Source: Lacihabitans soyangensis (GTDB lineage Bacteria; Bacteroidota; Bacteroidia; Cytophagales; Spirosomataceae). From it: a stretch of DNA of 64,000 nt. Shown piece by piece: positions 1-64,000 of this stretch. How positions within the stretch are numbered: position 1 is the stretch's first letter; each line of letters begins with the position of its first letter. The position numbers and the translations under genes were made by a program. The DNA lies in NCBI RefSeq assembly GCF_024343775.1, contig NZ_RJUF01000184.1, forward strand, positions 1 through 64,000, read 5' to 3'. Under the pieces are notes generated by a model, which was not told the origin of the DNA, ran no database searches, and was given only the letters and a program-made list of their open reading frames with translations.

Positions 1-889
1 TGCGGTTGAGTGTGTGTGTAGCTACCACCAGTTTGTGCTGTTCGTCTACAGCAGCTTGTAGGTTATAACTCACTTCTACTACTTGTCCTTGTACCAATAA
101 GGCTCTGGCGTCTGTGTCAGTCGTACTTACCTGGGGTTCGTCTGTAGTCGAAAGCTGCTTTTCCAGTGTTTCATATTTGATTTTGGCTCCAGCAAGACGT
201 TCTATTTTGGCCTGAACATGTTTTACATCTAAACCAGTGTTTTGCTTATCATTTTCTTCTAACTGCTTTAAGTATTCCGTGGTCTTTTCTTCGATATAAG
301 CTAAATGGCGGTCTATTTTCTTTTGATTATAGTTGTTCTTCTTGGAATTACTTGCTCTTACTTTAGTACCATCAATGGCTACTGTACGCCCTCCAATTAG
401 CTCACATTCTTTTAAAAATAGTACAAAGAGTTTGAACGTGTTTTTTAGGGCCTTAGGATTGTCTTTTCGGAAGTCAGCTATGCTGTGGTAATTAGGCTGC
501 TGACCGCAAAGCAGCCAAAAAACCTCTACATTACGCACGCAGTCCCTCTCAAGCTTGCGGCTGCTGCGTAAACCGTTTAGGTAGCCGTATAAATAAAGCT
601 TTAAATATAATGAGTGCTCAAAAGTAGGTCGGCCTTCAGTTTTGAAAGTTTGAGAAATGAAGCCAAGTTTAGTCATCTCTAGTTTATCAACAAAGGCGTC
701 AATAAACCGAACAGGATTATCATTGTTGATTCGCTCCTCAAAACTAGAAAACTGGACTTGATTTCGGTCTGTTTTTGATTGAATTGGCAAGGCAGAAAGC
801 GTTTTTTGATGTATTAAAAATACAAAAACTCTGTATGTTTTCAAAACCTTTTATTTAGTTTTGTAAAGGCAGTTTTTTCACAGACTGCC
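1..889 (-). mobile_element. IS1182-type insertion sequence, one end only
   Basis: The element runs off the left edge of the window. It holds most of a transposase gene on the minus strand. Its outer end appears to be an inverted-repeat hairpin at 868-889 (GGCAGT ... ACTGCC), immediately before the next gene. The far end and any target duplication are outside the window, so the length and exact boundary are inferred. Confidence 0.7.
2..844 (-). CDS. IS1182 family transposase, C-terminus outside the window
   Basis: The minus-strand frame is open from about 844 to the window edge. It encodes the N-terminal half of an IS1182-type DDE transposase: a DUF772-like region (GRPTFEHSLYLKLYLYGYLN, then RNVEVFWLL) followed by the start of the catalytic domain (VAIDGTKVRASNSKKNN, with the first catalytic Asp in IDGTK). 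A charged helical insertion follows, then NLQAAVDEQHKLVVATHTLN, typical of the family. The first in-frame ATG is at 676 and would remove conserved N-terminal sequence. The TTG at 844 is the most upstream plausible start, just below an in-frame TAA. The start is uncertain; the family call is firm. Confidence 0.8.
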   Translation of the reverse strand, partial: MKTYRVFVFLIHQKTLSALPIQSKTDRNQVQFSSFEERINNDNPVRFIDAFVDKLEMTKLGFISQTFKTEGRPTFEHSLYLKLYLYGYLNGLRSSRKLERDCVRNVEVFWLLCGQQPNYHSIADFRKDNPKALKNTFKLFVLFLKECELIGGRTVAIDGTKVRASNSKKNNYNQKKIDRHLAYIEEKTTEYLKQLEENDKQNTGLDVKHVQAKIERLAGAKIKYETLEKQLSTTDEPQVSTTDTDARALLVQGQVVEVSYNLQAAVDEQHKLVVATHTLNR

Positions 890-904
890 GTTATGTGCCA
901 TTTT

Positions 905-1645
905 ATGAAACATTACACTCTGACAATTATACTAACCTTTTTGACATTTTTTGCTTTTGCTGATGAACAACGATTGACAACGGTTTTCAAATCTGAAAAT
1001 GGAAAATTTACTTTAAAATACAATAGAAAAAAATGGAATCTTATTGACGAAAACGGAAAAAAATTATACAGTTTTAAAGATGCTGGATTTACTAGTATGA
1101 CAATTTTAATATCAAATGATGGAAAAAAAATAACAGTAATTGACGACTTTATTGAGGGACATAAAATTAGCCAAAGAAAAGTTTTATATTTTTACAATTC
1201 AGGTAACCTAATATCTAATTATAGACTTGTTGACTTATTATCAGACACTTGCAGTGTGGTTAAGTCTGTTTGGCATACAATATGGACATTAAATGATTTT
1301 AAAATGACAAAAAGTGACTCTGTTTTCTCAATTGCGACATTTAACTTTTTTGAAATGGAATTTGACACACAAACTGGACAATTAATAAGAAAAACACGAC
1401 CTCAACAATTTGACGAAACAAACACATTAATCGTAATCGGGAAGTTTTACAAAAGCAAATCAGATAGCAGCAATTTGACCATTCAAAAGTATATTTATGG
1501 CCCAAAACAACCAAACCATAGCATAGCCTTTATTACTAATTCTTACGGACAAGGCACTTGGAAACAAGCCTTAATGATAAAAAATGGAATAGATATTACG
1601 CCACAAAGATTTAGAAATAAAATGTTAGGAATTGGTTGTGAATAA
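905..1645 (+). CDS. secreted protein of unknown function
   Basis: I do not recognise the family. The product is about 246 residues, beginning with a clear Sec signal peptide (MKHYTLTIILTFLTFFAFA, probably cut before DEQ). The mature part is rich in Lys, Asp, Phe and Thr, with beta-type repeats such as FKSENGKFTLKYN and LIDENGKKLYSF. I see no catalytic motif. An upstream ATG at 893 adds only MCHF, and its GTTATG lies three bases after the IS end, so the ATG at 905 gives a better signal peptide. Base composition is more A-rich than that of the downstream islands, which fits an accessory gene. Confidence 0.6.
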   Translation: MKHYTLTIILTFLTFFAFADEQRLTTVFKSENGKFTLKYNRKKWNLIDENGKKLYSFKDAGFTSMTILISNDGKKITVIDDFIEGHKISQRKVLYFYNSGNLISNYRLVDLLSDTCSVVKSVWHTIWTLNDFKMTKSDSVFSIATFNFFEMEFDTQTGQLIRKTRPQQFDETNTLIVIGKFYKSKSDSSNLTIQKYIYGPKQPNHSIAFITNSYGQGTWKQALMIKNGIDITPQRFRNKMLGIGCE

Positions 1646-2027
1646 AACAAAAACGATGGCTAACATAGTATTTGCTATATGGCTGGCGGAAGGAAGTAAT
1701 TGAGCTTCCCGCTCTTCGACATGTTCTGAAAGACATGTCGAAGCTAGATAAATTAGGATTTCCAATCTTAATGAAGATATTTTAAATTCAATATCATCCG
1801 TTGTACGAAGGATATTTCCTTCGTTTTGGTGGAATGCGTCCCGATAGTTATCGGAATTACCCGCATATACATCAAGCTTATGGCAAGTAAGACAGTTGGA
1901 AGTAATTGAACATATTGAACTTTATTATACATTTGTACTAAGGCTTAGCAGAAGGAATTCTATTTCCCCACCTGCCAAAAGGCTTGATCGATGTTCTGTC
2001 AACTTTGAACTACATATCTTGAATAAA
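1646..2027 (+). other. non-coding repeat-rich spacer
   Basis: This 380-base gap has no convincing gene. It contains a perfect 11-bp stem-loop (CTTCGACATGT at 1713-1723 with ACATGTCGAAG at 1733-1743) and a short palindrome CCGATAGTTATCGG near 1830, of the dispersed type common in Cytophagales intergenic DNA. GCTAACATAGTATTTGCTAT begins near 1662 and resembles sequences that end gene-cassette-like units in Bacteroidota. An open frame from 1896 continues into the next gene, but its first 44 codons read like this spacer, not protein. Confidence 0.5.
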
Positions 2028-2357
2028 ATGGGACATAAAAAAGTTTGTTTAGAATGTAGAGTAACACTCAACAGCACCTATGCCAGTGATTCAGAATCAA
2101 GTTATCTTTGTTCTGAATGCGGAAAGCCAATGACACTCTTACCACATAGATTTCGGCCACCCAAAAAGTCGGAACATAAAAAATGGGAGACCGTTAAGTT
2201 TTTAATTGACAATGGTTTTTACTTTCAACACATTTACGAAAATGCGTCGAAGTCAGTAAACGGTTTCACAAAGTCTGAAAACTTAGCCACTTACCCACAA
2301 AATATGAGAGATGCCAAAGACTTTGTTGAAAAATTCAAAAGCCAAGCAAAGCAATAA
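2028..2357 (+). CDS. small zinc-ribbon protein
   Basis: A 109-residue protein starting MGHKKVCLEC. Two CxxC knuckles (CLEC at residues 7-10, CSEC about 21 residues later) form a probable zinc ribbon over the first 40 residues. The rest is a charged helical tail (KFLIDNGFYFQHIYENA, DAKDFVEKFKSQAKQ). Similar short proteins are scattered through Bacteroidota as uncharacterised genes. I chose the ATG at 2028 because the in-frame extension to 1896 is spacer-like. The next gene starts two bases after the stop, so the pair is probably cotranscribed. Function unknown; metal binding is inferred. Confidence 0.6.
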   Translation: MGHKKVCLECRVTLNSTYASDSESSYLCSECGKPMTLLPHRFRPPKKSEHKKWETVKFLIDNGFYFQHIYENASKSVNGFTKSENLATYPQNMRDAKDFVEKFKSQAKQ

Positions 2358-2359
2358 TT

Positions 2360-2833
2360 ATGCAAGAAGAAGAGGGTGTTAAAATATTGTTTCGATTTCA
2401 TAGTGACATTTTTGATGAAGAAATGGTAGAAACTTTGTGGGCTACGACTATTGATAAAACCAATGGACTTTATAAAATTGACAATATACCTTTTTATGCA
2501 CCGCTGGTTGCCTCTGCAGACATCGTATTTGCAGAATTTGATGAAATGGAACAAATGCTCTGCTATAGAAGAACGGTAGAATATTCCGGCAACTCAACCA
2601 TACAGGTTGTGTTGATGGACAAATCAGGGGATATAAATTCTATTCGTAAAATGTTTGAAGAACTTGGTTGCATTTCGGAAAAAATGAACAAGATATATTT
2701 TTCTATGGAAATTCCGGCATTCGTTGACTACCAACCGATAAAGGAAAAACTTGACCAGTTGGAAGTTCATGAAATAATTGGATATGCAGAACCTTGTTTA
2801 TCCGAACAGCATAGGATAACAGAGATTGAATAA
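2360..2833 (+). CDS. DUF4265 domain-containing protein
   Basis: A 157-residue soluble protein. The layout is that of DUF4265: an opening strand (VKILFRFH), EMVETLWATTIDKTNGLYKI, the central NIPFYAPLVASADIVFAEFD, and a second half with STIQVVLMD and FEELGCISE. Proteins of this family occur singly or next to small immunity-like genes; no activity is established. It starts two bases after the zinc-ribbon gene, so the two are likely an operon. There is no signal peptide or membrane segment. The family call rests on the YAPLVASADIVFAEFDE block. Confidence 0.75.
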   Translation: MQEEEGVKILFRFHSDIFDEEMVETLWATTIDKTNGLYKIDNIPFYAPLVASADIVFAEFDEMEQMLCYRRTVEYSGNSTIQVVLMDKSGDINSIRKMFEELGCISEKMNKIYFSMEIPAFVDYQPIKEKLDQLEVHEIIGYAEPCLSEQHRITEIE

Positions 2834-3034
2834 AAACGATTAAGAATCAAAACCGGACCACTAGCAAAAGTTCATAAAAACAGAGTTCCTTTAGTAGAAA
2901 GTTGAGAATAGATAATATAAATTACATTTTATAAAAAATTAAACATTGACACTTCCTAAACTTTACCTTATTCAAACTCAAAAAAACTTATCTATTGAAA
3001 CAAAACCACTTACCAACAATATACAGTGTAAAAA

Positions 3035-3745
3035 ATGAGCTTATTTTCTTATCATATTGTTAGACTATCTTTCACAGAAGCACTCAGGGTTATGATATTT
3101 CCCATTAATTCTAAAAAAATAAAAGGATTAATACATGCCGAAACAATGTCTGCAATGATTTTGGGCTCACCTCTTTTCTCAATATCTAGAATTTATAGCC
3201 GAGAAATTGTTGTTTTTGCTCAATGGAAAAATGAAGAATTCTTGAATGATTTTTTGAAGTCCAATACAATCGGAAAACTTATCTCAAAAGGATGGCATAT
3301 AAGATTGGAGTATTTAAGACAATGGGGCAACATTTCAGGATTCCAAATACCTAATTTAAATGTAGAATTTGAAAACCAAAAACCAGTTGTGGCAGTAACT
3401 ATCGCTCGAATGAAGTACTCTCAAATACCACGTTTCCTTCGTTGGGGAAGACCGGTAGAAAAACAAGTTCGAGACAACGATGCAACCACTCTATCTCTGG
3501 CATCGATTCGGTATCCAAACACTATTTCTACCTTCTCTATATGGAAAACACAAAGAGAAATGACAGATATGGTTCATGGTCATAGCAAAATGCCTCAACC
3601 AAAGAGACACAGCAATGCCATGAAAGAACGTGATAGAAAAGATTTCCACTTCGAATTTACAACTTTGCGATTTAAACCATTGATGGAATTCGGGGAATGG
3701 AATAATAATCACTCCTATATTCCAAATAAACCAGATGCTCAATGA
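3035..3745 (+). CDS. CrtA-like (spheroidene monooxygenase-like) protein
   Basis: A 236-residue protein with the two-part layout of the CrtA-like family. The first half carries FAQWKNEEFLNDFL and GWHIRLEYLRQWGNISGF; the second has VAVTIARMKYSQIPRFLRWG, TISTFSIWKTQREMTDMVHG and a C-terminal RKDFHFEFTTLRFKPL. CrtA itself is a heme-containing carotenoid ketolase, but most relatives in non-phototrophs lack known substrates and no carotenoid genes are nearby. The stop overlaps the next start by four bases (ATGA), so the two are translationally coupled. The family is moderately sure; the function is open. Confidence 0.6.
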   Translation: MSLFSYHIVRLSFTEALRVMIFPINSKKIKGLIHAETMSAMILGSPLFSISRIYSREIVVFAQWKNEEFLNDFLKSNTIGKLISKGWHIRLEYLRQWGNISGFQIPNLNVEFENQKPVVAVTIARMKYSQIPRFLRWGRPVEKQVRDNDATTLSLASIRYPNTISTFSIWKTQREMTDMVHGHSKMPQPKRHSNAMKERDRKDFHFEFTTLRFKPLMEFGEWNNNHSYIPNKPDAQ

Positions 3746-4620
3746 ATTTAGCGTACTCAAGGCAAAACTTTCAGGATTGGTTTACACAACAATGGGTAAT
3801 ACTTTGGGGAAGAAAGATTGACTTTGAAGAATATAAGTGGCTCACAGGTCCTTTTGGAGAAATAAATGGAATAGGTGAAGACTTTATTTACCAATTGGCA
3901 TCAAAAGAAAATTTAAAAGTTGTAAGAAATACAACCTCAAAAGGGTTATTAGAGTCAATCGCAGATCTTAAATTTACAGAGACGGAAATTGAAAGACTTT
4001 CTCAGAATGTAATTCATTTCTACGAAAAAACAGCAGATTATAATTTAGATTTACAGGTAAAATGGAATCCGCTCTTTAAGATATTTGGTTATCTTGTTAA
4101 CAGATTATTCAGTCGAAGAATCAATCAATTGAATATTCCAACTGAAAATATTCAGGAATCAGAAAAGCTTTTAAGTGAAATAATTGAATTGATTTCTGAG
4201 AACAATGAATTAAAGTATACCATTTGGCTCCGTAAATTCAAATCAACAGGAAAAGTTATCTACTCCGGTATTTATACTACCTGCACAATTCCTTCAAAAA
4301 CGACTTGTATAAAAGCTATTTTCCCCTTACCGAAAGGAAATGCAACGGTAATATTGAAACCGTCTATTGGAAGCAGGCATGAACTAATTTTGGATTCTTC
4401 AGGGAAAAAGTTTGGTGACGCTGGATTCTATTTTCTTCTCAAAGATTCAAAAGGTATTTTTTGGAGCCAATATGTCAAACCATTTACGGACCAACTTGTA
4501 GTCGGAGATGAAAACGAAAATCTGAAAGCAAAACAAACCCTAAAGCTATGGAATGTTAAGGTTGCGGAATTTGAGTATGTCATCACCAAATCAACCAATG
4601 ACACCCACAATAATGTTTAA
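3742..4620 (+). CDS. uncharacterised protein coupled to the CrtA-like gene
   Basis: A 292-residue soluble protein I cannot place. Residues 1-60 (FQDWFTQQWVILWGRKIDF, WLTGPFGEINGIGEDFIYQL) look like a small alpha domain. The middle is helical (IADLKFTETEIERLSQNVI), and the C-terminal 110 residues are beta-rich (TVILKPSIGSRHELILDSSG, GDAGFYFLLKDSKGIFWSQY, ending LKLWNVKVAEFEYVITK). No transmembrane or export signal. It overlaps the preceding gene by four bases and so belongs to the same transcript. A steroid or lipid-binding role is possible from the beta-rich end, but this is speculation. Confidence 0.55.
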   Translation: MNLAYSRQNFQDWFTQQWVILWGRKIDFEEYKWLTGPFGEINGIGEDFIYQLASKENLKVVRNTTSKGLLESIADLKFTETEIERLSQNVIHFYEKTADYNLDLQVKWNPLFKIFGYLVNRLFSRRINQLNIPTENIQESEKLLSEIIELISENNELKYTIWLRKFKSTGKVIYSGIYTTCTIPSKTTCIKAIFPLPKGNATVILKPSIGSRHELILDSSGKKFGDAGFYFLLKDSKGIFWSQYVKPFTDQLVVGDENENLKAKQTLKLWNVKVAEFEYVITKSTNDTHNNV

Positions 4621-4744
4621 TATGGAAGACCGAATCTTTAGGACTTAATAAATTTTTGTTTCTGGCTTTTTAAAATTAATCTTTTAAGTCAAATTCGTTA
4701 ATTAAAATCCAACCTTACCTAATATGATAAAATATTTTCCAGAA

Positions 4745-4793
4745 TAAATTTGCGAAACCAAATAGTTGCACATATATTCGCAACCGATTAGTT
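4745..4793 (+). promoter_or_regulatory. -7 element and tandem operator-like repeat
   Basis: TAAATTTG at 4745-4752 matches the Bacteroidota -7 consensus TAnnTTTG. Directly downstream, AACCAAATAGTT (4756-4767) and AACCGATTAGTT (4782-4793) are two near-identical 12-mers 26 bp apart, flanked by GC in mirrored positions. Their place over the expected start of transcription suits a repressor. SRPBCC/AHSA1 genes are often paired with an ArsR-type repressor; none is visible beside this one. Confidence 0.45.
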
Positions 4794-4811
4794 TCATTAA
4801 AATATTTAATC

Positions 4812-5306
4812 ATGAGCAATTTATTATTTGGCTTTACGGTGGACAAAACTACCAAGTCGGTTTTGGTCGAGAAAGAATTTGATGCCGGGCTTTCACTGGT
4901 TTGGGATGCGTTTACAAAGAAAAAAATCCTCGACCAATGGTGGGCACCCAAGCCTTTCGAATCCAGAACAATGGTGATGGACTTCAGAGTTGGCGGCCGT
5001 AGGTTTTATGCCATGGTGAGTGCAGAAGGACAGGAATTAAATTATTCCGTTCAATCTTATACATCTATTTCACCAAAAACTAATTTCAAATTTGAAAGCG
5101 TGTTTGCCGATAAAGACGAAAATCCTTTTCCTCCGGGTTCGTCTTGGGATTTAACTTTTAGTGAAGAAAATGGAATAACAAAAGTGAGTATTTCTATTTA
5201 TAACGAATCGCTTGAAAGAATGGAAAAGATGATAGAAATGGGCTTCAAAGAAGGTTTTACAGCTACATTGAATGCACTAGAAGCCATTTTACCAAGCTTG
5301 AAGTAA
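4812..5306 (+). CDS. SRPBCC (AHSA1-like) domain protein
   Basis: A 164-residue single-domain helix-grip protein of the AHSA1/START-like superfamily. Diagnostic blocks are [41 protein letters not shown], then the strand pair ending [19 protein letters not shown] and a C-terminal helix [20 protein letters not shown]. Such proteins bind hydrophobic ligands in a central cavity; the ligand here is unknown. The gene stands alone with its own -7 element and operator-like repeat. The N-terminal [17 protein letters not shown] leads straight into the fold, so the ATG at 4812 is well supported. Confidence 0.85.
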
Positions 5307-5818
5307 ATAATGTGGTTCTGAATTGATTCGAAATTACTGTAATCCGTCCAAATTTACTATTACCATTAAATCGTGCTTAATTGTACAATTGAAACCCATT
5401 TTTTAAGTTTTTGAAAACGCTCCTAATTCTCTTTGTGTCGCCTGCCGGCTGGGCCTTCATTTTTTTTCAAAAAAAAACGAAGCAAAAAAAACTGCACCCA
5501 GCAAACTCACACACTCAAAATTCTCCAAAACATTTGTTTCAAATTTGAAATTTACTGTGGGAGAATTTTGATTGTGTTCAAACAGTGCTGGCTGATATAA
5601 CGAACCATAAGTATTTATTTATCTCGGATTCGTGTAATTTCAAATTTGTAATAAATAGTTTTTATTGCTTCAGAATTGAAAATTAACCTTTTTTTTATAT
5701 TTTTGAATTGGCTGATTCCCTTGAAAATCTATTGCTGTCCCTCTGGCTTTTGAATGCTTAGTATAGAAAAGATAGTTTTACTAAGAAATCCGTTTATCGT
5801 TTACATATAAAACAAAAC
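5307..5818 (+). other. long AT-rich intergenic region with hairpin repeat
   Basis: About 510 bases without a gene. A degenerate hairpin repeat lies around 5440-5515 (CCTGCCGGCTGGGCC, a T8-C-A9 core, then CTGCACCCAGC), related to the perfect hairpin at 31491-31528. The remainder is AT-rich, with several homopolymer runs. I see no small ORF with a ribosome binding site, and no clear promoter other than loose AT-rich matches shortly before the next gene. Confidence 0.4.
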
Positions 5819-6283
5819 ATGAAGATCGTTGACCTAAACAGCAAATATGTTGGACAATGGAAAGGCACTTATCGCTTAATATTAAGCTGGTTACCTAATC
5901 CTGACTTCATCTCGGAGTCCCACATGGAAATCAAGGCCGTGGCCAATGGCAAATTTCTTACCATGACTTATGATTGGCAACACGATGGCTTAGATCAGCA
6001 CGGTATGATATTAATTGGCAACAACAATAAGCAATTTGAAGTAACTGCATCTTGGGTAGACTCTTGGGGTATGAGTGGTAAAATTATGAACTGTTTCGGA
6101 ACGGTGGACGATGAGGGCGACATTTCGGTGACAGGCTCTTACGAAGTAAATAATAGCCCAGATTGGGGTTGGAGAATAGAAATTCCTTGTCCAACCGATA
6201 ATGCTTTACAAATCAAGATGTATAATGTATCGCCTGAAGGTCAGGACTTCTTTGCGGGTGATGCCAATTATAGTAAAGTTTGA
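5819..6283 (+). CDS. DUF1579 domain-containing protein
   Basis: A 154-residue beta-rich cytosolic protein. The opening VGQWKGTYRLILSW, the strand FLTMTYDWQHDGLDQHGMIL and the late GDISVTGSYEVNN match the DUF1579/heme-binding-barrel-like fold, in which a small barrel binds an unknown hydrophobic ligand. No export signal is seen. It is monocistronic, with a 120-base gap to the next VOC gene. The last third (GWRIEIPCPTDNALQIKMYN) continues the barrel, so the gene looks complete. Family assignment is from pattern recognition; molecular role unknown. Confidence 0.65.
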   Translation: MKIVDLNSKYVGQWKGTYRLILSWLPNPDFISESHMEIKAVANGKFLTMTYDWQHDGLDQHGMILIGNNNKQFEVTASWVDSWGMSGKIMNCFGTVDDEGDISVTGSYEVNNSPDWGWRIEIPCPTDNALQIKMYNVSPEGQDFFAGDANYSKV

Positions 6284-6405
6284 GAAATGAAGGTTCTATG
6301 AAAATATACTCGCTTTCAAGCGGTGTAATGTTTGTGTTTTGTTGATTCTGGCTTTTATTCTTGATATTTGTTTCTTTTGAAATCGCAATAAATTTACAAT
6401 AAAAA

Positions 6406-6789
6406 ATGAGCAATAAACTGACACATTTTGCCATTCATATTGATGACCTCGAACGGGCAAAGTCTTTCTATGAGGGTGTATTTGATTGGGGATTTAACTC
6501 CTACGGACAAGCTGACTTTTTACAAATCAAGGCCGACAAGTCTAACAATGGGGAACTTATTGGAGCATTACAGTCCAGAAAGTATTCACCAATACCAGAA
6601 AAAGTCATTGGTTTGGAATGTTCTATCGGGGTTGAAAACATTGATGAAATCATCGCAAAAGTTGAAAAGAATGCTGGGACAGTCGTGATGCCCAAAACGA
6701 CTATACCCTTCGTAGGTTATATCGCTAAGTTTTTAGACACCGAAGGTAATTTAATTTGTGGGATACAATATGATCAAACTGCCAGATGA
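6406..6789 (+). CDS. VOC family (glyoxalase-like) protein
   Basis: A 127-residue vicinal-oxygen-chelate protein made of two beta-alpha-beta-beta-beta modules. FAIHIDDLERAKSFYEGVFDW is the classic first helix and strand; IGVENIDEIIAKVEKNAGTV and the terminal AKFLDTEGNLICGIQYD make the second. The potential metal ligands are His11 or its neighbours and a residue near the C-terminus, but the final Glu ligand of catalytic members is replaced by the GIQYD end, so activity is uncertain. It overlaps the DUF1801 gene by four bases (ATGA), which implies a two-gene operon. A GATATTTG -7-like element lies about 45 bases upstream. Confidence 0.8.
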   Translation: MSNKLTHFAIHIDDLERAKSFYEGVFDWGFNSYGQADFLQIKADKSNNGELIGALQSRKYSPIPEKVIGLECSIGVENIDEIIAKVEKNAGTVVMPKTTIPFVGYIAKFLDTEGNLICGIQYDQTAR

Positions 6790-7232
6790 AAACATTACGA
6801 CCACTCCAACCAGACTTTGAATTCCTGTTAGATTTTAAAGATAGAGAATTAATTGATTTGTTTAAAGATTTGCGAGAATTCATACTCGAACTGTATCCCG
6901 ACTGTAACGAATTGCTGTATCATACCCACGCCTTAACGGCAGTTTTTTCCATCTCCGACAAGCTATCAGATGCGTTTTGTATGTTGCCGATCTATACCAA
7001 TCATCTTAACCTTGGCTTCAACAAAGGCACCTTGCTGAAAGACCCCCATAAATTGTTAACGGGAACCGGTAACTTAATTAGGCACATCGATATAGAGAAA
7101 AAAAGCGACTACAGAAACCCCGAGGTGAAAGCTTTAATAGAGGAGGCTATTAATTTTGCCATTAAGGACATGGACAAACCGACGAAGTCGATTGGAAAGA
7201 CCTTTCGAAAATCAAGAAATAGTAAAGCCTAA
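6786..7232 (+). CDS. DUF1801 domain-containing protein
   Basis: A 148-residue YdhG-like DUF1801 protein. The blocks LRPLQPDFEFLLDFKDRELI, ELYPDCNELLYHTHALTAVF and NHLNLGFNKGTLLKDPHKLL are the usual landmarks (a pre-helix, a YxxHxxxxVF strand, and the G.L.D loop). The C-terminal NFAIKDMDKPTKS ends in a basic tail. It shares an ATGA overlap with the VOC gene before it. Structures of the family show a small ligand-binding alpha/beta fold; no reaction is known. Confidence 0.75.
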   Translation: MKTLRPLQPDFEFLLDFKDRELIDLFKDLREFILELYPDCNELLYHTHALTAVFSISDKLSDAFCMLPIYTNHLNLGFNKGTLLKDPHKLLTGTGNLIRHIDIEKKSDYRNPEVKALIEEAINFAIKDMDKPTKSIGKTFRKSRNSKA

Positions 7233-7320
7233 ACTTATATCAAAATGGGAAAAAGCCACAATACCATCAAGCCCAGTTAACTATAGAAACAGCCTTTTCA
7301 ACTCAGATAAAAATAAAGCT

Positions 7321-7683
7321 ATGACCTACGAAAAACTAGTCCCAAATGTGTACTATACTGACATCAATGATGGTTTAAAATTCTTTGTGGAATGTCTCGG
7401 TTTTTCTATAGGTCACAACGAAATAAAGTCTAAAGAACCATTTTGTGTACTTGAAAAAGATGGCTTACAAATGTATCTTTTTGAACATTCCCACCTTGCC
7501 GCAGAACATAATCCTGAGTTCAGGATAGTGACCAAAAACATTGAAGATATTTATGAGAAGATTTCCAAGTCTCACCCTGAATTTCTTCACCCTAACCTCA
7601 GTAAGGTTACAGTTCGGCCATGGACTGCCAAGGAATTCGCTTTACGAGATCATCAGGTTTGCATAATTTTTCAACAGTGGTAA
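7321..7683 (+). CDS. VOC family (bleomycin-resistance-like) protein
   Basis: A 120-residue VOC protein starting MTYEKLVPNVYYTDINDGLK, the expected first strand. FFVECLGFSIG and FCVLEKDGLQMYLFEH complete module one. The second module (RIVTKNIEDIYEKISKSHPE, then EFALRDHQVCIIFQQW) ends with the domain's last strand. The open frame extends to 7156, but those 55 codons overlap the DUF1801 gene and do not look like VOC sequence, so the ATG at 7321 is preferred. Its resemblance to bleomycin-binding proteins suggests ligand sequestration rather than catalysis. Confidence 0.75.
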   Translation: MTYEKLVPNVYYTDINDGLKFFVECLGFSIGHNEIKSKEPFCVLEKDGLQMYLFEHSHLAAEHNPEFRIVTKNIEDIYEKISKSHPEFLHPNLSKVTVRPWTAKEFALRDHQVCIIFQQW

Positions 7684-7720
7684 AACAATATTTGATCTTA
7701 TAAAAGGCGAAACTTTTGCA

Positions 7721-8161
7721 ATGGAACTGAGAATAATTGAACGTGATACAGACAAAACTGAGGGCCTTTATTCGTCTGAGGACTGCCAGATGCTCTTGCA
7801 ATCGTATGAGGACTACTATCAAACCATTGGTTTTCATAAGCCATGGGTCGGATATTTTGTTGTCAGCCAAAACCAAATAGTGGGGTCTTGTGGCTTTACG
7901 GGAGAACCACAGGACGGAAAAGTCGAAATAGCCTACTGGACATTCAAAGCATTTGAAGGCCAAGGAATCGCGTCATTTTCTTGTAAAGAACTCGTTTCCA
8001 TTGCTCAGAGGACAGATTCAAACTTAATCATTACAGCCAAAACAGCTCCAGAATTTAATGCTTCCACAAAAATTCTGCAGAAAAATGGATTTCAGTATAC
8101 CAGAATAGTCCAAGACCATGAAATTGGCGATGCGTGGTTGTGGACCTTAGCTAGAGAATAA
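7721..8161 (+). CDS. GNAT family N-acetyltransferase
   Basis: A 146-residue acetyltransferase of the GNAT superfamily, RimJ/RimL-like. Motif A, the acetyl-CoA pyrophosphate loop, is at VEIAYWTFKAFEGQGIASFS (Q-G-x-G/A pattern around residue 85). The following helix and the strand NLIITAKTAPEFNASTKILQ form motif B, and KNGFQYTRIVQDHE is the C-terminal dimer strand. The acceptor substrate cannot be told from sequence. The gene follows the VOC gene by 37 bases on the same strand and could be cotranscribed. Confidence 0.85.
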   Translation: MELRIIERDTDKTEGLYSSEDCQMLLQSYEDYYQTIGFHKPWVGYFVVSQNQIVGSCGFTGEPQDGKVEIAYWTFKAFEGQGIASFSCKELVSIAQRTDSNLIITAKTAPEFNASTKILQKNGFQYTRIVQDHEIGDAWLWTLARE

Positions 8162-8258
8162 ATTTTCACTTACTGGTTGTTAAAAAAAAGATGGACCATT
8201 TAAAAATGAATTAAAAGGGTGATTAAAGCCAAATAAAAGAGACAAAAAACATATTAAA

Positions 8259-8879
8259 ATGAGCAAAATAATTTTTGACAGCGGAATATCACTAGATGGC
8301 TTTTTCGCAGGTGATAACAGAGGACCTCAAAACCCGATGGGTGGAGTTTCGGGACAAATACACTCTTGGATGTTTAATCAAAAGGCTTTTTGGGAACACC
8401 TAGGATTAGCTGGAGGCAATGAGGATGGAGCGGATGGAAAATATATTAGAGAGACCATCGAACGAACTGGTGCCTATATTATGGGCAAGCGAATGTTCGA
8501 AGAAGGCGAAGCGGTTTGGCCAAATGATTTATACAAAGCTGACGTTTATGTACTTACACACGAAAAGCGAGAACCTTGGGTACAAGAAGGTACCACTACT
8601 TTTTACTTCATCAATGACGGAATAGAAAGTGCCTTGGAAAAAGCCAGAAAATCAGCAAAAGGCAAAGATATAAGGATTCAAAGAGGTGCCAATACTATTC
8701 AACAATATCTAAATGCGGGACTCATAGACGAATTTTTTATTCATATTTCGCCTGTTTTATTAGGAAGTGGAATACGTCTCTTTGAAGGCATCGACAAAGA
8801 TAAGTATGACTTACAAATAGCTGAAGTGATACACTCAGAGCTGACTACTCATTTGAGATATATACTGACAAAGAAATAG
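8259..8879 (+). CDS. dihydrofolate reductase family (RibD C-terminal-like) protein
   Basis: A 206-residue protein of the RibD-C/YyaP dihydrofolate-reductase-like family. It opens FDSGISLDGFFAGDNRGPQN, the family's substrate loop. AYIMGKRMFEEGE and DVYVLTHEKREPW are the central Rossmann-like strands. The dinucleotide-binding region is DIRIQRGANTIQQYLNAGLI, followed by DEFFIHISPVLLGSGIRLFEG. These are probable NADPH-dependent reductases of unknown substrate, distinct from true DHFR and RibD, and they are commonly encoded near AHSA1 and VOC genes, as here. The gene looks complete. Confidence 0.85.
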   Translation: MSKIIFDSGISLDGFFAGDNRGPQNPMGGVSGQIHSWMFNQKAFWEHLGLAGGNEDGADGKYIRETIERTGAYIMGKRMFEEGEAVWPNDLYKADVYVLTHEKREPWVQEGTTTFYFINDGIESALEKARKSAKGKDIRIQRGANTIQQYLNAGLIDEFFIHISPVLLGSGIRLFEGIDKDKYDLQIAEVIHSELTTHLRYILTKK

Positions 8880-8994
8880 AAAAAGCAATTTAAACTGTCA
8901 ATTTTTACTACAGTTAGTTTACTGTGGACCTATTCATCAATGGCAGAAAGCATCTCTTCTTTTGAGGATAAATTCTTGAAAAAAGTAGAAATTC

Positions 8995-10293
8995 CTAACT
9001 CACATCTTCAGAGCTATTTCTCCATGTCATGATACCCGCTATGAGTGCGGGTATGGCAAAAATCATGAAGTTAGCACCGATCGTCAAGCCCATTCCTATC
9101 AAAAGTCCGCCAAGTTTTGGGCCGACTATGCCACCAATTCGCCCCGCTCCCATTGCCCAGCCGATACCTGTGGTTTTGAATTCGCTCGGGTACATGCGAG
9201 CCGCAAAAGCGTACAAGCCTACAAATCCGCCCTGAATACCAAACCCCAAGAAGGCAAATACCAACAGGATGATATCCGAACCAATAAAAAATCTAAAACA
9301 CGCCATCAATACAGCCGTTAGAATCAATATAACGCCAATGGTTTTTTTAAGACCAAATTTACTCGAAAAATACCCCTGTGTAACGATGCCAAAAAATGCT
9401 CCAATATTAAAAACAGTACCTGCATAAATAGCCAAACTCAACGACAAACCAGCATCAGAGGCCAATTTCGGTATCCAACTGGTCATAAAATACAAGGCCG
9501 CAAAAGCCATAAACAAGGCAATCCAAAGTTCTACGGAAGGCTTTTTATATTTGCCTGATAAGAGTTTACCAACCGGTATAGCAGACTGTTTATCGGCTTT
9601 GGCAGGAAGGACAGATATGGCCTCGTGACCCATTTTACGCAAAATTGTGTTGATTTTTTCCAATGCATTATTCGGCTGGGCCTTGATATAAAAATCTATG
9701 GACTCCGACAAAAATATGATAATCAATGGAATAGCCAATAAAGAAGCCATGCCTGCATAAGCAAACATCTGCTCCCAGCCTTCTGCTGGAATCACCTTTG
9801 CAGCTACCAGACCAGATATCACGGCTCCTATGGGGTAACCTGAAATAACAAAACTCACCCAAAAATCACGGGTTTTGTTGGGCGTAAACTCAGCCGTGAG
9901 TGCGGCAGTACTCGCCAGCATACAGCCAATACCCAATCCACTCAGAAATCTATAAGCGAGTAGGGCGTTCACATTGGTGGCAAAAGAAGTCAAATAAATA
10001 CAAGAGCCCATCACCACAGCACTGATTAGTATAAGGTTTTTCCGCCCGATTTTATCTGCATAAGGTGCTATAAAGAGTGTTCCAAGCGTCATACCGATGA
10101 GTCCTGAGCTAAAAACCGTCCCCAAAACCTCTGGACCAATTGACCATGCTTTTGCTATGGCGGGTGCCGTGTACGAAATAACCAAAACGTCCATGCCGTC
10201 GAGCATATTCATCAAAAAACATATAATGATGGTGGCAAATTGAAGTTTTGAGAGAGGATTAGAGTCAATCAAGGCTTTTGAAGAGAATTCCAT
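8995..10293 (-). CDS. MFS transporter, aromatic acid:H+ symporter type
   Basis: A 432-residue major facilitator protein with 12 predicted membrane helices. The first helix carries FLMNMLDGMDVLVISY, the D-G-x-D signature of the AAHS family (PcaK, BenK, MhpT). The loop between helices 2 and 3 has APYADKIGRKNLI, and helix 5 GYPIGAVISGLVA. AAHS members import benzoate-type acids with protons. The second half repeats the pattern (GYFSSKFGLKKTIGVILIL). No ring-cleavage gene is adjacent; the nearest aromatic operon is about 35 kb away at 44.1-48.7 kb. It is convergent with the accessory genes and divergent from the AraC gene. Confidence 0.85.
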   Translation of the reverse strand: MEFSSKALIDSNPLSKLQFATIIICFLMNMLDGMDVLVISYTAPAIAKAWSIGPEVLGTVFSSGLIGMTLGTLFIAPYADKIGRKNLILISAVVMGSCIYLTSFATNVNALLAYRFLSGLGIGCMLASTAALTAEFTPNKTRDFWVSFVISGYPIGAVISGLVAAKVIPAEGWEQMFAYAGMASLLAIPLIIIFLSESIDFYIKAQPNNALEKINTILRKMGHEAISVLPAKADKQSAIPVGKLLSGKYKKPSVELWIALFMAFAALYFMTSWIPKLASDAGLSLSLAIYAGTVFNIGAFFGIVTQGYFSSKFGLKKTIGVILILTAVLMACFRFFIGSDIILLVFAFLGFGIQGGFVGLYAFAARMYPSEFKTTGIGWAMGAGRIGGIVGPKLGGLLIGMGLTIGANFMIFAIPALIAGIMTWRNSSEDVS

Positions 10294-10641
10294 TCTTATA
10301 AAATCTATTGTAGGGTTGATTATTTTAAAACTTAAAATTAGTGTATTTATCCTAGAAAAAATAAGGTAAAATAGAGATTATTTGCTTTTTGGAATAATAT
10401 TGACTCCTTGAATCCCTTCTTTTTAATGATTCTTATCACAAATAATAAATAAATCGAAAATAATGAAAACAATCAATAAGACATCTCAAACACCTTTCAA
10501 GCACCATTCAATGCTGATTTTCAAAATATTAACAGTTTTTTGAGCTACCAATTAACTACCGCCAACACCCACAAAAAATATAAACCTCGCTAATACGGCT
10601 TTTATTGGGTAGCTTTGAGAAAACATAATAATGACTGACCA
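10294..10641 (+). other. divergent intergenic region
   Basis: This 348-base AT-rich gap lies between the divergent MFS and AraC-type genes and must hold both promoters. I find no clear TAnnTTTG element in good position for either and no strong inverted repeat. A 26-codon frame from 10463 has no recognisable ribosome binding site or family resemblance and was not called. Confidence 0.3.
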
Positions 10642-11205
10642 ATGAAGCTCTACATTAAATATATGGTGAGCAATCGTTGCAAGATATTGGTCAAAGAAGC
10701 CCTCAAAGACCTTGGCCTTCATTTTATATTGGTGGAGCTGGGCGTGGTAGAAGTCATGGAAACCCTCACAGCCAACCAGATATTATCGCTGAAGGCGGTT
10801 TTGAACGAGGCGGGTCTCGAACTCATGGACGATAAGCGAGCCATGTTGATTGAGCGGATCAAAAATGTGGTGATAGAAATGGTCCACCACTCTGACGAAC
10901 TGCCCAAAACCAACTTCTCGGACTTTATAAGTGGTAAATTAAACCACGATTACACCTACCTGGCCAATCTTTTTTCAGAAGTACAAGGCACTACTATTGA
11001 GCACTTTATCATAGCTCACAAAACCGAACGCATCAAGGAGTTGATTATATACGGGGAGTTGAACATCACCGAAATCGCCTACAAAATGAATTACAGCAGT
11101 GTAGCCCATTTGTCGAGCCAATTCAAAAAAGTTACTGGCCTTACTCCTACCCATTTTAAACAATTAAAAGACAAAAAAAGAAGCCCAATAGAAGAAATAG
11201 GATAA
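10642..11205 (+). CDS. AraC-type helix-turn-helix regulator
   Basis: A 187-residue DNA-binding protein. The C-terminal 95 residues are an AraC/XylS domain: a first helix-turn-helix in FSDFISGKLNHDYTYLANLF and HFIIAHKTERIKELIIYG, and a second in ITEIAYKMNYSSVAHLSSQF, then the conserved VTGLTPTHFKQLK. The N-terminal 85 residues (RCKILVKEALKDLGLHFILV, ...VEVMETLTANQILSLKAVL) are not a cupin; they suit a small signalling or dimerisation domain. Twelve bases separate it from the hybrid kinase gene, so the regulator, kinase and receiver form one signalling operon. It is a candidate regulator for the island that follows, by position only. Confidence 0.8.
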   Translation: MKLYIKYMVSNRCKILVKEALKDLGLHFILVELGVVEVMETLTANQILSLKAVLNEAGLELMDDKRAMLIERIKNVVIEMVHHSDELPKTNFSDFISGKLNHDYTYLANLFSEVQGTTIEHFIIAHKTERIKELIIYGELNITEIAYKMNYSSVAHLSSQFKKVTGLTPTHFKQLKDKKRSPIEEIG

Positions 11206-11216
11206 ACTATTATGAT

Positions 11217-13574
11217 TTGACAATCGTGTCAAATACGACCGACATATACCAAAAAGTAAAAATCAATAAGTATACATTTTCGGTGATTATATCATCTAAC
11301 AATAAATTGAAAAAAGAAGAAAACAAACATGACAATGAATTAGATATTGCCAAGAAGGAGTTGGTCTTGCAAAATATCGAGAAAGAAAAACGTGCTCAGG
11401 AGTTGGTGGTTGCCAACAAGGAATTGGCGTTTCAAAACCTTGAAAAAAGCAAAAGAGAGGAAGAATTGGCATTGGCAAATATTGAACTGGCTTTTCAAAC
11501 TCACGAAAAAGGTAAACGTGCGGAGGAATTGGTTTTGGCAAACAAAGAGTTGGTTTTTCAGAACCTAGAAAAAGAAAAAAGGGCTGCAGAACTTACCAAG
11601 GCTAACTTGGCCAGAATACTCATAGAGGCGAGTCATGATCCACTTTTCACCATCAATCCAAGCGGGAAAATTACAGATCTGAACAATGCCTCAGCCAAAA
11701 TTACTGGAATGAGCAGGGAAAATTTGCTCGGGACCGATTTTTTTGAACATTTTACAGAACCACAAAAGGCCAGAGAAGTCTACAAGGAAGTGTTCGACAA
11801 AGGTTTTGTGAGCGACTATCCACTGACCATCAGAGATCATAAACTCACGGAGGTCTTGTTTAACGGTTCTGTATTTAAAGACGAGGCGGGCATAGTGGTG
11901 GGTGTAGTGGTGGTAGCCCGAGAAATAACCGAACAAAAAAGAATAGAAAATGAGCTAATCGAAGCCAAAGTTTTTGCGGAGTTGGCTACAGAAATAGCAG
12001 AAGAGACTCAGAAAAGGTCAGAAAATGCCATGCATATTGCTGAAAATGCTGTGAAATCGAAACAGCAATTTCTATCGAACATGAGTCATGAAATCCGAAC
12101 GCCAATGAACGCCATCATCGGTTTTACCAAAGTGGTTCTAAAGACTGAGCTGACGGCCAAACAAAGAGAATATCTGTCGGCTATTAAAATCAGTGGAGAT
12201 GCCCTTATTGTTCTCATCAATGATATTTTAGATTTGGCAAAAGTAGATGCCGGCAAAATGACTTTTGAGGAAATCCCGTTTAAAATGGCAGCCTCTATAA
12301 AAGCCATGCTGCATTTGTTCGAAACCAAAATACAAGAGAAAAACCTGGAGCTAGAAGTTGATTATGACGAAAATATTCCCGAGGTTTTGGTTGGAGATTC
12401 GGTGAGGTTAAATCAAATAATCCTCAATTTGGTGAGTAATGCTGTGAAATTTACAAGCACCGGTAAGATAACTGTTAAGGTAGAAATGCTTTCAGAAAAT
12501 ACGGAAGAGGTGAATATAAAGTTTGAAATCTCAGACACCGGAATCGGTGTTTCAAAAGACAAAATCAAGCATATTTTTGACAATTTTCAGCAAGCCACAA
12601 GCGGTACCTCAAGACTATACGGAGGTACTGGTTTGGGCCTGGCCATAGTAAAACAACTGGTTGAAAAACAAGGCGGTAACATCGAAGTAGATAGCCAGCT
12701 AGACATTGGTTCTTCATTTAGTTTTCAGCTTGTTTTCAAAAAAACCATCCAACAAGAAACCAACAGAAAAGCCAGCCAAGATCTTGAAGACGAAATGGTG
12801 GGAATCAAGGTTCTTGTGGTAGAAGATATGGAGCTCAATCAACTACTGATGAAAACCCTATTGGAAGATTTTAAGTTTGAATGCGACATCGTTACCAATG
12901 GGAAGCTCGCCGTCCAACGCTTAACAGAGAAAAGCTATGACATCATTCTGATGGACCTGCAAATGCCTGAAATGAATGGCTTCGATGCCACCAAATACAT
13001 CAGAAATATTCTCAAACTCCAAGTACCCATCATGGCCCTTACAGCCGATGTCACCACTGTAGATTTAGAAAAATGTAAGGCTGTGGGTATGAATGACTAC
13101 ATCGCTAAACCAGTGGACGAAAAACTACTTTATTCGAAAATAATAGAACTGGTTAAACGAACAATCTCATTAGATGACAAATTAAAAACAGAAGAACTGA
13201 TAGTGAAGGTGAGATGTATTAACTTGAGCTATCTTTTGGAAAAAACGAAGTCTAATCCAAAACTGATGGCAGAGATGATTAAGCTATATTTGGAGCAAAC
13301 TCCACCCTTGATAGCAGCCATGAAGTTGGGATTTCAGACCAGCGATTGGAAATTATTGAATTCGGCAGTACATAAAATGATACCATCGTTTTCTATTATG
13401 GGCATGGACAATAATTTTGAAGACATGGCAAAAAAAATCCAAGAATATGCCATTCAGCAAGAGATTTCGAATCATATATCGGATTTGGTGATGAAACTCG
13501 AGCATATATGCCTTCAGGCCTGTGAAGAATTAGAGGAAGAACTCAACAAATTAAAAAACACTAGCAATGAATAA
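11217..13574 (+). CDS. hybrid histidine kinase with PAS, receiver and HPt domains
   Basis: A 785-residue cytosolic hybrid sensor kinase. Residues 48-131 are four head-to-tail 21-residue coiled-coil repeats (pattern ELxxQNxEKxKRAxEL). A PAS domain follows at about 135-240 (ILIEASHDPLFTINPSGKI). HisKA contains the phosphoacceptor His291 in NMSHEIRTPMN. The ATPase domain (about 395-510) has N box NLVSNAVKF, G1 DTGIGV and G2 GGTGLGLAIVK. A receiver (about 530-650) has DIILMDLQMPEMNG and ends with the K of IAKP. The C-terminal HPt-like domain has AVHKMIPSFSIMG. There is no membrane segment. No ATG exists in the N-terminal region; the TTG at 11217, twelve bases after the AraC stop, is the likely start. 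The last eight bases overlap the next gene. Confidence 0.9.
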   Translation: MTIVSNTTDIYQKVKINKYTFSVIISSNNKLKKEENKHDNELDIAKKELVLQNIEKEKRAQELVVANKELAFQNLEKSKREEELALANIELAFQTHEKGKRAEELVLANKELVFQNLEKEKRAAELTKANLARILIEASHDPLFTINPSGKITDLNNASAKITGMSRENLLGTDFFEHFTEPQKAREVYKEVFDKGFVSDYPLTIRDHKLTEVLFNGSVFKDEAGIVVGVVVVAREITEQKRIENELIEAKVFAELATEIAEETQKRSENAMHIAENAVKSKQQFLSNMSHEIRTPMNAIIGFTKVVLKTELTAKQREYLSAIKISGDALIVLINDILDLAKVDAGKMTFEEIPFKMAASIKAMLHLFETKIQEKNLELEVDYDENIPEVLVGDSVRLNQIILNLVSNAVKFTSTGKITVKVEMLSENTEEVNIKFEISDTGIGVSKDKIKHIFDNFQQATSGTSRLYGGTGLGLAIVKQLVEKQGGNIEVDSQLDIGSSFSFQLVFKKTIQQETNRKASQDLEDEMVGIKVLVVEDMELNQLLMKTLLEDFKFECDIVTNGKLAVQRLTEKSYDIILMDLQMPEMNGFDATKYIRNILKLQVPIMALTADVTTVDLEKCKAVGMNDYIAKPVDEKLLYSKIIELVKRTISLDDKLKTEELIVKVRCINLSYLLEKTKSNPKLMAEMIKLYLEQTPPLIAAMKLGFQTSDWKLLNSAVHKMIPSFSIMGMDNNFEDMAKKIQEYAIQQEISNHISDLVMKLEHICLQACEELEEELNKLKNTSNE

Positions 13575-13992
13575 AATAAAATTGTTTTTGGTAGACGACG
13601 ACGCCTTATTTTTGAAATCGCTGGAAATAGAATTCATGGACAATGGTGACTTTGAGATAGAAACTTTTATCTCAGGTGAGCTTTGCATAGCCAATCTGTC
13701 CAAAAAGCCCGATATCATAATTCTAGATTATCATCTCGACGGTATAAATCCCGGAGCCATGAACGGCTTAGAAACTTTGAAAAAAATAAAATCTATCAAC
13801 AAAGATATTCCGGTCATTATTTTGTCCTCACAAGATAAAATAGAGGTGGCCGTAAACTGCATGCACCACAACGCCTTCGACTACGTCGTTAAGAGCGAAA
13901 CCGCCTTCGTCCGACTAAGAAAGGCCATAGATTCTGTTTTTCACCTCCAAAAAATCCAAAAAGAGCTTAACTGGTATATGGATAGGATGTAG
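13567..13992 (+). CDS. single-domain response regulator
   Basis: A 141-residue CheY-like receiver without an output domain. The acidic pocket is LFLVDDDALFL, the phosphoacceptor Asp is in IIILDYHLDG, the Thr/Ser switch is in VIILSSQDK, and the conserved Lys is in DYVVKSETA. The insertion INPGAMNGLETLKKI after the phosphosite is a known variant of stand-alone receivers. It overlaps the hybrid kinase gene by eight bases and is almost certainly translated with it. It may pass phosphate between the kinase's HPt domain and another output protein. Confidence 0.9.
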   Translation: MNKIKLFLVDDDALFLKSLEIEFMDNGDFEIETFISGELCIANLSKKPDIIILDYHLDGINPGAMNGLETLKKIKSINKDIPVIILSSQDKIEVAVNCMHHNAFDYVVKSETAFVRLRKAIDSVFHLQKIQKELNWYMDRM

Positions 13993-14170
13993 TTGGTGGA
14001 CTGGTTGATTAGTTACTGGTTGGCTGGTTACTGGTGGATTGGTTATTGGTTGATTGGTTATTAGTTGATTGGTTATTGGTGGACTGGTTACTGGTTGATT
14101 GGTTATTAGTTGATTGGTTATTGGTTGATTGGTTATTGGTTGATTGGTTATTGGTTGATTAGTTACAAGT
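13993..14170 (+). repeat. 15-bp minisatellite
   Basis: About ten imperfect head-to-tail copies of GGTTGATTGGTTATT (15 bp), each built from two GGTT-ATT halves, with variants such as GGTGGACTGGTTACT. It begins right after the response regulator stop. Similar but degenerate TTAGTTACT-type repeats occur at 45107-45239. The array has no spacers, so it is not a CRISPR. Slippage is the likely origin. Confidence 0.8.
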
Positions 14171-14294
14171 TACTGGCCACTGAGCACAATGAAAATATAG
14201 TGATGGCCTGGGTAAAGATTTGATTATGAGGTCCATATGTGATATTTCAAAGACATATACCAATTAACTCAAATCCGTTGCGAATCCCCAAATG

Positions 14295-14359
14295 TGGGAA
14301 TAATGTAAGTTTAAACGATATTTATGTAACACTCCACACCTTCAAACATCAGACCTTTG
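14295..14359 (+). promoter_or_regulatory. stress-regulon promoter element, site 1
   Basis: A composite element with TGGGAAT at 14295, TAAGT at 14306, TGTAACA at 14325 and the -7-like GACCTTTG at 14352-14359. The spacing of 57 bp from the first box to the -7 box and the 21 bp between TGTAAG and TGTAAC match the other sites. It lies 56 bases upstream of the small membrane protein gene at 14416 and would drive the OmpA and beta-barrel genes behind it. Confidence 0.7.
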
Positions 14360-14415
14360 CATGGTGAAAATCATTTCACACTTGCCCCACCAATAGTGGG
14401 ATTTAAACTACGCTG

Positions 14416-14730
14416 ATGAAAAAATATACCATGTATTTCCTGACCTTGTTTATGTTGTTGAGTTTGACACCATTACAATCGAAAGCTGAACCAACTGCCA
14501 TTTTAAAAGAAAGAACCAAAAAAGTTGAGTCTGAAGAAGCCAAGATTTTGTTGGCAAGATTAGATGCTATAAAAGCTATGGACAAATCAGAAATGACCAG
14601 AAGTGAAAAGAAAGAATTGAGAAAAGAAGTGAGAACCATAAAGTCAAATTTGGCAGATTTGGGTTCTGGTGTCTATCTGTCAGCAGGTGGAATCATCATC
14701 ATTCTTCTGATACTAATTCTATTGTTATAA
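14416..14730 (+). CDS. small exported protein with C-terminal membrane anchor
   Basis: A 104-residue protein with a cleavable signal peptide (MKKYTMYFLTLFMLLSLT, probable cut after SKA), a charged coiled-coil region (ERTKKVESEEAKILLARLDA, MTRSEKKELRKEV) and a very hydrophobic C-terminal helix (LSAGGIIIILLILILLL). It would sit in the periplasm, anchored in the inner membrane by its last 18 residues. Proteins of this build are conserved in Bacteroidota and unnamed. It is the first gene behind promoter site 1 and is followed 63 bases later by the OmpA lipoprotein gene. Function unknown. Confidence 0.7.
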   Translation: MKKYTMYFLTLFMLLSLTPLQSKAEPTAILKERTKKVESEEAKILLARLDAIKAMDKSEMTRSEKKELRKEVRTIKSNLADLGSGVYLSAGGIIIILLILILLL

Positions 14731-14793
14731 GTACAAACAACCTACTAGGTCCGCACCTATTTTAATACAGATCGAATTCAAAAAAATACTAAA

Positions 14794-15480
14794 ATGAAGA
14801 AAGTAATAATATCACTTCTGACTATAACTACCTTAATAGTAGGATGTAAGACTACCCAAAGTCAGAAAAAATCTAATCTTAGCAAGACCGAAAAAGGAGC
14901 CATTATTGGTACTTCTTCAGGAGCTGTTTTGGGCGGAATATTGGGCAATAAGAAGAACAGCACCGCTCTTGGAGCTATACTTGGAGCTACCGTAGGTGGA
15001 GCCGTGGGTGTAATCATTGGTAACAAAATGGACAAACAAGCCAAGAAAATCCAAGACGAATTGGGAAATGTAGCCAAAGTAGAACGTGTGGGTGAAGGAA
15101 TAAAACTGACTTTTGACAGCCAATTGCTGTTCGATTTTGGAAAAGCCAGCCTCCGTGAGTCTAACAAAGATGATTTATGGAAATTGGCCAATACACTGAA
15201 ACAATACCCCGATACCGACGTGCTCATAGTAGGTCACACCGACAACGTGGGCTCAGAGTCGTTTAACCAAGCCTTATCAAAAAAAAGAGCTACTGCCGTT
15301 TCTGGTGAACTAACTTCTACTGGAATAAGCAAAACAAGGGTTAAAATCAAAGGCAAAGGCGAAAGTCAACCAACAGAAACCAATGAGACAGACCTTGGTC
15401 GCTCGCAGAATCGTAGAGTGGAAATAGCCATCTATGCCAACAAAAAAATGAAAACTGAGGCCAATAAAGAAGCCATTTAA
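14794..15480 (+). CDS. OmpA family lipoprotein with glycine zipper
   Basis: A 228-residue outer-membrane lipoprotein, YiaD-like. The lipobox is TLIVGC at residues 13-18. Residues 30-80 are a glycine zipper (GAIIGTSSGAVLGGILG, GAILGATVGGAVGVIIG). The C-terminal OmpA domain (about 105-220) binds peptidoglycan through LIVGHTDNVGSESFNQALS and the conserved NRRVEIAI motif. It anchors the outer membrane to the wall. One base separates it from the downstream beta-barrel gene. The preceding gene and promoter site 1 place it in the stress regulon. Confidence 0.9.
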   Translation: MKKVIISLLTITTLIVGCKTTQSQKKSNLSKTEKGAIIGTSSGAVLGGILGNKKNSTALGAILGATVGGAVGVIIGNKMDKQAKKIQDELGNVAKVERVGEGIKLTFDSQLLFDFGKASLRESNKDDLWKLANTLKQYPDTDVLIVGHTDNVGSESFNQALSKKRATAVSGELTSTGISKTRVKIKGKGESQPTETNETDLGRSQNRRVEIAIYANKKMKTEANKEAI

Positions 15481-15481
15481 A

Positions 15482-16069
15482 ATGAAAAATATGAATAAGA
15501 ATACAATATTGATACTCGCTTTGTTCCTGATTTCTTTCGGAACTAAGGCCCAACTTAAATTCGGTGTCAGGGCTGGACTAAACGCCTCCAACGTGTCATT
15601 CCCCAACCTACCTAACAAATCAGAAAAGATAGGTTTCCACGTGGGTTTATTTACGGATATACCCGTAGTAGAGGATTTTATGTCGGTACAACCAGAATTG
15701 AGTTATTCCACAAAAGGAACAGCGTTCAAGGTATTGTCCGAAAAACAATCCATCAACATGAACTACGTAGATTTCTTTTTGCCAGTATCGTTTAAAATGA
15801 GCGATTTTAACATCAATGTGGGTCCATTTGCCTCTTACTTGATTTCTACACCCGATTATACCTACTACAACAACAATTCTGTTTTGGTAGATGCCTTCAA
15901 AAAAATTGATGCTGGCCTTACGGCCGGATTGGGGTACAATTTCAACAAAATGATGATTGGCGTACGCTACAACCAAGGTTTTATAGACGTTACCCAAGAC
16001 AATTCCCGTGCATTGCTCGGAAGTGGTAAAAATGCTGTAGGGCAACTTTCTATAGGCTATAAGTTTTAA
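15482..16069 (+). CDS. PorT-like outer membrane beta-barrel protein
   Basis: A 195-residue protein with signal peptide (NTILILALFLISFGTKAQ) and an eight-stranded barrel of the PorT/OMP_b-brl_2 type. Typical blocks are LKFGVRAGLNASNV, GFHVGLFTDIPV, FMSVQPELSYSTKGTAF, YVDFFLPVSFKM, INVGPFASYLIS and the final MIGVRYNQGFIDV ... LSIGYKF with a terminal Phe. It begins one base after the OmpA stop. Likely a structural or stress-induced outer-membrane protein. The first ATG at 15482 is nine bases before a second possible start. Confidence 0.85.
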   Translation: MKNMNKNTILILALFLISFGTKAQLKFGVRAGLNASNVSFPNLPNKSEKIGFHVGLFTDIPVVEDFMSVQPELSYSTKGTAFKVLSEKQSINMNYVDFFLPVSFKMSDFNINVGPFASYLISTPDYTYYNNNSVLVDAFKKIDAGLTAGLGYNFNKMMIGVRYNQGFIDVTQDNSRALLGSGKNAVGQLSIGYKF

Positions 16070-16079
16070 GTCAATACTT

Positions 16080-16113
16080 AATATTCCAGAGGCGAGATTT
16101 CTTCTGGAATATT
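16080..16113 (+). terminator. intercistronic stem-loop
   Basis: AATATTCCAGA (16080-16090) pairs perfectly with TCTGGAATATT (16103-16113) across a 12-base loop. No U-tract follows, so it may end transcription weakly or stabilise the upstream mRNA. Confidence 0.55.
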
Positions 16114-16135
16114 CTAATCCTAAAAAACACTACAA

Positions 16136-16255
16136 ATGAACAATATATTTAAAGGCTTACTAGCTGGCTATGGAGCCAAAAAATTAGGAGGCGGTTGCTT
16201 CGGAACGGTCATCGTTTTCATCATTATTTGGGTGATACTCGGACAGTGTAAATAA
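16136..16255 (+). CDS. 39-residue small membrane protein
   Basis: A short frame reading MNNIFKGLLAGYGAKKLGGG and ending in a single hydrophobic helix (CFGTVIVFIIIWVILGQC). The start is an ATG six bases behind a purine-poor leader (ACACTACAA), and the frame is framed by genes on the same strand, with 19 bases to the next ATG. Similar glycine-rich micro-membrane-proteins sit in stress clusters of related bacteria. The call is from hydrophobicity and position. Confidence 0.5.
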   Translation: MNNIFKGLLAGYGAKKLGGGCFGTVIVFIIIWVILGQCK

Positions 16256-16274
16256 TATATAAACCTTAAAAACA

Positions 16275-16667
16275 ATGACAAAAGCAACACTATTGGGCAT
16301 TTGGATGGACCACTCCGAGGCCAATCTTATGGAATATTCCAACGAGGATATGGTCACAAATACCATCAAATCGAGATTTACACAGGAAGTAAAAGAAGAA
16401 AGTATAAACAAAGGCGAAAGCGGAATGCACGCCAAAGAAAAACAATTAAAGACCGAATACTTTAAAGAAATCGCCAAAGTAATTAAGAATTATGAGGGCG
16501 TATTACTGTTTGGACCAACCACCGCCAAAATGGAATTGGTAAATATGCTAAAAGAAGACCACCACTTTGACAAAATAAAAATAGAAGTACAGCAATCCTT
16601 CAAAATGACTGAAAACCAGCAACATGCTTATGTGAAAGAGTACTTTTCGAAGCAATACATTTATTGA
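16275..16667 (+). CDS. conserved protein, possibly eRF1-domain-3-like
   Basis: A 130-residue cytosolic protein. The first strand ATLLGIWMDHSEANLMEYS, the alternating strand and helix with EVKEESINKGESGMHAKEKQ, and LLFGPTTAKMELVNMLKEDH plus FKMTENQQHAYVKEYF resemble the L7Ae/eRF1-domain-3-type fold seen in host-attachment and ribosome-associated stress proteins. That comparison is from memory of the layout only. It is encoded with two other small stress-type genes. A catalytic role is not indicated. Confidence 0.5.
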   Translation: MTKATLLGIWMDHSEANLMEYSNEDMVTNTIKSRFTQEVKEESINKGESGMHAKEKQLKTEYFKEIAKVIKNYEGVLLFGPTTAKMELVNMLKEDHHFDKIKIEVQQSFKMTENQQHAYVKEYFSKQYIY

Positions 16668-16684
16668 TTTAAACGACCATAACA

Positions 16685-16957
16685 ATGAAAGACAGCACAG
16701 AAAAACCAGTCAAAAAGAAAATCGAATTGCCAGGATATATTCCGTATCCTGAAGGCGAGGATATTTTTGTAAAATCTAAGAAAGTAGCCAACAAAAAGGA
16801 TATTAAAGATCAACCATTAAAGGCACTAAATCCAGACCGCATGGGCGACCAGCTTGATGTTCCAGGTTCAGAACTCGACAACGACCAAGAAAACATAGGC
16901 TCTGAGGACGAAGAAAATAACTATTACAGCCTAGGTGGTGATAACCACGACAACTAA
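16685..16957 (+). CDS. small acidic protein, conserved type
   Basis: A 90-residue hydrophilic protein with a basic N-terminus (STEKPVKKKIELPGYIPYPE) and a very acidic C-terminus (NIGSEDEENNYYSLGGDNHD). No fold can be read and it is probably disordered. It starts 17 bases after the preceding gene. The ENNYYSLGG tail resembles ETNYYFPLD in the protein encoded at 17167, so both may belong to one loose family. Confidence 0.5.
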   Translation: MKDSTEKPVKKKIELPGYIPYPEGEDIFVKSKKVANKKDIKDQPLKALNPDRMGDQLDVPGSELDNDQENIGSEDEENNYYSLGGDNHDN

Positions 16958-17166
16958 CTGTTTAAAATATTAGTCCTGAATGAAAAAAGAGGTAATTAGC
17001 TAATATTTAGAGCCTTAAAATACGATTTTAGGAAGAATATTGTTTCTATTATAAATTTAGTTTTACCAAATAAGTTTTTATAAGAACCAAAAAAAATATC
17101 CGATCCTCTATCAAATAATATTTGACACATAAGTCTTAATCGAAACACTTAGCCTTCACTAAAAAC

Positions 17167-17508
17167 ATGAACAATACTGAAGAACTCATAGAAATGGATG
17201 CTGAAATCTCCCAAACTCAGCAAGAACTTGAGGCTAAAGATTTTTTGAAAGAATTTCAGAAAATATGGCTAAAAAAAGCTTCTGAGAAAGATTTCATAGA
17301 AATATCTGACCTGAGTAAATTAGAGAGTGGGCAAAGGAATCAAATGTTGCATAAAGAAAACATCTTTGAAAATTCGGCTTCAGAAGAACTAGAAACCAAT
17401 TACTACTTCCCATTGGACGCCAATCACAGCGACAAAAAACTTCTGTACATCTTGTCATTTGGCAGTTTATTTTTTTTGAGCTTACTTTTAACCTCAATTT
17501 TTGGATAG
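17167..17508 (+). CDS. tail-anchored protein of unknown function
   Basis: A 113-residue protein: an acidic helical N-terminus (ISQTQQELEAKDFLKEFQKI), a middle containing ENIFENSASEELETNYYFPL, and a single C-terminal membrane helix (LLYILSFGSLFFLSLLLTSI). No signal peptide. It sits 210 bases after the small acidic protein, in a separate unit. No promoter of the TGTGAAT type precedes it. Confidence 0.5.
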   Translation: MNNTEELIEMDAEISQTQQELEAKDFLKEFQKIWLKKASEKDFIEISDLSKLESGQRNQMLHKENIFENSASEELETNYYFPLDANHSDKKLLYILSFGSLFFLSLLLTSIFG

Positions 17509-17639
17509 CCCAAGGAATAAAAAAAAATAAGTCAGAATTGCATTTAATCCAAAATAGTAAATCTGAATTCATTCCATATTTTACACAAACTACTGTAAAA
17601 CATTAAAAATTAGCGACATAAAGGTAAAATAACAACACC

Positions 17640-18629
17640 ATGAAAGTAGCTGTATTTAGTACTAAACCATACGAAAAAACATACCTCGAAAAGTTTAACC
17701 ACGAAGGTAACCACCACCTCGTTTATTTCGACAACTCCCTAAATTTGGCCTCCGCAGAACAAGCCAAAGGATTTGAAGCAGTTTGTGTTTTTGTGAGTGA
17801 TATCTTAGACGAAAATACGATTGCCAAACTCGCTAGTCTGGGCGTCAAACTAATAGATTTACGAAGTGCGGGCTTCAATAACGTGGATATTGTAGCTGCA
17901 AAAAAACACAATCTAAAGATACTTCGAGTGCCAGCCTATTCGCCTCAAGCCATCGCCGAGCACGCTGTGGCACTTATCCTCACCCTCAATCGCAAAACCC
18001 ACAAAGCTTATAACAGAGTAAGAGAGGGCAATTTCTCGGTAGAAAAACTGATGGGTTTTAACCTATTTGGCAAAACGGTTGGTATCATCGGAACAGGAAA
18101 AATCGGAACAGCTTTTGCGAAGATTATGCTTGGCTTTGGTTGTAAAGTATTGGCCAATGATCTTTTAGAATCCAAAGAATTACAAGCAGAAGGAGTTCAT
18201 TACACCACTTTTGATGAAGTTTTGGCAGCCTCAGACATCGTTTCTTTGCATTGTCCACTCACCCATGAAACCAAACATCTCTTTGATAGCAAGGCATTTG
18301 ACAAAATGAAAACCGGAGCCATGCTCATCAACACCAGCCGTGGAGCCATTATTAATACTTCTCATGCTGTGGTAGCCTTAAAAAAGAGGAAATTGGGGTA
18401 TTTGGGAATTGATGTGTACGAAGAGGAAGAAAGCTTGTTTTTCAAAGATTTGTCCGAAAGTCTTATTCAAGACGATGTTATCGAGCGTTTGATGTCATTC
18501 CACAATGTTTTGATCACGCCCCACCTGGGCTTTTTCACGGAAGAAGCCTTGGAGCAAATCGTTAAAATAACTTTGAAGAACTTTTCGGATTTTGAAAAAG
18601 GATTACCCTCTGAAAATGAGGTAGTTTAG
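17640..18629 (+). CDS. ldhA: D-lactate dehydrogenase family 2-hydroxyacid dehydrogenase
   Basis: A 329-residue NAD-dependent 2-hydroxyacid dehydrogenase, closest in layout to fermentative LdhA. The Rossmann loop is VGIIGTGKIGTAFAKIMLGF. Catalytic residues are Arg in INTSRGAII, Glu in the GIDVYEEEESLFF block and His in NVLITPHLGFFTEEALEQI. The N-terminal DLRSAGFNNVDIVAAKKHNL and VPAYSPQAIAEHAV are typical. It reduces pyruvate to D-lactate with NADH. Monocistronic, preceded by an AT-rich leader without the island's promoter element. Confidence 0.85.
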   Translation: MKVAVFSTKPYEKTYLEKFNHEGNHHLVYFDNSLNLASAEQAKGFEAVCVFVSDILDENTIAKLASLGVKLIDLRSAGFNNVDIVAAKKHNLKILRVPAYSPQAIAEHAVALILTLNRKTHKAYNRVREGNFSVEKLMGFNLFGKTVGIIGTGKIGTAFAKIMLGFGCKVLANDLLESKELQAEGVHYTTFDEVLAASDIVSLHCPLTHETKHLFDSKAFDKMKTGAMLINTSRGAIINTSHAVVALKKRKLGYLGIDVYEEEESLFFKDLSESLIQDDVIERLMSFHNVLITPHLGFFTEEALEQIVKITLKNFSDFEKGLPSENEVV

Positions 18630-18835
18630 TCGATAATGGGAAATTAAGACAAGTTTAAAATTCTAGGCGTAGACTGAAAAGTTGCAGAAGGCGAAATAAA
18701 AAAGCTATAAACCCTAAAGTATTACTTCAAAAAATGACAGAAACTGGGAAGCATCAGATCATTAGAAGTCTATAAATGAGGCGAGTGCCGAACACAGTAG
18801 TCCTGAATAAAGAGCCAATTTTTAATAAAAAACCA

Positions 18836-19195
18836 ATGGAACAAAACATTCTTGTGCGGTACACTGCTATTCAAAACCAAAAGGCTGTAGTCGATTTTGA
18901 AAATGCCATTTATGATTCTTTGTGCAAATATTCGTTTCGTCACCTACCTTTCTCCGAAAAAATAGCGAAGTAAATAATTCAAGAAGCACTACGAAAATCA
19001 CTGCAGATTTGTCATTTGGCCGGTGTAAATATTCAATATCATTTCAAAAAAGTTTTTATTTATGACGACCACCAACATAGCATTATCATTGATTGGAAAA
19101 TGAGTAAAAATGCTGTAAACCTGATGGTTACACAAATGGCTCAACCTGACCAAACAACCGCTCAGTGGATTTGGAAATTGGTGAATATGGCTTAG
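18836..19195 (+). pseudogene. small conserved protein with in-frame stop
   Basis: One continuous frame of 120 codons from ATG 18836 to TAG 19193-19195 is interrupted by TAA at 18971-18973. Before it the frame reads RYTAIQNQKAVVDFENAIYD ... LPFSEKIAK; directly after, in the same phase, IIQEALRKSLQICHLAGVNI ... TTAQWIWKLVNM. Both sides look like one helical protein, and a GAA to TAA change (Glu to stop) would explain it. I do not recognise the family. The stop of the convergent kinase gene lies 17 bases away. Sequencing error or recoding are alternatives. Confidence 0.6.
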
Positions 19196-19211
19196 TGACA
19201 ATCAAGTACTC

Positions 19212-22200
19212 TTACATGAAACAAGCGTTTATTTTGCTCAAAAGTAATTTTTCGTCTATGGGCTTTGAGATATAATCGTTCATACCCAAAGTCTTACACT
19301 TTTCAACATCTACGGAGGTTACGTCTGCCGTCAGGGCTATTATGGGGATATCAGATTTCATTATTTGTCTGATATGCTCGGTAGCTTCAAAACCGTTCAT
19401 AATGGGCATTTGTAGGTCCATCAAAACTATATCAAATACCTCATTTTCAAGTTTTTCTATAGCTTGAAGACCATTGTTTGCAATTTCAACCTCGAAATCA
19501 AAGTCTATCAGAATGATTTTTATCAGAAACTGGTTGAGCGGCATATCCTCCACTACCAATATTCTTTTTTTCGGCTCATTCGTTTTGGGTATGGGTGTCA
19601 CAGATGCTTCTATTTTCGATAACTCCCCTATCGTATCCTGACTCGGAATCTCAAAATCTAGAACAAAACCAAAAGTAGAACCAATTCCTAGCTCACTTTT
19701 GATGGTGATGTGCCCATTTTGAAGTTCGACGAGCTGTTTCACAATAGCCAAACCAAGACCCGTGCCGCCAAATGAACTGGTGGTTTCTTTGCTGGCTTGT
19801 TCAAAATTGTTGAAAATTTGATGCAACTTGCACTGTTCTATTCCAATGCCTGTGTCCGTAACACTAAACTCCAAGGTTACTTTATTTGCGGTTTCATTTA
19901 GTTTTTTTACCCCAAAAACAATCTTTCCCTGACTTGTAAACTTCACGGCATTGCTTATCAAATTAAGTATTATTTGACGCAATCGCATAGGATCCCCCAG
20001 AAGGAAATTTGGAATATCGGGGTCATAATCCTTTATAAACTCTAGATTTTTTTCTTTTATTTTTAGTTCAAACAGTTGAACCATAGTATCTAAAGTAACG
20101 GCCAGGTCAAACTTTATTTCTTCAAAGGACATTTTACCTGCATCTATTTTGGCTAAATCCAGTATGTCATTTATCAAAATAACCAAAGCATCCCCTGAGG
20201 TTTTTATGGCGTTTATGTACTCTCTTTGAGCGTTGTTCAGTTCGGTTTTCAAAACCACATTCGTAAAGCCCAAAATGGCATTCATGGGGGTACGTATTTC
20301 GTGACTCATGTTGGCCAAAAACTGTTGCTTGGCCTTAACCGCCGACTCAGCGATTTTGGTTTTTTCGTCGGCATTGTTTTTAGCGTCTATCAGCTCCGCC
20401 TTGGTGTGTATTTGTGTGGTCACTTCATGGGCAATTACCACCACACCTGTAATCTCGTCATTTATCTCATAATAAGGCTGGTACACAAAGTTGAAATAGA
20501 CATTTTCTAACTTTCCACTTCTTTGAATAGAAACCAAATATTCGTAACCCTCAAAAGGCTTACCGGTTTTAATCACCTCCTCAATAATGGCCGGAATTGT
20601 ACTTTCCCGTAGCTCGGGCATAACATCCAAAAGTAGCTTCCCTTCAATATCCCTTCCTTTTCCCCAAATATCCTTAATACTGTCGTTGGCCAAAGAGATG
20701 CGTGAGTCTTCACCCAGCAATATGGCAAAAGCAAAAGGCGACTGCATCAACAATCTGTTGTATCGAATGTTGCTATTTTCTATGGTCTGGTGGGCTTCTT
20801 TTTCAAGATTCAGCTGAGCCTCTAGTTCTAGTTTCTGTCGCATTTGCTGTTCTACAGCCAGTCGCTTCACCTCGGTTATATCGGAGATAGTTAAGACAAT
20901 CAAATCTTCATTCTGACTTTTTTGTTGGATTCTATGGGCATTGAGCAAGAGCGTTTTACGACCTATTTGTTCAAAAGTCTGTTCGACTTCAAAGTCCTGA
21001 AATCTGTTGTTCTTAGGAATAATATCCTCTAAAAGTTCTCTTAGGGCAGGTATATTCCATTCGGCATTGTTAATTTTATAAATAGAAACACCCAACAAAT
21101 GATCCTCCGCTACTTTAAACATTTTGCAAAAAGAACTATTGGCAGACTTAACCCTGATATTTCTATCGAGAATCAACACTGGCTCATGAACCGTGGAGAT
21201 AATCCCCTCATAATAAGTATATAACTCCTCTATTTGTAGTATTCGGGCATTGAGTTCTTGGTTACTGGTGGTGAGCTCTTCGTTCGTTGACTCTATCTCT
21301 TCTTTTGAGGTTTCCAGCTCTTCGTTGAGGCTTTGGACTTCTTCGTTGCTCGATATTATTTCTTCGTTGGCACTTTGAAGTTCTTCATTAGCCGCTTCTT
21401 GGTCATGCATAATGGAACCCATGTCAGCTCTGGCGGCTGTCAATTCTTCCTCAAGTTTTTTAATTCTTCGGTCTTTTGCCAAAGAATTGTTTTTGGTGCC
21501 ATGCGGGATAGCCTCGGGTAGCTCTAATTGCTGCTCTGTAAAAACCACCATCAAAAGCGGCTCTTCGTTTTCTATTTTGAAAGGTGCTACCTCTATATTG
21601 ACAATCCTGACCATGTTGGGAATCAAGCCACGGTGCATTTCTATTCCCGTTTTCTTAATGACCTGCTTGGTTTTAATGGCGTGGTGAATGGCATTTCTTA
21701 GTTCAAAAGTTATTTCCTCATGGGCCATTTTTAGAATATTGAATGAGGCCTTTCCTGAAGAATTCTGAAGATAGGTGCCAGTTGGTCCTTTGAATTGCAA
21801 AATCTCTAGTTCGTAGTTTATGATTACGCTGGCGGGCACATATTGGGCCAAAAGCACTGCATCAAAGGTATTTCCGAGGTTTGAACTGGGCTGATTGTTG
21901 AGGTTTTTCTTTATTGTTGGAAGGATAGTTCTGTTCTTCTCAGCGTTGATCGTAATCGGCAAACGCGTGGTGAGATCTACATTTTTCACCAATCCCGAGT
22001 TTTGTTTGCGACTGTAAAATTTACATTTTTTGTTCACTATCGAGAACAACTTGGCTGAAGAACCTATGGTCTCGGATTTACCGAGAATCAGATATCCGCC
22101 ATCATTGAGTGCATAATGAAAGGTGTTAATACACTTTTTTTGATAGAAAGTATCCAGATATATCATGAAATTTCGGCAGCTGATCAGGTCCATTCTCGAA

Positions 22201-23171
22201 AAAGGAGGATCGTTGAGAATGTTGTGCTGAGCAAACACACATACGTCGCGAAGCGATTTCACAATTCGGTATTTATCCTTTGACTTCGTAAAAAACTGTC
22301 TCAGTCGTTTAGGAGACACGTTTTTCAACTGACTCTCGGTATATTCACCATTACGAGCCAAGCCGATGGCCTCTGCACTAAGATCAGAAGCAAAAATCTG
22401 AAATGGAATATTAACAGATTGGCTTTGCTGGATTTCAAGCAATGCAATAGCAATGGAGTAAACCTCCTCACCTGAGGCACAGGCTGCCACCCAAATCCTG
22501 ATGGTTTCACCTTCTTTTTTAGATTTTATAATTCGAGGCAGAATACTCTTCTTTAACAATAAAAAAGTCTCTGGGTCTCTGAAAAACTCGGTTACGTTGA
22601 TCAATAAGTCCTGATAAAGGAGGTCTATTTCAATCGGATTCTCTATCAAAAAGTCGGCATATATATGGATGGACGCCAATTTTAGAATCATCATGCGTCT
22701 CAACATCCGACGTTTGACGGTATTCATTTTGTAATGGAAAAAATCAACGTTTTTTTTAATCAAAATCAGGTTCAGGATTTTGGCCAAATCTGGATTTTCA
22801 TTTTCTATTTCATCTTCAGGATTTATTTTCTTCAGACTTCTATTAACGAGCGGATGCTTACTTATCCAATTTATTTCCTCAGCTATTTCTTTCGGTGTCA
22901 TCACAAAATCTACTATACCTTCATTAATAGCAGACTGAGGCATGCTTTGATATTTGGCAGACTCATCTTGTGCAAAGGTTATCCCGCCGGCCAGTTTTAT
23001 TTCTTTCAGACCTTTGGTGCCGTCGTTGGCACTACCTGATAGAACAATGCCAATCACATTTTCTTTATGGGTCTCAGCGAGAGATTCGAATAAACCACTA
23101 TGGACTAAAAGTCCATAGTTTTCGTACAGACTGAAAGTCTGCCTATTCAACGATGAAATTTGTATTGTCAT
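19212..23171 (-). CDS. CheB-CheR-PAS hybrid histidine kinase, N-terminus cut off by an IS
   Basis: The reading frame holds 1319 codons, but its first about 26 come from the inserted element. From GLFESLAETHKENVIG on it is the rest of a CheB methylesterase domain, including VLSGSANDGTKGLKEIKLAG. CheR follows (VKRRMLRRMMILKL, the SAM motif IRIWVAACASGEEVYSIA, SCRNFMIYL). Then come a coiled coil (ANEELQSANEEIISSNEEV), two PAS domains, HisKA (NMSHEIRTPMNA), HATPase (NLISNAVKF, DTGIGI, GGTGLGLAIVKQ) and a receiver (DIVLMDLQMPIMNG, ISKP). The CheB start lies across the IS at 23640-24101. The kinase part is intact and could still be made from an internal start. It seems a cytosolic sensor, not part of a flagellar system, since no che genes are nearby. 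Confidence 0.85.
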   Translation of the reverse strand: MTIQISSLNRQTFSLYENYGLLVHSGLFESLAETHKENVIGIVLSGSANDGTKGLKEIKLAGGITFAQDESAKYQSMPQSAINEGIVDFVMTPKEIAEEINWISKHPLVNRSLKKINPEDEIENENPDLAKILNLILIKKNVDFFHYKMNTVKRRMLRRMMILKLASIHIYADFLIENPIEIDLLYQDLLINVTEFFRDPETFLLLKKSILPRIIKSKKEGETIRIWVAACASGEEVYSIAIALLEIQQSQSVNIPFQIFASDLSAEAIGLARNGEYTESQLKNVSPKRLRQFFTKSKDKYRIVKSLRDVCVFAQHNILNDPPFSRMDLISCRNFMIYLDTFYQKKCINTFHYALNDGGYLILGKSETIGSSAKLFSIVNKKCKFYSRKQNSGLVKNVDLTTRLPITINAEKNRTILPTIKKNLNNQPSSNLGNTFDAVLLAQYVPASVIINYELEILQFKGPTGTYLQNSSGKASFNILKMAHEEITFELRNAIHHAIKTKQVIKKTGIEMHRGLIPNMVRIVNIEVAPFKIENEEPLLMVVFTEQQLELPEAIPHGTKNNSLAKDRRIKKLEEELTAARADMGSIMHDQEAANEELQSANEEIISSNEEVQSLNEELETSKEEIESTNEELTTSNQELNARILQIEELYTYYEGIISTVHEPVLILDRNIRVKSANSSFCKMFKVAEDHLLGVSIYKINNAEWNIPALRELLEDIIPKNNRFQDFEVEQTFEQIGRKTLLLNAHRIQQKSQNEDLIVLTISDITEVKRLAVEQQMRQKLELEAQLNLEKEAHQTIENSNIRYNRLLMQSPFAFAILLGEDSRISLANDSIKDIWGKGRDIEGKLLLDVMPELRESTIPAIIEEVIKTGKPFEGYEYLVSIQRSGKLENVYFNFVYQPYYEINDEITGVVVIAHEVTTQIHTKAELIDAKNNADEKTKIAESAVKAKQQFLANMSHEIRTPMNAILGFTNVVLKTELNNAQREYINAIKTSGDALVILINDILDLAKIDAGKMSFEEIKFDLAVTLDTMVQLFELKIKEKNLEFIKDYDPDIPNFLLGDPMRLRQIILNLISNAVKFTSQGKIVFGVKKLNETANKVTLEFSVTDTGIGIEQCKLHQIFNNFEQASKETTSSFGGTGLGLAIVKQLVELQNGHITIKSELGIGSTFGFVLDFEIPSQDTIGELSKIEASVTPIPKTNEPKKRILVVEDMPLNQFLIKIILIDFDFEVEIANNGLQAIEKLENEVFDIVLMDLQMPIMNGFEATEHIRQIMKSDIPIIALTADVTSVDVEKCKTLGMNDYISKPIDEKLLLSKINACFM

Positions 23172-23658
23172 TAGAATCAGGATTTCTATGATGTTCCAAA
23201 TATTCGTTTACCATTTCATCTGTTATATTGCCTGTACTCCAACATCCAAATCCTATTGCCCAAAAGTGACGACCCCAATATCTCTTCTTTAACTCCGGAA
23301 ATTCCATCTGCAATTTTCTTGATGAACGCCCCTTTAACAGCTTCACTAAAGTACTCAAATCTTGCGATGGCCTGTATTCTACATGCATGTGAATATGATT
23401 CTTCGATACAACACCTTTCAAAATCTGTACACCTTCTGCCTCACAAATTTGTATCAAGATAGTTCGACAACGTATCTTTATATCACCTTCCAAAACCGAA
23501 TATCTATACTTCGTTGACCATACAATATGAGCAGTCAATCGGGATACTGTATGTCCGCCACTTCTTTGAAATTCCATAACATAAAGTTACAAATTTTTTA
23601 GAAACTAAAGTGACATGCAATAAATTGCATAGTTTTAACTTAATTTGAGACCAATAAA
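23089..23658 (-). mobile_element. IS200/IS605-type element without accessory tnpB
   Basis: A roughly 560-bp insertion inside the CheB-CheR kinase gene. AATAAA is present at both junctions (23089-23094 and 23653-23658), so the inserted length is about 564 bp plus an ambiguous shared hexamer, and no longer target duplication is seen. Both ends carry the subterminal hairpins expected of single-strand transposition: TATGGACT-AAA-AGTCCATA at about 23099-23117, CAGACT-GAA-AGTCTG just inside it, and ATGCAAT-AA-ATTGCAT at 23615-23630. A single transposase gene occupies the middle. Confidence 0.85.
23143..23577 (-). CDS. tnpA: IS200/IS605 family transposase (HUH, Y1 type)
   Basis: A 144-residue Y1 transposase. 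The metal-binding HUH motif is HIHMHVEYRPSQDLS (residues 69-83) and the catalytic Tyr is in DEMVNEYLEHH near residue 130. SRLTAHIVWSTKYRYSVLEG is the usual first strand and LVKLLKGRSSRKLQMEF the helix that follows HUH. It cuts and joins single-stranded ends at the hairpins described for the element. It looks complete and possibly active. It reads in the same direction as the gene it interrupts. Confidence 0.9.
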   Translation of the reverse strand: MEFQRSGGHTVSRLTAHIVWSTKYRYSVLEGDIKIRCRTILIQICEAEGVQILKGVVSKNHIHMHVEYRPSQDLSTLVKLLKGRSSRKLQMEFPELKKRYWGRHFWAIGFGCWSTGNITDEMVNEYLEHHRNPDSNDNTNFIVE

Positions 23659-24101
23659 ACATCTATCGAAATGGCTGCGGCAGTTTTTGAGCGAGGAATT
23701 AATTTTATGTGGCCATCGGTTACTTCTATGCCTTTGTTGGACGGAATCACATACACATTGTTGGGCTTCATTTTCTCCATATCATCAATGTCCTGCACTT
23801 TCATGTTGGTTACTTTCGACAATATTGGAGAGAGCATGCTTTTATGGTCAGGGCTGAGGTGCTGCACCACTATATAAGCCATGCCTGTATCCGGCGAGAG
23901 ATTCTGAAGCAGTTGAATGATAGCCTCTAAGCCACCAGCCGAAGCCCCAATGGCCACTATCGTAAAAGTCGAACTTTCGACCTCTTTCTTTACAATGCTT
24001 TTTCTCTTTGCCTTTGTGATTTTTGTGCCAGTAGTAATACTTTTTGGCAACACTTCGAGTGCTTCGGGTACATTTCTATTAGGTGGCGAATTTGCTTTCA
24101 T
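23640..24101 (-). pseudogene. N-terminal CheB fragment of the IS-split hybrid kinase
   Basis: A 153-codon frame whose first 145 residues are the start of the kinase described at 19212-23171. A Lys-rich linker leads into the CheB domain: FTIVAIGASAGGLEAIIQLL (active-site Ser in GASAGG), TGMAYIVVQHLSPDHKSML (catalytic His in QHLSPDH), then NNVYVIPSNKGIEV. The last nucleotides of the gene (SIDVLL) run into the IS, which supplies VSN and a stop. Joined to GLFESL on the other side, the frame is restored, so the gene was intact before insertion. The esterase domain has lost its catalytic C-terminal Asp. Confidence 0.8.
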
Positions 24102-24273
24102 GGCTAAATGCTGTTAGACAACGAAGGTAGTCTAATAAACCAGCTTCCAACCATATTAGCCATTTAGTTTCTCACAAACTATCGACAATCATAAATTATG
24201 ACTTTCAGAATCTGCTTTTAATCCCAAATCGGTCAAAGAATAGTCTTATTTTATTCAAAATCAATAAATTATG

Positions 24274-24338
24274 TGTGAATCTTGAAAATACCCTTCTAAA
24301 TTCTGTAATGGTTTAAAGGAGTAACAAAACCAAATTTG
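24274..24338 (+). promoter_or_regulatory. stress-regulon promoter element, site 2
   Basis: TGTGAAT at 24274-24280, TGTAATG at 24304 and a -7-like CAAATTTG at 24331-24338. Spacing is 57 bp from first box to -7 box, as at the other sites, although the -7 box itself differs, which shows that the conserved part is the xAnnTTTG pattern. It lies 39 bases upstream of the SOUL-type gene. Confidence 0.65.
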
Positions 24339-24376
24339 TATTAATAAAATAGACTTGAAATATAAGTTAGAAATTT

Positions 24377-24919
24377 ATGAAAATCCGATTCGTTCTGATC
24401 GTCAATATAATCGCTCTTTTTCTTATTTCTCAGTTCTATTTGGCTGTTACGAGCAACCGAATAGAAGACAGAAGTACCTATAAAGTGTTACATGTCAACA
24501 AAAACTTCGAGATAAGGAAGTACAACGCCATAGCTCTAGAGGTAATCAATTCGCAAGCACATAAATTTAAAGAATATAGCAAAAACGGGATAAAAAATGT
24601 GAAGCAATTTGGCTTGATGGATAACACTAACTCTGCCAAATTCTCAAGCTTAATGGTTAGTAGAAACCTAAACTCCAGCCAGAATGTAAGAGCCCAAAAT
24701 CAGCCTTCTAACCAACATGAAAGCTATCTGGCAGTAGTCAGTTTTGACGGATTCGCATTTGAAAACGACATCAAAAAATATGCAAAAACAATGGTATTGG
24801 CCTTAAAAAAAGCTAATATTCGACATTATGGCAACTTCCATTTTGTAGGCTACAACTCACGCTTTCAGCTCTTTAAAAGACGTAATGAAGTAATAGTACA
24901 CATAAACTATAAACAATAA
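24377..24919 (+). CDS. SOUL-family heme-binding-like protein
   Basis: A 180-residue protein with an N-terminal signal or anchor (FVLIVNIIALFLISQFYLAV). The SOUL fold is recognisable: YKVLHVNKNFEIRKYNAIAL at residues 36-55 and the diagnostic end FHFVGYNSRFQLFKRRNEVI. SOUL proteins bind heme or related tetrapyrroles; the ligand here is unknown, and no heme-ligating His is obvious. It is the first gene behind site 2 and is followed four bases later by the cupin gene, so the two form an operon. Confidence 0.65.
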   Translation: MKIRFVLIVNIIALFLISQFYLAVTSNRIEDRSTYKVLHVNKNFEIRKYNAIALEVINSQAHKFKEYSKNGIKNVKQFGLMDNTNSAKFSSLMVSRNLNSSQNVRAQNQPSNQHESYLAVVSFDGFAFENDIKKYAKTMVLALKKANIRHYGNFHFVGYNSRFQLFKRRNEVIVHINYKQ

Positions 24920-24923
24920 CAAC

Positions 24924-25799
24924 ATGGAAATGAAGCAAGAAATCGATGTATTGGATTTTGAAGACATTGAGCGATTCAACGAGGATTATTTCTTAACCCA
25001 AAAACCTGTGGTTATAAAAGGTCTGGCCGACCAAAAAGTAGCAGGCAAGCAGTGGAACATCAAATATTTCAAAGAGAAAGCAGGCGATTTAGAAGTTAGT
25101 GTCTTTGATAATACCAACAAGAAAAGTGCGAAATCAGCCTTTACTTCGCCAGACCTCAAAATGAATTTTGGAGATTATTTGTCTATCATACAAAAAGATG
25201 AGACAACTGACCTGAGGATTTTCGGGATGCGGATTTCGAAAGAACTACCACAACTTAACAGTGATTTTCCTTGTCCCAGTATTTTTGAAGGTATGCTCCA
25301 AAACCTCGGTCTGATGTTTTTCGGTGGCAAAAACACCACGGTCAGGATTCACTACGACATTGACATGTCCAACGTGCTGCTCACCCACTTTGGCGGAAAG
25401 AAAAAAGTCGTACTGGTAGCACCCGAATACACCAATTTGCTTTATTGCCTACCCTACTGCACCTACTCGCTCATCAACCTCGATAAACTGGATTTTGTAA
25501 AATACCCGGGCTTGAAATTCATAAAAACCTATGAGTGTACCCTTAACCATGGCGATTCTATATTTATGCCCAGTGGCTACTGGCATTATATGACTTACCT
25601 AGAAGGCAGCATGTCGGTAAGTTACCGAAAGTTATCGCCCTCGATTAAAACCAACCTAAGAGGCTTAATGAACATCACACTCCTGATGCCGTTTGACAAA
25701 CTAATGGGTAAAACCTTGGGTGCAAAATGGCTAGCAGCAAAAGAAAACATTGCACAAAAAAGAGCCGATAAGGCCATCAGGAATTTGAGCTTTTCCTAA
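24924..25799 (+). CDS. cupin-like (JmjC-type, Cupin_8) protein
   Basis: A 291-residue cytosolic protein with a JmjC/cupin-8 core. The Fe(II)-ligand pattern begins in VRIHYDIDMSNVLLTHFGGK (His and Asp, HxD) and the distal His lies in HGDSIFMPSGYWHYMTYLEG. Upstream, KPVVIKGLADQKVAGKQWNI is the typical entry helix. The family includes 2-oxoglutarate-dependent hydroxylases; the substrate is not evident. The C-terminus (LMNITLLMPFDKLMGK) is helical. Cotranscribed with the SOUL-type gene; the promoter of the BON gene overlaps the end of this unit. Confidence 0.75.
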   Translation: MEMKQEIDVLDFEDIERFNEDYFLTQKPVVIKGLADQKVAGKQWNIKYFKEKAGDLEVSVFDNTNKKSAKSAFTSPDLKMNFGDYLSIIQKDETTDLRIFGMRISKELPQLNSDFPCPSIFEGMLQNLGLMFFGGKNTTVRIHYDIDMSNVLLTHFGGKKKVVLVAPEYTNLLYCLPYCTYSLINLDKLDFVKYPGLKFIKTYECTLNHGDSIFMPSGYWHYMTYLEGSMSVSYRKLSPSIKTNLRGLMNITLLMPFDKLMGKTLGAKWLAAKENIAQKRADKAIRNLSFS

Positions 25800-25801
25800 T
25801 G

Positions 25802-25865
25802 TGTGAATTATACAAATCCAATCCCATATTTTACAACAACCTCACAATCAATATCCCCACCTTTA
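25802..25865 (+). promoter_or_regulatory. stress-regulon promoter element, site 3
   Basis: TGTGAAT at 25802-25808, TACAACA at 25832 in place of TGTAACA, and CACCTTTA at 25858-25865. The first box to -7 distance is 56 bp, one less than most sites. It begins three bases after the cupin stop and lies 37 bases before the BON gene start, and so should serve that gene alone. Confidence 0.6.
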
Positions 25866-25901
25866 CGCTGTGGAAATTTTTTCACCATAAAAACACAAAA
25901 A

Positions 25902-26576
25902 ATGAAATCTAACGAAGATCTTCAAAAAGAGGTACAGGAAGCCATTAAATGGGAACCGAAACTCCATGCAGCAGAGATTGGAGTGGTGGTGCAGGATGGC
26001 ATTGTGACCTTGTCAGGCACGGTGGACAACTATGCAAAAAAAATACAAGCAGAAGACGCAGTAAAACACATAATGGGCGTAAAAGCTGTGGTAGAGAAAA
26101 TTGAGGTAAAATTCAACACCGATTGGGCCAAACACGATGATAACGATATAGCCAAAGAAATAGTAAACGCCTACAAATGGAACTGGCAGCTGCCCAATGA
26201 CAAAATTCATGTAAAAGTAGAAAATGGCTGGATAACCTTAGATGGTGAAACCAACTGGAATTACCAGAGAGAAGAAGCTAGAAACTCTATCAAAAACATG
26301 ACAGGCATTAAAGGTGTAACCAACAACATTACCATCAAATTGGAAGTAGAAAACAAGATAGAACAACATGACATTGAGGCAGCTATCCAACGAAACTGGT
26401 CGGTGAAAGACGAAAATATCGATGTGGCAGTAATGGACCACAGAGTAACGCTTTCAGGCGATGTGTCATCATGGTATCAAAAGGACGAAGCCTCACGTAT
26501 GGCTTGGAGTGCCCCAGGGGTTTGGTCAGTAGATAACCAGTTGGAGGTAATTTCTGAGTATGATTATGTATCTTGA
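25902..26576 (+). CDS. triple BON-domain protein
   Basis: A 224-residue protein made of three consecutive BON domains (about 1-70, 75-145, 150-220). Each repeats the pattern of a helix (DLQKEVQEAIKWEPKLHAAE), a Gly-containing strand pair (VQDGIVTLSGTVDNYAKKIQ; VENGWITLDGETNWNYQREE; MDHRVTLSGDVSSWYQKDEA) and a closing GVKAVV-type strand. BON proteins bind phospholipids and help in osmotic or envelope stress (compare OsmY). No signal peptide follows the ATG at 25902; an upstream frame would cross the promoter, so this start is preferred. Confidence 0.9.
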   Translation: MKSNEDLQKEVQEAIKWEPKLHAAEIGVVVQDGIVTLSGTVDNYAKKIQAEDAVKHIMGVKAVVEKIEVKFNTDWAKHDDNDIAKEIVNAYKWNWQLPNDKIHVKVENGWITLDGETNWNYQREEARNSIKNMTGIKGVTNNITIKLEVENKIEQHDIEAAIQRNWSVKDENIDVAVMDHRVTLSGDVSSWYQKDEASRMAWSAPGVWSVDNQLEVISEYDYVS

Positions 26577-26686
26577 AAGTTTCAAATAGCAGTTACTAGC
26601 CACACACACTAATTTGAAAATGCAGACACTTAAAAAAAGCAATCTTGAAAAGATACTTGACAATAGGTGTTTGCTTTTCTTTTGAA

Positions 26687-26724
26687 TTTAGCCTTCTCGC
26701 TCAATTTTAGCCTTCTCGCTCAAT
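26687..26724 (+). repeat. perfect 19-bp tandem duplication
   Basis: TTTAGCCTTCTCGCTCAAT occurs twice head-to-tail (26687-26705, 26706-26724) with no difference. It lies between the BON gene and the reductase gene, in the leader of the latter. Slippage is the simplest explanation. Confidence 0.85.
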
Positions 26725-26792
26725 GAACTATACACCTTTAAAAACACCATTCGATTGGTTTACAACAAAATCACAAAAATATCCTCAAAACT

Positions 26793-27350
26793 ATGCACAA
26801 TATAGCCATCATTTCCTCGAGCATCAGACCTGACAGAAAAAGCCACAGATTGGCATTGTATTTCATGAAATATCTCAACGATAATTTCTTGGCCAATGCC
26901 AATATTTTGGACCTGAAAGATTATGATTTTCCGATATTTAGCGAAACGCTTAAAATACAAAAAAGCCCCTCCAAAAAGTTACTGGATTTTGCCGAAAAAA
27001 TAAAAAAGTCTGATGCCATTATTGTAGTCACGCCGGAGTACAATGGCGGCTATCCAGCCAGCTTAAAAAACGCCATAGATGTTCTTTATGAAGAATGGCG
27101 ACACAAACCGGTCGGAATAGTGACGGTTTCAGGTGGTCCATTTGCAGGCACTCAGGTATTGGTATCGTTCCAATTTTCGCTTTGGAAAATGAAAGCCTGG
27201 ACCATTACGGAGCAATATTGTGTTCCAGACGTCGAAAAAAACTACGACGAGGAAGGAAACAGCCTGCACAAAAAGATCAGCGAACCCCTCACCGAAGCCT
27301 TCCTAAAAGAACTATTTTGGTGCATAAAGGCTGACAAAAGTGTGGGTTAA
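26793..27350 (+). CDS. NADPH-dependent FMN reductase
   Basis: A 185-residue flavodoxin-fold reductase of the YieF/ArsH-like group. The FMN phosphate loop is IAIISSSIRPDRKSHRLALY, the central flavin site is AIIVVTPEYNGGYPASLKNA, and VGIVTVSGGPFAGTQVLVSF contacts the isoalloxazine ring. It reduces flavins or quinones with NAD(P)H. A weakened TGAACTATAC-type copy of the regulon motif lies upstream, with wrong spacing, so I do not count it among the sites. Confidence 0.85.
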   Translation: MHNIAIISSSIRPDRKSHRLALYFMKYLNDNFLANANILDLKDYDFPIFSETLKIQKSPSKKLLDFAEKIKKSDAIIVVTPEYNGGYPASLKNAIDVLYEEWRHKPVGIVTVSGGPFAGTQVLVSFQFSLWKMKAWTITEQYCVPDVEKNYDEEGNSLHKKISEPLTEAFLKELFWCIKADKSVG

Positions 27351-27354
27351 AATG

Positions 27355-27419
27355 TGTGAATGATGTAAGCCAAGTTTGGAATTTTGTAACACTCGAGGAG
27401 CAAGGAGCACCTACCTTTG
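27355..27419 (+). promoter_or_regulatory. stress-regulon promoter element, site 4
   Basis: TGTGAAT at 27355-27361, TGTAAGC at 27364, TGTAACA at 27385 (21 bp after the previous TGTAA) and TACCTTTG at 27412-27419, a perfect TAnnTTTG -7 box. First box to -7 box is 57 bp. It starts five bases after the reductase stop and lies 25 bases before the small membrane protein gene at 27444. Confidence 0.75.
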
Positions 27420-27443
27420 AACTATCATAAAACCCCTTTTATC

Positions 27444-27611
27444 ATGCCTATTTTAAATATTCTAATTGTTGTAATTGTTGTTGGATTTTTGCTTTGGTTG
27501 GTCAATAATTATTTGCCCATGGATGGCAAAATCAAGAAAATACTAAATTTCATAGTCGTGGTGGCAGTAATCATTTGGTTACTCAAAGTTTTCGCAATCA
27601 TCACTATTTAA
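27444..27611 (+). CDS. Thivi_2564-type small membrane protein
   Basis: A 55-residue protein with two hydrophobic helices: ILIVVIVVGFLLWLVNNYLP and ILNFIVVVAVIIWLLKVFAI, separated by MDGKIKKI. The W-x-V-N-x-Y/F-x-P-M-D-x-K-I-K pattern is that of the Thivi_2564/YvbJ-like small membrane proteins, common and unnamed. The ATG at 27444 gives MPILNIL; the frame continues upstream to 27417 but that part lies against the promoter. First gene behind site 4. Confidence 0.75.
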   Translation: MPILNILIVVIVVGFLLWLVNNYLPMDGKIKKILNFIVVVAVIIWLLKVFAIITI

Positions 27612-27702
27612 GCCCTTTAGCAGCATTACGTTACTCATTTGTCACGCAACTTTTATTTAAAAGACATTTTATTCAGCTCTAGCCATTAATATAAAAAACA
27701 CT

Positions 27703-27897
27703 ATGAATTTAAAACGAATTTTCGGAGCCTTACTTACATTCTTAGGTATTATTGGGCTTATCTATGCCGCCTATTTATTTGTAAATACTTCTACAGGAAC
27801 CCGCAACATCAAATCACTCGTGACTTATGGTCTGATCGGAATTCTGTTCTTTGTGTCAGGCATCGGACTCATTAAAACAACAAAAGACGAATCATGA
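27703..27897 (+). CDS. small two-helix membrane protein
   Basis: A 64-residue membrane protein: helix one IFGALLTFLGIIGLIYAAYL, a short loop with TSTGTRNIKSLVTY, helix two GLIGILFFVSGIGLIKTTKD. Its length and layout fit a DUF6132-like or unnamed stress-cluster family. It overlaps the next lipoprotein gene by four bases (ATGA). Confidence 0.65.
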   Translation: MNLKRIFGALLTFLGIIGLIYAAYLFVNTSTGTRNIKSLVTYGLIGILFFVSGIGLIKTTKDES

Positions 27898-28184
27898 AAA
27901 ATATTAAAGTGTTGTTTGGTATTCTATTTTTCGCACTTTTAGTGACCAGCTGTAGAACAAACTATGTAAAAGAAAGACCCACTATTGCGGAGGTTTTACG
28001 GCCGCCAAGTCCTGGGAACAATTATGTATGGCTAAATGACAACTGGGTCTATAACAGACAAGAGAGAAATTACATCAGAAGCAACGGTTACTGGGCGAAG
28101 CCCAAAACCAACAGAAACTACCGACAAGGATATTGGAAAACCAATAAAAATAGCAGCCATTGGGTGGCAGGTCGTTGGAAATAA
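27894..28184 (+). CDS. YXWGXW-repeat-like lipoprotein
   Basis: A 96-residue exported lipoprotein with lipobox LLVTSC at residues 16-21. The mature part has Trp/Tyr-rich repeats spaced by Gly and Asn (NNYVWLNDNWVYN, YIRSNGYWAKPK, YRQGYWKTNKN, HWVAGRWK), like the YXWGXW family. Such proteins cover the periplasmic side of the outer membrane or face outward; the exact role is unknown. It is coupled by overlap to the preceding membrane protein and 20 bases before dps. Confidence 0.7.
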   Translation: MKNIKVLFGILFFALLVTSCRTNYVKERPTIAEVLRPPSPGNNYVWLNDNWVYNRQERNYIRSNGYWAKPKTNRNYRQGYWKTNKNSSHWVAGRWK

Positions 28185-28204
28185 TTCAAAAAAACAACAA
28201 TAAT

Positions 28205-28675
28205 ATGAAACCATCTATTGGACTATCAGAAGAAAGCTTAAACAAAAGTGTTAAGCTATTGTCCGTCCTACTATCCGACGAGGTAGTGCTTTATACCAAA
28301 ACCCGAAATTTTCACTGGAATGTTTTTGGTGAAAGTTTTATGGAACTTCACAAGCTTTTTCAAGCCCAATATACAGAGTTGGAAGAAACCATAGACACCG
28401 TGGCCGAGCGAATAGGAAAACTTGGTGGCAAAGCCATAGGCACCATGAAAGAATTCTTAGAAAACACCAGACTGAAAGAAAACCCTGGCGTTTATCCTGC
28501 CCAAAAAGTAATGCTAGTAGAGCTTGTAAATGACCATCAATCGATAATTGTGAATCTCCGCAAAGATATAGAAACTACTGACAAAAACGGCGACGCTGGT
28601 ACTACGGATTTCCTAACCGGAATACTTGAATATCACGAAACCACTGCCTGGATTTTGAGACGATATCTAAATTAG
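28205..28675 (+). CDS. dps: Dps family DNA-protecting ferritin-like protein
   Basis: A 156-residue Dps/ferritin-like protein. The ferroxidase helix starts KLLSVLLSDEVVLYTKTRNF, with the conserved HWNVFGESFMELHKLFQAQY and LEETIDTVAERIGKLGGKAI, then VNDHQSIIVNLRKDIETTDK and a last helix (TGILEYHETTAWILRRYL). Dps forms a 12-mer that oxidises Fe(II) with peroxide and shields DNA. It lies third or fourth in the site 4 transcript; the start ATG at 28205 is preferred over an upstream frame extension. 12 bases separate it from the mla operon. Confidence 0.9.
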   Translation: MKPSIGLSEESLNKSVKLLSVLLSDEVVLYTKTRNFHWNVFGESFMELHKLFQAQYTELEETIDTVAERIGKLGGKAIGTMKEFLENTRLKENPGVYPAQKVMLVELVNDHQSIIVNLRKDIETTDKNGDAGTTDFLTGILEYHETTAWILRRYLN

Positions 28676-28687
28676 ACCAATCAACCT

Positions 28688-29485
28688 ATGAATACCAAAA
28701 CAGATAGTGATGGCAAAAAATATCTATTTTCGAGAAGCTTAGACACGATTTTTTTGGCTGTCAATAATGTTTTTAAGTTCATAGGTTTGTTTTTCAAAGA
28801 AGCTTTCACAGCACCTTTTGAATGGAAAGAAACTATCAATCAGTGCTTTAATGTCGGTTTCAAATCCCTGCCACTGGTTTCTTTGACGGGTTTTATCATC
28901 GGTATCGTTTTTACCAAACAATCACGCCCATCGCTTTCCACTTTTGGAGCCAGTTCATGGTTGCCTTCTCTGATTTCTATAGCCATCATCAGAGCTTTGG
29001 CTCCCTTGGTAACGGCTCTAATAGCGGCCGGAAAAGTAGGTTCCAACATCGGAGCAGAACTGGGCTCCATGAAAGTCACCGAGCAAATAGACGCCATGGA
29101 GGTTTCGGCTACCAATCCCTTCAAGTATTTGGTAGTCACTCGGGTCATTGCTACCACATTCATGATGCCTGTATTAGTGCTTTATTCTGGCCTAGTAGGT
29201 ATGTTAGGATCATTTATGAACATCCACCAAAACGAACAAACCAGTTTTTCAGCCTTCATAAAAAACGCCTTCAGTACCATTTCATTTTTAGATATTAACT
29301 CCTCCATTTTCAAGGCCGTTTGTTATGGATTTACGATTGGTGTAGCAGGCTGTTATCAAGGATATTATGCCGAAAATGGAACGCAAGGTGTCGGAAAAGC
29401 GGCCAATACTGCGGTTGTGGTAGCTATGTTTCTGATTTTCATTGAAGAAATGATCATCGTTCAATTTGTAAATTCTATTCGATAA
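28688..29485 (+). CDS. mlaE: MlaE-type ABC permease, copy 1
   Basis: A 265-residue inner-membrane permease of the MlaE family. It has about five helices and the family-typical stretches SLPLVSLTGFIIGIVFTKQS, RALAPLVTALIAAGKVGSNI (the cytosolic EAA-like coupling loop) and GAELGSMKVTEQIDAMEVSA. With the MlaF-type ATPase six bases downstream and the MCE protein after it, it moves phospholipids between inner and outer membrane. MlaA, MlaB and MlaC are not in the operon, as usual for Bacteroidota. A 36-residue hydrophilic N-terminus precedes the first helix. Confidence 0.9.
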   Translation: MNTKTDSDGKKYLFSRSLDTIFLAVNNVFKFIGLFFKEAFTAPFEWKETINQCFNVGFKSLPLVSLTGFIIGIVFTKQSRPSLSTFGASSWLPSLISIAIIRALAPLVTALIAAGKVGSNIGAELGSMKVTEQIDAMEVSATNPFKYLVVTRVIATTFMMPVLVLYSGLVGMLGSFMNIHQNEQTSFSAFIKNAFSTISFLDINSSIFKAVCYGFTIGVAGCYQGYYAENGTQGVGKAANTAVVVAMFLIFIEEMIIVQFVNSIR

Positions 29486-29490
29486 AATTT

Positions 29491-30258
29491 ATGATAAAAA
29501 ATGATTCAAAACCAACCGTTATCAGCATAAAGAACCTCAAAAAGTCGTTTGGTAGCCTGAAGGTCTTAGACGGGGTAAATCTAAATATCAAATTGGGTGA
29601 AAATTTGGCAGTTTTAGGCAAATCAGGAAGTGGAAAATCTGTTTTGATAAAAATCATTTCGGGCCTCCTGAAACCCGACGCAGGAACTGTGGAAGTTTTG
29701 GGTTTGGAAGTAGATAAAATCAGTACAAAAGAACTTAGGACATTGAGGTCTAAAATTGGTTTTTCTTTCCAAAACAGTGCCTTATATGACAGCATGACGG
29801 TCAGAGAAAATCTAGCTTTTCCTTTAATTCGGAACAAAACAGACCTTTCCAAAAGCGAAATACAACATGCCATTGAGGAAGTTTTAAACCAAGTAGGTTT
29901 GCCACAAACTATAAGCCAAATGCCCTCAGAGTTGTCTGGCGGTCAAAGAAAAAGAATAGGGATAGCCAGAACGCTCATCCTAAAACCCGAAATAATGCTG
30001 TATGACGAACCCACAGCAGGTTTGGATCCTATCACTAGCAGCGAAATCAACAGTCTAATCAAAAAAGTACAAACACAGTATAAAACCAGCTCAATCATCA
30101 TTACCCACGACCTCACTTGTGCCAAAAACACAGCTGACAATGTGGCAATTTTGGTCAACGGTAAGTTTTTACAATCAGGAAGTTTTGAGGAGGTTTTCAA
30201 GTCTGAAAACGAAATAGCTCAATCTTTTTATGAATACAATTTTATAAATGAAAAATGA
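29491..30258 (+). CDS. mlaF: MlaF-type ABC transporter ATPase, copy 1
   Basis: A 255-residue ABC ATPase. Walker A is GKSGSGKSVLIK (about residues 47-58), Q-loop FSFQNSALYDSMTVREN, signature LSGGQRKRIGIARTL, Walker B LMLYDEPTAGLD and the H-loop Thr-His in IIITHDLT. The Q-loop FQNSALYDS sequence is typical of MlaF/MCE ATPases. It overlaps the MCE gene by four bases (ATGA), so ATPase and substrate-binding subunits are coupled. Confidence 0.9.
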   Translation: MIKNDSKPTVISIKNLKKSFGSLKVLDGVNLNIKLGENLAVLGKSGSGKSVLIKIISGLLKPDAGTVEVLGLEVDKISTKELRTLRSKIGFSFQNSALYDSMTVRENLAFPLIRNKTDLSKSEIQHAIEEVLNQVGLPQTISQMPSELSGGQRKRIGIARTLILKPEIMLYDEPTAGLDPITSSEINSLIKKVQTQYKTSSIIITHDLTCAKNTADNVAILVNGKFLQSGSFEEVFKSENEIAQSFYEYNFINEK

Positions 30259-31241
30259 AAGCATTGAAAAATAACCGGCCGGTGATAGTTGGCATGTTCA
30301 TTTTATTGGGTTTGGTGATATTGGTTCTAACCGTTTTTACGTTGGGCAATCAAAAGAAAACCTTTGTAAAAACCTTTACACTTTTTGCCGTTTTTGATAA
30401 TGTGGGTGGTCTACTGAAAGGCGGCAATGTTTGGCTATCTGGGGTTAAAATTGGCACCATCAAGAAAATCAGTTTTTATGGAGATTCCAAAGTAATGGTG
30501 GCAATGAATATTGAACAAGAAGCGGAGCCCTATATCCGCAAAAACGCCAAGGCAAAAATAGGATCAGACGGCTTGATAGGCAACAAGATAGTCATCATTT
30601 ATGGTGGGGATAAATCTGTCCCACAGGTAGTTAAAGGGGATTTCTTAAAGGTAGAAAATGGCCTCAGTACCGACGATATGCTAGCTACTTTGCAAGAAAA
30701 CAACAAGAATATCCTAGAGATAACAAAAGACTTTAAAAGCATCAGCAAAAAAATAGATACTGGCGAAGGTGCTTTAGCTACCTTACTGAACGACCCTGCC
30801 ATATCGAATCAATTAAGAGCATCCACCAATAATCTGCAAGCCACTTTAATCAATCTCAAAACAGTTTCTGAAGGCAGCAAGGCGGTTTTGGCTAATCTGG
30901 AAGGATTCTCAAAAAAACTGGTTCTACCGGGTAACTCAATCAACGACATAGCCAGCGATACCATCATTTACAAAAGTCTAAAAACCACTTTGGCAGAGCT
31001 CAATGAAGCCTCAAAATCAGTAACGAAGTTCACCGAAAACCTCAAATCTGCCAGTGACAAATTAGGTCAGAAAAACAATGCGGTGGGCGTATTACTCAAT
31101 GACTCCGAAACCGCCGATGCCATGAAAACCACTCTAAAAAATCTAGAATCCGGCAGCAAAAAACTCGATGAAGACCTAGAGGCTTTACAACACAATTTTC
31201 TACTAAGAAGATTTTTCAAGAAAAAGGCAAAAAACAAATAA
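30255..31241 (+). CDS. mlaD: MlaD/MCE domain protein, copy 1
   Basis: A 328-residue periplasmic MCE protein with one N-terminal transmembrane helix (IVGMFILLGLVILVLTVFTL). The MCE domain (about 38-115) includes FDNVGGLLKGGNVWLSGVKI and AKAKIGSDGLIGNKIVIIYG. The long C-terminus is a predicted coiled coil and ends in LLRRFFKKKAKNK. MCE hexamers form the lipid tunnel of Mla-like transporters. It has no partner in the usual MlaC position. The second MCE gene at 36270 ends in the same LKGYFKKKAK type of tail, so the two operons arose by duplication. Confidence 0.9.
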   Translation: MKALKNNRPVIVGMFILLGLVILVLTVFTLGNQKKTFVKTFTLFAVFDNVGGLLKGGNVWLSGVKIGTIKKISFYGDSKVMVAMNIEQEAEPYIRKNAKAKIGSDGLIGNKIVIIYGGDKSVPQVVKGDFLKVENGLSTDDMLATLQENNKNILEITKDFKSISKKIDTGEGALATLLNDPAISNQLRASTNNLQATLINLKTVSEGSKAVLANLEGFSKKLVLPGNSINDIASDTIIYKSLKTTLAELNEASKSVTKFTENLKSASDKLGQKNNAVGVLLNDSETADAMKTTLKNLESGSKKLDEDLEALQHNFLLRRFFKKKAKNK

Positions 31242-31612
31242 TTTAACCTTTAATAATCAATCAGTATAAAGTAGGGCTCTTAATATTGAAATAATTAAGG
31301 AATACATTTATTCAAAATACTATAAACCAAAGCTTTAGAGATTACTAAATAAATACTAATGGTTCCAAATATTTTCTGTGCAGTCCGTTGTAAAATTTCG
31401 CTACTAATAATTTCACTAGAAAAAAGAATGCCAAAAGCGAAATTTTTCAGAGGATCATTGCACAGAAAGTGTTTTTTTTGACGGTTGGCCGCAGGCATTC
31501 TTTTTTTTCAAAAAAAAAGAATGCCTGCCTGGCAAGGCACGCAAAGTATATATTCATTGAGTTCTTTAACCCAGATTCTTTAAAAAAAATATTCATTACT
31601 ACTTCCAAAAGG
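31242..31612 (+). other. intergenic region with 18-bp perfect hairpin
   Basis: Nothing coding is seen between the first MCE gene and promoter site 5. The main structure is a perfect 18-bp stem with a two-base loop, made of 31491-31508 (GCAGGCATTC followed by eight T) and 31511-31528 (eight A then GAATGCCTGC). It relates to the degenerate repeat around 5440-5515. It lies about 250 bases after the MCE stop and may serve as a terminator on either strand; its T/A core would itself act as the U-tract. Confidence 0.5.
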
Positions 31613-31677
31613 TGTGAATATTGAAACATTCTACCATTTTTATGTAACAAAAAAACTCCTTTTCCGCATGACCTTTA
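31613..31677 (+). promoter_or_regulatory. stress-regulon promoter element, site 5
   Basis: TGTGAAT at 31613-31619, TGTAACA at 31643 and GACCTTTA at 31670-31677; the first box to -7 distance is exactly 57 bp. The middle TAAGT box is weak here (AAACA). It lies 39 bases before the YceI gene. Confidence 0.65.
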
Positions 31678-31715
31678 TGTTATGAAATTTCATTCACCAT
31701 CATAAAGAAAATGTC

Positions 31716-32303
31716 ATGCCAAATCAGACCAAATGGTCCATCGACCAAGCCCACAGCGATATTACCTTCAAAATCAGACACTTAATGATTGCCCATGTGA
31801 AGGGTTCATTCAAAACATTTGATGCCAATATTTACACCTATGGCACAGACTTCAGCACTGCTGAAATTGATGTTTGGATAGACGCGGCTTCCATAACAAC
31901 TGGGGACGATAATCGTGACGAACACCTCAAGGCTATGGACTTCTTAGATGTGGTAAATCACAAACAAATTTCGTTTGTTTCTAGCACAATCGGTAAGATT
32001 AATGAGGATCAAAAACACGAATTATGGGGAGAACTAACCATAGTTGGTATCAAACAAAACGTCAAATTCGATGTGGAATTTGGTGGAATTATGAAGGACC
32101 CATGGGGAAATGAAAGAGCGGGTTTTACGGTTACAGGCAAAATAAAAAGGGCCGACTGGGGCTTGGTTTGGAACTCCAACTTAGAGGCTGGTGGCATTAT
32201 GATAGGCGACGACATCAATATTGCTTGTGAAATAGAAGTTACCAATGTTGGCTTCAAAGACTTAAAAATGGAAGTTGAAAACTCAGCAATAGAAACAGTG
32301 TAA
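31716..32303 (+). CDS. yceI: YceI family protein
   Basis: A 195-residue lipocalin-like YceI protein without a signal peptide. Diagnostic runs are WSIDQAHSDITFKIRHLMIA at the start, GTDFSTAEIDVWIDAASITT, RDEHLKAMDFLDVVNHKQIS and GFTVTGKIKRADWGLVWNS. YceI barrels bind long polyprenyl chains or amphiphiles and often rise in osmotic or base stress. It is the first gene behind site 5, followed 37 bases later by the universal stress gene. Confidence 0.9.
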   Translation: MPNQTKWSIDQAHSDITFKIRHLMIAHVKGSFKTFDANIYTYGTDFSTAEIDVWIDAASITTGDDNRDEHLKAMDFLDVVNHKQISFVSSTIGKINEDQKHELWGELTIVGIKQNVKFDVEFGGIMKDPWGNERAGFTVTGKIKRADWGLVWNSNLEAGGIMIGDDINIACEIEVTNVGFKDLKMEVENSAIETV

Positions 32304-32339
32304 CTCTATTATTCAATTTTAATCAAAACCCCTAATAAC

Positions 32340-33188
32340 ATGAAAACTATTCTTTTTCCGACTGATTTTAGCGACAATTCGATGCATGCCGCCCAATATG
32401 CGGGTATGTTGGCCAGACGTTTCGATGCCAAACTTATCATTGTCAATGTATTTAGCAATGTCATTTCGCTCGGAACGGACCTAAATATGATCAATGAAAC
32501 CACCTTGCTCGAGGAGCAACTCCATAAGAACTCTATGCACAATTTAGAAATCTTCAGCGGGAAGGTTTTTCTAAGCACGGAGCTACCAGAGGTTCAGATA
32601 GAACACCAATTGGTGTATGGATTTGTCACCGAAGGAATCCTAGAAATGGCTAATGCGATGAATGTCGACATGATTGTGATGGGAACAAAGGGCGTTTCCA
32701 ATGTATTTGACAAATGGATGGGCTCCAATGCCGAAAGTGTCATTAAAGCCGCCAAATGCCCCGTGTGGGTTGTACCTACAAACGCACAGCTAACTGTTCC
32801 TCAGCTATTTATCTATGCGGCTGATCTGGAGGAAGACGAGGTTTCTGCCACAAAAACGCTCTTAGATTTCTCAGTACCCTTGGGTGCAACATGCAAAGTC
32901 ATACACATTCAGAATTATTTTGATAAAGACCTCAAACAAAAATCAGCCGAAACTATGGCAGACTTGAGCAAGGAATTTGACGGTAACAACATCACCTTCA
33001 AGGACTTAAAACGCAACGAAATAGTGGAGGGAATAGAAACTTATACCCGAACCCATAAACCAGACGTATTGGCTCTGGCGGTTTATGATAAAAACATTTT
33101 TAGTAACTTATTCAATAGCAGCATTACCAAGCATTTTGTAGAAGAAAGCAAAATACCCATACTGATTTTCAAAAAAGAAAAATTATGA
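32340..33188 (+). CDS. tandem universal stress protein
   Basis: A 282-residue protein with two UspA domains. The first (about 1-145) has KTILFPTDFSDNSMHAAQYA and the ATP-loop-like VMGTKGVSNVFDKWMGSNAE. The second (about 150-282) is more divergent (PQLFIYAADLEEDEVSATKT, LALAVYDKNIFSNLFNSSIT) and lacks a clear G-x-x-G-x-x-G(S/T) loop. Universal stress proteins aid survival in starvation, osmotic or redox stress. It overlaps the next small gene by four bases, so both are coupled. Confidence 0.9.
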   Translation: MKTILFPTDFSDNSMHAAQYAGMLARRFDAKLIIVNVFSNVISLGTDLNMINETTLLEEQLHKNSMHNLEIFSGKVFLSTELPEVQIEHQLVYGFVTEGILEMANAMNVDMIVMGTKGVSNVFDKWMGSNAESVIKAAKCPVWVVPTNAQLTVPQLFIYAADLEEDEVSATKTLLDFSVPLGATCKVIHIQNYFDKDLKQKSAETMADLSKEFDGNNITFKDLKRNEIVEGIETYTRTHKPDVLALAVYDKNIFSNLFNSSITKHFVEESKIPILIFKKEKL

Positions 33189-33403
33189 GAACCGTTGCCG
33201 AAATGAATGCCAAGATATTAAAACTATCGCAAATGATTGAAGCAGATTATCCTGAAATATCTATGTATCTAACCGAAATGCCCGTGACGATCCCGAATGT
33301 CTCTTCTCCAAAAATAAATGCGAGTACACTTTCAGAATACTACGAATCTTTAAAAATCTTGCTTAAAGATTACATTGAAAATAAAAAGAAATTAAGAATT
33401 TGA
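33185..33403 (+). CDS. small conserved protein downstream of Usp
   Basis: A 72-residue helical protein (RTVAEMNAKILKLSQMIEAD, YPEISMYLTEMPVTIPN, STLSEYYESLKILLKDYIEN) with no export signal. Homologues of the same build are usually found next to universal stress genes in Bacteroidota, as here (ATGA overlap). Function unknown. Confidence 0.65.
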   Translation: MRTVAEMNAKILKLSQMIEADYPEISMYLTEMPVTIPNVSSPKINASTLSEYYESLKILLKDYIENKKKLRI

Positions 33404-33416
33404 TCTAAGCCCAATA

Positions 33417-33809
33417 ATGAAACGTACATACACAAAAGTCGAGAAGTTTTTTGAGAAAATAACTTACCTGATTACCGCCGTTTTAGGCAGTTCAATTACT
33501 TTTTTTCTGGCCTTAGTAATGGTGGTTTTTTGGTTTTTTAACCGTCAATACAGCCAGCACGATACCAATGAGGTCATAAGAGACTTGATTCACGGAATCA
33601 CTTTTTTGAGTCTCTTTGTAATTCAAAAAGAGTTCAGCAGATTCTCGGGTTCGCTTCATTTAAAGGTAAACGAACTGGTGGCATCTACCGAAACTGCGAG
33701 CAATTCGGTGATAAACGTAGAGTCAAAAACAGAAATAGAAATACACGAATTACAGAAAGAATACGCCGAATTGGTTGAAAAAATTGAAAAACCTGAAGAC
33801 AAATTATAA
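33417..33809 (+). CDS. low-affinity iron permease family membrane protein
   Basis: A 130-residue protein with two hydrophobic stretches (LITAVLGSSITFFLALVMVV and IHGITFLSLFVIQKEF) and a charged C-terminal coiled coil (IEIHELQKEYAELVEKIEK). The HLKVNELVASTE segment after helix two is the mark of this family, which was named from fungal low-affinity iron permeases; in bacteria the transport role is unproven. It follows the Usp pair within 13 bases and closes the site 5 transcript. Confidence 0.7.
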   Translation: MKRTYTKVEKFFEKITYLITAVLGSSITFFLALVMVVFWFFNRQYSQHDTNEVIRDLIHGITFLSLFVIQKEFSRFSGSLHLKVNELVASTETASNSVINVESKTEIEIHELQKEYAELVEKIEKPEDKL

Positions 33810-33828
33810 GTATCCCAAAGGTTAAATG

Positions 33829-33893
33829 TGTGAATTATATAAGTGTTTTTAAGTATTCTATAACAAGGCGAACCACTATTTGCCTGACCTTTG
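33829..33893 (+). promoter_or_regulatory. stress-regulon promoter element, site 6
   Basis: TGTGAAT at 33829-33835, TATAAGT at 33838, TATAACA at 33859 and GACCTTTG at 33886-33893. First box to -7 box is 57 bp and TATAA to TATAA is 21 bp. It lies 20 bases after the permease stop and 35 bases before the beta-barrel start at 33928. Confidence 0.75.
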
Positions 33894-33927
33894 TATCATA
33901 ATCATTTTTAATAAAAATACGATCAAA

Positions 33928-34530
33928 ATGTCAAAAATTAAACTCATTATTGTCTCTATATTATTCATTCAGGTGGGTATATTAAAAGCACAAACTTTGT
34001 CTGTTGGACCGGTTGTTGGGGTAAACTTCTCTACCTTCTCTGGACCTACAAACACCAAGTTTTTGCCAGGTGTTGCCTTAGGGGCATTTGCAAACTATAG
34101 TGTAAACGAGCACGTAGGCATCGGAGCGAAATTTATTTATTCGCAGCTGGGTACTGACTACAAAAATGTAGACTACATCAACAGACTGCATTACTTACAA
34201 ATGCCTATTACAGCCATTTACTATTTTGGAGAGGTTGGCGATAAATTCAGACCTAAAATATTCGGCGGGCCGTACATCGGTACACTTTTAGGTGCCACAC
34301 TCAAAGAAGGAGTGAAAATTACGGAAGCAAACGGAGGTCCTGTTTATAAAAAATTGGACGTTGGTGCATTGGTTGGAGTTGGATTTAACTATCGTATACA
34401 AGACCGTACATGGTTAAATTTGGACGCTGGCTTTAGTCAAGGATTCGCCGACGTTAATGAATCACCAACCGCCAGTTTCAAAAACCAATCCTTCGGTCTG
34501 AACGTAGGAGTGAGTTTTCCGATCAAATAA
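33928..34530 (+). CDS. PorT-like outer membrane beta-barrel protein
   Basis: A 200-residue exported barrel protein. The signal peptide is KLIIVSILFIQVGILKAQ. The mature part repeats amphipathic strands such as VGPVVGVNFSTFSG, HVGIGAKFIYSQLGTDYK, YLQMPITAIYYFGE, FGGPYIGTLLGA and GFNYRIQDRTWLNLDAG. An upstream frame start (33880) lies inside the promoter and is rejected in favour of ATG 33928. Single gene behind site 6, closed by the terminator at 34555. Confidence 0.85.
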   Translation: MSKIKLIIVSILFIQVGILKAQTLSVGPVVGVNFSTFSGPTNTKFLPGVALGAFANYSVNEHVGIGAKFIYSQLGTDYKNVDYINRLHYLQMPITAIYYFGEVGDKFRPKIFGGPYIGTLLGATLKEGVKITEANGGPVYKKLDVGALVGVGFNYRIQDRTWLNLDAGFSQGFADVNESPTASFKNQSFGLNVGVSFPIK

Positions 34531-34554
34531 AACCTGAAAAGTCTATACCGCAAG

Positions 34555-34592
34555 AGTCTGTTATAAATGGTTTTATAGCAGACTTTTTGTTT
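34555..34592 (+). terminator. Rho-independent terminator
   Basis: AGTCTG (34555-34560) pairs with CAGACT (34579-34584), extended by TTATAAA/TTTATAG-type pairs, and is followed by a T-rich run (TTTTTGTTTT). It ends the beta-barrel unit before the second Mla operon. Confidence 0.75.
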
Positions 34593-34630
34593 TAGTATTC
34601 ATCTATAAAACCTTCCAAAAAGGCAAAAAT

Positions 34631-35389
34631 ATGGTAATCGAGATAAGAAATATTTTTGACGGTATCGGAGCATTTATTTTGTTTATTTTTAGATTCTTCA
34701 AGGAGCTTTTCAAACCACCTTTGGAGTTAAAGGAATTCATAAAACAATGTTATGTAATTGGTTACAAATCACTTCCCTTGGTAGCCATAACCGGATTTAT
34801 AATGGGATTGGTGCTAACACTGCAATCTAGACCTACACTTGCAGAGTTCGGGGCCGAGTCCTGGTTGCCAGGTATGGTTGCACTCTCTTTGATTAGAGAA
34901 ATTGCTCCCGTGATAACGGCACTGATTTGTGCGGGTAAGGTAGCCTCTGGGATCGGAGCAGAGCTGGGTTCAATGAAAGTGACCGAACAAATAGATGCTA
35001 TGGAGGTTTCGGCTATTAATCCATTCAAATATTTGGTAGTTACCCGAATACTCGCAGCCACGCTCATGATTCCGCTGCTGGTAGTATTTGCTGATGGCAT
35101 TGGCATATTTGGTGGATTTGTAGGTTATAACATCCACAGCGAGCTGAACATTATCAGATACAATTCGCTAGTTTTTGAAACCCTAGGTTTTGTGGATATT
35201 TTTCCGGCAACTATCAAGACGTTCTTCTTTGGTTTTTTTATTGGCACCATTGGCTGTTACATGGGTTTTACGGCCTCTAATGGCACTGAAAGCGTCGGAA
35301 AAGCAGCCAATTCAGCAGTGGTTTATGCATCACTGGCCATTTTTATAATCGATATGTTGGCTGTTCAGTTGACAGATTTGATTTTCTGA
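34631..35389 (+). CDS. mlaE: MlaE-type ABC permease, copy 2
   Basis: A 252-residue MlaE permease, paralogous to the one at 28688. It shares SLPLVAITGFIMGLVLTLQS, SLIREIAPVITALICAGKVA and GAELGSMKVTEQIDAMEVSA. Here the first helix begins closer to the N-terminus. Both copies have the same neighbour order permease, ATPase, MCE, so a whole operon was duplicated. The cognate MlaF is 90 bases downstream. No TGTGAAT-type element precedes it. Confidence 0.9.
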   Translation: MVIEIRNIFDGIGAFILFIFRFFKELFKPPLELKEFIKQCYVIGYKSLPLVAITGFIMGLVLTLQSRPTLAEFGAESWLPGMVALSLIREIAPVITALICAGKVASGIGAELGSMKVTEQIDAMEVSAINPFKYLVVTRILAATLMIPLLVVFADGIGIFGGFVGYNIHSELNIIRYNSLVFETLGFVDIFPATIKTFFFGFFIGTIGCYMGFTASNGTESVGKAANSAVVYASLAIFIIDMLAVQLTDLIF

Positions 35390-35480
35390 AGAATTATTTT
35401 TTACAAACAAAAGCCTTTTTTAAAACCCAACCATGTTACTGTAAGGCCTTATTTGACTAGTTACGAAAAATCTCATTTCA

Positions 35481-36221
35481 GTGAAAAAACAAACTCCAAT
35501 AATAGAAATCAAAGGTCTTTTCAAATCCTTTGGCAAAGATAAAGACGTTCTGAGAGGTGTCAATATCAATGTCAATAAAGGAGAGAACTTGGTTGTTTTG
35601 GGGAAATCTGGCTCGGGAAAATCCATCACCATCAAGTGTTTGGTGAGGTTGGTGGAAGCCGACAAAGGCGAAATTAAGGTCTTTGGCACAGAACTAACAA
35701 ACCTTGCAGAAGACGAGCTGAATCAGGTCAGACTACGAATAGGTTTTTTATTCCAAAATGGTGCCTTATACGACTCCATGTCTGTTAGAGAAAACCTGGC
35801 ATTTCCCCTGCAAAGGCATAGACCAGAATTCACCGATACACAGATAAACATAGCCATTGAGGAAACTTTAGAAAGCGTAGGATTGATAGAAGCCATAGAC
35901 AAAATGCCCTCAGAACTATCAGGAGGCATGCGGAAACGCGTTGGATTGGCAAGAACACTCATCCTTAAACCCGAAATACTTCTATACGACGAACCCACCA
36001 CAGGTCTGGACACCATCACTTCTAGGGAGATCAGCGAGTTGATCATATCCATCCAGATGAAATTCAAAACCACCTCCATCATCATCACCCACGACATGGC
36101 CTGTGCCAAGTTTACAAGCAACCGAATCGTGATATTAAGAGACGGTGTGGTGTACACCGAAGGTACTTATCAAGACTTAGAACAAAGCGAAGATCAATGG
36201 GTTAGATCATTTTTTATATAA
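35481..36221 (+). CDS. mlaF: MlaF-type ABC transporter ATPase, copy 2
   Basis: A 246-residue ABC ATPase starting with GTG. Walker A is GKSGSGKSITIK, Q-loop LFQNGALYDSMSVREN, signature LSGGMRKRVGLARTL, Walker B LLYDEPTTGLD and H-loop TSIIITHDM. It mirrors the first copy at 29491. It works with the permease before it and the MCE protein after it. No other in-frame start gives the family's N-terminus, which supports the GTG. Confidence 0.9.
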   Translation: MKKQTPIIEIKGLFKSFGKDKDVLRGVNINVNKGENLVVLGKSGSGKSITIKCLVRLVEADKGEIKVFGTELTNLAEDELNQVRLRIGFLFQNGALYDSMSVRENLAFPLQRHRPEFTDTQINIAIEETLESVGLIEAIDKMPSELSGGMRKRVGLARTLILKPEILLYDEPTTGLDTITSREISELIISIQMKFKTTSIIITHDMACAKFTSNRIVILRDGVVYTEGTYQDLEQSEDQWVRSFFI

Positions 36222-36269
36222 AACCAAAAAGAAAATATTCCGAAATACCCGAAATAAAAATTAATAGAA

Positions 36270-37154
36270 ATGAAGAAGGATTCAGGATTTAAATGGAAAC
36301 TAGGCGTGTTTGTCACTGCTGGAATTCTCTTTTTCGCAGTCACGATATATTTTGTAGGCAAACAAAAAAACCTATTTGGTTCGGTAATTCACCTAAAATC
36401 CCACTTCAGAACGGTAAGCGGCTTAAAACTAGGCAATAACGTTCGTTTTTCAGGCATTAATATTGGCACCGTCGACGCCATAGAAATGATATCTGATACC
36501 TCGGTAATGGTGGAGTTGGTTATACAGAAAAATGCACAACCATTTATAAAAACCGACGCAAAGGTTGGAATCAGTTCGGACGGACTTATGGGTGAAAAAG
36601 TACTGGTTATTTCTCCGGGCACATTTACTTTTAAGTCTGTAAAAGACAATGACATTTTGAGATCAAAAACGGCCATAGAAATGGAGGATGTCATGTTGAG
36701 CATGAAAAAAAGCATGGATAATGTGGCTCTCATATCTGACAACTTGGCCCAGTTCAGTTATAAAATCAACAATAGCAATGGTGCACTTTCAAAGCTAATT
36801 TCAGACGAGGATTTTTCCAAGAGTTTAGAAATGACACTGATAAATCTACAGAACAGTTCTGACGAATTCGCCAAATTTGCAGTTAATATGAACAACGGCA
36901 AAGGTGCATTGTCAAAACTTATGATTGATGAGAAATTCGGAAAAACGCTAGACTCGACCATGATGAATATTCAAAACGGCACCAAAGGACTCAACGAAAC
37001 CATTGATGCTGCCAAAAGCAGTATTTTACTAAAGGGATACTTCAAGAAAAAAGCCAAAGAAGACTTAAAAATAGAAACCGAAAAACAAAAACTTCGGGAC
37101 GCCAAATACGATACAAAAAATAAGATAAAAACCCCTAAGGACAGCCTAAAATAA
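36270..37154 (+). CDS. mlaD: MlaD/MCE domain protein, copy 2
   Basis: A 294-residue MCE protein with an N-terminal membrane helix (WKLGVFVTAGILFFAVTIYF). The MCE domain holds TVSGLKLGNNVRFSGINIGT and AKVGISSDGLMGEKVLVISP. Two near-identical segments follow (NSNGALSKLISDEDF, NNGKGALSKLMIDEKFGK), a short internal duplication. The tail ends LLKGYFKKKAKEDLK plus a Lys-rich extension. It is 35 residues shorter than copy 1 in the coiled coil. Confidence 0.9.
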   Translation: MKKDSGFKWKLGVFVTAGILFFAVTIYFVGKQKNLFGSVIHLKSHFRTVSGLKLGNNVRFSGINIGTVDAIEMISDTSVMVELVIQKNAQPFIKTDAKVGISSDGLMGEKVLVISPGTFTFKSVKDNDILRSKTAIEMEDVMLSMKKSMDNVALISDNLAQFSYKINNSNGALSKLISDEDFSKSLEMTLINLQNSSDEFAKFAVNMNNGKGALSKLMIDEKFGKTLDSTMMNIQNGTKGLNETIDAAKSSILLKGYFKKKAKEDLKIETEKQKLRDAKYDTKNKIKTPKDSLK

Positions 37155-37220
37155 ACAATATAAGTTATTCAAAGCTAAATCCTAAGACGCAATTTCACTC
37201 TGCATTTAGCCTTTTGAAGG

Positions 37221-37284
37221 TGTGAATATTATAATAATGTGCAAGAATTTCGTAACAATTTTATTATAGAAAAAGAGACCTTTG
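37221..37284 (+). promoter_or_regulatory. stress-regulon promoter element, site 7
   Basis: TGTGAAT at 37221-37227, TAATA at 37232, CGTAACA at 37251 and GACCTTTG at 37277-37284. The first box to -7 distance is 56 bp, one short of the majority. It lies 22 bases before the 40-residue basic protein gene and should drive the GH130 and glycosyltransferase genes. Confidence 0.65.
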
Positions 37285-37305
37285 GAGTATAAAAAAACAC
37301 TCCCA

Positions 37306-37428
37306 ATGTCAAACGAAAAAGATAACAAAGATAAGTCCGGCAAGAAATCTCCCGCCAAAAGTCTGAAAGAGAAACGTTCGGCTAAAGTGGCGAAACGTGC
37401 AGAAAAACGTAGTCCATCTTCAACCTGA
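37306..37428 (+). CDS. 40-residue basic protein
   Basis: A short hydrophilic frame, MSNEKDNKDKSGKKSPAK followed by SLKEKRSAKVAKRAEKRSPS. It has 14 Lys or Arg in 40 residues and no hydrophobic stretch. It sits directly behind site 7 with an ATG 22 bases from the -7 box and ends 14 bases before the GH130 start. Short Lys-rich proteins of this type are found in related genomes; nucleic-acid binding is a guess. Confidence 0.55.
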   Translation: MSNEKDNKDKSGKKSPAKSLKEKRSAKVAKRAEKRSPSST

Positions 37429-37441
37429 TATAAACAAAAAC

Positions 37442-38503
37442 ATGATGGTTGAAGTGATAAAACAAGGGATACTTTTTGAAAAAACACCCATTGAATTTGA
37501 AGATAGTGGCGTGTTGAATCCTGGAGTAGTACAGGAGGGAAACATTGTTCATATATTTTATAGAGCCGTTAGCTTTAACAACTTTTCCACTATCGGCTAT
37601 TGCAAACTGGAGGGACCATCAACTATTCTTAAACGAAACAACACACCCATTATCGTACCAGAGTTTGAGTATGAATCACGTGGTGTGGAAGATCCACGGG
37701 TGGTAAAAATAGACGAAATCTATTACCTGAGCTACACGGCCTACGATGGTATAAATGCCCTCGGAGCGTTGGCTACCTCCTCGGATTTAATCCATTGGGA
37801 AAAGAAAGGAATCATTGTTCCGCAACTAACCTACGACGAGTTCAACGATTTGACGGACCAAAAAAATATCCTAAATGATAAATACAGCAGGTTTAATGAT
37901 CAAAATCACCTTCAAACAAATACAAACAAAGAAGTATTGCTGTGGGACAAAAATTTGATTTTTTTTCCGAGAAAAATAAATGGTAAATTCTGTTTTTTGC
38001 ACCGTATCAAGCCCGATATTCAGATATTGGTGAGTGTAGAATCCATAACTGACATCACCAAAGATTTTTGGCAAAAATATTTCCTAAACTTTGAGGACAA
38101 CATTCTGATGTCACCCAAATACGATCATGAGGTAAGTTACATAGGTGGTGGCTGCCCGCCCATAGAAACCTCTGAGGGTTGGCTATTTATCTATCACGGT
38201 GTCAAAGACTCTATAAATGGTTATGTTTATTCGGCCTGTGCCGCTTTGTTAGATTTAGAACATCCAAATACCGAAATAGCCAGACTCCCCTATCCTTTGT
38301 TCGAGCCAAACCGTGTTTGGGAAATCAATGGGGAAGTGAACAACGTATGTTTTCCTACTGGGACGGCATTGTTTGACGACAATCTTTACATCTATTACGG
38401 TGCGGCTGACGAACGCATCGCCTATGCATCAGTTAGTATTTCCGCATTATTAAAAGAACTTAAGCTAAACACAATACATCATGAGAAATCAAAAAACGTA
38501 TAA
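37442..38503 (+). CDS. GH130 family glycoside phosphorylase-like protein
   Basis: A 353-residue five-bladed beta-propeller of GH130 type. Blades begin SGVLNPGVVQEGNIVHIFYR, and the characteristic motifs are SRGVEDPRVVKIDEIYYLSY (with the catalytic-site Glu-Asp-Pro-Arg), HEVSYIGGGCPPIETSEGWL and NNVCFPTGTALFDDNLYIYY. GH130 enzymes cleave beta-mannosides by phosphorolysis or hydrolysis; the exact specificity is not readable. It overlaps the next gene by 23 bases. A mannose-containing oligosaccharide or polymer handled together with the glycosyltransferase is likely. Confidence 0.85.
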   Translation: MMVEVIKQGILFEKTPIEFEDSGVLNPGVVQEGNIVHIFYRAVSFNNFSTIGYCKLEGPSTILKRNNTPIIVPEFEYESRGVEDPRVVKIDEIYYLSYTAYDGINALGALATSSDLIHWEKKGIIVPQLTYDEFNDLTDQKNILNDKYSRFNDQNHLQTNTNKEVLLWDKNLIFFPRKINGKFCFLHRIKPDIQILVSVESITDITKDFWQKYFLNFEDNILMSPKYDHEVSYIGGGCPPIETSEGWLFIYHGVKDSINGYVYSACAALLDLEHPNTEIARLPYPLFEPNRVWEINGEVNNVCFPTGTALFDDNLYIYYGAADERIAYASVSISALLKELKLNTIHHEKSKNV

Positions 38504-40841
38504 CTACAATAATAATATCCGAGGTAATGAGCTGAATATTAAATTTTTAAAGAGCCACAATAATCTGGAAAATGCATCCAAATTACCCGAAATCCTCTTC
38601 ATAACATCATTTCCGCCTCGTGAGTGTGGCATAGCCACCTACTCGCAAGACTTAATCCTTGCCTTGAAGAACAAATTCGTTAACTCCTTCAATATCAGCA
38701 TTTGTGCTTTAGAGTCGGACAATGAAAAACACTCTTATCAAGAAAAAATAAAGTTTAAACTCAATACCGATCAACCTGGGTCTTTTGCAGTTCTTGCAAA
38801 TGAAATAAATCAGGACCAAAACATAGCCATGGTTATGATTCAGCATGAGTTTGGCTTTTATGTAAAAAGAGAATTCGAGTTTCAGCAATTTTTGGTAGCG
38901 ATAAACAAACCCATCGTTTTGGGTTTTCATACTGTTTTGCCAAACCCAAATGCCTCTCTGAAATTCAATGTGGTTAAAATAGCTGCCGAAAGTACGTCAA
39001 TAGTCGTGATGACCAAATCTTCTATGAAAATATTGGTAGAAGACTATGGAATAGAAGAAGATAAAATTGTCATTATACCACATGGAACGCATTTAGTTGA
39101 ACATCAGGACAAAGATTTACTCAAATTAAAGTATGATCTCGAAGGCAAAAAAGTACTCTCAACTTTTGGGTTATTGAGTTCTGGAAAAAACATAGAAACT
39201 ACCATAGATGCCTTGCCAGAAATAGTCAAAAAAAACAAAAATGTCATGTTTTTAATTATCGGCAAAACACATCCAACGGTGTTTAACCAAGAAGGTGAAA
39301 AATACCGAAACATGCTCAAAGAAAAGGTAGAGTTTTTGGGTTTGACAAACAATGTAAGATTTGTCAACTATTTTTTACCCCTGCACGACCTGCTTGAATA
39401 TTTACAACTGACTGACATTTATGTATTTACATCCAAAGACCCCAACCAAGCGGTTAGTGGAACTTTTTCGTATGCCATCAGCTGTGGTTGTCCTATTGTT
39501 TCTACTCCCATACCGCACGCGGTAGAAGTTTTGAAACACGATGCTGGAGTTATTTTTGATTTTGGTGACTCCAAAAAATTATCTCTGGAAATCAACAAAT
39601 TACTAAAAAGCAATTCGTTAAGAAAAAACATAAGTTCGATTGGTCTGCACAGCATGGCTCCCACAGCATGGGAAAACGCAGCCATAGCACATGCCTTGTT
39701 GTTTCAAAAGGTAGCTTCGAAAAAGATAGTTTTAGAATACAAAATGCCAGAGGCAAATTTGAATTATCTCAAAAAAATGACCACGAATTTTGGCATCATT
39801 CAATTTTCTATCATACACGAGCCCGACATAAACTCGGGTTATACGGTGGACGACAACGCCCGAGCTTTGGTGGCTACTTGTATGCATTTTCAAAATACCA
39901 ACGACCCCGCAGACCTGCCGTACATCAAAATATATCTAAACTTCATAGTTTTTTGCTTGCAGACTAATACTCGTTTCTTAAACTATGTTGACGAAAACAA
40001 GCAATTTACCCAGCAAAACTACGAAACCAATCTTGAGGACTCCAACGGTAGGGCCATTTGGGCTTTGGGTTATTTAATTTCTGTAGGTGATTCGCTTCCA
40101 GAGGAGTTGGTAAAACAAGCCCACACAGCCCTTGACTTTGCCTTAACCAATATAATCGATATTCACTCTTCCAGAGCTATGGCTTTTATTATCAAAGGCT
40201 TATACTACAGAAACACGGTCAACAAAGACCTAAGGGATATTATTTTGCTGTCGCAAATGTCCAATAGATTGGTACAGATGTACCTGCATGAGTCTGAAAA
40301 AAACTGGGACTGGTACGAAAGCTACCTGACCTACGGAAACAGTATTTTACCCGAGGCTTTGTTATGTGCCTATTTGGCTACAAGTGAGCCCATTTATAAA
40401 GAAATCGCCAAGTCTAGCTTTGATTTTTTACTTTCTAAAATATTCATTGGAGAAGGTATTAGCGTGATCTCAAACAATGGTTGGCTTCACCGCGGCGAAG
40501 AAGATAACCGCATTACACAAGGCGGTGAACAGGCTATAGACATTACCTACACCATCTTGGCATTGGATAAATTCAGGAAGGTATTTCATGAAAACAACTA
40601 TTCTGAGAAAATGCGAACGGCCTTTAGCTGGTTTTTGGGAAATAATCATTTGCATCAAATAGTCTACAATCCCTGCACAGGAGGTTGTTATGACGGTCTT
40701 GAAGACACCTATATCAATATCAATCAAGGAGCGGAATCTACCGTGAGTTACTTAATGGCCAGACTAACCATGGAAAATGTAAAAAAGCCCAATCAAATAC
40801 GAACCGTAGAATTGCCGCAGCAGGTCGAGGTTTACTTATGA
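38481..40841 (+). CDS. GT4 glycosyltransferase fused to an alpha/alpha-barrel domain
   Basis: A 786-residue fusion. Residues about 30-420 are a GT-B glycosyltransferase of family 4 type: PPRECGIATYSQDLILALKN, KPIVLGFHTVLPNPNASLKF, VIIPHGTHLVEHQDKDLLKL, LSTFGLLSSGKNIETTIDAL and the donor-binding TSKDPNQAVSGTFSYAISCG. Residues about 450-770 are an alpha/alpha-toroid (EPDINSGYTVDDNARALVAT, GRAIWALGYLISVGDSLPEE, GWLHRGEEDNRITQGGEQAI, GCYDGLEDTYINI), as in GH88/GH105-like barrels, possibly catalytic or glycan-binding. It overlaps the GH130 gene, so the two work together. Synthesis of a mannose-type glycan in stress is an inference. Confidence 0.8.
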   Translation: MRNQKTYNYNNNIRGNELNIKFLKSHNNLENASKLPEILFITSFPPRECGIATYSQDLILALKNKFVNSFNISICALESDNEKHSYQEKIKFKLNTDQPGSFAVLANEINQDQNIAMVMIQHEFGFYVKREFEFQQFLVAINKPIVLGFHTVLPNPNASLKFNVVKIAAESTSIVVMTKSSMKILVEDYGIEEDKIVIIPHGTHLVEHQDKDLLKLKYDLEGKKVLSTFGLLSSGKNIETTIDALPEIVKKNKNVMFLIIGKTHPTVFNQEGEKYRNMLKEKVEFLGLTNNVRFVNYFLPLHDLLEYLQLTDIYVFTSKDPNQAVSGTFSYAISCGCPIVSTPIPHAVEVLKHDAGVIFDFGDSKKLSLEINKLLKSNSLRKNISSIGLHSMAPTAWENAAIAHALLFQKVASKKIVLEYKMPEANLNYLKKMTTNFGIIQFSIIHEPDINSGYTVDDNARALVATCMHFQNTNDPADLPYIKIYLNFIVFCLQTNTRFLNYVDENKQFTQQNYETNLEDSNGRAIWALGYLISVGDSLPEELVKQAHTALDFALTNIIDIHSSRAMAFIIKGLYYRNTVNKDLRDIILLSQMSNRLVQMYLHESEKNWDWYESYLTYGNSILPEALLCAYLATSEPIYKEIAKSSFDFLLSKIFIGEGISVISNNGWLHRGEEDNRITQGGEQAIDITYTILALDKFRKVFHENNYSEKMRTAFSWFLGNNHLHQIVYNPCTGGCYDGLEDTYININQGAESTVSYLMARLTMENVKKPNQIRTVELPQQVEVYL

Positions 40842-40862
40842 GCAAAGGCAGAGATGCCTAGG

Positions 40863-40927
40863 TGTGAATTTTATAAGTTTTCGGGAATATTGTGTAATGC
40901 ATAGAGAGTTCATGATTCCGACCTTTG
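40863..40927 (+). promoter_or_regulatory. stress-regulon promoter element, site 8
   Basis: TGTGAAT at 40863-40869, TAAGT at 40874, TGTAATG at 40893 and GACCTTTG at 40920-40927. First box to -7 box is 57 bp. It begins 22 bases after the glycosyltransferase stop and lies 43 bases before the lmo0937-type gene. Confidence 0.7.
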
Positions 40928-40970
40928 TAAAGAGAAATTTAGGATTTCGAAACCTTAATAAAAAGACAAA

Positions 40971-41129
40971 ATGAGCAACTTACTGTATATCGTGGCCGTG
41001 ATTTTGGTGATTTTTTGGGCAATAGGATTTTTTGCCTACAGTGCTGGAGGTATTATACATGTCCTGCTGGTGATCGCACTGATAGCCGTTATTTTGAGAA
41101 TCATACAAGGCATAAGTATTATAAAATGA
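40971..41129 (+). CDS. lmo0937-type small membrane protein
   Basis: A 52-residue protein with two membrane helices (MSNLLYIVAVILVIFWAIGF and GIIHVLLVIALIAVILRIIQ). The order IVAVILVIFWAIGFFAYSAG-x-IIHVLLVIALI is the lmo0937/DUF5670 family, a widespread stress-associated membrane protein. It is absent from long-ORF tracks because of its length. Its TGA overlaps the next ATG (ATGA), which couples it to YtxH. Confidence 0.8.
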   Translation: MSNLLYIVAVILVIFWAIGFFAYSAGGIIHVLLVIALIAVILRIIQGISIIK

Positions 41130-41479
41130 AGAATAGGAAACAATTAAAAATCGATGAAATGAAATCAGGAAAAGTATTATTAGGCGTATTGGCTGGTGCA
41201 GCCGTTGGAGCTATTGCAGGTATCTTATTTGCTCCGGATAAGGGTTCTAGAACCAGAAAACAAATTATGGACAAAAGCGAAGACTATGCCGAAGGACTGA
41301 AAGAAAAGTTTGAGGATATGACCACTAATTTGACCAAAAAATACAGCAATGCCATGCAAGAAGTAGACAGTTTGGTAGCTAAAGGCAAAAACAAGTATAA
41401 CCAAGCCATGCACGAAGTGGACCAATTGGTGACTAACGGCAAAAACAAAATAATGGATCAGAAAAACGAAAATGTCTGA
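41126..41479 (+). CDS. YtxH domain-containing protein
   Basis: A 117-residue YtxH protein. The membrane segment GKVLLGVLAGAAVGAIAGIL and the following FAPDKGSRTRKQI are the hallmarks. The rest is a long amphipathic coiled coil with two near-repeats (NAMQEVDSLVAKGKNKYNQA and AMHEVDQLVTNGKNKIMDQ). The start ATG at 41126 overlaps the preceding stop; an upstream frame lies within the lmo0937-type gene. YtxH proteins are general-stress induced; activity unknown. Confidence 0.85.
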   Translation: MKNRKQLKIDEMKSGKVLLGVLAGAAVGAIAGILFAPDKGSRTRKQIMDKSEDYAEGLKEKFEDMTTNLTKKYSNAMQEVDSLVAKGKNKYNQAMHEVDQLVTNGKNKIMDQKNENV

Positions 41480-41491
41480 GAAATAACAAAG

Positions 41492-41524
41492 CACCTAGCC
41501 TTACGATGGGGCTGGGTGTTTTTT
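41492..41524 (+). terminator. Rho-independent terminator
   Basis: CACCTAGCC (41492-41500) pairs with GGCTGGGTG (41510-41518), a nine-pair stem with one G-T wobble, followed by six T. It follows the YtxH stop by 12 bases. Some read-through into the holin-like gene is possible. Confidence 0.8.
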
Positions 41525-41540
41525 AAATACGAACAAAGCT

Positions 41541-41894
41541 ATGGACACAAATTATGAAATTGTAGAAACGGTTTTTAAGAGAATTGAGAATTTGACTAGC
41601 AATCAAACCGAACTTATAAAACTCAAATTGTATAATAAAACCGCGGATTTGGCCACGTTTTTGGCCATGAAAGCCATAATAGTTACGGTTTTGGGTTTGT
41701 TTTTCCTTTTCTTGAATATAGGTCTGTCTCTATGGTTGGGTGAAATACTCGGCAAAATCTACTATGGATTCTTTCTTTTAGCGGCATTTTATGCTATTGC
41801 CGCTATTTTCATCAAAACAAGTATTTACAAATATCTTCAACTTCAAATCAACTTAATGGTACTTACAAAAATCCTTAAAGATGAAAACTTATGA
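41541..41894 (+). CDS. phage-holin-like (YqjE-type) membrane protein
   Basis: A 117-residue protein. An N-terminal amphipathic helix (KRIENLTSNQTELIKLKLYN) leads into two membrane helices (FLAMKAIIVTVLGLFFLFLN and IYYGFFLLAAFYAIAAIFI). The layout is that of the Phage_holin_3_6/YqjE family, which occurs in stress operons and not in phages here. It overlaps the next gene by four bases. Confidence 0.7.
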   Translation: MDTNYEIVETVFKRIENLTSNQTELIKLKLYNKTADLATFLAMKAIIVTVLGLFFLFLNIGLSLWLGEILGKIYYGFFLLAAFYAIAAIFIKTSIYKYLQLQINLMVLTKILKDENL

Positions 41895-42286
41895 GTAACC
41901 CCAAGGAAATTTTAGAGTTGAGAATCCAGGCATTAGAGGAACAACAAAAACTGGAGCTTGTACTTATAAAAGAAGATATTCGCTCAATATTTAGTAGTTT
42001 AAGTCCTTTCGAAATCATTAAAAACGCTATTAGCTCTGAGAATACAAGCGAGAGTTTGAGCTCAAATCTGATGGGTGATGTAATAGGAATGTCAACTGGA
42101 TTTATTTCAAAAAAATTAATGTTTGGCACTACTTCCAACCCGTTCAAAAAAGTAATTGGCTCCATTATGCAGTTTGCTATTGGCAGATTTGTGGCAAATA
42201 ACTCAGAAAGGTTGCAGGCCATAGGTGAGGTATTGATCCAAAAACTCACGCCCACCCAAGTCTTCAAAGGAGAAGAAGAAAAGTAA
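41891..42286 (+). CDS. YqjK/YqjD-like companion protein
   Basis: A 131-residue protein with a helical N-terminus (ILELRIQALEEQQKLELVLI) and a Gly-containing hydrophobic middle (LMGDVIGMSTGFISKKLMFG, FKKVIGSIMQFAIGRFVAN) that may be membrane associated. It overlaps the holin-like gene (ATGA) and probably binds the membrane together with it. The family name is uncertain. Confidence 0.5.
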   Translation: MSNPKEILELRIQALEEQQKLELVLIKEDIRSIFSSLSPFEIIKNAISSENTSESLSSNLMGDVIGMSTGFISKKLMFGTTSNPFKKVIGSIMQFAIGRFVANNSERLQAIGEVLIQKLTPTQVFKGEEEK

Positions 42287-42399
42287 TCATACCATTTGAA
42301 AAAATTCAAAACAAACTCAATCTCTCTTTTCTGAGAAGTTGATTTTTTAGCTAAAAGAAATTCACAAATAATTGAATTTCAATTAAATAAAACTAAATG

Positions 42400-42464
42400 T
42401 GTGAATTTCATAAACTTTGAATAACATTCTGTAAGACTTATGAAAATCAAAAAGCTGACCTTTG
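42400..42464 (+). promoter_or_regulatory. stress-regulon promoter element, site 9
   Basis: TGTGAAT at 42400-42406, TAAAC at 42411, TGTAAGA at 42430 and GACCTTTG at 42457-42464, with 57 bp between first and -7 box. It lies 37 bases before the CsbD gene. Confidence 0.7.
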
Positions 42465-42501
42465 ACTCACAATAAAAGATAAAAAACATTAATAACAAAT
42501 C

Positions 42502-42690
42502 ATGGCAAATCTTACTGAATTGAAAGGAAATTGGAACGAAATAAAAGGCAAACTAAAGCAACAATTTGCCATCTTAACAGACGATGATCTGCTACTCGCC
42601 GACGGCAAACAAGACGAATTGATGGGCAGACTTCAACAAAAATTAGGCAAAACAAAAGAGGAAATTCAAACGCTTATCAGCGGATTATAA
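42502..42690 (+). CDS. CsbD family stress protein
   Basis: A 62-residue CsbD-like protein. [31 protein letters not shown] is the family's core and [18 protein letters not shown] its closing helix. CsbD proteins are sigma-B-controlled in Bacillus and stress-induced elsewhere, with unknown mechanism. First gene behind site 9. Confidence 0.9.
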
Positions 42691-42722
42691 TAATTATTAA
42701 AAACTAAAAAACAATAGACAAA

Positions 42723-43160
42723 ATGAGAAAAACATATCTAACACTTGCGGCAATAGCCATACTTTTTACGGCTACAAATTGTAAAACCGATACAGAAAAA
42801 GTAGAAGATGCCACCACAGATGTCGTAGAAGCAGGTAAGGACTTGGAAGAAGCCACCGATGATTACCAAGCTGAAGTAGCCAAGTACAAAATCGAAACAG
42901 CTGACAAAATTGCGGCCAACGAAAAAAGTATCGCGGAATTCAATACCAGAATAAGCACGGAAAAGAAATAAGCAAGAGAGGACTACAAAAAGAAAATTGC
43001 GGATTTGGAGGCAAAAAATTCTGATCTGAAAATGAAGATGGAAACCTACAAAGCCGACAGTAAAGAAAACTGGGAAAAATTCAAAGTTGAATTTTCACGA
43101 GATATGGACGAACTCGGACAGGCATTCAAAGATTTGACTGTAAAAAATGTTAAGCAGTAA
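42723..43160 (+). pseudogene. coiled-coil lipoprotein with in-frame stop
   Basis: The intact part reads 82 codons from a lipoprotein signal (TLAAIAILFTATNC, cysteine at residue 20) through AGKDLEEATDDYQAEVAKY to NTRISTEKK, then TAA at 42969-42971. In the same phase the frame continues AREDYKKKIADLEAKNSDLK ... DELGQAFKDLTVKNVKQ and ends at TAA 43158-43160, 145 codons in all. Such 140-150-residue coiled-coil lipoproteins beside CsbD are usual in Bacteroidota, so the stop is best read as a GAA to TAA nonsense mutation. A truncated lipoprotein could still be made. Confidence 0.65.
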
Positions 43161-43201
43161 AAAATCAGTCGAGAAGAAATTACAATTATCAAAACAATAC
43201 A

Positions 43202-43843
43202 ATGAAAAAGGCACACATATTTTTAACAATAATAACGCTACTAAGTTTCACAACTTTTGCACAAGAAAGCATGTCTGACGACCGTGGTAAGGTTAAAGTA
43301 GGCATCAAGGTTGGTGGTAATTACTCCAACAACTACGACTCACAGGGCGAGGAATTTACAGCCGAAAGTAAATTTGGCTTGGCAGGAGGATTATTTTTTG
43401 GGATTCCAATAGGTAAATTCCTGGGCATTCAACCTGAAATATTGTACTCTCAAAAAGGTTACAAAGAAACAGGACAATTTCTTGGAGGCACATATTCCTT
43501 AACCAGAACCACCGACTATTTAGACGTGCCATTGTTGCTATCCATCAAACCTGCCAAGTTCCTGACGATACAAGCTGGACCTCAATATTCTTATTTGTTA
43601 AAGCAAAAAGATGTTTTTGAGAATCCACTTACTACTGTCGAACAACAAAATGAATTTAAGAATGATAACATTCGTAAAAATATTTTGGGCTTTATTGGCG
43701 GACTTGACGTAAATGTGGGTAAGGTAATTATTGGGGCTAGAGCTGGTTGGGATATTCAGAACAACAACGGCGACGGTACCTCAACAAACCCACGTTACAA
43801 AAACGCATGGACTCAGGCAACGATAGGTTTTAATATTTTATAA
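43202..43843 (+). CDS. PorT-like outer membrane beta-barrel protein
   Basis: A 213-residue exported barrel with signal peptide HIFLTIITLLSFTTFAQES. Strands include VKVGIKVGGNYSNNYDSQGE, LAGGLFFGIPIGKFLGIQPE, ILYSQKGYKE, YLDVPLLLSIKPAKFLTIQA and the final IIGARAGWDIQNN ... WTQATIGFNIL. It resembles the gene at 33928 in fold. It lies 41 bases behind the interrupted lipoprotein and could be read with the site 9 transcript. Confidence 0.85.
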   Translation: MKKAHIFLTIITLLSFTTFAQESMSDDRGKVKVGIKVGGNYSNNYDSQGEEFTAESKFGLAGGLFFGIPIGKFLGIQPEILYSQKGYKETGQFLGGTYSLTRTTDYLDVPLLLSIKPAKFLTIQAGPQYSYLLKQKDVFENPLTTVEQQNEFKNDNIRKNILGFIGGLDVNVGKVIIGARAGWDIQNNNGDGTSTNPRYKNAWTQATIGFNIL

Positions 43844-43863
43844 TTTTTTCAATAAACAAAGCC

Positions 43864-44067
43864 ATGGACATTCAACTGATATTATTAGCATTGCTTTTGA
43901 TAATTGGCACTTACGAACTAGTTACGCTCAGCATCAGACCAAAATCAGAAAAAAACATGTCTTTGTTTTGGAAAAAATCATTGAAGCATTTAGGAGTCTT
44001 CGAAAAAGGGTTGAAAAATACTGATGCTCAGAAATTTAAAATAACTTATTACATTTCAAATACTTGA
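43864..44067 (+). CDS. small membrane protein, end of the stress island
   Basis: A 67-residue protein with a single N-terminal hydrophobic helix (DIQLILLALLLIIGTYELVT) and a basic tail (SLFWKKSLKHLGVFEKGLKN). No family recognised. It follows the barrel gene by 20 bases and ends just before the terminator at 44105. Confidence 0.5.
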   Translation: MDIQLILLALLLIIGTYELVTLSIRPKSEKNMSLFWKKSLKHLGVFEKGLKNTDAQKFKITYYISNT

Positions 44068-44104
44068 CTTTTTTATAGTGGTTAATAGGGTTAGCAAGAA
44101 AATC

Positions 44105-44131
44105 CCACCTTAAATTTAAGGTGGTTTTTTT
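44105..44131 (+). terminator. Rho-independent terminator between convergent units
   Basis: CCACCTTAAA (44105-44114) pairs perfectly with TTTAAGGTGG (44115-44124) and is followed by seven T. It closes the plus-strand stress island where it meets the minus-strand aromatic operon. Confidence 0.85.
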
Positions 44132-44152
44132 GTAATACCGCTTAGGCACTTT

Positions 44153-45106
44153 TTATACCACTTTATTCCTGAGAATACCAATTCCTTCTATTTCTAACTC
44201 CACCACATCACCAGGTTCTAGCGGCCTATGAACCGAAAAATTATTCTCAATCAAACTTCCCCAACCTACTGTGCCCGAACCTAATATATCTCCGGGCATA
44301 ATATTCACATCATTTTCAGAGGCTCTTTCGAGCATTTGACCAAACGAGTGATGGACCGTTTTATAGTTTCCTTCACAAACAGTCACGCCATTGATTCTAG
44401 AGGTCATTTTTACATCAAATCTAGCATCAGGCACCATCGGTACTTTAAGCGGGGACTCAAAATAACTCTCAGAAAAAGGAACCTCATATTGTTCGAATTC
44501 GTCGGCAGTCACGATGCATGGTCCAAAAGCATTGGCGAAATCCTTGCCTTTGTGCGGTCCGAGAGGTACGGTCATTTCTACTCTCTGTGTTGCTCGTGCC
44601 GTCCAATCGTTGAAAATGGTATAACCGAAGATAAAATCTTTTGCCTCCTCTATTTTAATATTTGTGCCTTTTTTCCCAATTATGCAAGCCATTTCTAACT
44701 CAATATCCAATTTTGCCTCGCCAGCTGGTCTTTTGATTTCATCATTTGGCCCGAATACATTGTGGTGGTTTGTAAAATAAAATATTGGCATTTGGTACCA
44801 AGCCTCCCCTACCGTATGCCCAAATGACCTCGAAGCATTTAGCATGTGCATTTCGAAGCCAACATAATCTCTTATACTACGAGGATTAGGCAATGGTGCT
44901 AAAAGTTTTACTTCATCCAAAGTATAATGCGGCTCGACAGCACCCAATGATTTGATAATCTGAAAGTAATCTTCATGATTGTCTATAAATGTGAGCATAT
45001 CAGTTGGCAATTTTTCACTTGCCAAACGCATATCTACAACACTTTCGCCCTGTAGCCAACCAATGCGGCTTTCTTGGACTTTATTTAAGAATGATACGAG
45101 TTTCAT
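44153..45106 (-). CDS. fumarylacetoacetate hydrolase family protein
   Basis: A 317-residue FAH-family hydrolase. The metal site comes from AKLDIELEMACIIGKKGTNI (Glu-x-Glu) and the Asp in IFNDWTARATQRVEMTVPLG. HKGKDFANAFGPCIVTADEF and GDILGSGTVGWGSLIENNFS are typical of fumarylacetoacetase-type members. Last gene of a four-gene minus-strand operon with an extradiol dioxygenase, so cleavage of an acylpyruvate formed after ring opening is likely. It is separated from the monooxygenase gene by 133 bases with degenerate repeats. Confidence 0.85.
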   Translation of the reverse strand: MKLVSFLNKVQESRIGWLQGESVVDMRLASEKLPTDMLTFIDNHEDYFQIIKSLGAVEPHYTLDEVKLLAPLPNPRSIRDYVGFEMHMLNASRSFGHTVGEAWYQMPIFYFTNHHNVFGPNDEIKRPAGEAKLDIELEMACIIGKKGTNIKIEEAKDFIFGYTIFNDWTARATQRVEMTVPLGPHKGKDFANAFGPCIVTADEFEQYEVPFSESYFESPLKVPMVPDARFDVKMTSRINGVTVCEGNYKTVHHSFGQMLERASENDVNIMPGDILGSGTVGWGSLIENNFSVHRPLEPGDVVELEIEGIGILRNKVV

Positions 45107-45239
45107 TATTTAGTTATTTGTTATTGGGAAATTAGTTACTGATTGACTGGAGAATTAGTTGCTGTTCTGGGAGATAACTCTTTAATTCCCTTTCCAAATA
45201 ACTAGCTTACTAATAATCAGTTTACCAGTAACCAATCCA
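45107..45239 (+). repeat. degenerate TTAGTTACT-type repeats
   Basis: The gap between the FAH and monooxygenase genes consists of loose repeats such as TTAGTTATTTGTTATTGG and AATTAGTTACTGATTGACTG, in both orientations (CTAGCTTACTAATAATCAG). It relates to the cleaner minisatellite at 13993-14170. No gene or promoter is seen in it. Confidence 0.5.
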
Positions 45240-46376
45240 CTATATCTCCTCCGTCAAGGCCATTCCAGTTTTGCCCATGAGCATACCCATATTTGCACCT
45301 TCAGGAAGTGGTTGGTCATTATATTCGAGTAATTCCCATGCACCCAAAGTTTCAGAAACATCAACAACCATTTTGCATCGGTCGTAGCGGCGTTTCATAT
45401 ATCTGTCGAAAGTTTCTTCTACCGAACCTTCTTTTTGCAATTCCTCAATCAAAACCACCGCATCTTCGATTGCTAAAGCGGCACCAGAACCGAGTTGTGG
45501 AATGGTAGTATGAGCAGCATCACCTAAAACGACAACCCGGTTTTTGTACCATGGAGCCGGCATTTTGAGAGTTTCTAGTATTCTATAATTCACTAATTTT
45601 GCGTCAGTTACTTGCGAAATTAATCCCTGAACTAAAGGGATTGGATAGGCTGACATATAAGCTTTCAATTTTTCAACCAGCTGATCTTCAGGAATATGCG
45701 GATTATCTCCCTCAGCAGAATTCAGAAATATATAACACGCTTCGGCAGTCATCGGAATCACCCCGAGTTTATGTTTTTTATTAAAGAAAATATAGCCAGT
45801 ATCTAAATCTGCGGGACGTTTGAAAGCATATCGCCAAACGGAAAGACCCACGTAGCTGGTTTTATATTCTCCAAAAACCAGTTTTCTAACTTTTGAGTTA
45901 ACACCATCCGCCGCGATAACAATATCGTAACTACCAGAGGTGCCATCTGTAAAAGCTACATTAACTACATCAGGCTGATTATCAATACTTTCAACTGATA
46001 CACCCATACGATATTTCAATCCTACTCGCTGAGCCTCTTCATATAAAACCTCATGTAATATTTTCCGAGAAATACCATTATGACTAGGAAAACGACCTAT
46101 TGGTGGTGTTCCTGCCTCCCCTATTTGTACCCCATGTGATAGGCAAAGCTTTACTTTGCCATAAGGCGACCCTCTTCGCATGGCCTCGTCCGCCACGCCA
46201 ATGGCATCCAGAGCACGTAAAGCATTGGCTTGCTGGATTATTCCTACTCCATAAACGTTGAATTCTTTGTGCAGTTCTATGATGTCTACCTCAAAACCCG
46301 CCTTTTTTAAACCAATAGCGGCCGACTGTCCACCAATACCTGCTCCGACAATTAAGATTTTTTTTACGTTACTCAT
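45240..46376 (-). CDS. FAD-dependent aromatic monooxygenase
   Basis: A 378-residue flavoprotein hydroxylase of the class A type (salicylate or 3-hydroxybenzoate hydroxylase-like). The dinucleotide fold is ILIVGAGIGGQSAAIGLKKA, the mid-motif includes DIVIAADGVNSKVRKLVFGE (DG motif), and the third motif is RVVVLGDAAHTTIPQLGSGA plus ALAIEDAVVLIEEL (GD motif). It would add a hydroxyl to a phenolic ring with NAD(P)H and O2, preparing it for ring cleavage. Spacing to the hydrolase gene upstream is 27 bases. Confidence 0.85.
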   Translation of the reverse strand: MSNVKKILIVGAGIGGQSAAIGLKKAGFEVDIIELHKEFNVYGVGIIQQANALRALDAIGVADEAMRRGSPYGKVKLCLSHGVQIGEAGTPPIGRFPSHNGISRKILHEVLYEEAQRVGLKYRMGVSVESIDNQPDVVNVAFTDGTSGSYDIVIAADGVNSKVRKLVFGEYKTSYVGLSVWRYAFKRPADLDTGYIFFNKKHKLGVIPMTAEACYIFLNSAEGDNPHIPEDQLVEKLKAYMSAYPIPLVQGLISQVTDAKLVNYRILETLKMPAPWYKNRVVVLGDAAHTTIPQLGSGAALAIEDAVVLIEELQKEGSVEETFDRYMKRRYDRCKMVVDVSETLGAWELLEYNDQPLPEGANMGMLMGKTGMALTEEI

Positions 46377-46403
46377 TTTAATTAGGGTTGAAAATTAAAT
46401 GGG

Positions 46404-47519
46404 TTAAGTTTTTATTTTTTCTGCAATCCAATCATACATTTCCAAAGTAGGCATAAAATCGTCTACCTGACAGTGTTGTGAACCACTTTCGCCAGCAGGT
46501 ACTATTTTCATTTTGTGTTCACAAGTCAAATGTTTTTCAAGCGAAATGGCATGCTCTACAAAGTTTTGTTTATCGTCTCCGCCATGCATAATGAAGGTAG
46601 GCATCGAAATCATTTCTGCCACACCATTCTCCAAGGTAAAACCTTTTAATTTTTCCAAAACCTCCTCATAACTGTTGGCATCCAAGATGTGCATCACAAT
46701 TTCGGCCAATGGATGCCTTTCTGTTCGGCCAGCCCACACTGCGTAATAAGACCATACGGCTCCATAAACCATACAAACCTTAAAACGCGGCTCAAATGCC
46801 GCACAACGTGCAGCCATGTATCCACCCATAGATACACCTGCTATGCCAATGCAGGTTGCATCCACTTCATCCTTGAGATTTGCCACAACATACTCATATA
46901 CAGCTGTTCCGGCTACATTATAATCATAACGTGAATGGATATGATTTAAACGCAAAGCAGCTCCTTGACCCGGCCCGTCCACAGCCAAAAGAGCAATTCC
47001 TCTTTCGTTGAGGTGATTTCCGATACCAAAATAAAGTTCTTCTGCCAGGCTATCCAGCCCACCAAACATCACCATCACCGGTGGATTTTTAACTCCAGCG
47101 GGTTTAAACAAATAAGCAGGTAAGAACGAATTCTCGAATGGAACTTCGATTTGCAGCGGTTTTTCATCGAAATATTTAATAGCTCTGATGAAAGCTTCTC
47201 TTGCTTTGGTATAAGTATCGAGTTTCCTGCTATCCTTCAGATTCATGAAAAACTCGGCCGTACGCAAATAGTTAAATGCTCTCAAATAGGTTCTTCTGGC
47301 TGAAACAGGAGCATTATTCTTTTCAAAATCTTCCGCCCAACCAAATACCTGATTGCCTTTTTCGAGCCATGCAACATTAAAACTCTCTCGATTTTCTGGG
47401 TCGATTTTTTGAGCAACTTCTATAATTTCAGCAAATTCGCCACCCCCATAATGGGCTTGACTCAATGCTCTATTAACTTGATATGAGGGCATGTACTGCC
47501 CGGGATAAAAATGCCACAT
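46404..47519 (-). CDS. alpha/beta hydrolase, dihydropseudooxynicotine-hydrolase-like
   Basis: A 371-residue serine hydrolase with an N-terminal helical lid (LSQAHYGGGEFAEIIEVAQK, ENRESFNVAWLEKGNQVFGW) and a C-terminal alpha/beta core. The nucleophile elbow is GIAGVSMGGYMAARCAA, the Asp lies in TFIMHGGDDKQNFVE and the His in ESGSQHCQVDDFM. Enzymes of this layout cleave C-C bonds of 1,3-diketones, such as 2,6-dihydroxypseudooxynicotine. Start at 47519 (MWHFYPGQYM) is preferred; the ATG at 47531 lies in a repeat. In this operon it would act on the ring-fission product. Confidence 0.8.
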   Translation of the reverse strand: MWHFYPGQYMPSYQVNRALSQAHYGGGEFAEIIEVAQKIDPENRESFNVAWLEKGNQVFGWAEDFEKNNAPVSARRTYLRAFNYLRTAEFFMNLKDSRKLDTYTKAREAFIRAIKYFDEKPLQIEVPFENSFLPAYLFKPAGVKNPPVMVMFGGLDSLAEELYFGIGNHLNERGIALLAVDGPGQGAALRLNHIHSRYDYNVAGTAVYEYVVANLKDEVDATCIGIAGVSMGGYMAARCAAFEPRFKVCMVYGAVWSYYAVWAGRTERHPLAEIVMHILDANSYEEVLEKLKGFTLENGVAEMISMPTFIMHGGDDKQNFVEHAISLEKHLTCEHKMKIVPAGESGSQHCQVDDFMPTLEMYDWIAEKIKT

Positions 47520-47525
47520 ATTAGC

Positions 47526-47646
47526 CCCCATGCCCCCAAAGGGGGTTTCAACTTGGGGTCAGTTGGTTTAAATATTTAAAAATAATCGGCCAAATTGGAA
47601 TAAAAGTCTCCGTTTAAATCCCCCCTTTGGGGGTAAGGGGGCTTAC
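47526..47646 (+). repeat. inserted CCCCC-type palindromic repeat
   Basis: CCCCCAAAGGGGG at 47533-47545 and CCCCCCTTTGGGGG at 47620-47633, followed by GTAAGGGGG, bracket about 75 bases of AT-rich DNA. The ends form an inverted repeat of the sort dispersed through Cytophagales genomes. Its right end supplies the stop codon of the dioxygenase gene, and its left end the GGGGCTAAT context before the hydrolase start. Confidence 0.65.
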
Positions 47647-48635
47647 ACATCCGCAGGCTTCACAGTGCCGTCTTCTGAAAGACCCATTTTTTTACCTTTA
47701 CCCATCTCAGCAAATGGATTTGCACTTCCCCACGCATCGTTTGGATTGTCTTTTAGATAATGAACATCCAAATGATCAGGAGCAAAAACCAACCTAGCAC
47801 AAGCGTAATATTCAAATAAAATACCACTGCCTGGATCAATAATATAAATAAAGAAACCTTCGTCAGCTTTGTGTCTAGTTGGAGCTCCCATTACACTCTT
47901 GTAGCCTTTTTCTATAAAATAATCAAGTGCTAAGAGTACCTCCTCGCGACTGTCAACATTCCAACAAATATGATTGAGAACACCTTCATTTTCTCCAATA
48001 TTAGGATCTGTAAAGACAGCAATATCATGTGAAAGATTTGCAATAGTGTGTAATCCACCGATAGGTGGCATATCATCTGAAATTCTAATTTCGTCTGGGT
48101 TTTTAAAACCCATATTTTTCCAGAATTCTTTCTCAGCGACATATTTACCTTTGGCAACCATATAAGTCACATGATCAAAGCGACGCGGGTTGGCACCTTT
48201 CATACGGTTACTTGCGTAACGATCGGCGTAAACACTACCTCTTTCGCCTTGCTCTCGAAGCCACACTACATCCCAAAAAACTTCGTGTGTATGACCATCT
48301 GGAGACTGAAAACGATAGGCTCTTCCATGACCTAGATCGCCTTCTATCCAGCCACGACCTGCACCAATTTTTTCTAAATAAGCCACACACTCCTCAAGAG
48401 CTTCGGGACTGTCCGCACGCCATCCAATGTGCCCAAGACCAGACTTTTCGCTTTGAGTAAGTTTGAGGGTATGATGAAAATAATCTCCCCAAGCTCTGAG
48501 GTAAACTGATGATTCTTCGCGACCGGTTTCATCCATGCCAACCACATCCCTGAAGAATTCAACCGATTTGTTTAAATCAGTAGTCAATACCTCAACATGA
48601 GCCATTTGGGAAAGAAAATGAGGATTCTTTGCCAT
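47643..48635 (-). CDS. extradiol ring-cleavage dioxygenase (VOC, catechol 2,3-dioxygenase-like)
   Basis: A 330-residue two-module type I extradiol dioxygenase. The N-terminal module has QMAHVEVLTTDLNKSVEFFR. The C-terminal catalytic module carries the Fe(II) ligands: His in NPRRFDHVTYMVAKGKY, His in GVLNHICWNVDSREEVL and Glu in GSGILFEYYACAR. This is the XylE/BphC pattern and all three ligands are present. It opens a catechol ring next to the hydroxyls. First gene of the operon; the stop lies in the palindromic repeat. The tail GKGKKMGLSEDGTVKPADV is unusual. Confidence 0.85.
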   Translation of the reverse strand: MAKNPHFLSQMAHVEVLTTDLNKSVEFFRDVVGMDETGREESSVYLRAWGDYFHHTLKLTQSEKSGLGHIGWRADSPEALEECVAYLEKIGAGRGWIEGDLGHGRAYRFQSPDGHTHEVFWDVVWLREQGERGSVYADRYASNRMKGANPRRFDHVTYMVAKGKYVAEKEFWKNMGFKNPDEIRISDDMPPIGGLHTIANLSHDIAVFTDPNIGENEGVLNHICWNVDSREEVLLALDYFIEKGYKSVMGAPTRHKADEGFFIYIIDPGSGILFEYYACARLVFAPDHLDVHYLKDNPNDAWGSANPFAEMGKGKKMGLSEDGTVKPADV

Positions 48636-48674
48636 ACAATATCTTTTTTTGTAAAATACTTTTATTTAATATTA

Positions 48675-48682
48675 CAAAACTA
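48675..48682 (-). promoter_or_regulatory. -7 element of the aromatic operon
   Basis: Read on the minus strand, TAGTTTTG is a perfect TAnnTTTG box, 40 bases upstream of the dioxygenase start. No convincing TTG at -33 is placed correctly. Confidence 0.4.
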
Positions 48683-48795
48683 ACATATACACTAAAAATT
48701 AATTAATCGATTTTAATCCAATAATATTCATTATCAATCTATATTGTATTATATCCAACAAATAGACGCATAGTAATATTCGAATTTACAATAAT

Positions 48796-49615
48796 TTAAG
48801 TCAATTCACGATATTCACTTGGCCGCAAGCCTATTTTGGTTTATAAAAAGCGAACATAGTCAGTCAATTCATTTTTGCCTATTCAAGAATTAATTTCAGT
48901 GATGTATATATTGTTTTACTTAAGTATACCTCTGCTTCGCGAAGGGGCATTTTTATGAATCGCTGGCAGATTTATTTAAATGATTGGTAAAACCAAGAAA
49001 TTTTCTATCAAAGTCACTGATTCTGTTATTTTTCAAAGATGTAATGAGTTAAGATTGGGGATCTGTTCGGTCATTAAAGTAACTTTAGGTCTCGAATTGG
49101 CGACAAAGGCTTCAATTAACTTACTATAGTAATGAGATAATTACCGAGAACACGCATTGGGCATATTCCATCAACTTTCTATTTTTCCAAAATCCGTTCG
49201 ACCAAACTTATTGGGTATCTCGTGGTAAGTTGCTGATGCTTAACAATGGAAAACTGTGGAATTCCAAAAAAAGGGTAATTCTTAATATAATTCCTTATAA
49301 TAAGACATTTGAGTTAATTGTTTTAACTTAAATCACAGTATTGTACGTAAAAGTAATGTTCAATATAATCAAAAGTGATGATTGGGTATAGTGGCAAAAA
49401 AAAGTATTTTCATGAAAATTATTTCGATTCAGCTATTTGCCTTGATACATTTCTTTATTGGTCAACTAAAACTGTCAATCAAATAGATATTAAGTCGGTT
49501 GTCGTAGAAAAGTAGTGATCTTTGATAAACCTTAAACAATTAATAAGCGTAAAATTATTGATATAAATGATGTCGAAGTGAAACGTCTCACTGCCGTCAA
49601 TACGAACAGTTAACT
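48796..49615 (-). pseudogene. decayed AraC-family regulator gene
   Basis: Minus-strand translation, joined across frames, follows the live AraC protein encoded at 52665-53600 along most of its length. Matching blocks in order are KILFFATIPNHHF (live: NTFFFVPAHQITTH), LTQMSYYKELY-stop-ELPFFWNS (LTDKTNLRNLLNEFPFLEFNS), SLVERILEK (PLLERLLIEY), LGNYLITIVS (FRSYLIALFS), TEQIPN, TEINS-stop-IGKNELTDYVRFL (TEIAYKIGKNEVTDFARFF), and TKIGLRPSEYRELT (TQTGMRPSEYRSNN). Several stop codons and frameshifts break it. The C-terminal end is sure; the N-terminal limit near 49615 is approximate. Confidence 0.75.
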
Positions 49616-49810
49616 TATTGATTAAGACAAATATCCATACGTCAATATGACTATTTCTTTATTTTTAAGGGCTTAACTTTATGGGGTCTCAATATATTAA
49701 AACAAAATACAAATCAGATATTCTGACGAAAAAAAGTCGAAGGAACGATTTTGCAAAAAGCCCTTAAATCCAAAACTCAGTTTGCAGTAGTATGTTAAAA
49801 TAACCTTCGA

Positions 49811-49818
49811 TATATTTG
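49811..49818 (+). promoter_or_regulatory. -7 element of the DUF1593 operon
   Basis: TATATTTG is a perfect TAnnTTTG box, 41 bases before the ATG of the first DUF1593 gene. No good -33 TTG is at the usual distance. Confidence 0.45.
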
Positions 49819-49859
49819 TAAATGGCTGCTACTCAAAAAAGTTTGTAGAGCAAATTAGA

Positions 49860-51158
49860 ATGAAATTTATGATTAAAAATATTATTAAAAGCACTTTGTT
49901 CTCGTGGACGATAATTATTGTTTTCCATCCCTTATTATTTGCCAAAAAAACGCCTAAACCAAGAATTGTCATCAGCACCGACATTGGCGGAACCGACCCC
50001 GACGATAATCAGTCAATGATTCACTTAATGATGTATTCTGACTTGTTCCAGATAGAAGGTTTAGTTTCTTCTCCATTCGGAAAAGGACGAAAAAAAGACC
50101 TTTTGGAAATGATTGACTTGTTCGAAAAGGATTTCCCAAAGCTTAAAAAGTATAATTCAAAGTTAGCCACACCCGATGCACTAAGGGCAGTATGTAAACA
50201 AGGAGAAACAGAATCAGCACCATATTCGGGAATCAGAAAATCATCTGAAGGCTCAGATTGGATAGTTAAATGTGCCAAAAAGAAATCAAACCAGCCACTT
50301 TGGGTATTGGTTTGGGGAGGTTTGGAAGATTTAGCTCAAGCTCTGTATGATTCCCCTGAAATTGAAAGTAAGATTAGGGTATTTTGGATTGGTGGACCAA
50401 ATAAAAAATGGAGTATCAATGCCTATTCATACATTGTAGAACATCACCCAAACCTCTGGATGATAGAGTCCAATGCCACCTATCGGGGGTGGTTTATGGA
50501 AGATGAAAACGCTCCCGCGAACATGCACGATGCTGCTTATTATAATAATTTCTTCAAAGGTCGGGGTATAATGGGAGCAGATTTTATTAACTATTACAAT
50601 GGGCATATCAAAATGGGTGACACACCCTCGTTGGCTTATTTGATGAATGGAAATCCAAACGACCCAAAGGGGGAAAATTGGGGCGGAAAATATAAACCGA
50701 TTAATTACAGTTCAAGGCATGTTTTTGATAGAAATACCACCAAAGCAGATAGTTTCCCTGCTTATGGAGTAGTAGAATGGCGGTTTAACGGTCCAAGTAT
50801 TACAATTCCAGCCGATTCCTCTTGTTTTACGTTGGAAATCCAAAAGCAAGAATGGCCAGGTTATTATCTTGGAAACGGTGTTTATGGAGTTCGATATTCT
50901 TCCAAAAAACCAGAGGTCAGTTCATATATTATTCACAGTAAAATCAAGGAATTGAACGGACAAAAAGGAGAATACACCAGTATTGCTCCATGGCCTGGTA
51001 AGCCAAATAAAGATGATTACAAATTAGGAAAAAATTGGTACGGTGACTTACCAAATCCTGAGTACTTTTTGGATGGGCAACAAGGAGCAAAAACACTTTC
51101 TAAACACCGAAAAGCCTACCTTAACGATTGGGCAAAACGCTGGGAATGGCTAAAATAG
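49860..51158 (+). CDS. DUF1593 nucleoside-hydrolase-like exported protein
   Basis: A 432-residue protein with an N-terminal signal (TLFSWTIIIVFHPLLFA). The DUF1593 domain (about 32-290) contains RIVISTDIGGTDPDDNQSMI, the Asp cluster of nucleoside-hydrolase-like folds, then QPLWVLVWGGLEDLAQALYD. The C-terminal part (WNGPSI-like WRFNGPSITIPADSSCFTL) is an Ig-like or sugar-binding module. Such proteins are linked to plant polysaccharides and sugar-containing ligands. It stands with a homologue 40 bases downstream. Confidence 0.75.
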   Translation: MKFMIKNIIKSTLFSWTIIIVFHPLLFAKKTPKPRIVISTDIGGTDPDDNQSMIHLMMYSDLFQIEGLVSSPFGKGRKKDLLEMIDLFEKDFPKLKKYNSKLATPDALRAVCKQGETESAPYSGIRKSSEGSDWIVKCAKKKSNQPLWVLVWGGLEDLAQALYDSPEIESKIRVFWIGGPNKKWSINAYSYIVEHHPNLWMIESNATYRGWFMEDENAPANMHDAAYYNNFFKGRGIMGADFINYYNGHIKMGDTPSLAYLMNGNPNDPKGENWGGKYKPINYSSRHVFDRNTTKADSFPAYGVVEWRFNGPSITIPADSSCFTLEIQKQEWPGYYLGNGVYGVRYSSKKPEVSSYIIHSKIKELNGQKGEYTSIAPWPGKPNKDDYKLGKNWYGDLPNPEYFLDGQQGAKTLSKHRKAYLNDWAKRWEWLK

Positions 51159-51197
51159 CCCTTTAAATTCAACCTTAAATATTAAATATTATTATCA

Positions 51198-52604
51198 ATG
51201 AAAATCCTTAAACTAATTATTATCCTACTTTTTTGTACTAAACTCTACGCCCAAAATACTAAGCCAAGAGTAATTGTATTGACCGATATCGAAAACGAAC
51301 CCGATGATGCCATGTCAACGGTGCGTTTTCTTACTTATTCCAATCAGTTTGATGTGGAAGGCTTAGTTGCTACGACTTCTGTTCACCAAAAGGACAAAGT
51401 AGCTGCATGGCGACTCAAAGAAATTGTAGAAGCCTACGGAAAAGTTCAGCCCAATCTTTCGCTCCACGAATCAGGCTATCCGAGTGCCGAAAAACTTCTT
51501 TCGCTTATAAAAGATGGCCGACCAGATTATGGTATGCAAGCGGTTGGTAAAGGTATGGATTCGGATGGTTCTGAATTGATAATAAAATCAGTTGACAAAT
51601 CCGATACACGTCCTGTTTGGGTATTGGTTTGGGGCGGCCCAAATTGCCTTGCACAGGCACTTTGGAAAGTAAAAAATACGCGAAATGCCAAAGAAGTCGA
51701 AAAATTTGTGGCTAAGCTGCGGGTTTACACCATTTCAGACCAAGATGATAGTGGTCCGTGGATTAGAAAGACCTTTCCAAAATTATTTTATATTGCCAGT
51801 CCAGGTTTTCATGCTTTGGGTGGCTATCATCACGCCATTTGGTCGGGTATCAGTGGCGATAAATTCCATGGGCGTTTTGCAGGTGGAAATTTCAAAATCG
51901 TTGATAATCCTTGGCTCGACCTTCACATTCGTAGTAAAGGTCCTTTGGGGCAGCAATATCCTTTTGCCAAGTTTTTGATGGAGGGCGATACTCCAAGTTT
52001 TTTGTATTTGATAAATAATGGTTTAGGAAATTCTGAAAATCCAAATTGGGGAAGTTGGGGAGGTAGATACGAATTTTATCAACCCCGTACCGAAAAGTGG
52101 TTTTTAGAACCCGAAACCCGTCCTTTATGGACAAATGCCGAAGATGAAGTTTTCGGAGCAGATAGCAGTTGGCACACCAGCAATAAAGCCACTATTTGGC
52201 GTTGGAGAGAAGCCTTTCAGAATGATTTTGTGGCAAGAATGGATTGGAGCATTAAGCCTTACAAAGAGGCCAATCACCCACCAGTAGTGAAAGTCAGTAG
52301 TGAAAAATACATTAAAGCTAAAGTTGGCGATAAAATCCACCTAAGTGCCGAAGGCTCGACCGACCCAGATGGAAATGAACTTACATACAAATGGTTTTAC
52401 TATCCAGAGGTGGGAACTTTCACCATTGGAACCGCCCGAACAGGGAATCCCTTAAAAATTGAAGATGCCGACAAACAAAAGGCTTGGTTTACTGTACCCA
52501 AGAGTATCCGCTTAGGTACCATGCACATCCTTTTAGCTGTAACAGATAATGGAAGCCCTGCTTTGACTCGCTATGAGCGGGTGATTGTGGAGGTTGAAGA
52601 ATAA
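51198..52604 (+). CDS. DUF1593 protein with C-terminal Sde0182-type domain
   Basis: A 468-residue exported protein (signal [15 protein letters not shown]). Its DUF1593 domain starts [20 protein letters not shown], keeps [20 protein letters not shown], and contains [20 protein letters not shown]. The last 100 residues ([51 protein letters not shown]) are an Ig/PKD-like module of the Sde0182 C-terminal family. Paralogue of the preceding gene with low identity. The catalytic function is unproven; nucleoside or glycoside hydrolysis is the family guess. Confidence 0.75.
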
Positions 52605-52664
52605 TAATCAGAATCATTCTGAATCTTAGAACTATTATAGGTCTTTATGCTGAAGGAGTAACCT

Positions 52665-53600
52665 TTAATTATTTGATCTATACTCGCTCGGTCGCATGCC
52701 TGTCTGAGTCTTAAAAAAGCGAGCAAAATCGGTTACTTCGTTTTTACCAATTTTATAGGCAATTTCGGTAACGTTTAGATTGGTTTGCTTCAACAAAACT
52801 TTGGCTTCGAGCAACAGCATCTCGTTGAGTAAATCGTGGGCTGATTTACCCAATGTGTTTTTTACACATTTATTGAGGTGATTGGGCGATATCGAGAGCA
52901 GCTCAGCGTAGTCGGTAATCTTATTTTTTTCGTAAATGTATTTTGAAAGTGCTTTTTTGAATTGTTCAGTAATCAAGGAAGCAGCATTTGCCGAAACAGG
53001 AGTTGAAGTTTCGACAAATGGTTTTAATTCCGAAAAAAGTGCTATTAGATAAGACCTAAAAATATCAAAACTGTTTTTTTTATCAGATTTGTATTCAATC
53101 AATAATCGTTCGAGCAGAGGTAGCACGTAGCCTTTTGTTAGTGTATCAATTTTTACTAACGGGAAGCTGTTAAATTCTAAAAATGGAAATTCGTTTAGTA
53201 GATTCCTTAGGTTGGTTTTATCGGTCAATAATTCGATATCGAAATGACAATAGAAGCCTTCAACATCTTTACGAATAAATTTATGAGTTGTAATCTGATG
53301 AGCTGGTACGAAAAAAAAAGTATTCTCGCCAAACTCATAGGTATCTAAACCACTACTTCGACTACTTAATCCTTTTGTTAGAAAAAAGAAATTATAAACC
53401 GTCATACGGCGAGGTTGTAGGTCTGAAGGAAGTGGAAAATCAATCATTCTGAAATAATCCTCCACTCGATTAATATGAAAATATGTATGAGCGTTGGCGG
53501 TAAGCGACGAAACAGGAATACCAGCCTGAAATAATAATTCTGACTCCAATTGAGTTGTATCAATTATCGGAATAGCCTCACCACCAATGCTCTTTTTCAT
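52665..53600 (-). CDS. AraC family transcriptional regulator
   Basis: A 311-residue AraC-type protein. The N-terminal cupin-like sensor (about 45-170) includes DYFRMIDFPLPSDLQPRRMT, TYEFGENTFFFVPAHQITTH and DVEGFYCHFDIELLTDK. The C-terminal two helix-turn-helices are SISPNHLNKCVKNTLGKSAH and NVTEIAYKIGKNEVTDFARF, ending TQTGMRPSEYR. Its start overlaps the stop of the GMC gene (ATGA), which makes it the last gene of the minus-strand locus and a likely regulator of it. The ligand may be the glycoside or a breakdown product. Confidence 0.9.
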   Translation of the reverse strand: MKKSIGGEAIPIIDTTQLESELLFQAGIPVSSLTANAHTYFHINRVEDYFRMIDFPLPSDLQPRRMTVYNFFFLTKGLSSRSSGLDTYEFGENTFFFVPAHQITTHKFIRKDVEGFYCHFDIELLTDKTNLRNLLNEFPFLEFNSFPLVKIDTLTKGYVLPLLERLLIEYKSDKKNSFDIFRSYLIALFSELKPFVETSTPVSANAASLITEQFKKALSKYIYEKNKITDYAELLSISPNHLNKCVKNTLGKSAHDLLNEMLLLEAKVLLKQTNLNVTEIAYKIGKNEVTDFARFFKTQTGMRPSEYRSNN

Positions 53601-55108
53601 AGTTTTTCTACAATTTTTTCTGCCGAACGCACCGCCAAAGCCACACTCGTAAGTGTTGGATTTGAGGTTGTTGCCATTGGAATTACACCATTTCCACCAA
53701 CAAATAAGTTTTCAAAGTTCCAAACTTGGCCAAATGTATCACATACCGATTCGCTATTGTTTTCAACTCCCATTCGGGTTGTGCCTTCGTAATGCAGCGA
53801 CGAACCGGCAGGCATTAAAGTTTGTTGCCCATTTTCGATTTCTTTTCCGAAAGATGCAATGACTTTAGCTTGAAATTGTTTGGCCGCTTCTATAGATGCT
53901 AAATCATTTTCAGAATATTTATACTTGAAAGTCATTTTTGGCATTCCAAGGTAGTCTTTTTCTATTTCTGAAAAAACGATTTGGTCATCAAAATTTACTT
54001 CTTTCAAACAGCCCCAGCCTAATCCGACAATGTGTTTTGATATATCAGAAACTGTTGTTTTCATGGGAGACAAATCCATGTGCATAATTTGTCCATGAAA
54101 TGGATGGTTTGGTGCATCAAAAGGTACCCAAAATACTCCTGTCAGAGGGTCATGAGATTTTGACGTAGTACTTTGAGCATTTGGAATATTGAGTTCTACG
54201 AATGTAAAAATAAATGGATGCTCGTTGAGATAATGTCCTAAGGCTTTTGGACGAATACCCGAGGCCCATAATAATTGAGGCGTTCGGATTGCATCGGCAG
54301 CCACAATAACTATTTTGGCTTCAATCATTTCTTTAATTCCTGAGGTCAAATCTTCAATTTCAGCACCAGTAATTTTACCTTCAGAATGAATCAGTTTTCG
54401 GCAAATAGTCTCTGAACGAATTTCAAAATTTGTATTTTCCAAAGTATCTTTTAAAATCGTATCGGTGGCTGTCCAATAGCGATTTCCGTCGGCATCTTTC
54501 CCACAAGCCAAAGGCATTGCTTGGGCTTCTCGCTTAGTAGAATGTGCCGTACCGAGGGTTTGATTGAGCACATTTAAGATGGTTTGACCTACTTCGTTCT
54601 TCGGAAACGCATCTTGTCTCACGCTTAAAATTTCTTCGGCTTTTGTAAGAGCATCGTCCATTTCTGAAGCTGGAATAAAAGGGATTCTTTCGTCATTTCC
54701 GGGTCTTGGGCAGGCACAAGTCCAATGAACTCCCATTCCTCCGAGGTTACTCGAAAGTGAAAGAGCGGGCATTTCATTTTTTTGCAAATCTGCTATTTCA
54801 TCAATCACTAAATGCGTGCCGGCACGTGCCAAAAATTCAGGACGTAGGTCGCCACGTTGAACTGCCGCTGCACGCTCGGCCACCGAAATCATTGGATATG
54901 GCTCTTTTTTATTGCCTTGCGATAAGATTTGAGCTGTTTCAGCAGTTTTTAGGTCAGTAATATTTTTTACGTGCTGCCCTATTTTATCCGAAATTTTCGG
55001 GCCTAAATCTATCATTACGATTTTAGTAGCAGGTTTATGCTCAGCTATAATTCTGGCATAAGTGGCACCTATTGGCCCAGAGCCTATAATTAATACGTCG
55101 GTTTTCAT
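53597..55108 (-). CDS. GMC oxidoreductase, pyranose-oxidase/C-glycoside 3-oxidase-like
   Basis: A 503-residue FAD-dependent oxidoreductase. The Rossmann start is TDVLIIGSGPIGATYARIIA. GGMGVHWTCACPRPGNDERI is the signature of pyranose-oxidase-type GMC enzymes, and the catalytic His-Asn pair lies in SSLHYEGTTRMGVENNSESV and TTSNPTLTSVALAVRSAEKI. The soil-bacterial C-glycoside oxidase CarA, which oxidises the sugar C3, is in this family, and the neighbours at 55210-58130 resemble the deglycosidase that follows it. Start at 55108 (MKTDVLIIG) is preferred over 55129. Confidence 0.85.
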   Translation of the reverse strand: MKTDVLIIGSGPIGATYARIIAEHKPATKIVMIDLGPKISDKIGQHVKNITDLKTAETAQILSQGNKKEPYPMISVAERAAAVQRGDLRPEFLARAGTHLVIDEIADLQKNEMPALSLSSNLGGMGVHWTCACPRPGNDERIPFIPASEMDDALTKAEEILSVRQDAFPKNEVGQTILNVLNQTLGTAHSTKREAQAMPLACGKDADGNRYWTATDTILKDTLENTNFEIRSETICRKLIHSEGKITGAEIEDLTSGIKEMIEAKIVIVAADAIRTPQLLWASGIRPKALGHYLNEHPFIFTFVELNIPNAQSTTSKSHDPLTGVFWVPFDAPNHPFHGQIMHMDLSPMKTTVSDISKHIVGLGWGCLKEVNFDDQIVFSEIEKDYLGMPKMTFKYKYSENDLASIEAAKQFQAKVIASFGKEIENGQQTLMPAGSSLHYEGTTRMGVENNSESVCDTFGQVWNFENLFVGGNGVIPMATTSNPTLTSVALAVRSAEKIVEKL

Positions 55109-55209
55109 TTTAGTTATTTTAATAAGCATCTACTGCTATGTGTTCTTTCAATAGAGCGTTTTCTATTAATTTTTTGATTTGAAATGTGCCAAACCATTTT
55201 TTCCATTAG

Positions 55210-56199
55210 TTACAAATCATTTACTATTCTTTTGAAAAGTTGATGTTGTTTTTCAACTTGGTCGAAGGCATCGAACTCATCGGTAAAGGCTGAACCTTCG
55301 TATTCTGATGAAATATAGCCATTGTAACCGCCTTCATTGAAAACCTTGAAAATAGTAGGATAATCTATGCTTGGTTCATCTCCGTTTTCATCAAAACCAT
55401 AAAATTTACCGTGTATATGCACTACATAAGGCATAATTTCTGCCCAAGCCTCAATAGGTTGGCGTCCATTCATGCTGAAAGCCATATTCAAACGACCTAT
55501 TTGTGGTGGTGTGGCACCCATTGGAATCAATGTTTGAGCCAATTCTCCAAATTTGGCTGTTGTTGGCATATCTTTATGCCAAATTTCTTTGGTAATTGCT
55601 ATCATTTCATCGGTTACTCCCGAAGTCTTGAAGCTGGTGAGTAAAGCATCAGGAATAGCACGCATACATGTACCCATATCTGGTATAAAACCCAATACGT
55701 GTGTTTGCATTTGACCAAACATTTCTGCCATTTTGATGACTGAAGGGTGGTCGACACTGTAAGGTGTGTGTAGCTCTATACCCATAATTACATTGGCTTT
55801 TTCGGCAAATGGTACGAGTTTTTCATATACTTCAGCTGGGGCGGTAGTTTGACAACGAAGAATAGGGAAACCCAATTTTTGAGCCGCCAAAATTTGCGGT
55901 TTGATATATTCTACGGTTTCGTCGATACTCATTTTAGCGTGTCGTTTGATACCCACATCAATATTGGCATCCAAAGCCACTGGCTCAAACTCGTATTTAT
56001 CGAGCAAGTTTTTTACTTCTTTTTCGGTTTCATAAGAAATGTACGGAAAGCCTCTTAGACTTTGAAAACCAATTATTTCTAAGCCAGTACCCAAATCTCT
56101 TTTTCGGGTTTCAGCGATTACGTCTTCTAAACTATATTTTCCCGAGTTCCATTCATAAGCAAATGAAAAAAGAGAAGTGGCTAATTTTATATTTGACAT
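55210..56199 (-). CDS. sugar isomerase/epimerase-like TIM barrel, C-glycoside deglycosidase alpha-like (second pair)
   Basis: A 329-residue AP-endonuclease-2/xylose-isomerase-like barrel. The metal-site blocks are IMGIELHTPYSVDHPSV (Glu, His), LGFIPDMGTCMRAI (Asp), PYVVHIHGKFYGFDENGD (His) and GGYNGYISSEYEGSAFTDE (Glu). The start LATSLFSFAYEWNSGKYSLE is shared with its paralogue at 57144. It lies three bases after the beta-type gene at 56202, so the pair is coupled. In characterised enzymes the alpha subunit holds Mn2+ and the beta subunit completes the site. The substrate is unproven here. Confidence 0.8.
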   Translation of the reverse strand: MSNIKLATSLFSFAYEWNSGKYSLEDVIAETRKRDLGTGLEIIGFQSLRGFPYISYETEKEVKNLLDKYEFEPVALDANIDVGIKRHAKMSIDETVEYIKPQILAAQKLGFPILRCQTTAPAEVYEKLVPFAEKANVIMGIELHTPYSVDHPSVIKMAEMFGQMQTHVLGFIPDMGTCMRAIPDALLTSFKTSGVTDEMIAITKEIWHKDMPTTAKFGELAQTLIPMGATPPQIGRLNMAFSMNGRQPIEAWAEIMPYVVHIHGKFYGFDENGDEPSIDYPTIFKVFNEGGYNGYISSEYEGSAFTDEFDAFDQVEKQHQLFKRIVNDL

Positions 56200-56201
56200 A
56201 A

Positions 56202-56597
56202 TTATTGACAGATTAAATTTTTATGTACTACTGAACTTGCCAACAAAGGGTTGGCTTGCGGACCTACCAAAATGTAAGGAATATACAGGTCGTATTTGAA
56301 TTCAATATCGTAGGTCTTGCCTTTTTCGATAGGCTGCTCAACTTCCAAAATACCTCTGTCAAGTACAAATAACCATTCTTTGTCCAATTCGAGTAATTCA
56401 TCGTACCGATACTCATTGCCATTGGCTTTGATTTTCAAATCGTTTTTATCTATTTCTTTGCCATCAATTTTAAGGTTAAAATCCATGCAAGAAAGCGGTA
56501 AGGCACGATACCAGTGCGTTTGAAATTTGAGTTGAAAACCATTTTCGGTAGCTTCCAAAGCATCATCCTTGAGTATATATTTATCTAATGGACCCAT
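56202..56597 (-). CDS. C-deglycosylation beta-subunit-like (DUF6379) protein, second pair
   Basis: A 131-residue beta-sandwich protein of the DUF6379 family. It begins DKYILKDDALEATENGFQLK and carries WYRALPLSCMDFNLKIDGKE, EYRYDELLELDKEWLFVLDR and TYDIEFKYDLYIPYILVG. The matching parts of the paralogue at 56665 are MYEKYMIVPELAKKTEKGF and YYRGVSLSMVEEIEVTLDG. The family is the small subunit of C-glycoside deglycosidase. Its stop is three bases from the alpha-type start. Confidence 0.8.
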   Translation of the reverse strand: MGPLDKYILKDDALEATENGFQLKFQTHWYRALPLSCMDFNLKIDGKEIDKNDLKIKANGNEYRYDELLELDKEWLFVLDRGILEVEQPIEKGKTYDIEFKYDLYIPYILVGPQANPLLASSVVHKNLICQ

Positions 56598-56664
56598 TTT
56601 TATTCACTATTTTAGATTTACGATTTTAATGTTTGCTCAATCATCATTCGTACATCTCAATAAT

Positions 56665-57039
56665 TCAATTAATTATTATATTCCTTTCGGCAATTCTGAT
56701 ACTTGGAAAAGGCATGTATCCAATTCTAAGATTAATTTTAAGTCCTAATTTGTGTTCTCCTGCTGGCAATTCACCGGATTTAGCAATAGCAAGTGTAGCA
56801 ACTTCACCCATTTCCCAACGGTCGTCGAGTTCATTTTCACGCTGTTCGAGGTTGTAGGTTTTACCATTAATCAGAATGCTTACATCACTTTGTGGCAAAG
56901 TTTCTCCATCCAAAGTAACTTCAATTTCTTCTACCATAGAAAGTGACACGCCTCTGTAATAAGGCAATCTTGCCCCAATTTCAAACCCTTTTTCGGTCTT
57001 TTTGGCTAATTCTGGCACTATCATATATTTTTCGTACAT
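56665..57039 (-). CDS. C-deglycosylation beta-subunit-like (DUF6379) protein, first pair
   Basis: A 124-residue DUF6379 protein. EKYMIVPELAKKTEKGFEIG, LPYYRGVSLSMVEEIEVTLD, KTYNLEQRENELDDRWEMGE and HKLGLKINLRIGYMPFPSI are the main blocks. It lies 104 bases after the alpha-type gene at 57144 and before the second beta-type gene at 56597. The order alpha, beta, beta, alpha on one strand suggests an inverted or separate duplication of an alpha-beta unit. Confidence 0.8.
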   Translation of the reverse strand: MYEKYMIVPELAKKTEKGFEIGARLPYYRGVSLSMVEEIEVTLDGETLPQSDVSILINGKTYNLEQRENELDDRWEMGEVATLAIAKSGELPAGEHKLGLKINLRIGYMPFPSIRIAERNIIIN

Positions 57040-57143
57040 TTTTTGATTTTGGATTTATGATTTCGGATTGTGGATTTGTGATACCCCAATCAAAAATCTT
57101 ATTTGACAAAAATTTTAGACATTGATTTATAAAATTCGAAATC

Positions 57144-58130
57144 TCAAATCCCACATCCCAAATTTTTCAACATTTGCTGATGCCTACGTACCTGTTCCAC
57201 ACTGTCAACTTCGTAAACATCTTGGATGTGGCGATTACCTTCGTATTCGGTGGCGATATACCCATTATAGCCATGTTTTAATAGTACGGCCACAACTTCA
57301 TTATAAGGAATACTGTATTCGGTACAATCCTCCAACATTTCAAGACATTTGCCATGAATGTGAACGATTCTATCGATATGAGGCACCAAACTTAGGGGAT
57401 TTACGAAGGTATTATGGCGGGAAAGTTCTGCAACGGCCATATCTATACGTCGATTACTCATTCTTGAAACCTCAAAAATTGTATATTCTGCCATAATTCC
57501 TTTTTCGTGTTGTTCACACACAAATTTTGCAATTTCGGGGTCAGCCCCATTGCGTATCATTCTATCTACTTGCACACGTGGTAAACGTCGGCAAAAACCA
57601 CCCATATCTGGGATAAATCCAAAATGTTTAGTTCCAGTTCTTTCCATTACATCCCAGTGGCGTTCCATCCAGGCACTGTTGATATTCCACGGAGCATGTA
57701 CTTCAATTCCCAATTTAATGTCGTGGTCTTCGGCAAAAGGAATTACTTTTTCGATGATTTGGGGCGTAGTATTCACAATCACACGAATTACTTTAAAACC
57801 CAATTTATGAGCAAATCGAATATCTTGCTTAAACGATTCTACGGCTTCGTCGTCTGACCAATAATGTCCTTTTTTCTTATTATAATCCAAAAACATATCG
57901 TGGGCAACTGGCGTAACCTTATACTTATCCATCCATCCGAACCATTGGTCAACAAAGGCATCAGAAGGAAGTTTTGGGCAACCAGGTACACTTTGCTCGC
58001 CTACTATTTCTATCCCCGTAGCACCAGTAGCTGCCGCCGCAGCGATACAATCTTCGAGGTTCATTTTTTTTAGGAAAAACTCTTCCTGGTAGCTATAAAG
58101 ACTTACAGCACGTTTGATATTTGAAGACAT
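57144..58130 (-). CDS. sugar isomerase/epimerase-like TIM barrel, C-glycoside deglycosidase alpha-like (first pair)
   Basis: A 328-residue barrel protein. It begins IKRAVSLYSYQEEFFLKKM and holds GATGIEIVGEQSVPGCPKLP. Metal-site residues lie in KLGIEVHAPWNINSAWMERH (Glu, His), FGFIPDMGGFCRRLPRVQVD (Asp), RIVHIHGKCLEMLEDCTEYS (His) and GYNGYIATEYEGNRHIQDV (Glu). It is closely built like the paralogue at 55210. A 26-codon remnant of a third copy is at 60057-60137. Whether both copies cleave C-glycosides, or different substrates, is not evident. Confidence 0.8.
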   Translation of the reverse strand: MSSNIKRAVSLYSYQEEFFLKKMNLEDCIAAAAATGATGIEIVGEQSVPGCPKLPSDAFVDQWFGWMDKYKVTPVAHDMFLDYNKKKGHYWSDDEAVESFKQDIRFAHKLGFKVIRVIVNTTPQIIEKVIPFAEDHDIKLGIEVHAPWNINSAWMERHWDVMERTGTKHFGFIPDMGGFCRRLPRVQVDRMIRNGADPEIAKFVCEQHEKGIMAEYTIFEVSRMSNRRIDMAVAELSRHNTFVNPLSLVPHIDRIVHIHGKCLEMLEDCTEYSIPYNEVVAVLLKHGYNGYIATEYEGNRHIQDVYEVDSVEQVRRHQQMLKNLGCGI

Positions 58131-58220
58131 ATATTATAGTTTTTGAATATTTAAAAAAAGAAAATTTAATTAAGGTTTTCTAAGTAGAAAAATGCATTAT
58201 CATGACAGCGAAAATTCTAA

Positions 58221-59984
58221 TTATTTATATCTGAAAACCTTAAAACGTATAACTTTAAACTCTTCGGTAGCTGGAAACGCAACCGCTGCCATGCTTGGGT
58301 CTTTTTTAAAGCCAAAACCAGCATCTCCGCCCATACTCGTAAAAGATTCGTCACCGTTGAGCCTACGAGTTACTTTCCAAATGTCATTTTCAAAATACCC
58401 CTCCTCCATCACTTCAATGTCCAAAAATGGCATGGCAGGATTGGGCGTTTTTGCTTTTAGTTCAATATTGAAGTATTTTCCAATGAGAATAAATTCATCT
58501 TTACCAATGTTAATGAGTATTCCACCTGCTACCTCTGGCTTTGGGTCTTTTGAAGGAAAACCCGCAAAAACCAAATTAAAATCAATAATTGTTTTGCCAA
58601 TATTGGCTTGAATGGAATAATCGCCTAAGTTGAAATTTTGGATAGGCTTATTTTTGTCCAATAATATTCCTACCATTTTATCAGTACTTTGATACTTCAA
58701 AATAACATCTTTAACCTTTGAAAGTGCCTTGTAAGCAGGCGTAAACGGGTCTTCTTCTGGGGTCATATCATCAATGCCAAAAGGTGAGAAACCTATTATT
58801 TCTTGGCTTCCAAAGGCATACATGGCTTCAAAAGTAGACGAGCTGTTATGTCCAATTTCAGGAATAAAAACAGGATTGCCCTCTCTTCTGTACGTTTCTA
58901 TTACTTCATTGGCTCCAGATATATAAATATCAGGAACAATCATATCAATGGCAGGAGCAGCCAAACGCCAAAAGTCTAAGGTGTGTGGCACTGGCCCACC
59001 ACTCGGGTATTTGCCAGGATAGCCCAATTTTGGCTGTTTTATCCAAGCATTAACGTACATCGGAATCGGATATTCTGATTTTCCTGCCTCGGCAACTGCA
59101 CTCATAAAACGAGCGTAGTGATAGGCACTGAATAACTCTTCGGTCAAGAAACTTAAATTTTTCCAGTCGGTAGTAGTTGTATCACTTTTGCCGAAGACTT
59201 CCTCCCAATTACCTTTTGTTTTACTACCATTTGCTTTCCATACTTTTTCTAATTCTGGCTGTAATTTATTGTTTTTCAAATAATTGATTACTCCTACTGG
59301 CACTTCTGATTGGTACAATTTTTCACCTGTGTAATCACGTGGTGAGTAAAATAAACCGACCTCATTTTCGATTTGAGCCATGATAACAGTTTGCTCCTTT
59401 TGGTCAAACTCTTTGATGTGTTTCATCAAAGCTTTGAATGCACGTGCATCTGCTTTCATTGTTTCTTCACCAAAAGCTGAAAGGATTTGAAGATTTTTTC
59501 CGTTTTTATCCTTGGCATAAGGGTATTTATCCGAATCATGTTTTACCCAACTTGGCACATAAGTAGAATATCCATTTTTCCATGTGCCAAACCACAATAT
59601 GACCAATTTTAGATTTTGCTTTCGAATGCCAACAATCACACTATCCACTAAAGAAAAATCGAATTCTCCTTCCGTAGGCTCTATCAATTCCCAATAAACA
59701 GGTGCCACGACCGTATTGAGATTTTTCTTTTTCAGTTGTTCCCAGATTGGACGCATGTAGTTCGCATTTGAAGAAGACGAATTATGTAGTTCTCCTCCCA
59801 AAATCAAAAAAGGCTTTTCATTCACAATAAGTTGTTTTGAATTTCCTTTTTTTTGTAAATGAGGAATCATACTATTTTTACGCCCCACTTCGTCTAAACG
59901 GTCTTTCTTTATCGGCATTTGGGCATTTAGCCCGCTAACAATTAAGATAAAGCCCATTGTCGTTATGAATAATCTATTCTTCAT
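58221..59984 (-). CDS. GH35-like beta-galactosidase with DUF5597 domain, exported
   Basis: A 587-residue exported glycoside hydrolase (signal NRLFITTMGFILIVSGLNAQ). The TIM barrel (about 40-400) has acid/base Glu in TVIMAQIENEVGLFYSPRDY and the probable nucleophile Glu in NPVFIPEIGHNSSSTFEAMY, the pattern of GH35/GH-A. The C-terminal beta domain (FPLVFAGFP-like IIDFNLVFAGFPSKDPKPEV, FGFKKDPSMAAVAFPATEEF) matches DUF5597. It would remove a beta-galactose-type residue from the ligand. The start at 59984 (MKNRLF) is better than 59993. Confidence 0.8.
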   Translation of the reverse strand: MKNRLFITTMGFILIVSGLNAQMPIKKDRLDEVGRKNSMIPHLQKKGNSKQLIVNEKPFLILGGELHNSSSSNANYMRPIWEQLKKKNLNTVVAPVYWELIEPTEGEFDFSLVDSVIVGIRKQNLKLVILWFGTWKNGYSTYVPSWVKHDSDKYPYAKDKNGKNLQILSAFGEETMKADARAFKALMKHIKEFDQKEQTVIMAQIENEVGLFYSPRDYTGEKLYQSEVPVGVINYLKNNKLQPELEKVWKANGSKTKGNWEEVFGKSDTTTTDWKNLSFLTEELFSAYHYARFMSAVAEAGKSEYPIPMYVNAWIKQPKLGYPGKYPSGGPVPHTLDFWRLAAPAIDMIVPDIYISGANEVIETYRREGNPVFIPEIGHNSSSTFEAMYAFGSQEIIGFSPFGIDDMTPEEDPFTPAYKALSKVKDVILKYQSTDKMVGILLDKNKPIQNFNLGDYSIQANIGKTIIDFNLVFAGFPSKDPKPEVAGGILINIGKDEFILIGKYFNIELKAKTPNPAMPFLDIEVMEEGYFENDIWKVTRRLNGDESFTSMGGDAGFGFKKDPSMAAVAFPATEEFKVIRFKVFRYK

Positions 59985-60056
59985 TTTCAGCATTAGTTAG
60001 ATTAAAATTGACATACATATTTGCTGACAGTTATTACAGTTACCATTCCACTATCG

Positions 60057-60137
60057 TCAAGATTCTTTTTTTAGGAAAAGCTCTTCCTGATAGCTATAAA
60101 GACTTTCAGCACATTTGATACTTAAATTGCTATTCAT
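60057..60137 (-). pseudogene. 5' remnant of a third isomerase-like alpha gene
   Basis: A 26-codon minus-strand frame reads MNSNLSIKCAESLYSYQEEL then FLKKES-stop. The intact gene at 57144-58130 begins IKRAVSLYSYQEEFFLKKM, so 14 of about 17 residues agree with it. It lies between the MFS gene and the hydrolase gene and must be left from a duplication. No other part of the copy is seen. Confidence 0.7.
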
Positions 60138-60141
60138 TAGA

Positions 60142-61329
60142 TTAATTTATCGCTTTCTTTGAAAAGATATTTAGGAGTAAAATTATGATAAACACGATGC
60201 CGCATATTATGCCAGTTGCTAAAAAAGTATCTTGTACATTGCCCACAAGTTTGCCTATTGAAGAAACAAAAATAGGATTTACAAACTGCCCTAAGAAGAA
60301 GGCACTCGTCCAGAAACCCATGCCTCGGCCACGGTATTGAACCGGGAGCAAACTTAAAGCCCATGCTACCAAAACTGGAATCGTCATACCACAGCCTAAT
60401 TGCTGAATCCAGCCAACGGCCACAGCACTCGTAGTATCTTTGGCAAGGCCAATGCCAGCCAGCCCTATTGTGAAAAACAAAAAAATTAATGCCATTTGCT
60501 GCCAAAAAGGGCGTTTGGAAACTAATTTAAAAATCAATGCACCCAAAGGCACAGCAGTACTGGCAATTGCTCCCAAATTACCCACGTGTTTTGGGTCTTT
60601 GATGCCCATGGCGTCCAGAGCTCTTGAAAAATGAATGGTATAGACAAAATAAATAACAGAAAAACCGAGTGTAATCAAAAATACCATAATGGCGGTATTA
60701 ACAGGAAATTTAGTTTCGGAAGAGACCGAATCTATCTCACTCGTGAATTTTTCTTCGGGTTCAAAAATAAAAATTACAGCAAGTATGGTTATGAAAAAAG
60801 AGATTCCGTAAACCAAAAAGGGGAAATTCCAGCCAATACTCGCCAGTTGCCCACTTAGAGCAAGCAATAAAGCAGCAGCAATAGAGCCAAAGAAACCTTG
60901 CACCATTAACCATTTTGAACGGTCTTTTGGGGCAAAATAATCGCCCAACAAAGTATTGCCGATAACCAAAACGAAGGCTTCTCCAATACCTAAAAGTAAG
61001 CGACCCGTAATAACTGTATTGAAACCATCTAAGAAGAAAGGTAAAATTCCACCTAAACCATATATGGCTGTAAACCAAATCAATAATTTTCTTCTACCAA
61101 ATTTATCAACCAATACGCCAGCAAATGGGGCAATAAGTGCAATACAAATACCCGGTGCGGTCAGAATCATCGGCACGAGCAAATCTTTGTTGTCAACATC
61201 TCTGAAATGCCCCATCAATGTTGGTAAAGCTGGCATCAACGCCACAATAGCCATCATGGGAAGCTGATTTAAAAGAATTACAACAAGTGCTTGCCAAAAG
61301 CCTGCTTTTTTGATTGAAAAATTCGCCAT
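60142..61329 (-). CDS. MFS transporter
   Basis: A 395-residue major facilitator protein with 12 hydrophobic segments. Helix 1 is ALVVILLNQLPMMAIVALMP and the helix 2-3 loop has PFAGVLVDKFGRRKLLIWFT, a sugar-porter or DHA1-like pattern. It lacks the D-G-x-D of the AAHS family. In this locus it may carry the glycoside, a monosaccharide or its oxidation product across the inner membrane. Second gene from the TonB receptor on the same strand, with a 250-base gap. Confidence 0.85.
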   Translation of the reverse strand: MANFSIKKAGFWQALVVILLNQLPMMAIVALMPALPTLMGHFRDVDNKDLLVPMILTAPGICIALIAPFAGVLVDKFGRRKLLIWFTAIYGLGGILPFFLDGFNTVITGRLLLGIGEAFVLVIGNTLLGDYFAPKDRSKWLMVQGFFGSIAAALLLALSGQLASIGWNFPFLVYGISFFITILAVIFIFEPEEKFTSEIDSVSSETKFPVNTAIMVFLITLGFSVIYFVYTIHFSRALDAMGIKDPKHVGNLGAIASTAVPLGALIFKLVSKRPFWQQMALIFLFFTIGLAGIGLAKDTTSAVAVGWIQQLGCGMTIPVLVAWALSLLPVQYRGRGMGFWTSAFFLGQFVNPIFVSSIGKLVGNVQDTFLATGIICGIVFIIILLLNIFSKKAIN

Positions 61330-61579
61330 TTTTATAGGGTTTAATATGTTATTTTAAATTACATTTTTCACTCAAAACATTGGGTGTGGATTTTTGCAGT
61401 TATTTTTGAACTGCTCAAAGCACATCCCAATGTTTTACCATCTCCCAAAATGCTATATGAACCGACTTTTTATCTGAAAATATCATCAACTGGACTAAAC
61501 AAACTATTGTCAGATACTCGTCTAAGTAAATTCACCACCGCCAAATCACCCAAAAACCTTTTACGTCAACTCAATTCTT

Positions 61580-64000
61580 TTAGAACTTATACTTTAACGT
61601 CAAGAAATAAGCTCTTGGCTGAACGGGTAAAATTTGAAAAATTGAATTTGGTGCAGTTTGTCTTCTTTCCGCAGTAAACGAATTATGATTGAAACCATCT
61701 ACTAAGGCAAATTGCGAAGTAGCCATCCAGTTCATTATACCCAATACATTGGTCAGATTATTAATATTGGCATTAAGTGATAGTTTTTTTGAAACATCAT
61801 AGCCCGCACTTAAATTTAACTGCCCAAAGCCAGGTAAATCGAATATATTCGCAATATTGGCTGGTCTTGCCCCCATATATTTGTAATTCAACATCACAAA
61901 ACCTTTATTATAAGTAAAGATTGGCGAGATATTGGCCATGAGTTTTGGAATGTTCACTGCACGATTACCGTTGAAATCAGCTATTTTATCATCTGCTCTT
62001 CCGTTTACGCCAACAAGCCAGTTTTGCCAAGTAGTTGCAATTCCATCTTGATAGGTAGCATTAGCATTTAAACTTAGGTTTTTGGTAAAATTGATATTTA
62101 CCTCGGCCTCTAAACCTAAAGTTCGGATTTCGTTATAAACAACTGGTGTATAGTAAGCTGTGCCATCGGTTTCTTGAGCAATGGTAGTTACTGGAATATC
62201 ACTTAAATTACTATAAAACGGAATGATTGAACCCGAAGCTTTTTTACCTTTAAACTTATATCCTAACTCAAATTGAGTAATAGTTTGGGCTTTTACTTCT
62301 GGGCTAGCACTTGGATTTGTAAAGTTATCGTTATAGAAACCGTATTCAGGAGCTTTTTGACTATTCGAGAAACGAGCGTAAATTGAGTTTCCTTTGTTTA
62401 AGAGATAATTTACTCCCCCAGAATACGAGAATAAATTAAGTTTTGAATTATAGCTAACCGTTGTACCTTTAACAAAATAAGAATTATCAAAGAGTGTTGT
62501 TAAATTTCCATCAAGTCCTCCGGTTGTAGAAGTTGGTGTCGGAACTCCAATCTGATTACCGCCCTTTACTCCAATACTTTCTATTCTGAGTCCCAAATCA
62601 ATATTGAGTTTTTCGGTAGGTTGAAAGCCATCATTCAAGAAAAATGCTACCTGATTTTGTTTTACGTCGGCCGACCTAAAAGCCAATCCACCACCCGAAA
62701 GACGAGCATATCCTAAAGGGTTTGTTACTTTTTGAGCGACTCCGGCAGGGTTAGTCCAAGTAATATCAAGCGGAGATGCTAGGTTTTCGATGGGTCTCAG
62801 CGAAGTGTTTGCGGTACCAGCTATAACTGTAATAAAATTTGTAAATGCCAAATAGCTACCAGCCGTAATTGAGTGTTTGCCCAATTTTTTGTTTACAGTA
62901 ATTTGGTCAATTACTTCACCAAGGTGAGCTTTGATATAATTAGAAAAATTAAACAACACGGCATTTGGTACGATACTTTGGCCAGGAAGATTATTTTTGG
63001 TAACTGTGAAACTTGGACCTCTCGAAAAATCAGCTGAAACGGTGGCTAATTCTTGACCAGTGGCTCTGTCCTTAAAAGAAAATTGTCCGGGGCCAGCCAT
63101 TCCCATGAGTGCATAAGTAAGCACACTCGTCAAGGAAGTAGGGGTTGACATGATAGTAATATCTTGCTCAATACCTTTCAATGAGCCTCGAATGTTGTTT
63201 GTAAGCGTCCAACCATTTTTTAGGTTGAGATTAAGCTCAGAACCCAGCATTTTATCCTGACTATGAATCAATTTTGACGGGTCAAATGTAAAAGAATCCG
63301 TATTGTTCCATAAAGGCTGTTTCGATTCGCCTGCTGGTAACATATAGCTAAATGTATTACTGAAACCATTGACAATCGTAGGGTTATCGTAGTTTTGAGC
63401 AGGAAGATTCTGCGGAATTCCGTTTCTATCATCCAAAATCTTCGCATAGAATTTTAACATTCCGCCATTGGCTAAAGTTTTCACAACGTTAGCTTTGATT
63501 TGTCCGCCTTTGTTTTGGGCATAACCAGGGTAGCGTTGGCCGTCTGAATGGCGATAAAACCCACCAATGTTATAGTACCAATTGTTTTTACCCAATTTTC
63601 CGCCAAAATTTGCATCAATACGGTTGAAAAGATTAATTTCGTCACCCTCAAGACCAACTTTATAAGCAATTTCGTTAACAGGTTTCAATCCTGTGTTAGA
63701 GATGTAGTTAAAAATTCCACCCGGTGCATTATTTGAGGCAATGGCCGCTGAACCACCTCTTACTGACTCTAAATTAGCTAAAGTAGCATCTGCACGATAA
63801 AATCTATCAGCAACCACAGTTCCTGAAGTGATATTCGTAACAGGCAGACCATCTTCCATTAAAGATACATAATAATAACCATTTACACCCGATGGCGTAA
63901 ACTGGTTGGCATTTACACCTCTTGAATAAACGGTGTTATTAATTTCTCCTAATGCAGAGTTTACAAAAACTCCAGGAGTAAAACTTAGTAAATCAGCAGC
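61580..64000 (-). CDS. TonB-dependent receptor, N-terminus outside the window
   Basis: The minus-strand frame runs through the right edge, so its start is not visible; the first 40 residues seen (ADLLSFTPGVFVNSALGEIN and on) are the plug domain. The plug continues through SLMEDGLPVTNITSGTVVAD and GGSAAIASNNAPGGIFNYIS. The 22-stranded barrel has the usual periplasmic turns and ends with the aromatic tail AYFLTLKYKF. It imports a large ligand across the outer membrane with TonB energy. The next genes (MFS, hydrolase, deglycosidase-like, oxidase) suggest a glycoside, not an iron chelate. No SusD gene is visible. Confidence 0.9.
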   Translation of the reverse strand, partial: AADLLSFTPGVFVNSALGEINNTVYSRGVNANQFTPSGVNGYYYVSLMEDGLPVTNITSGTVVADRFYRADATLANLESVRGGSAAIASNNAPGGIFNYISNTGLKPVNEIAYKVGLEGDEINLFNRIDANFGGKLGKNNWYYNIGGFYRHSDGQRYPGYAQNKGGQIKANVVKTLANGGMLKFYAKILDDRNGIPQNLPAQNYDNPTIVNGFSNTFSYMLPAGESKQPLWNNTDSFTFDPSKLIHSQDKMLGSELNLNLKNGWTLTNNIRGSLKGIEQDITIMSTPTSLTSVLTYALMGMAGPGQFSFKDRATGQELATVSADFSRGPSFTVTKNNLPGQSIVPNAVLFNFSNYIKAHLGEVIDQITVNKKLGKHSITAGSYLAFTNFITVIAGTANTSLRPIENLASPLDITWTNPAGVAQKVTNPLGYARLSGGGLAFRSADVKQNQVAFFLNDGFQPTEKLNIDLGLRIESIGVKGGNQIGVPTPTSTTGGLDGNLTTLFDNSYFVKGTTVSYNSKLNLFSYSGGVNYLLNKGNSIYARFSNSQKAPEYGFYNDNFTNPSASPEVKAQTITQFELGYKFKGKKASGSIIPFYSNLSDIPVTTIAQETDGTAYYTPVVYNEIRTLGLEAEVNINFTKNLSLNANATYQDGIATTWQNWLVGVNGRADDKIADFNGNRAVNIPKLMANISPIFTYNKGFVMLNYKYMGARPANIANIFDLPGFGQLNLSAGYDVSKKLSLNANINNLTNVLGIMNWMATSQFALVDGFNHNSFTAERRQTAPNSIFQILPVQPRAYFLTLKYKF

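Follow-up and report, generated by a model that had tools for sequence, protein, structure and literature searches.

Genes and repeated sites in the window

The window analysed here is a 64,000-nt stretch of Lacihabitans soyangensis contig NZ_RJUF01000184.1 (positions 1–64,000, forward strand). On its forward strand it encodes an AraC-family regulator of 187 aa (10642–11205), followed as the next gene by a PAS hybrid histidine kinase (11217–13574, identified with Pfam) and by a protein (13567–13992) in which the receiver domain, Response_reg, is the sole Pfam match. This receiver-only protein was rejected as a DNA binder, as Pfam indicated no DNA-binding domain. The AraC regulator was assigned by its match to HTH_18 (E = 2.9e-15; 56.7 bits vs a cut-off of 33.6), by the fold of its DNA-binding domain, which matches the domains of AraT, YesN, MarA, SoxS, Rob and AraC, and by the linkage to sites described below. 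Its N-terminal domain is metallochaperone-like. The model is of the β-α-β, HMA-like type and was matched to Atx1 and GolB with a probability of 0.98–0.99 and a TM of 0.66–0.69, at a Foldseek E of only 0.14–0.19, and the N-terminal 80 residues had no match in Pfam, HMA included. The CxxC metal-binding motif is absent; SxxC is found instead (MVSNRC in the window protein), also in 80 of the 80 relatives that were fetched.

The AraC gene ends 3.1 kb 5′ of the first of nine forward-strand sites, every one of which was found where the preliminary description had placed it. Site 1 (14292–14359), in which half-sites in tandem run through to a −7 box (GACCTTTG), precedes a unit of a 104-aa ORF, OmpA and barrel genes. 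Site 2 (24271–24338) lies ahead of SOUL and cupin genes, site 3 (25799–25865) ahead of a BON gene with its ATG at 25902, and site 4 (27352–27419) ahead of genes for a Thivi_2564-type small membrane protein, a Dps-like protein and Mla proteins. Site 5 (31610–31677) is followed by YceI and Usp genes, site 6 (33826–33893) by an outer-membrane barrel gene, and site 7 (37218–37284) by a 40-aa ORF and GH130 and glycosyltransferase genes. Site 8 (40860–40927) precedes genes for a DUF5670 small protein and YtxH, and site 9 (42397–42464) precedes CsbD. Spacing, matrix and genome search all support each of the nine sites. The nine copies lie within 28 kb in this one strain, and the distance from the −7 box to the first ATG is 21–56 nt.

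Measured from the initial base of the first box, the −7 box lies at a distance of 57 bp in seven of the nine sites and 56 bp in two (sites 3 and 7, with first boxes at 25802 and 37221), as had been reported before. The boxes themselves are present in all nine, with spellings looser than the exact consensus first written for them. TGTGAAT is exact in eight sites, the exception being the site at 14295, which reads TGGGAAT (inside ATGTGGGAAT). TAAGT is exact in three (14295, 33829 and 40863), and so is TGTAACA (14295, 27355 and 31613). The −7 box ends in TTTG in seven sites and in TTTA at 25802 and 31613.

Recurrence of the sites beyond chance

In a leave-one-out analysis, the matrix scores of the nine sites were 31.1–51.3 bits, and when the window was shuffled 200 times with a first-order Markov model and one strand of each shuffle was scanned, the top score was 17.4 bits; the regulon motif thus withstood the comparison with shuffled sequence that the preliminary description had proposed. 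When the rest of the window was scanned on both strands with the matrix, no other position scored above 6. A genome-wide search with a sequence-only model built from the nine window sites returned 17 sites at E ≤ 4.3e-4 (nine in the window and eight elsewhere), separated by a gap in scores from the next match at E = 0.07. A strict gapped pattern gave five matches, and a reversed control pattern gave none.

Nine copies within 28 kb of one strain might also be recent duplicates of a single intergenic segment that share no common regulation. However, the spacer columns are not conserved while the boxes are kept, both in the window and in the sites of relatives, and the genes downstream of the nine sites are mutually unrelated. 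This explanation is further contradicted by the recurrence of the same boxes across Bacteroidota, often beside an AraC-type gene and ahead of genes for stress and ice-binding proteins, and we give it almost no credence.

Architecture of the site

A profile computed from 178 sites in relatives matched itself at a shift of 21 only (+7.8 bits), all other shifts between 5 and 32 being negative. The best inverted self-match of the profile was 3.9 bits, weaker than the direct match, so a CRP/FNR-like palindrome was rejected. The tandem half-sites are direct repeats with a 21-bp period, and the sigma-A-like −7 box follows them at a constant distance. This distance was determined in 208 sites that were chosen via the half-sites alone, after which the −7 box was located: its offset was 0 in 139 sites, −1 in 23 and +1 in one, the box lay elsewhere within 12 nt in two, and none of at least 6 bits was present in 43. 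Five shuffles contained 1–7 such half-site pairs each. The claim of a rigid composite promoter that serves a regulon of multiple units is supported by the shuffles, the genome search, the 21-bp repeat, the fixed spacing and the loci of relatives, and comparative evidence likewise favours the proposed reading in tandem, at a distance of two helical turns, by a regulator that had been left without a name.

In the 178 relatives' sites AnnTTT is almost invariant, and the first base of the −7 box is T in only 24%; in the window, one box of nine starts with T. The loss of this usual first T, together with the similarity of GTAAC to the −35 element of ECF promoters, would be in keeping with direct reading of TGTAACA...ACCTTTG by an alternative sigma factor such as an ECF factor, for which the upstream boxes would be secondary. 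However, AnnTTTG is a sigma-A type element according to PMC9723704, and no conserved CGT, as in the CGT-type −10 element of ECF promoters, was found in the columns between TRTAAC and AnnTTTG of the 178 sites. A 21-bp direct repeat and a TGTG box that tracks the clade of the AraC protein (see below) are also unexpected for a sigma factor, which makes this reading highly improbable.

Linkage of the sites to the AraC gene in relatives

Of 80 loci retrieved with the AraC protein as the sole criterion, 75 carry sites, with 218 sites of at least 18 bits in total; the same matrix scan of one shuffle of these loci found none. The downstream unit was not callable for seven of the 218 sites, and 31 lie inside mechanically called ORFs. 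In the opposite direction, sites in few-site genomes were located from the DNA alone: of these 55, 24 have an AraC relative no more than 1 kb away, where 0.05 would be expected, and 31 have no AraC within that distance, with 40 of the 46 genomes of at most four sites covered (G025, G059, G122, G127, G176 and G190 were skipped). In 67 of the 69 relatives with room for it, a kinase gene is among the first three genes 3′ of the AraC gene. Forty-eight of the relatives' sites stand immediately 5′ of an AraC gene itself, next to which the kinase is encoded, and the AraC gene would thus be autoregulated in these relatives. This proposal is confined to them, since no site precedes the window gene at 10642 (best matrix score, −5.0).

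The form of the site changes with the clade of the AraC protein. In the tree, which omits three AraC-like rows with no readable motif (L195, L211 and L212), all 69 SxxC proteins group together (support 100/98). A TGTG box is present in the best site of 53 of 62 SxxC loci vs none of eight CxxC loci, as scored with a matrix that was trained on TGTG sites and favours them; of the remaining SxxC loci, five have a best site lacking the box and four have no site of at least 14 bits. The sole close AraC paralog in the genome also ends ∼30 bp 5′ of a site, and sites accompany metal-type AraC paralogs as well.

In a family sample, 37 of 200 genomes contain the AraC protein at E ≤ 1e-70, and an R1 site at E ≤ 1e-3 is missing in nine of the 37 (both tallied by eye, among the matches listed); with the matrix, diverged sites were seen adjoining the AraC gene in five of the nine (G163, G185, G191, G197 and G199). 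Searches spanning more than 40 genomes had stricter filters, by which weak sites were lost. Sites also occur in genomes with more distant AraC proteins: G058 combines TGTGAAT sites with an AraC of 46% identity, and G210 and G215 (nine and seven sites) have a CxxC AraC of 35–37%. Among the matches listed, G084 (18 sites) has a best AraC at only E = 6.8e-47, G105 (five sites) has none at E ≤ 1e-25, and G390 and G574 (two and one sites) have none at E ≤ 1e-8.

Such genomes with sites and no close AraC are what would be expected if the site were read by a different DNA-binding protein, of the CRP/FNR or LytTR type or a response regulator, and the AraC gene were a mere linked member of the regulon. 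TGTGA is reminiscent of a CRP half-site, LytTR proteins also use 21-bp tandem sites, and the kinase and receiver genes are linked as well. Nevertheless, the weak inverted match of the profile, the receiver's domain content and the change of the sites with AraC clade, including those beside metal-type paralogs, all speak against it, and only a slim chance is left to this possibility.

Ice-binding genes among the predicted targets

At loci picked across the class solely by the ice-binding domain (DUF3494), a site was found in 24 of 30, compared with 2.8% of shuffles; in seven of the 30 no gene was recognised by the ORF pattern. The ice-binding family is present in 62 of 396 class genomes among the matches listed. 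No ice-binding genes were found in the L. soyangensis genome, and the same search was negative in 14 control genomes, so it does not by itself establish their absence. The 'stress' label derives from gene content alone, and the ice-binding targets suggest cold or freezing as much as osmotic stress. From the recurrence of the switch beside the AraC gene and before stress and ice-binding genes, the uncharacterised AraC-type regulator probably runs a programme of cold and osmotic stress.

A proposed operator-promoter and its regulator

The architecture, the linkage between sites and AraC clade and the target list are computed, and they make it very probable that the AraC-family protein encoded at 10642–11205 is an activator for which the sites serve as operator-promoter. 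From sequence comparison we infer that this protein probably binds the sites, activates rather than represses, and responds to a signal in which the kinase and receiver have a role. Two AraC monomers, or a dimer, would occupy two equally oriented half-sites with a 21-bp offset, TGTG-GAATnATRTAAC as half-site 1 and (A/G)A(A/G)TTnTRTAAC as half-site 2. The latter would span about −45 to −33, over the position of the −33 element in the phylum's housekeeping promoters, and the fixed spacing of 56–57 bp would let the AraC protein touch RNA polymerase at a −7 box weakened by a C or G, in most cases, for the T of TAnnTTTG. The AraC protein, with a putative sensor domain that is metallochaperone-like and lacks the first cysteine of CxxC, would probably receive the signal from the hybrid kinase and receiver, and the regulon products would serve envelope, osmotic, cold and ice protection. 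Control of the sites by this gene, which we consider likely, and their recurrence across Bacteroidota go beyond the preliminary description.

AraC on araI1/I2 and class-II AraC/XylS activators use direct-repeat half-sites 21 bp apart, the proximal one over −35/−33. The proposed system shares with them this arrangement and the AraC-type DNA-binding domain; it differs in the metallochaperone-like sensor with no CxxC, the phylum-specific −7 box, the operon with a hybrid kinase and a receiver, and the stress regulon of many units. The metal-linked CxxC paralogs, such as C1:203197 of the same genome, which adjoins HMBD/HMA genes, have the same aligned domain order, 44% identity and TRTAAC tandem sites nearby. 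In contrast to the SxxC proteins they carry CxxC, the TGTG box is missing in eight of eight loci, and metal genes lie downstream in the one case examined. YesN/AraT-type two-component regulators likewise combine an AraC-type output with a kinase and a receiver, but in these the receiver is fused to the AraC domain, whereas here the two are separate proteins.

We know of no regulator established for Bacteroidota as a general stress counterpart of RpoS or SigB. No published description of the regulon, the regulator or its targets was found among the papers listed by one open-access library, and the word AraC is absent from the main texts of PMC11213822, PMC9723704 and PMC13413566. A bolder and more doubtful possibility is that the switch is a phylum-wide master control of survival under freezing, desiccation and osmotic stress, in which a formerly metal-sensing AraC protein devoid of CxxC might now serve a hybrid kinase and a receiver-only protein as their detached DNA-binding output, with ice-binding (antifreeze) genes across Bacteroidota under its direct control.

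Given the arrangement of AraC, kinase and receiver genes, one may ask how a receiver with no DNA-binding domain might instruct a separate activator. As operator and protein clade covary, DNA recognition in this AraC family could be tested by swaps. The analysis provides a concrete candidate regulator and its operator, with predicted targets that can be listed for many genomes, and, because the operator is present in 24 of the 30 loci sampled by domain alone, the DUF3494 ice-binding proteins of bacteria gain a likely controller.

Composite sites in the window

All nine composite sites claimed in the preliminary description are present in the window, with the -7 box 57 bp from the first base of TGTGAAT in seven sites and 56 bp in two. 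Their placement close upstream of genes was also as described, with an ATG 21–56 nt downstream of each. The boxes themselves are there, but the spellings proposed for them were partly over-strict. Leave-one-out scores with the site matrix were 31.1–51.3 bits at the nine sites, against a maximum of 17.4 bits in 200 shuffles (one strand scanned), and no other window position on either strand exceeded 6 bits. A search of the 5.65-Mb genome with R1, a sequence-only model built from the nine sites, returned 17 sites at E ≤ 4.3e-4, 8 of them beyond the window, and the next match followed only at E = 0.07. Genes downstream of the outside sites include those for a DUF1003 protein, a pterin carbinolamine dehydratase, and several proteins that have no Pfam match, and the weakest outside site precedes a heavy-metal operon.

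The window also contains a CheB-CheR-PAS-kinase gene (19212–24101, minus strand) that is interrupted by an IS200-like transposase ORF (23143–23577), so that the CheB match stops in one ORF and picks up in the other. Two MlaE-MlaF-MlaD-like transporter sets (28688–31241 and 34631–37154) lie within the stress cluster.

Operator architecture

The arrangement of tandem half-sites 21 bp apart was borne out by a 178-site profile, which matched itself at no shift from 5 to 32 other than 21 (+7.8 bits across 13 columns; the other shifts were negative), and the best inverted match was 3.9. The half-sites share the unit (G/A)A(A/G)TnnTRTAAC, to which half-site 1 adds TGTG; the -7 box begins with T in 24% of the 178 sites. 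Among 208 sites picked by half-sites alone, the -7 box was at offset 0 in 139, -1 in 23, and +1 in 1, and elsewhere within 12 nt in 2; no box of at least 6 bits was found in 43. The positions of the TRTAAC cores resemble those of AraC at araI1/I2 and of class-II activators, which have the same geometry. The sigma-A -7 box of F. psychrophilum has been mapped to -12 to -5 (PMC9723704), and if the box occupies those positions here, the cores would span roughly -60 to -55 and -39 to -34.

A candidate regulator and its linkage to the sites

The candidate reader of the sites is an AraC-type protein of 187 aa (10642–11205, plus strand), whose gene lies ahead of those for a PAS hybrid kinase and a receiver-only protein. 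Its AlphaFold model (mean pLDDT 86.0) comprises a C-terminal AraC-type domain and a beta-alpha-beta N-terminal domain that resembles Atx1 and GolB (probability 0.98–0.99, E 0.14–0.19); Pfam gave no match to the N-terminal part. A kinase occurs at most three genes downstream of the AraC gene in 67 of the 69 loci with room, 56 of which also contain a short receiver-like ORF. Because the operon is common to all three, we infer that the AraC protein probably receives its signal from the kinase and the receiver.

Eighty loci (1.38 Mb in total) were fetched by the AraC protein alone, as the best 80 of 559 relatives, from Flavobacterium, Emticicia, Paludibacter, Prolixibacteraceae, Lutibacter, an Ignavibacteria MAG, and others; loci selected in this way report on the regulon near the AraC gene, not on its distant share. 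They contained 218 sites of at least 18 bits, in 75 of the 80 loci, versus 0 in one Markov shuffle (223 versus 1 at 16 bits or more). Gene calls in these relatives were mechanical, and 31 of the 218 sites fell inside called ORFs. Downstream of 49 sites the AraC gene itself comes first, and its start, placed for 48 of them, has a median distance of 27 nt past the -7 box. No site was found before the AraC gene of the window or that of its 90% relative in genome G080. In the window's own genome, the AraC gene has a single close paralog (C1:203197, 44%), which ends ~30 bp upstream of another site.

The reverse test started from sites detected solely by their DNA sequence and covered 40 of the 46 genomes that have at most four sites; an AraC relative lay within 1 kb of 24 of 55 sites (0.05 expected) and within 10 kb of 37. 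Of 200 genomes sampled from the family, 64 had a site, and AraC matches at E ≤ 1e-25 occurred in 165. Tallied by eye, five or more sites were present in 16 of the 37 genomes whose AraC match reached E ≤ 1e-70 and in 2 of the remaining 163 (G084 and G105). By the same tally, R1 found no site in 9 of the 37; the matrix still detects diverged sites (19–30 bits) near the AraC gene in five of these nine. Among 392 genomes sampled across the phylum, also counted by eye, three or more sites were present in 12 of the 18 whose AraC match reached E ≤ 1e-70 and in 4 of the 154 whose match was weaker. The 220 genomes that gave no match at E ≤ 1e-30 contributed one more, G210, where a 37% CxxC relative has a site 179 bp downstream of it.

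Genomes G210 and G215 have nine and seven sites, and the AraC proteins found there are only of the CxxC type (35–37%). Genome G058 has kept TGTGAAT-type sites (C65:18841–19524), and the best AraC protein found there is 46% identical; these sites are possibly a relic or cross-talk. Outside Bacteroidota proper, the Ignavibacteria MAG locus (L148) has a 75% identical AraC protein, sites, and an ice-binding gene; this content and the mixed orders in the protein tree hint that the regulon has moved by horizontal transfer.

Operator type and protein clade

All 80 fetched relatives have the motif MVSxRC, the CxxC paralogs examined have MVCxRC, and a single cysteine is present in 73 of 81 proteins. 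In a 77-row tree, a branch with support 100/98 separates the 69 SxxC proteins from the 8 CxxC rows. Among SxxC loci, 53 of 62 have a TGTG box in their best site, against 0 of 8 CxxC loci, counts that ignore relatedness and come from a matrix trained on TGTG sites; in the remaining SxxC loci the best site lacks TGTG (5 of 62) or no site reaches 14 bits (4 of 62). In a smaller set, the box was present at 14 of 14 sites adjoining close relatives, 0 of 8 adjoining paralogs, and 2 of 8 where AraC is absent within about 3 kb. The TRTAAC repeat is common to both site types. Of the sequence evidence for the AraC protein as reader of the sites, this tracking of its clade by the TGTG box is the strongest. 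At G000:C1:203197–205337 of the window's own genome (L022, L033), a TRTAAC tandem site lies between a CxxC-type AraC paralog and adjoining HMBD/HMA heavy-metal genes; the paralog is probably a related metal regulator that shares the operator core.

Target genes and possible role of the regulon

In the 80 loci, the first genes downstream of sites, besides AraC itself, include homologues of the 104-aa ORF of the window (12) and CsbD (9); OmpA, Dps-like, and Thivi_2564-type genes are less numerous. The biggest remaining group comprises 31 first genes, and Pfam Ice_binding matches 30 of them. Among these is the F. frigoris PS1 protein of PDB 4nu2 (chain residues 1–248 of 248), whose site is weak (19.1 bits). 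A search of 396 class genomes for Ice_binding, made independently of AraC, was positive in 62, and the 30 best-matching loci were examined. A same-strand site of at least 10 bits was present in 24 of the 30 and of at least 14 bits in 23, and 2.8% of shuffles reach 10 bits. The first in-frame ATG was at most 150 nt from the box in 15 loci, and the ORF pattern recognised no gene in 7 of the 30. No ice-binding gene was found in the window's own genome. Since Ice_binding loci carry sites, the trigger could just as well be cold or freezing as osmotic stress.

The candidate regulator is of an ordinary kind (AraC family), and its role looks undescribed within the open-access literature searched. With the nine family genomes that have a close AraC protein and no R1 site counted against it, the reading that the sequences best suggest is that an AraC-family regulator probably acts through an unusually well-defined operator to run a stress and ice-protein regulon that is widespread in Bacteroidota and often autoregulated.
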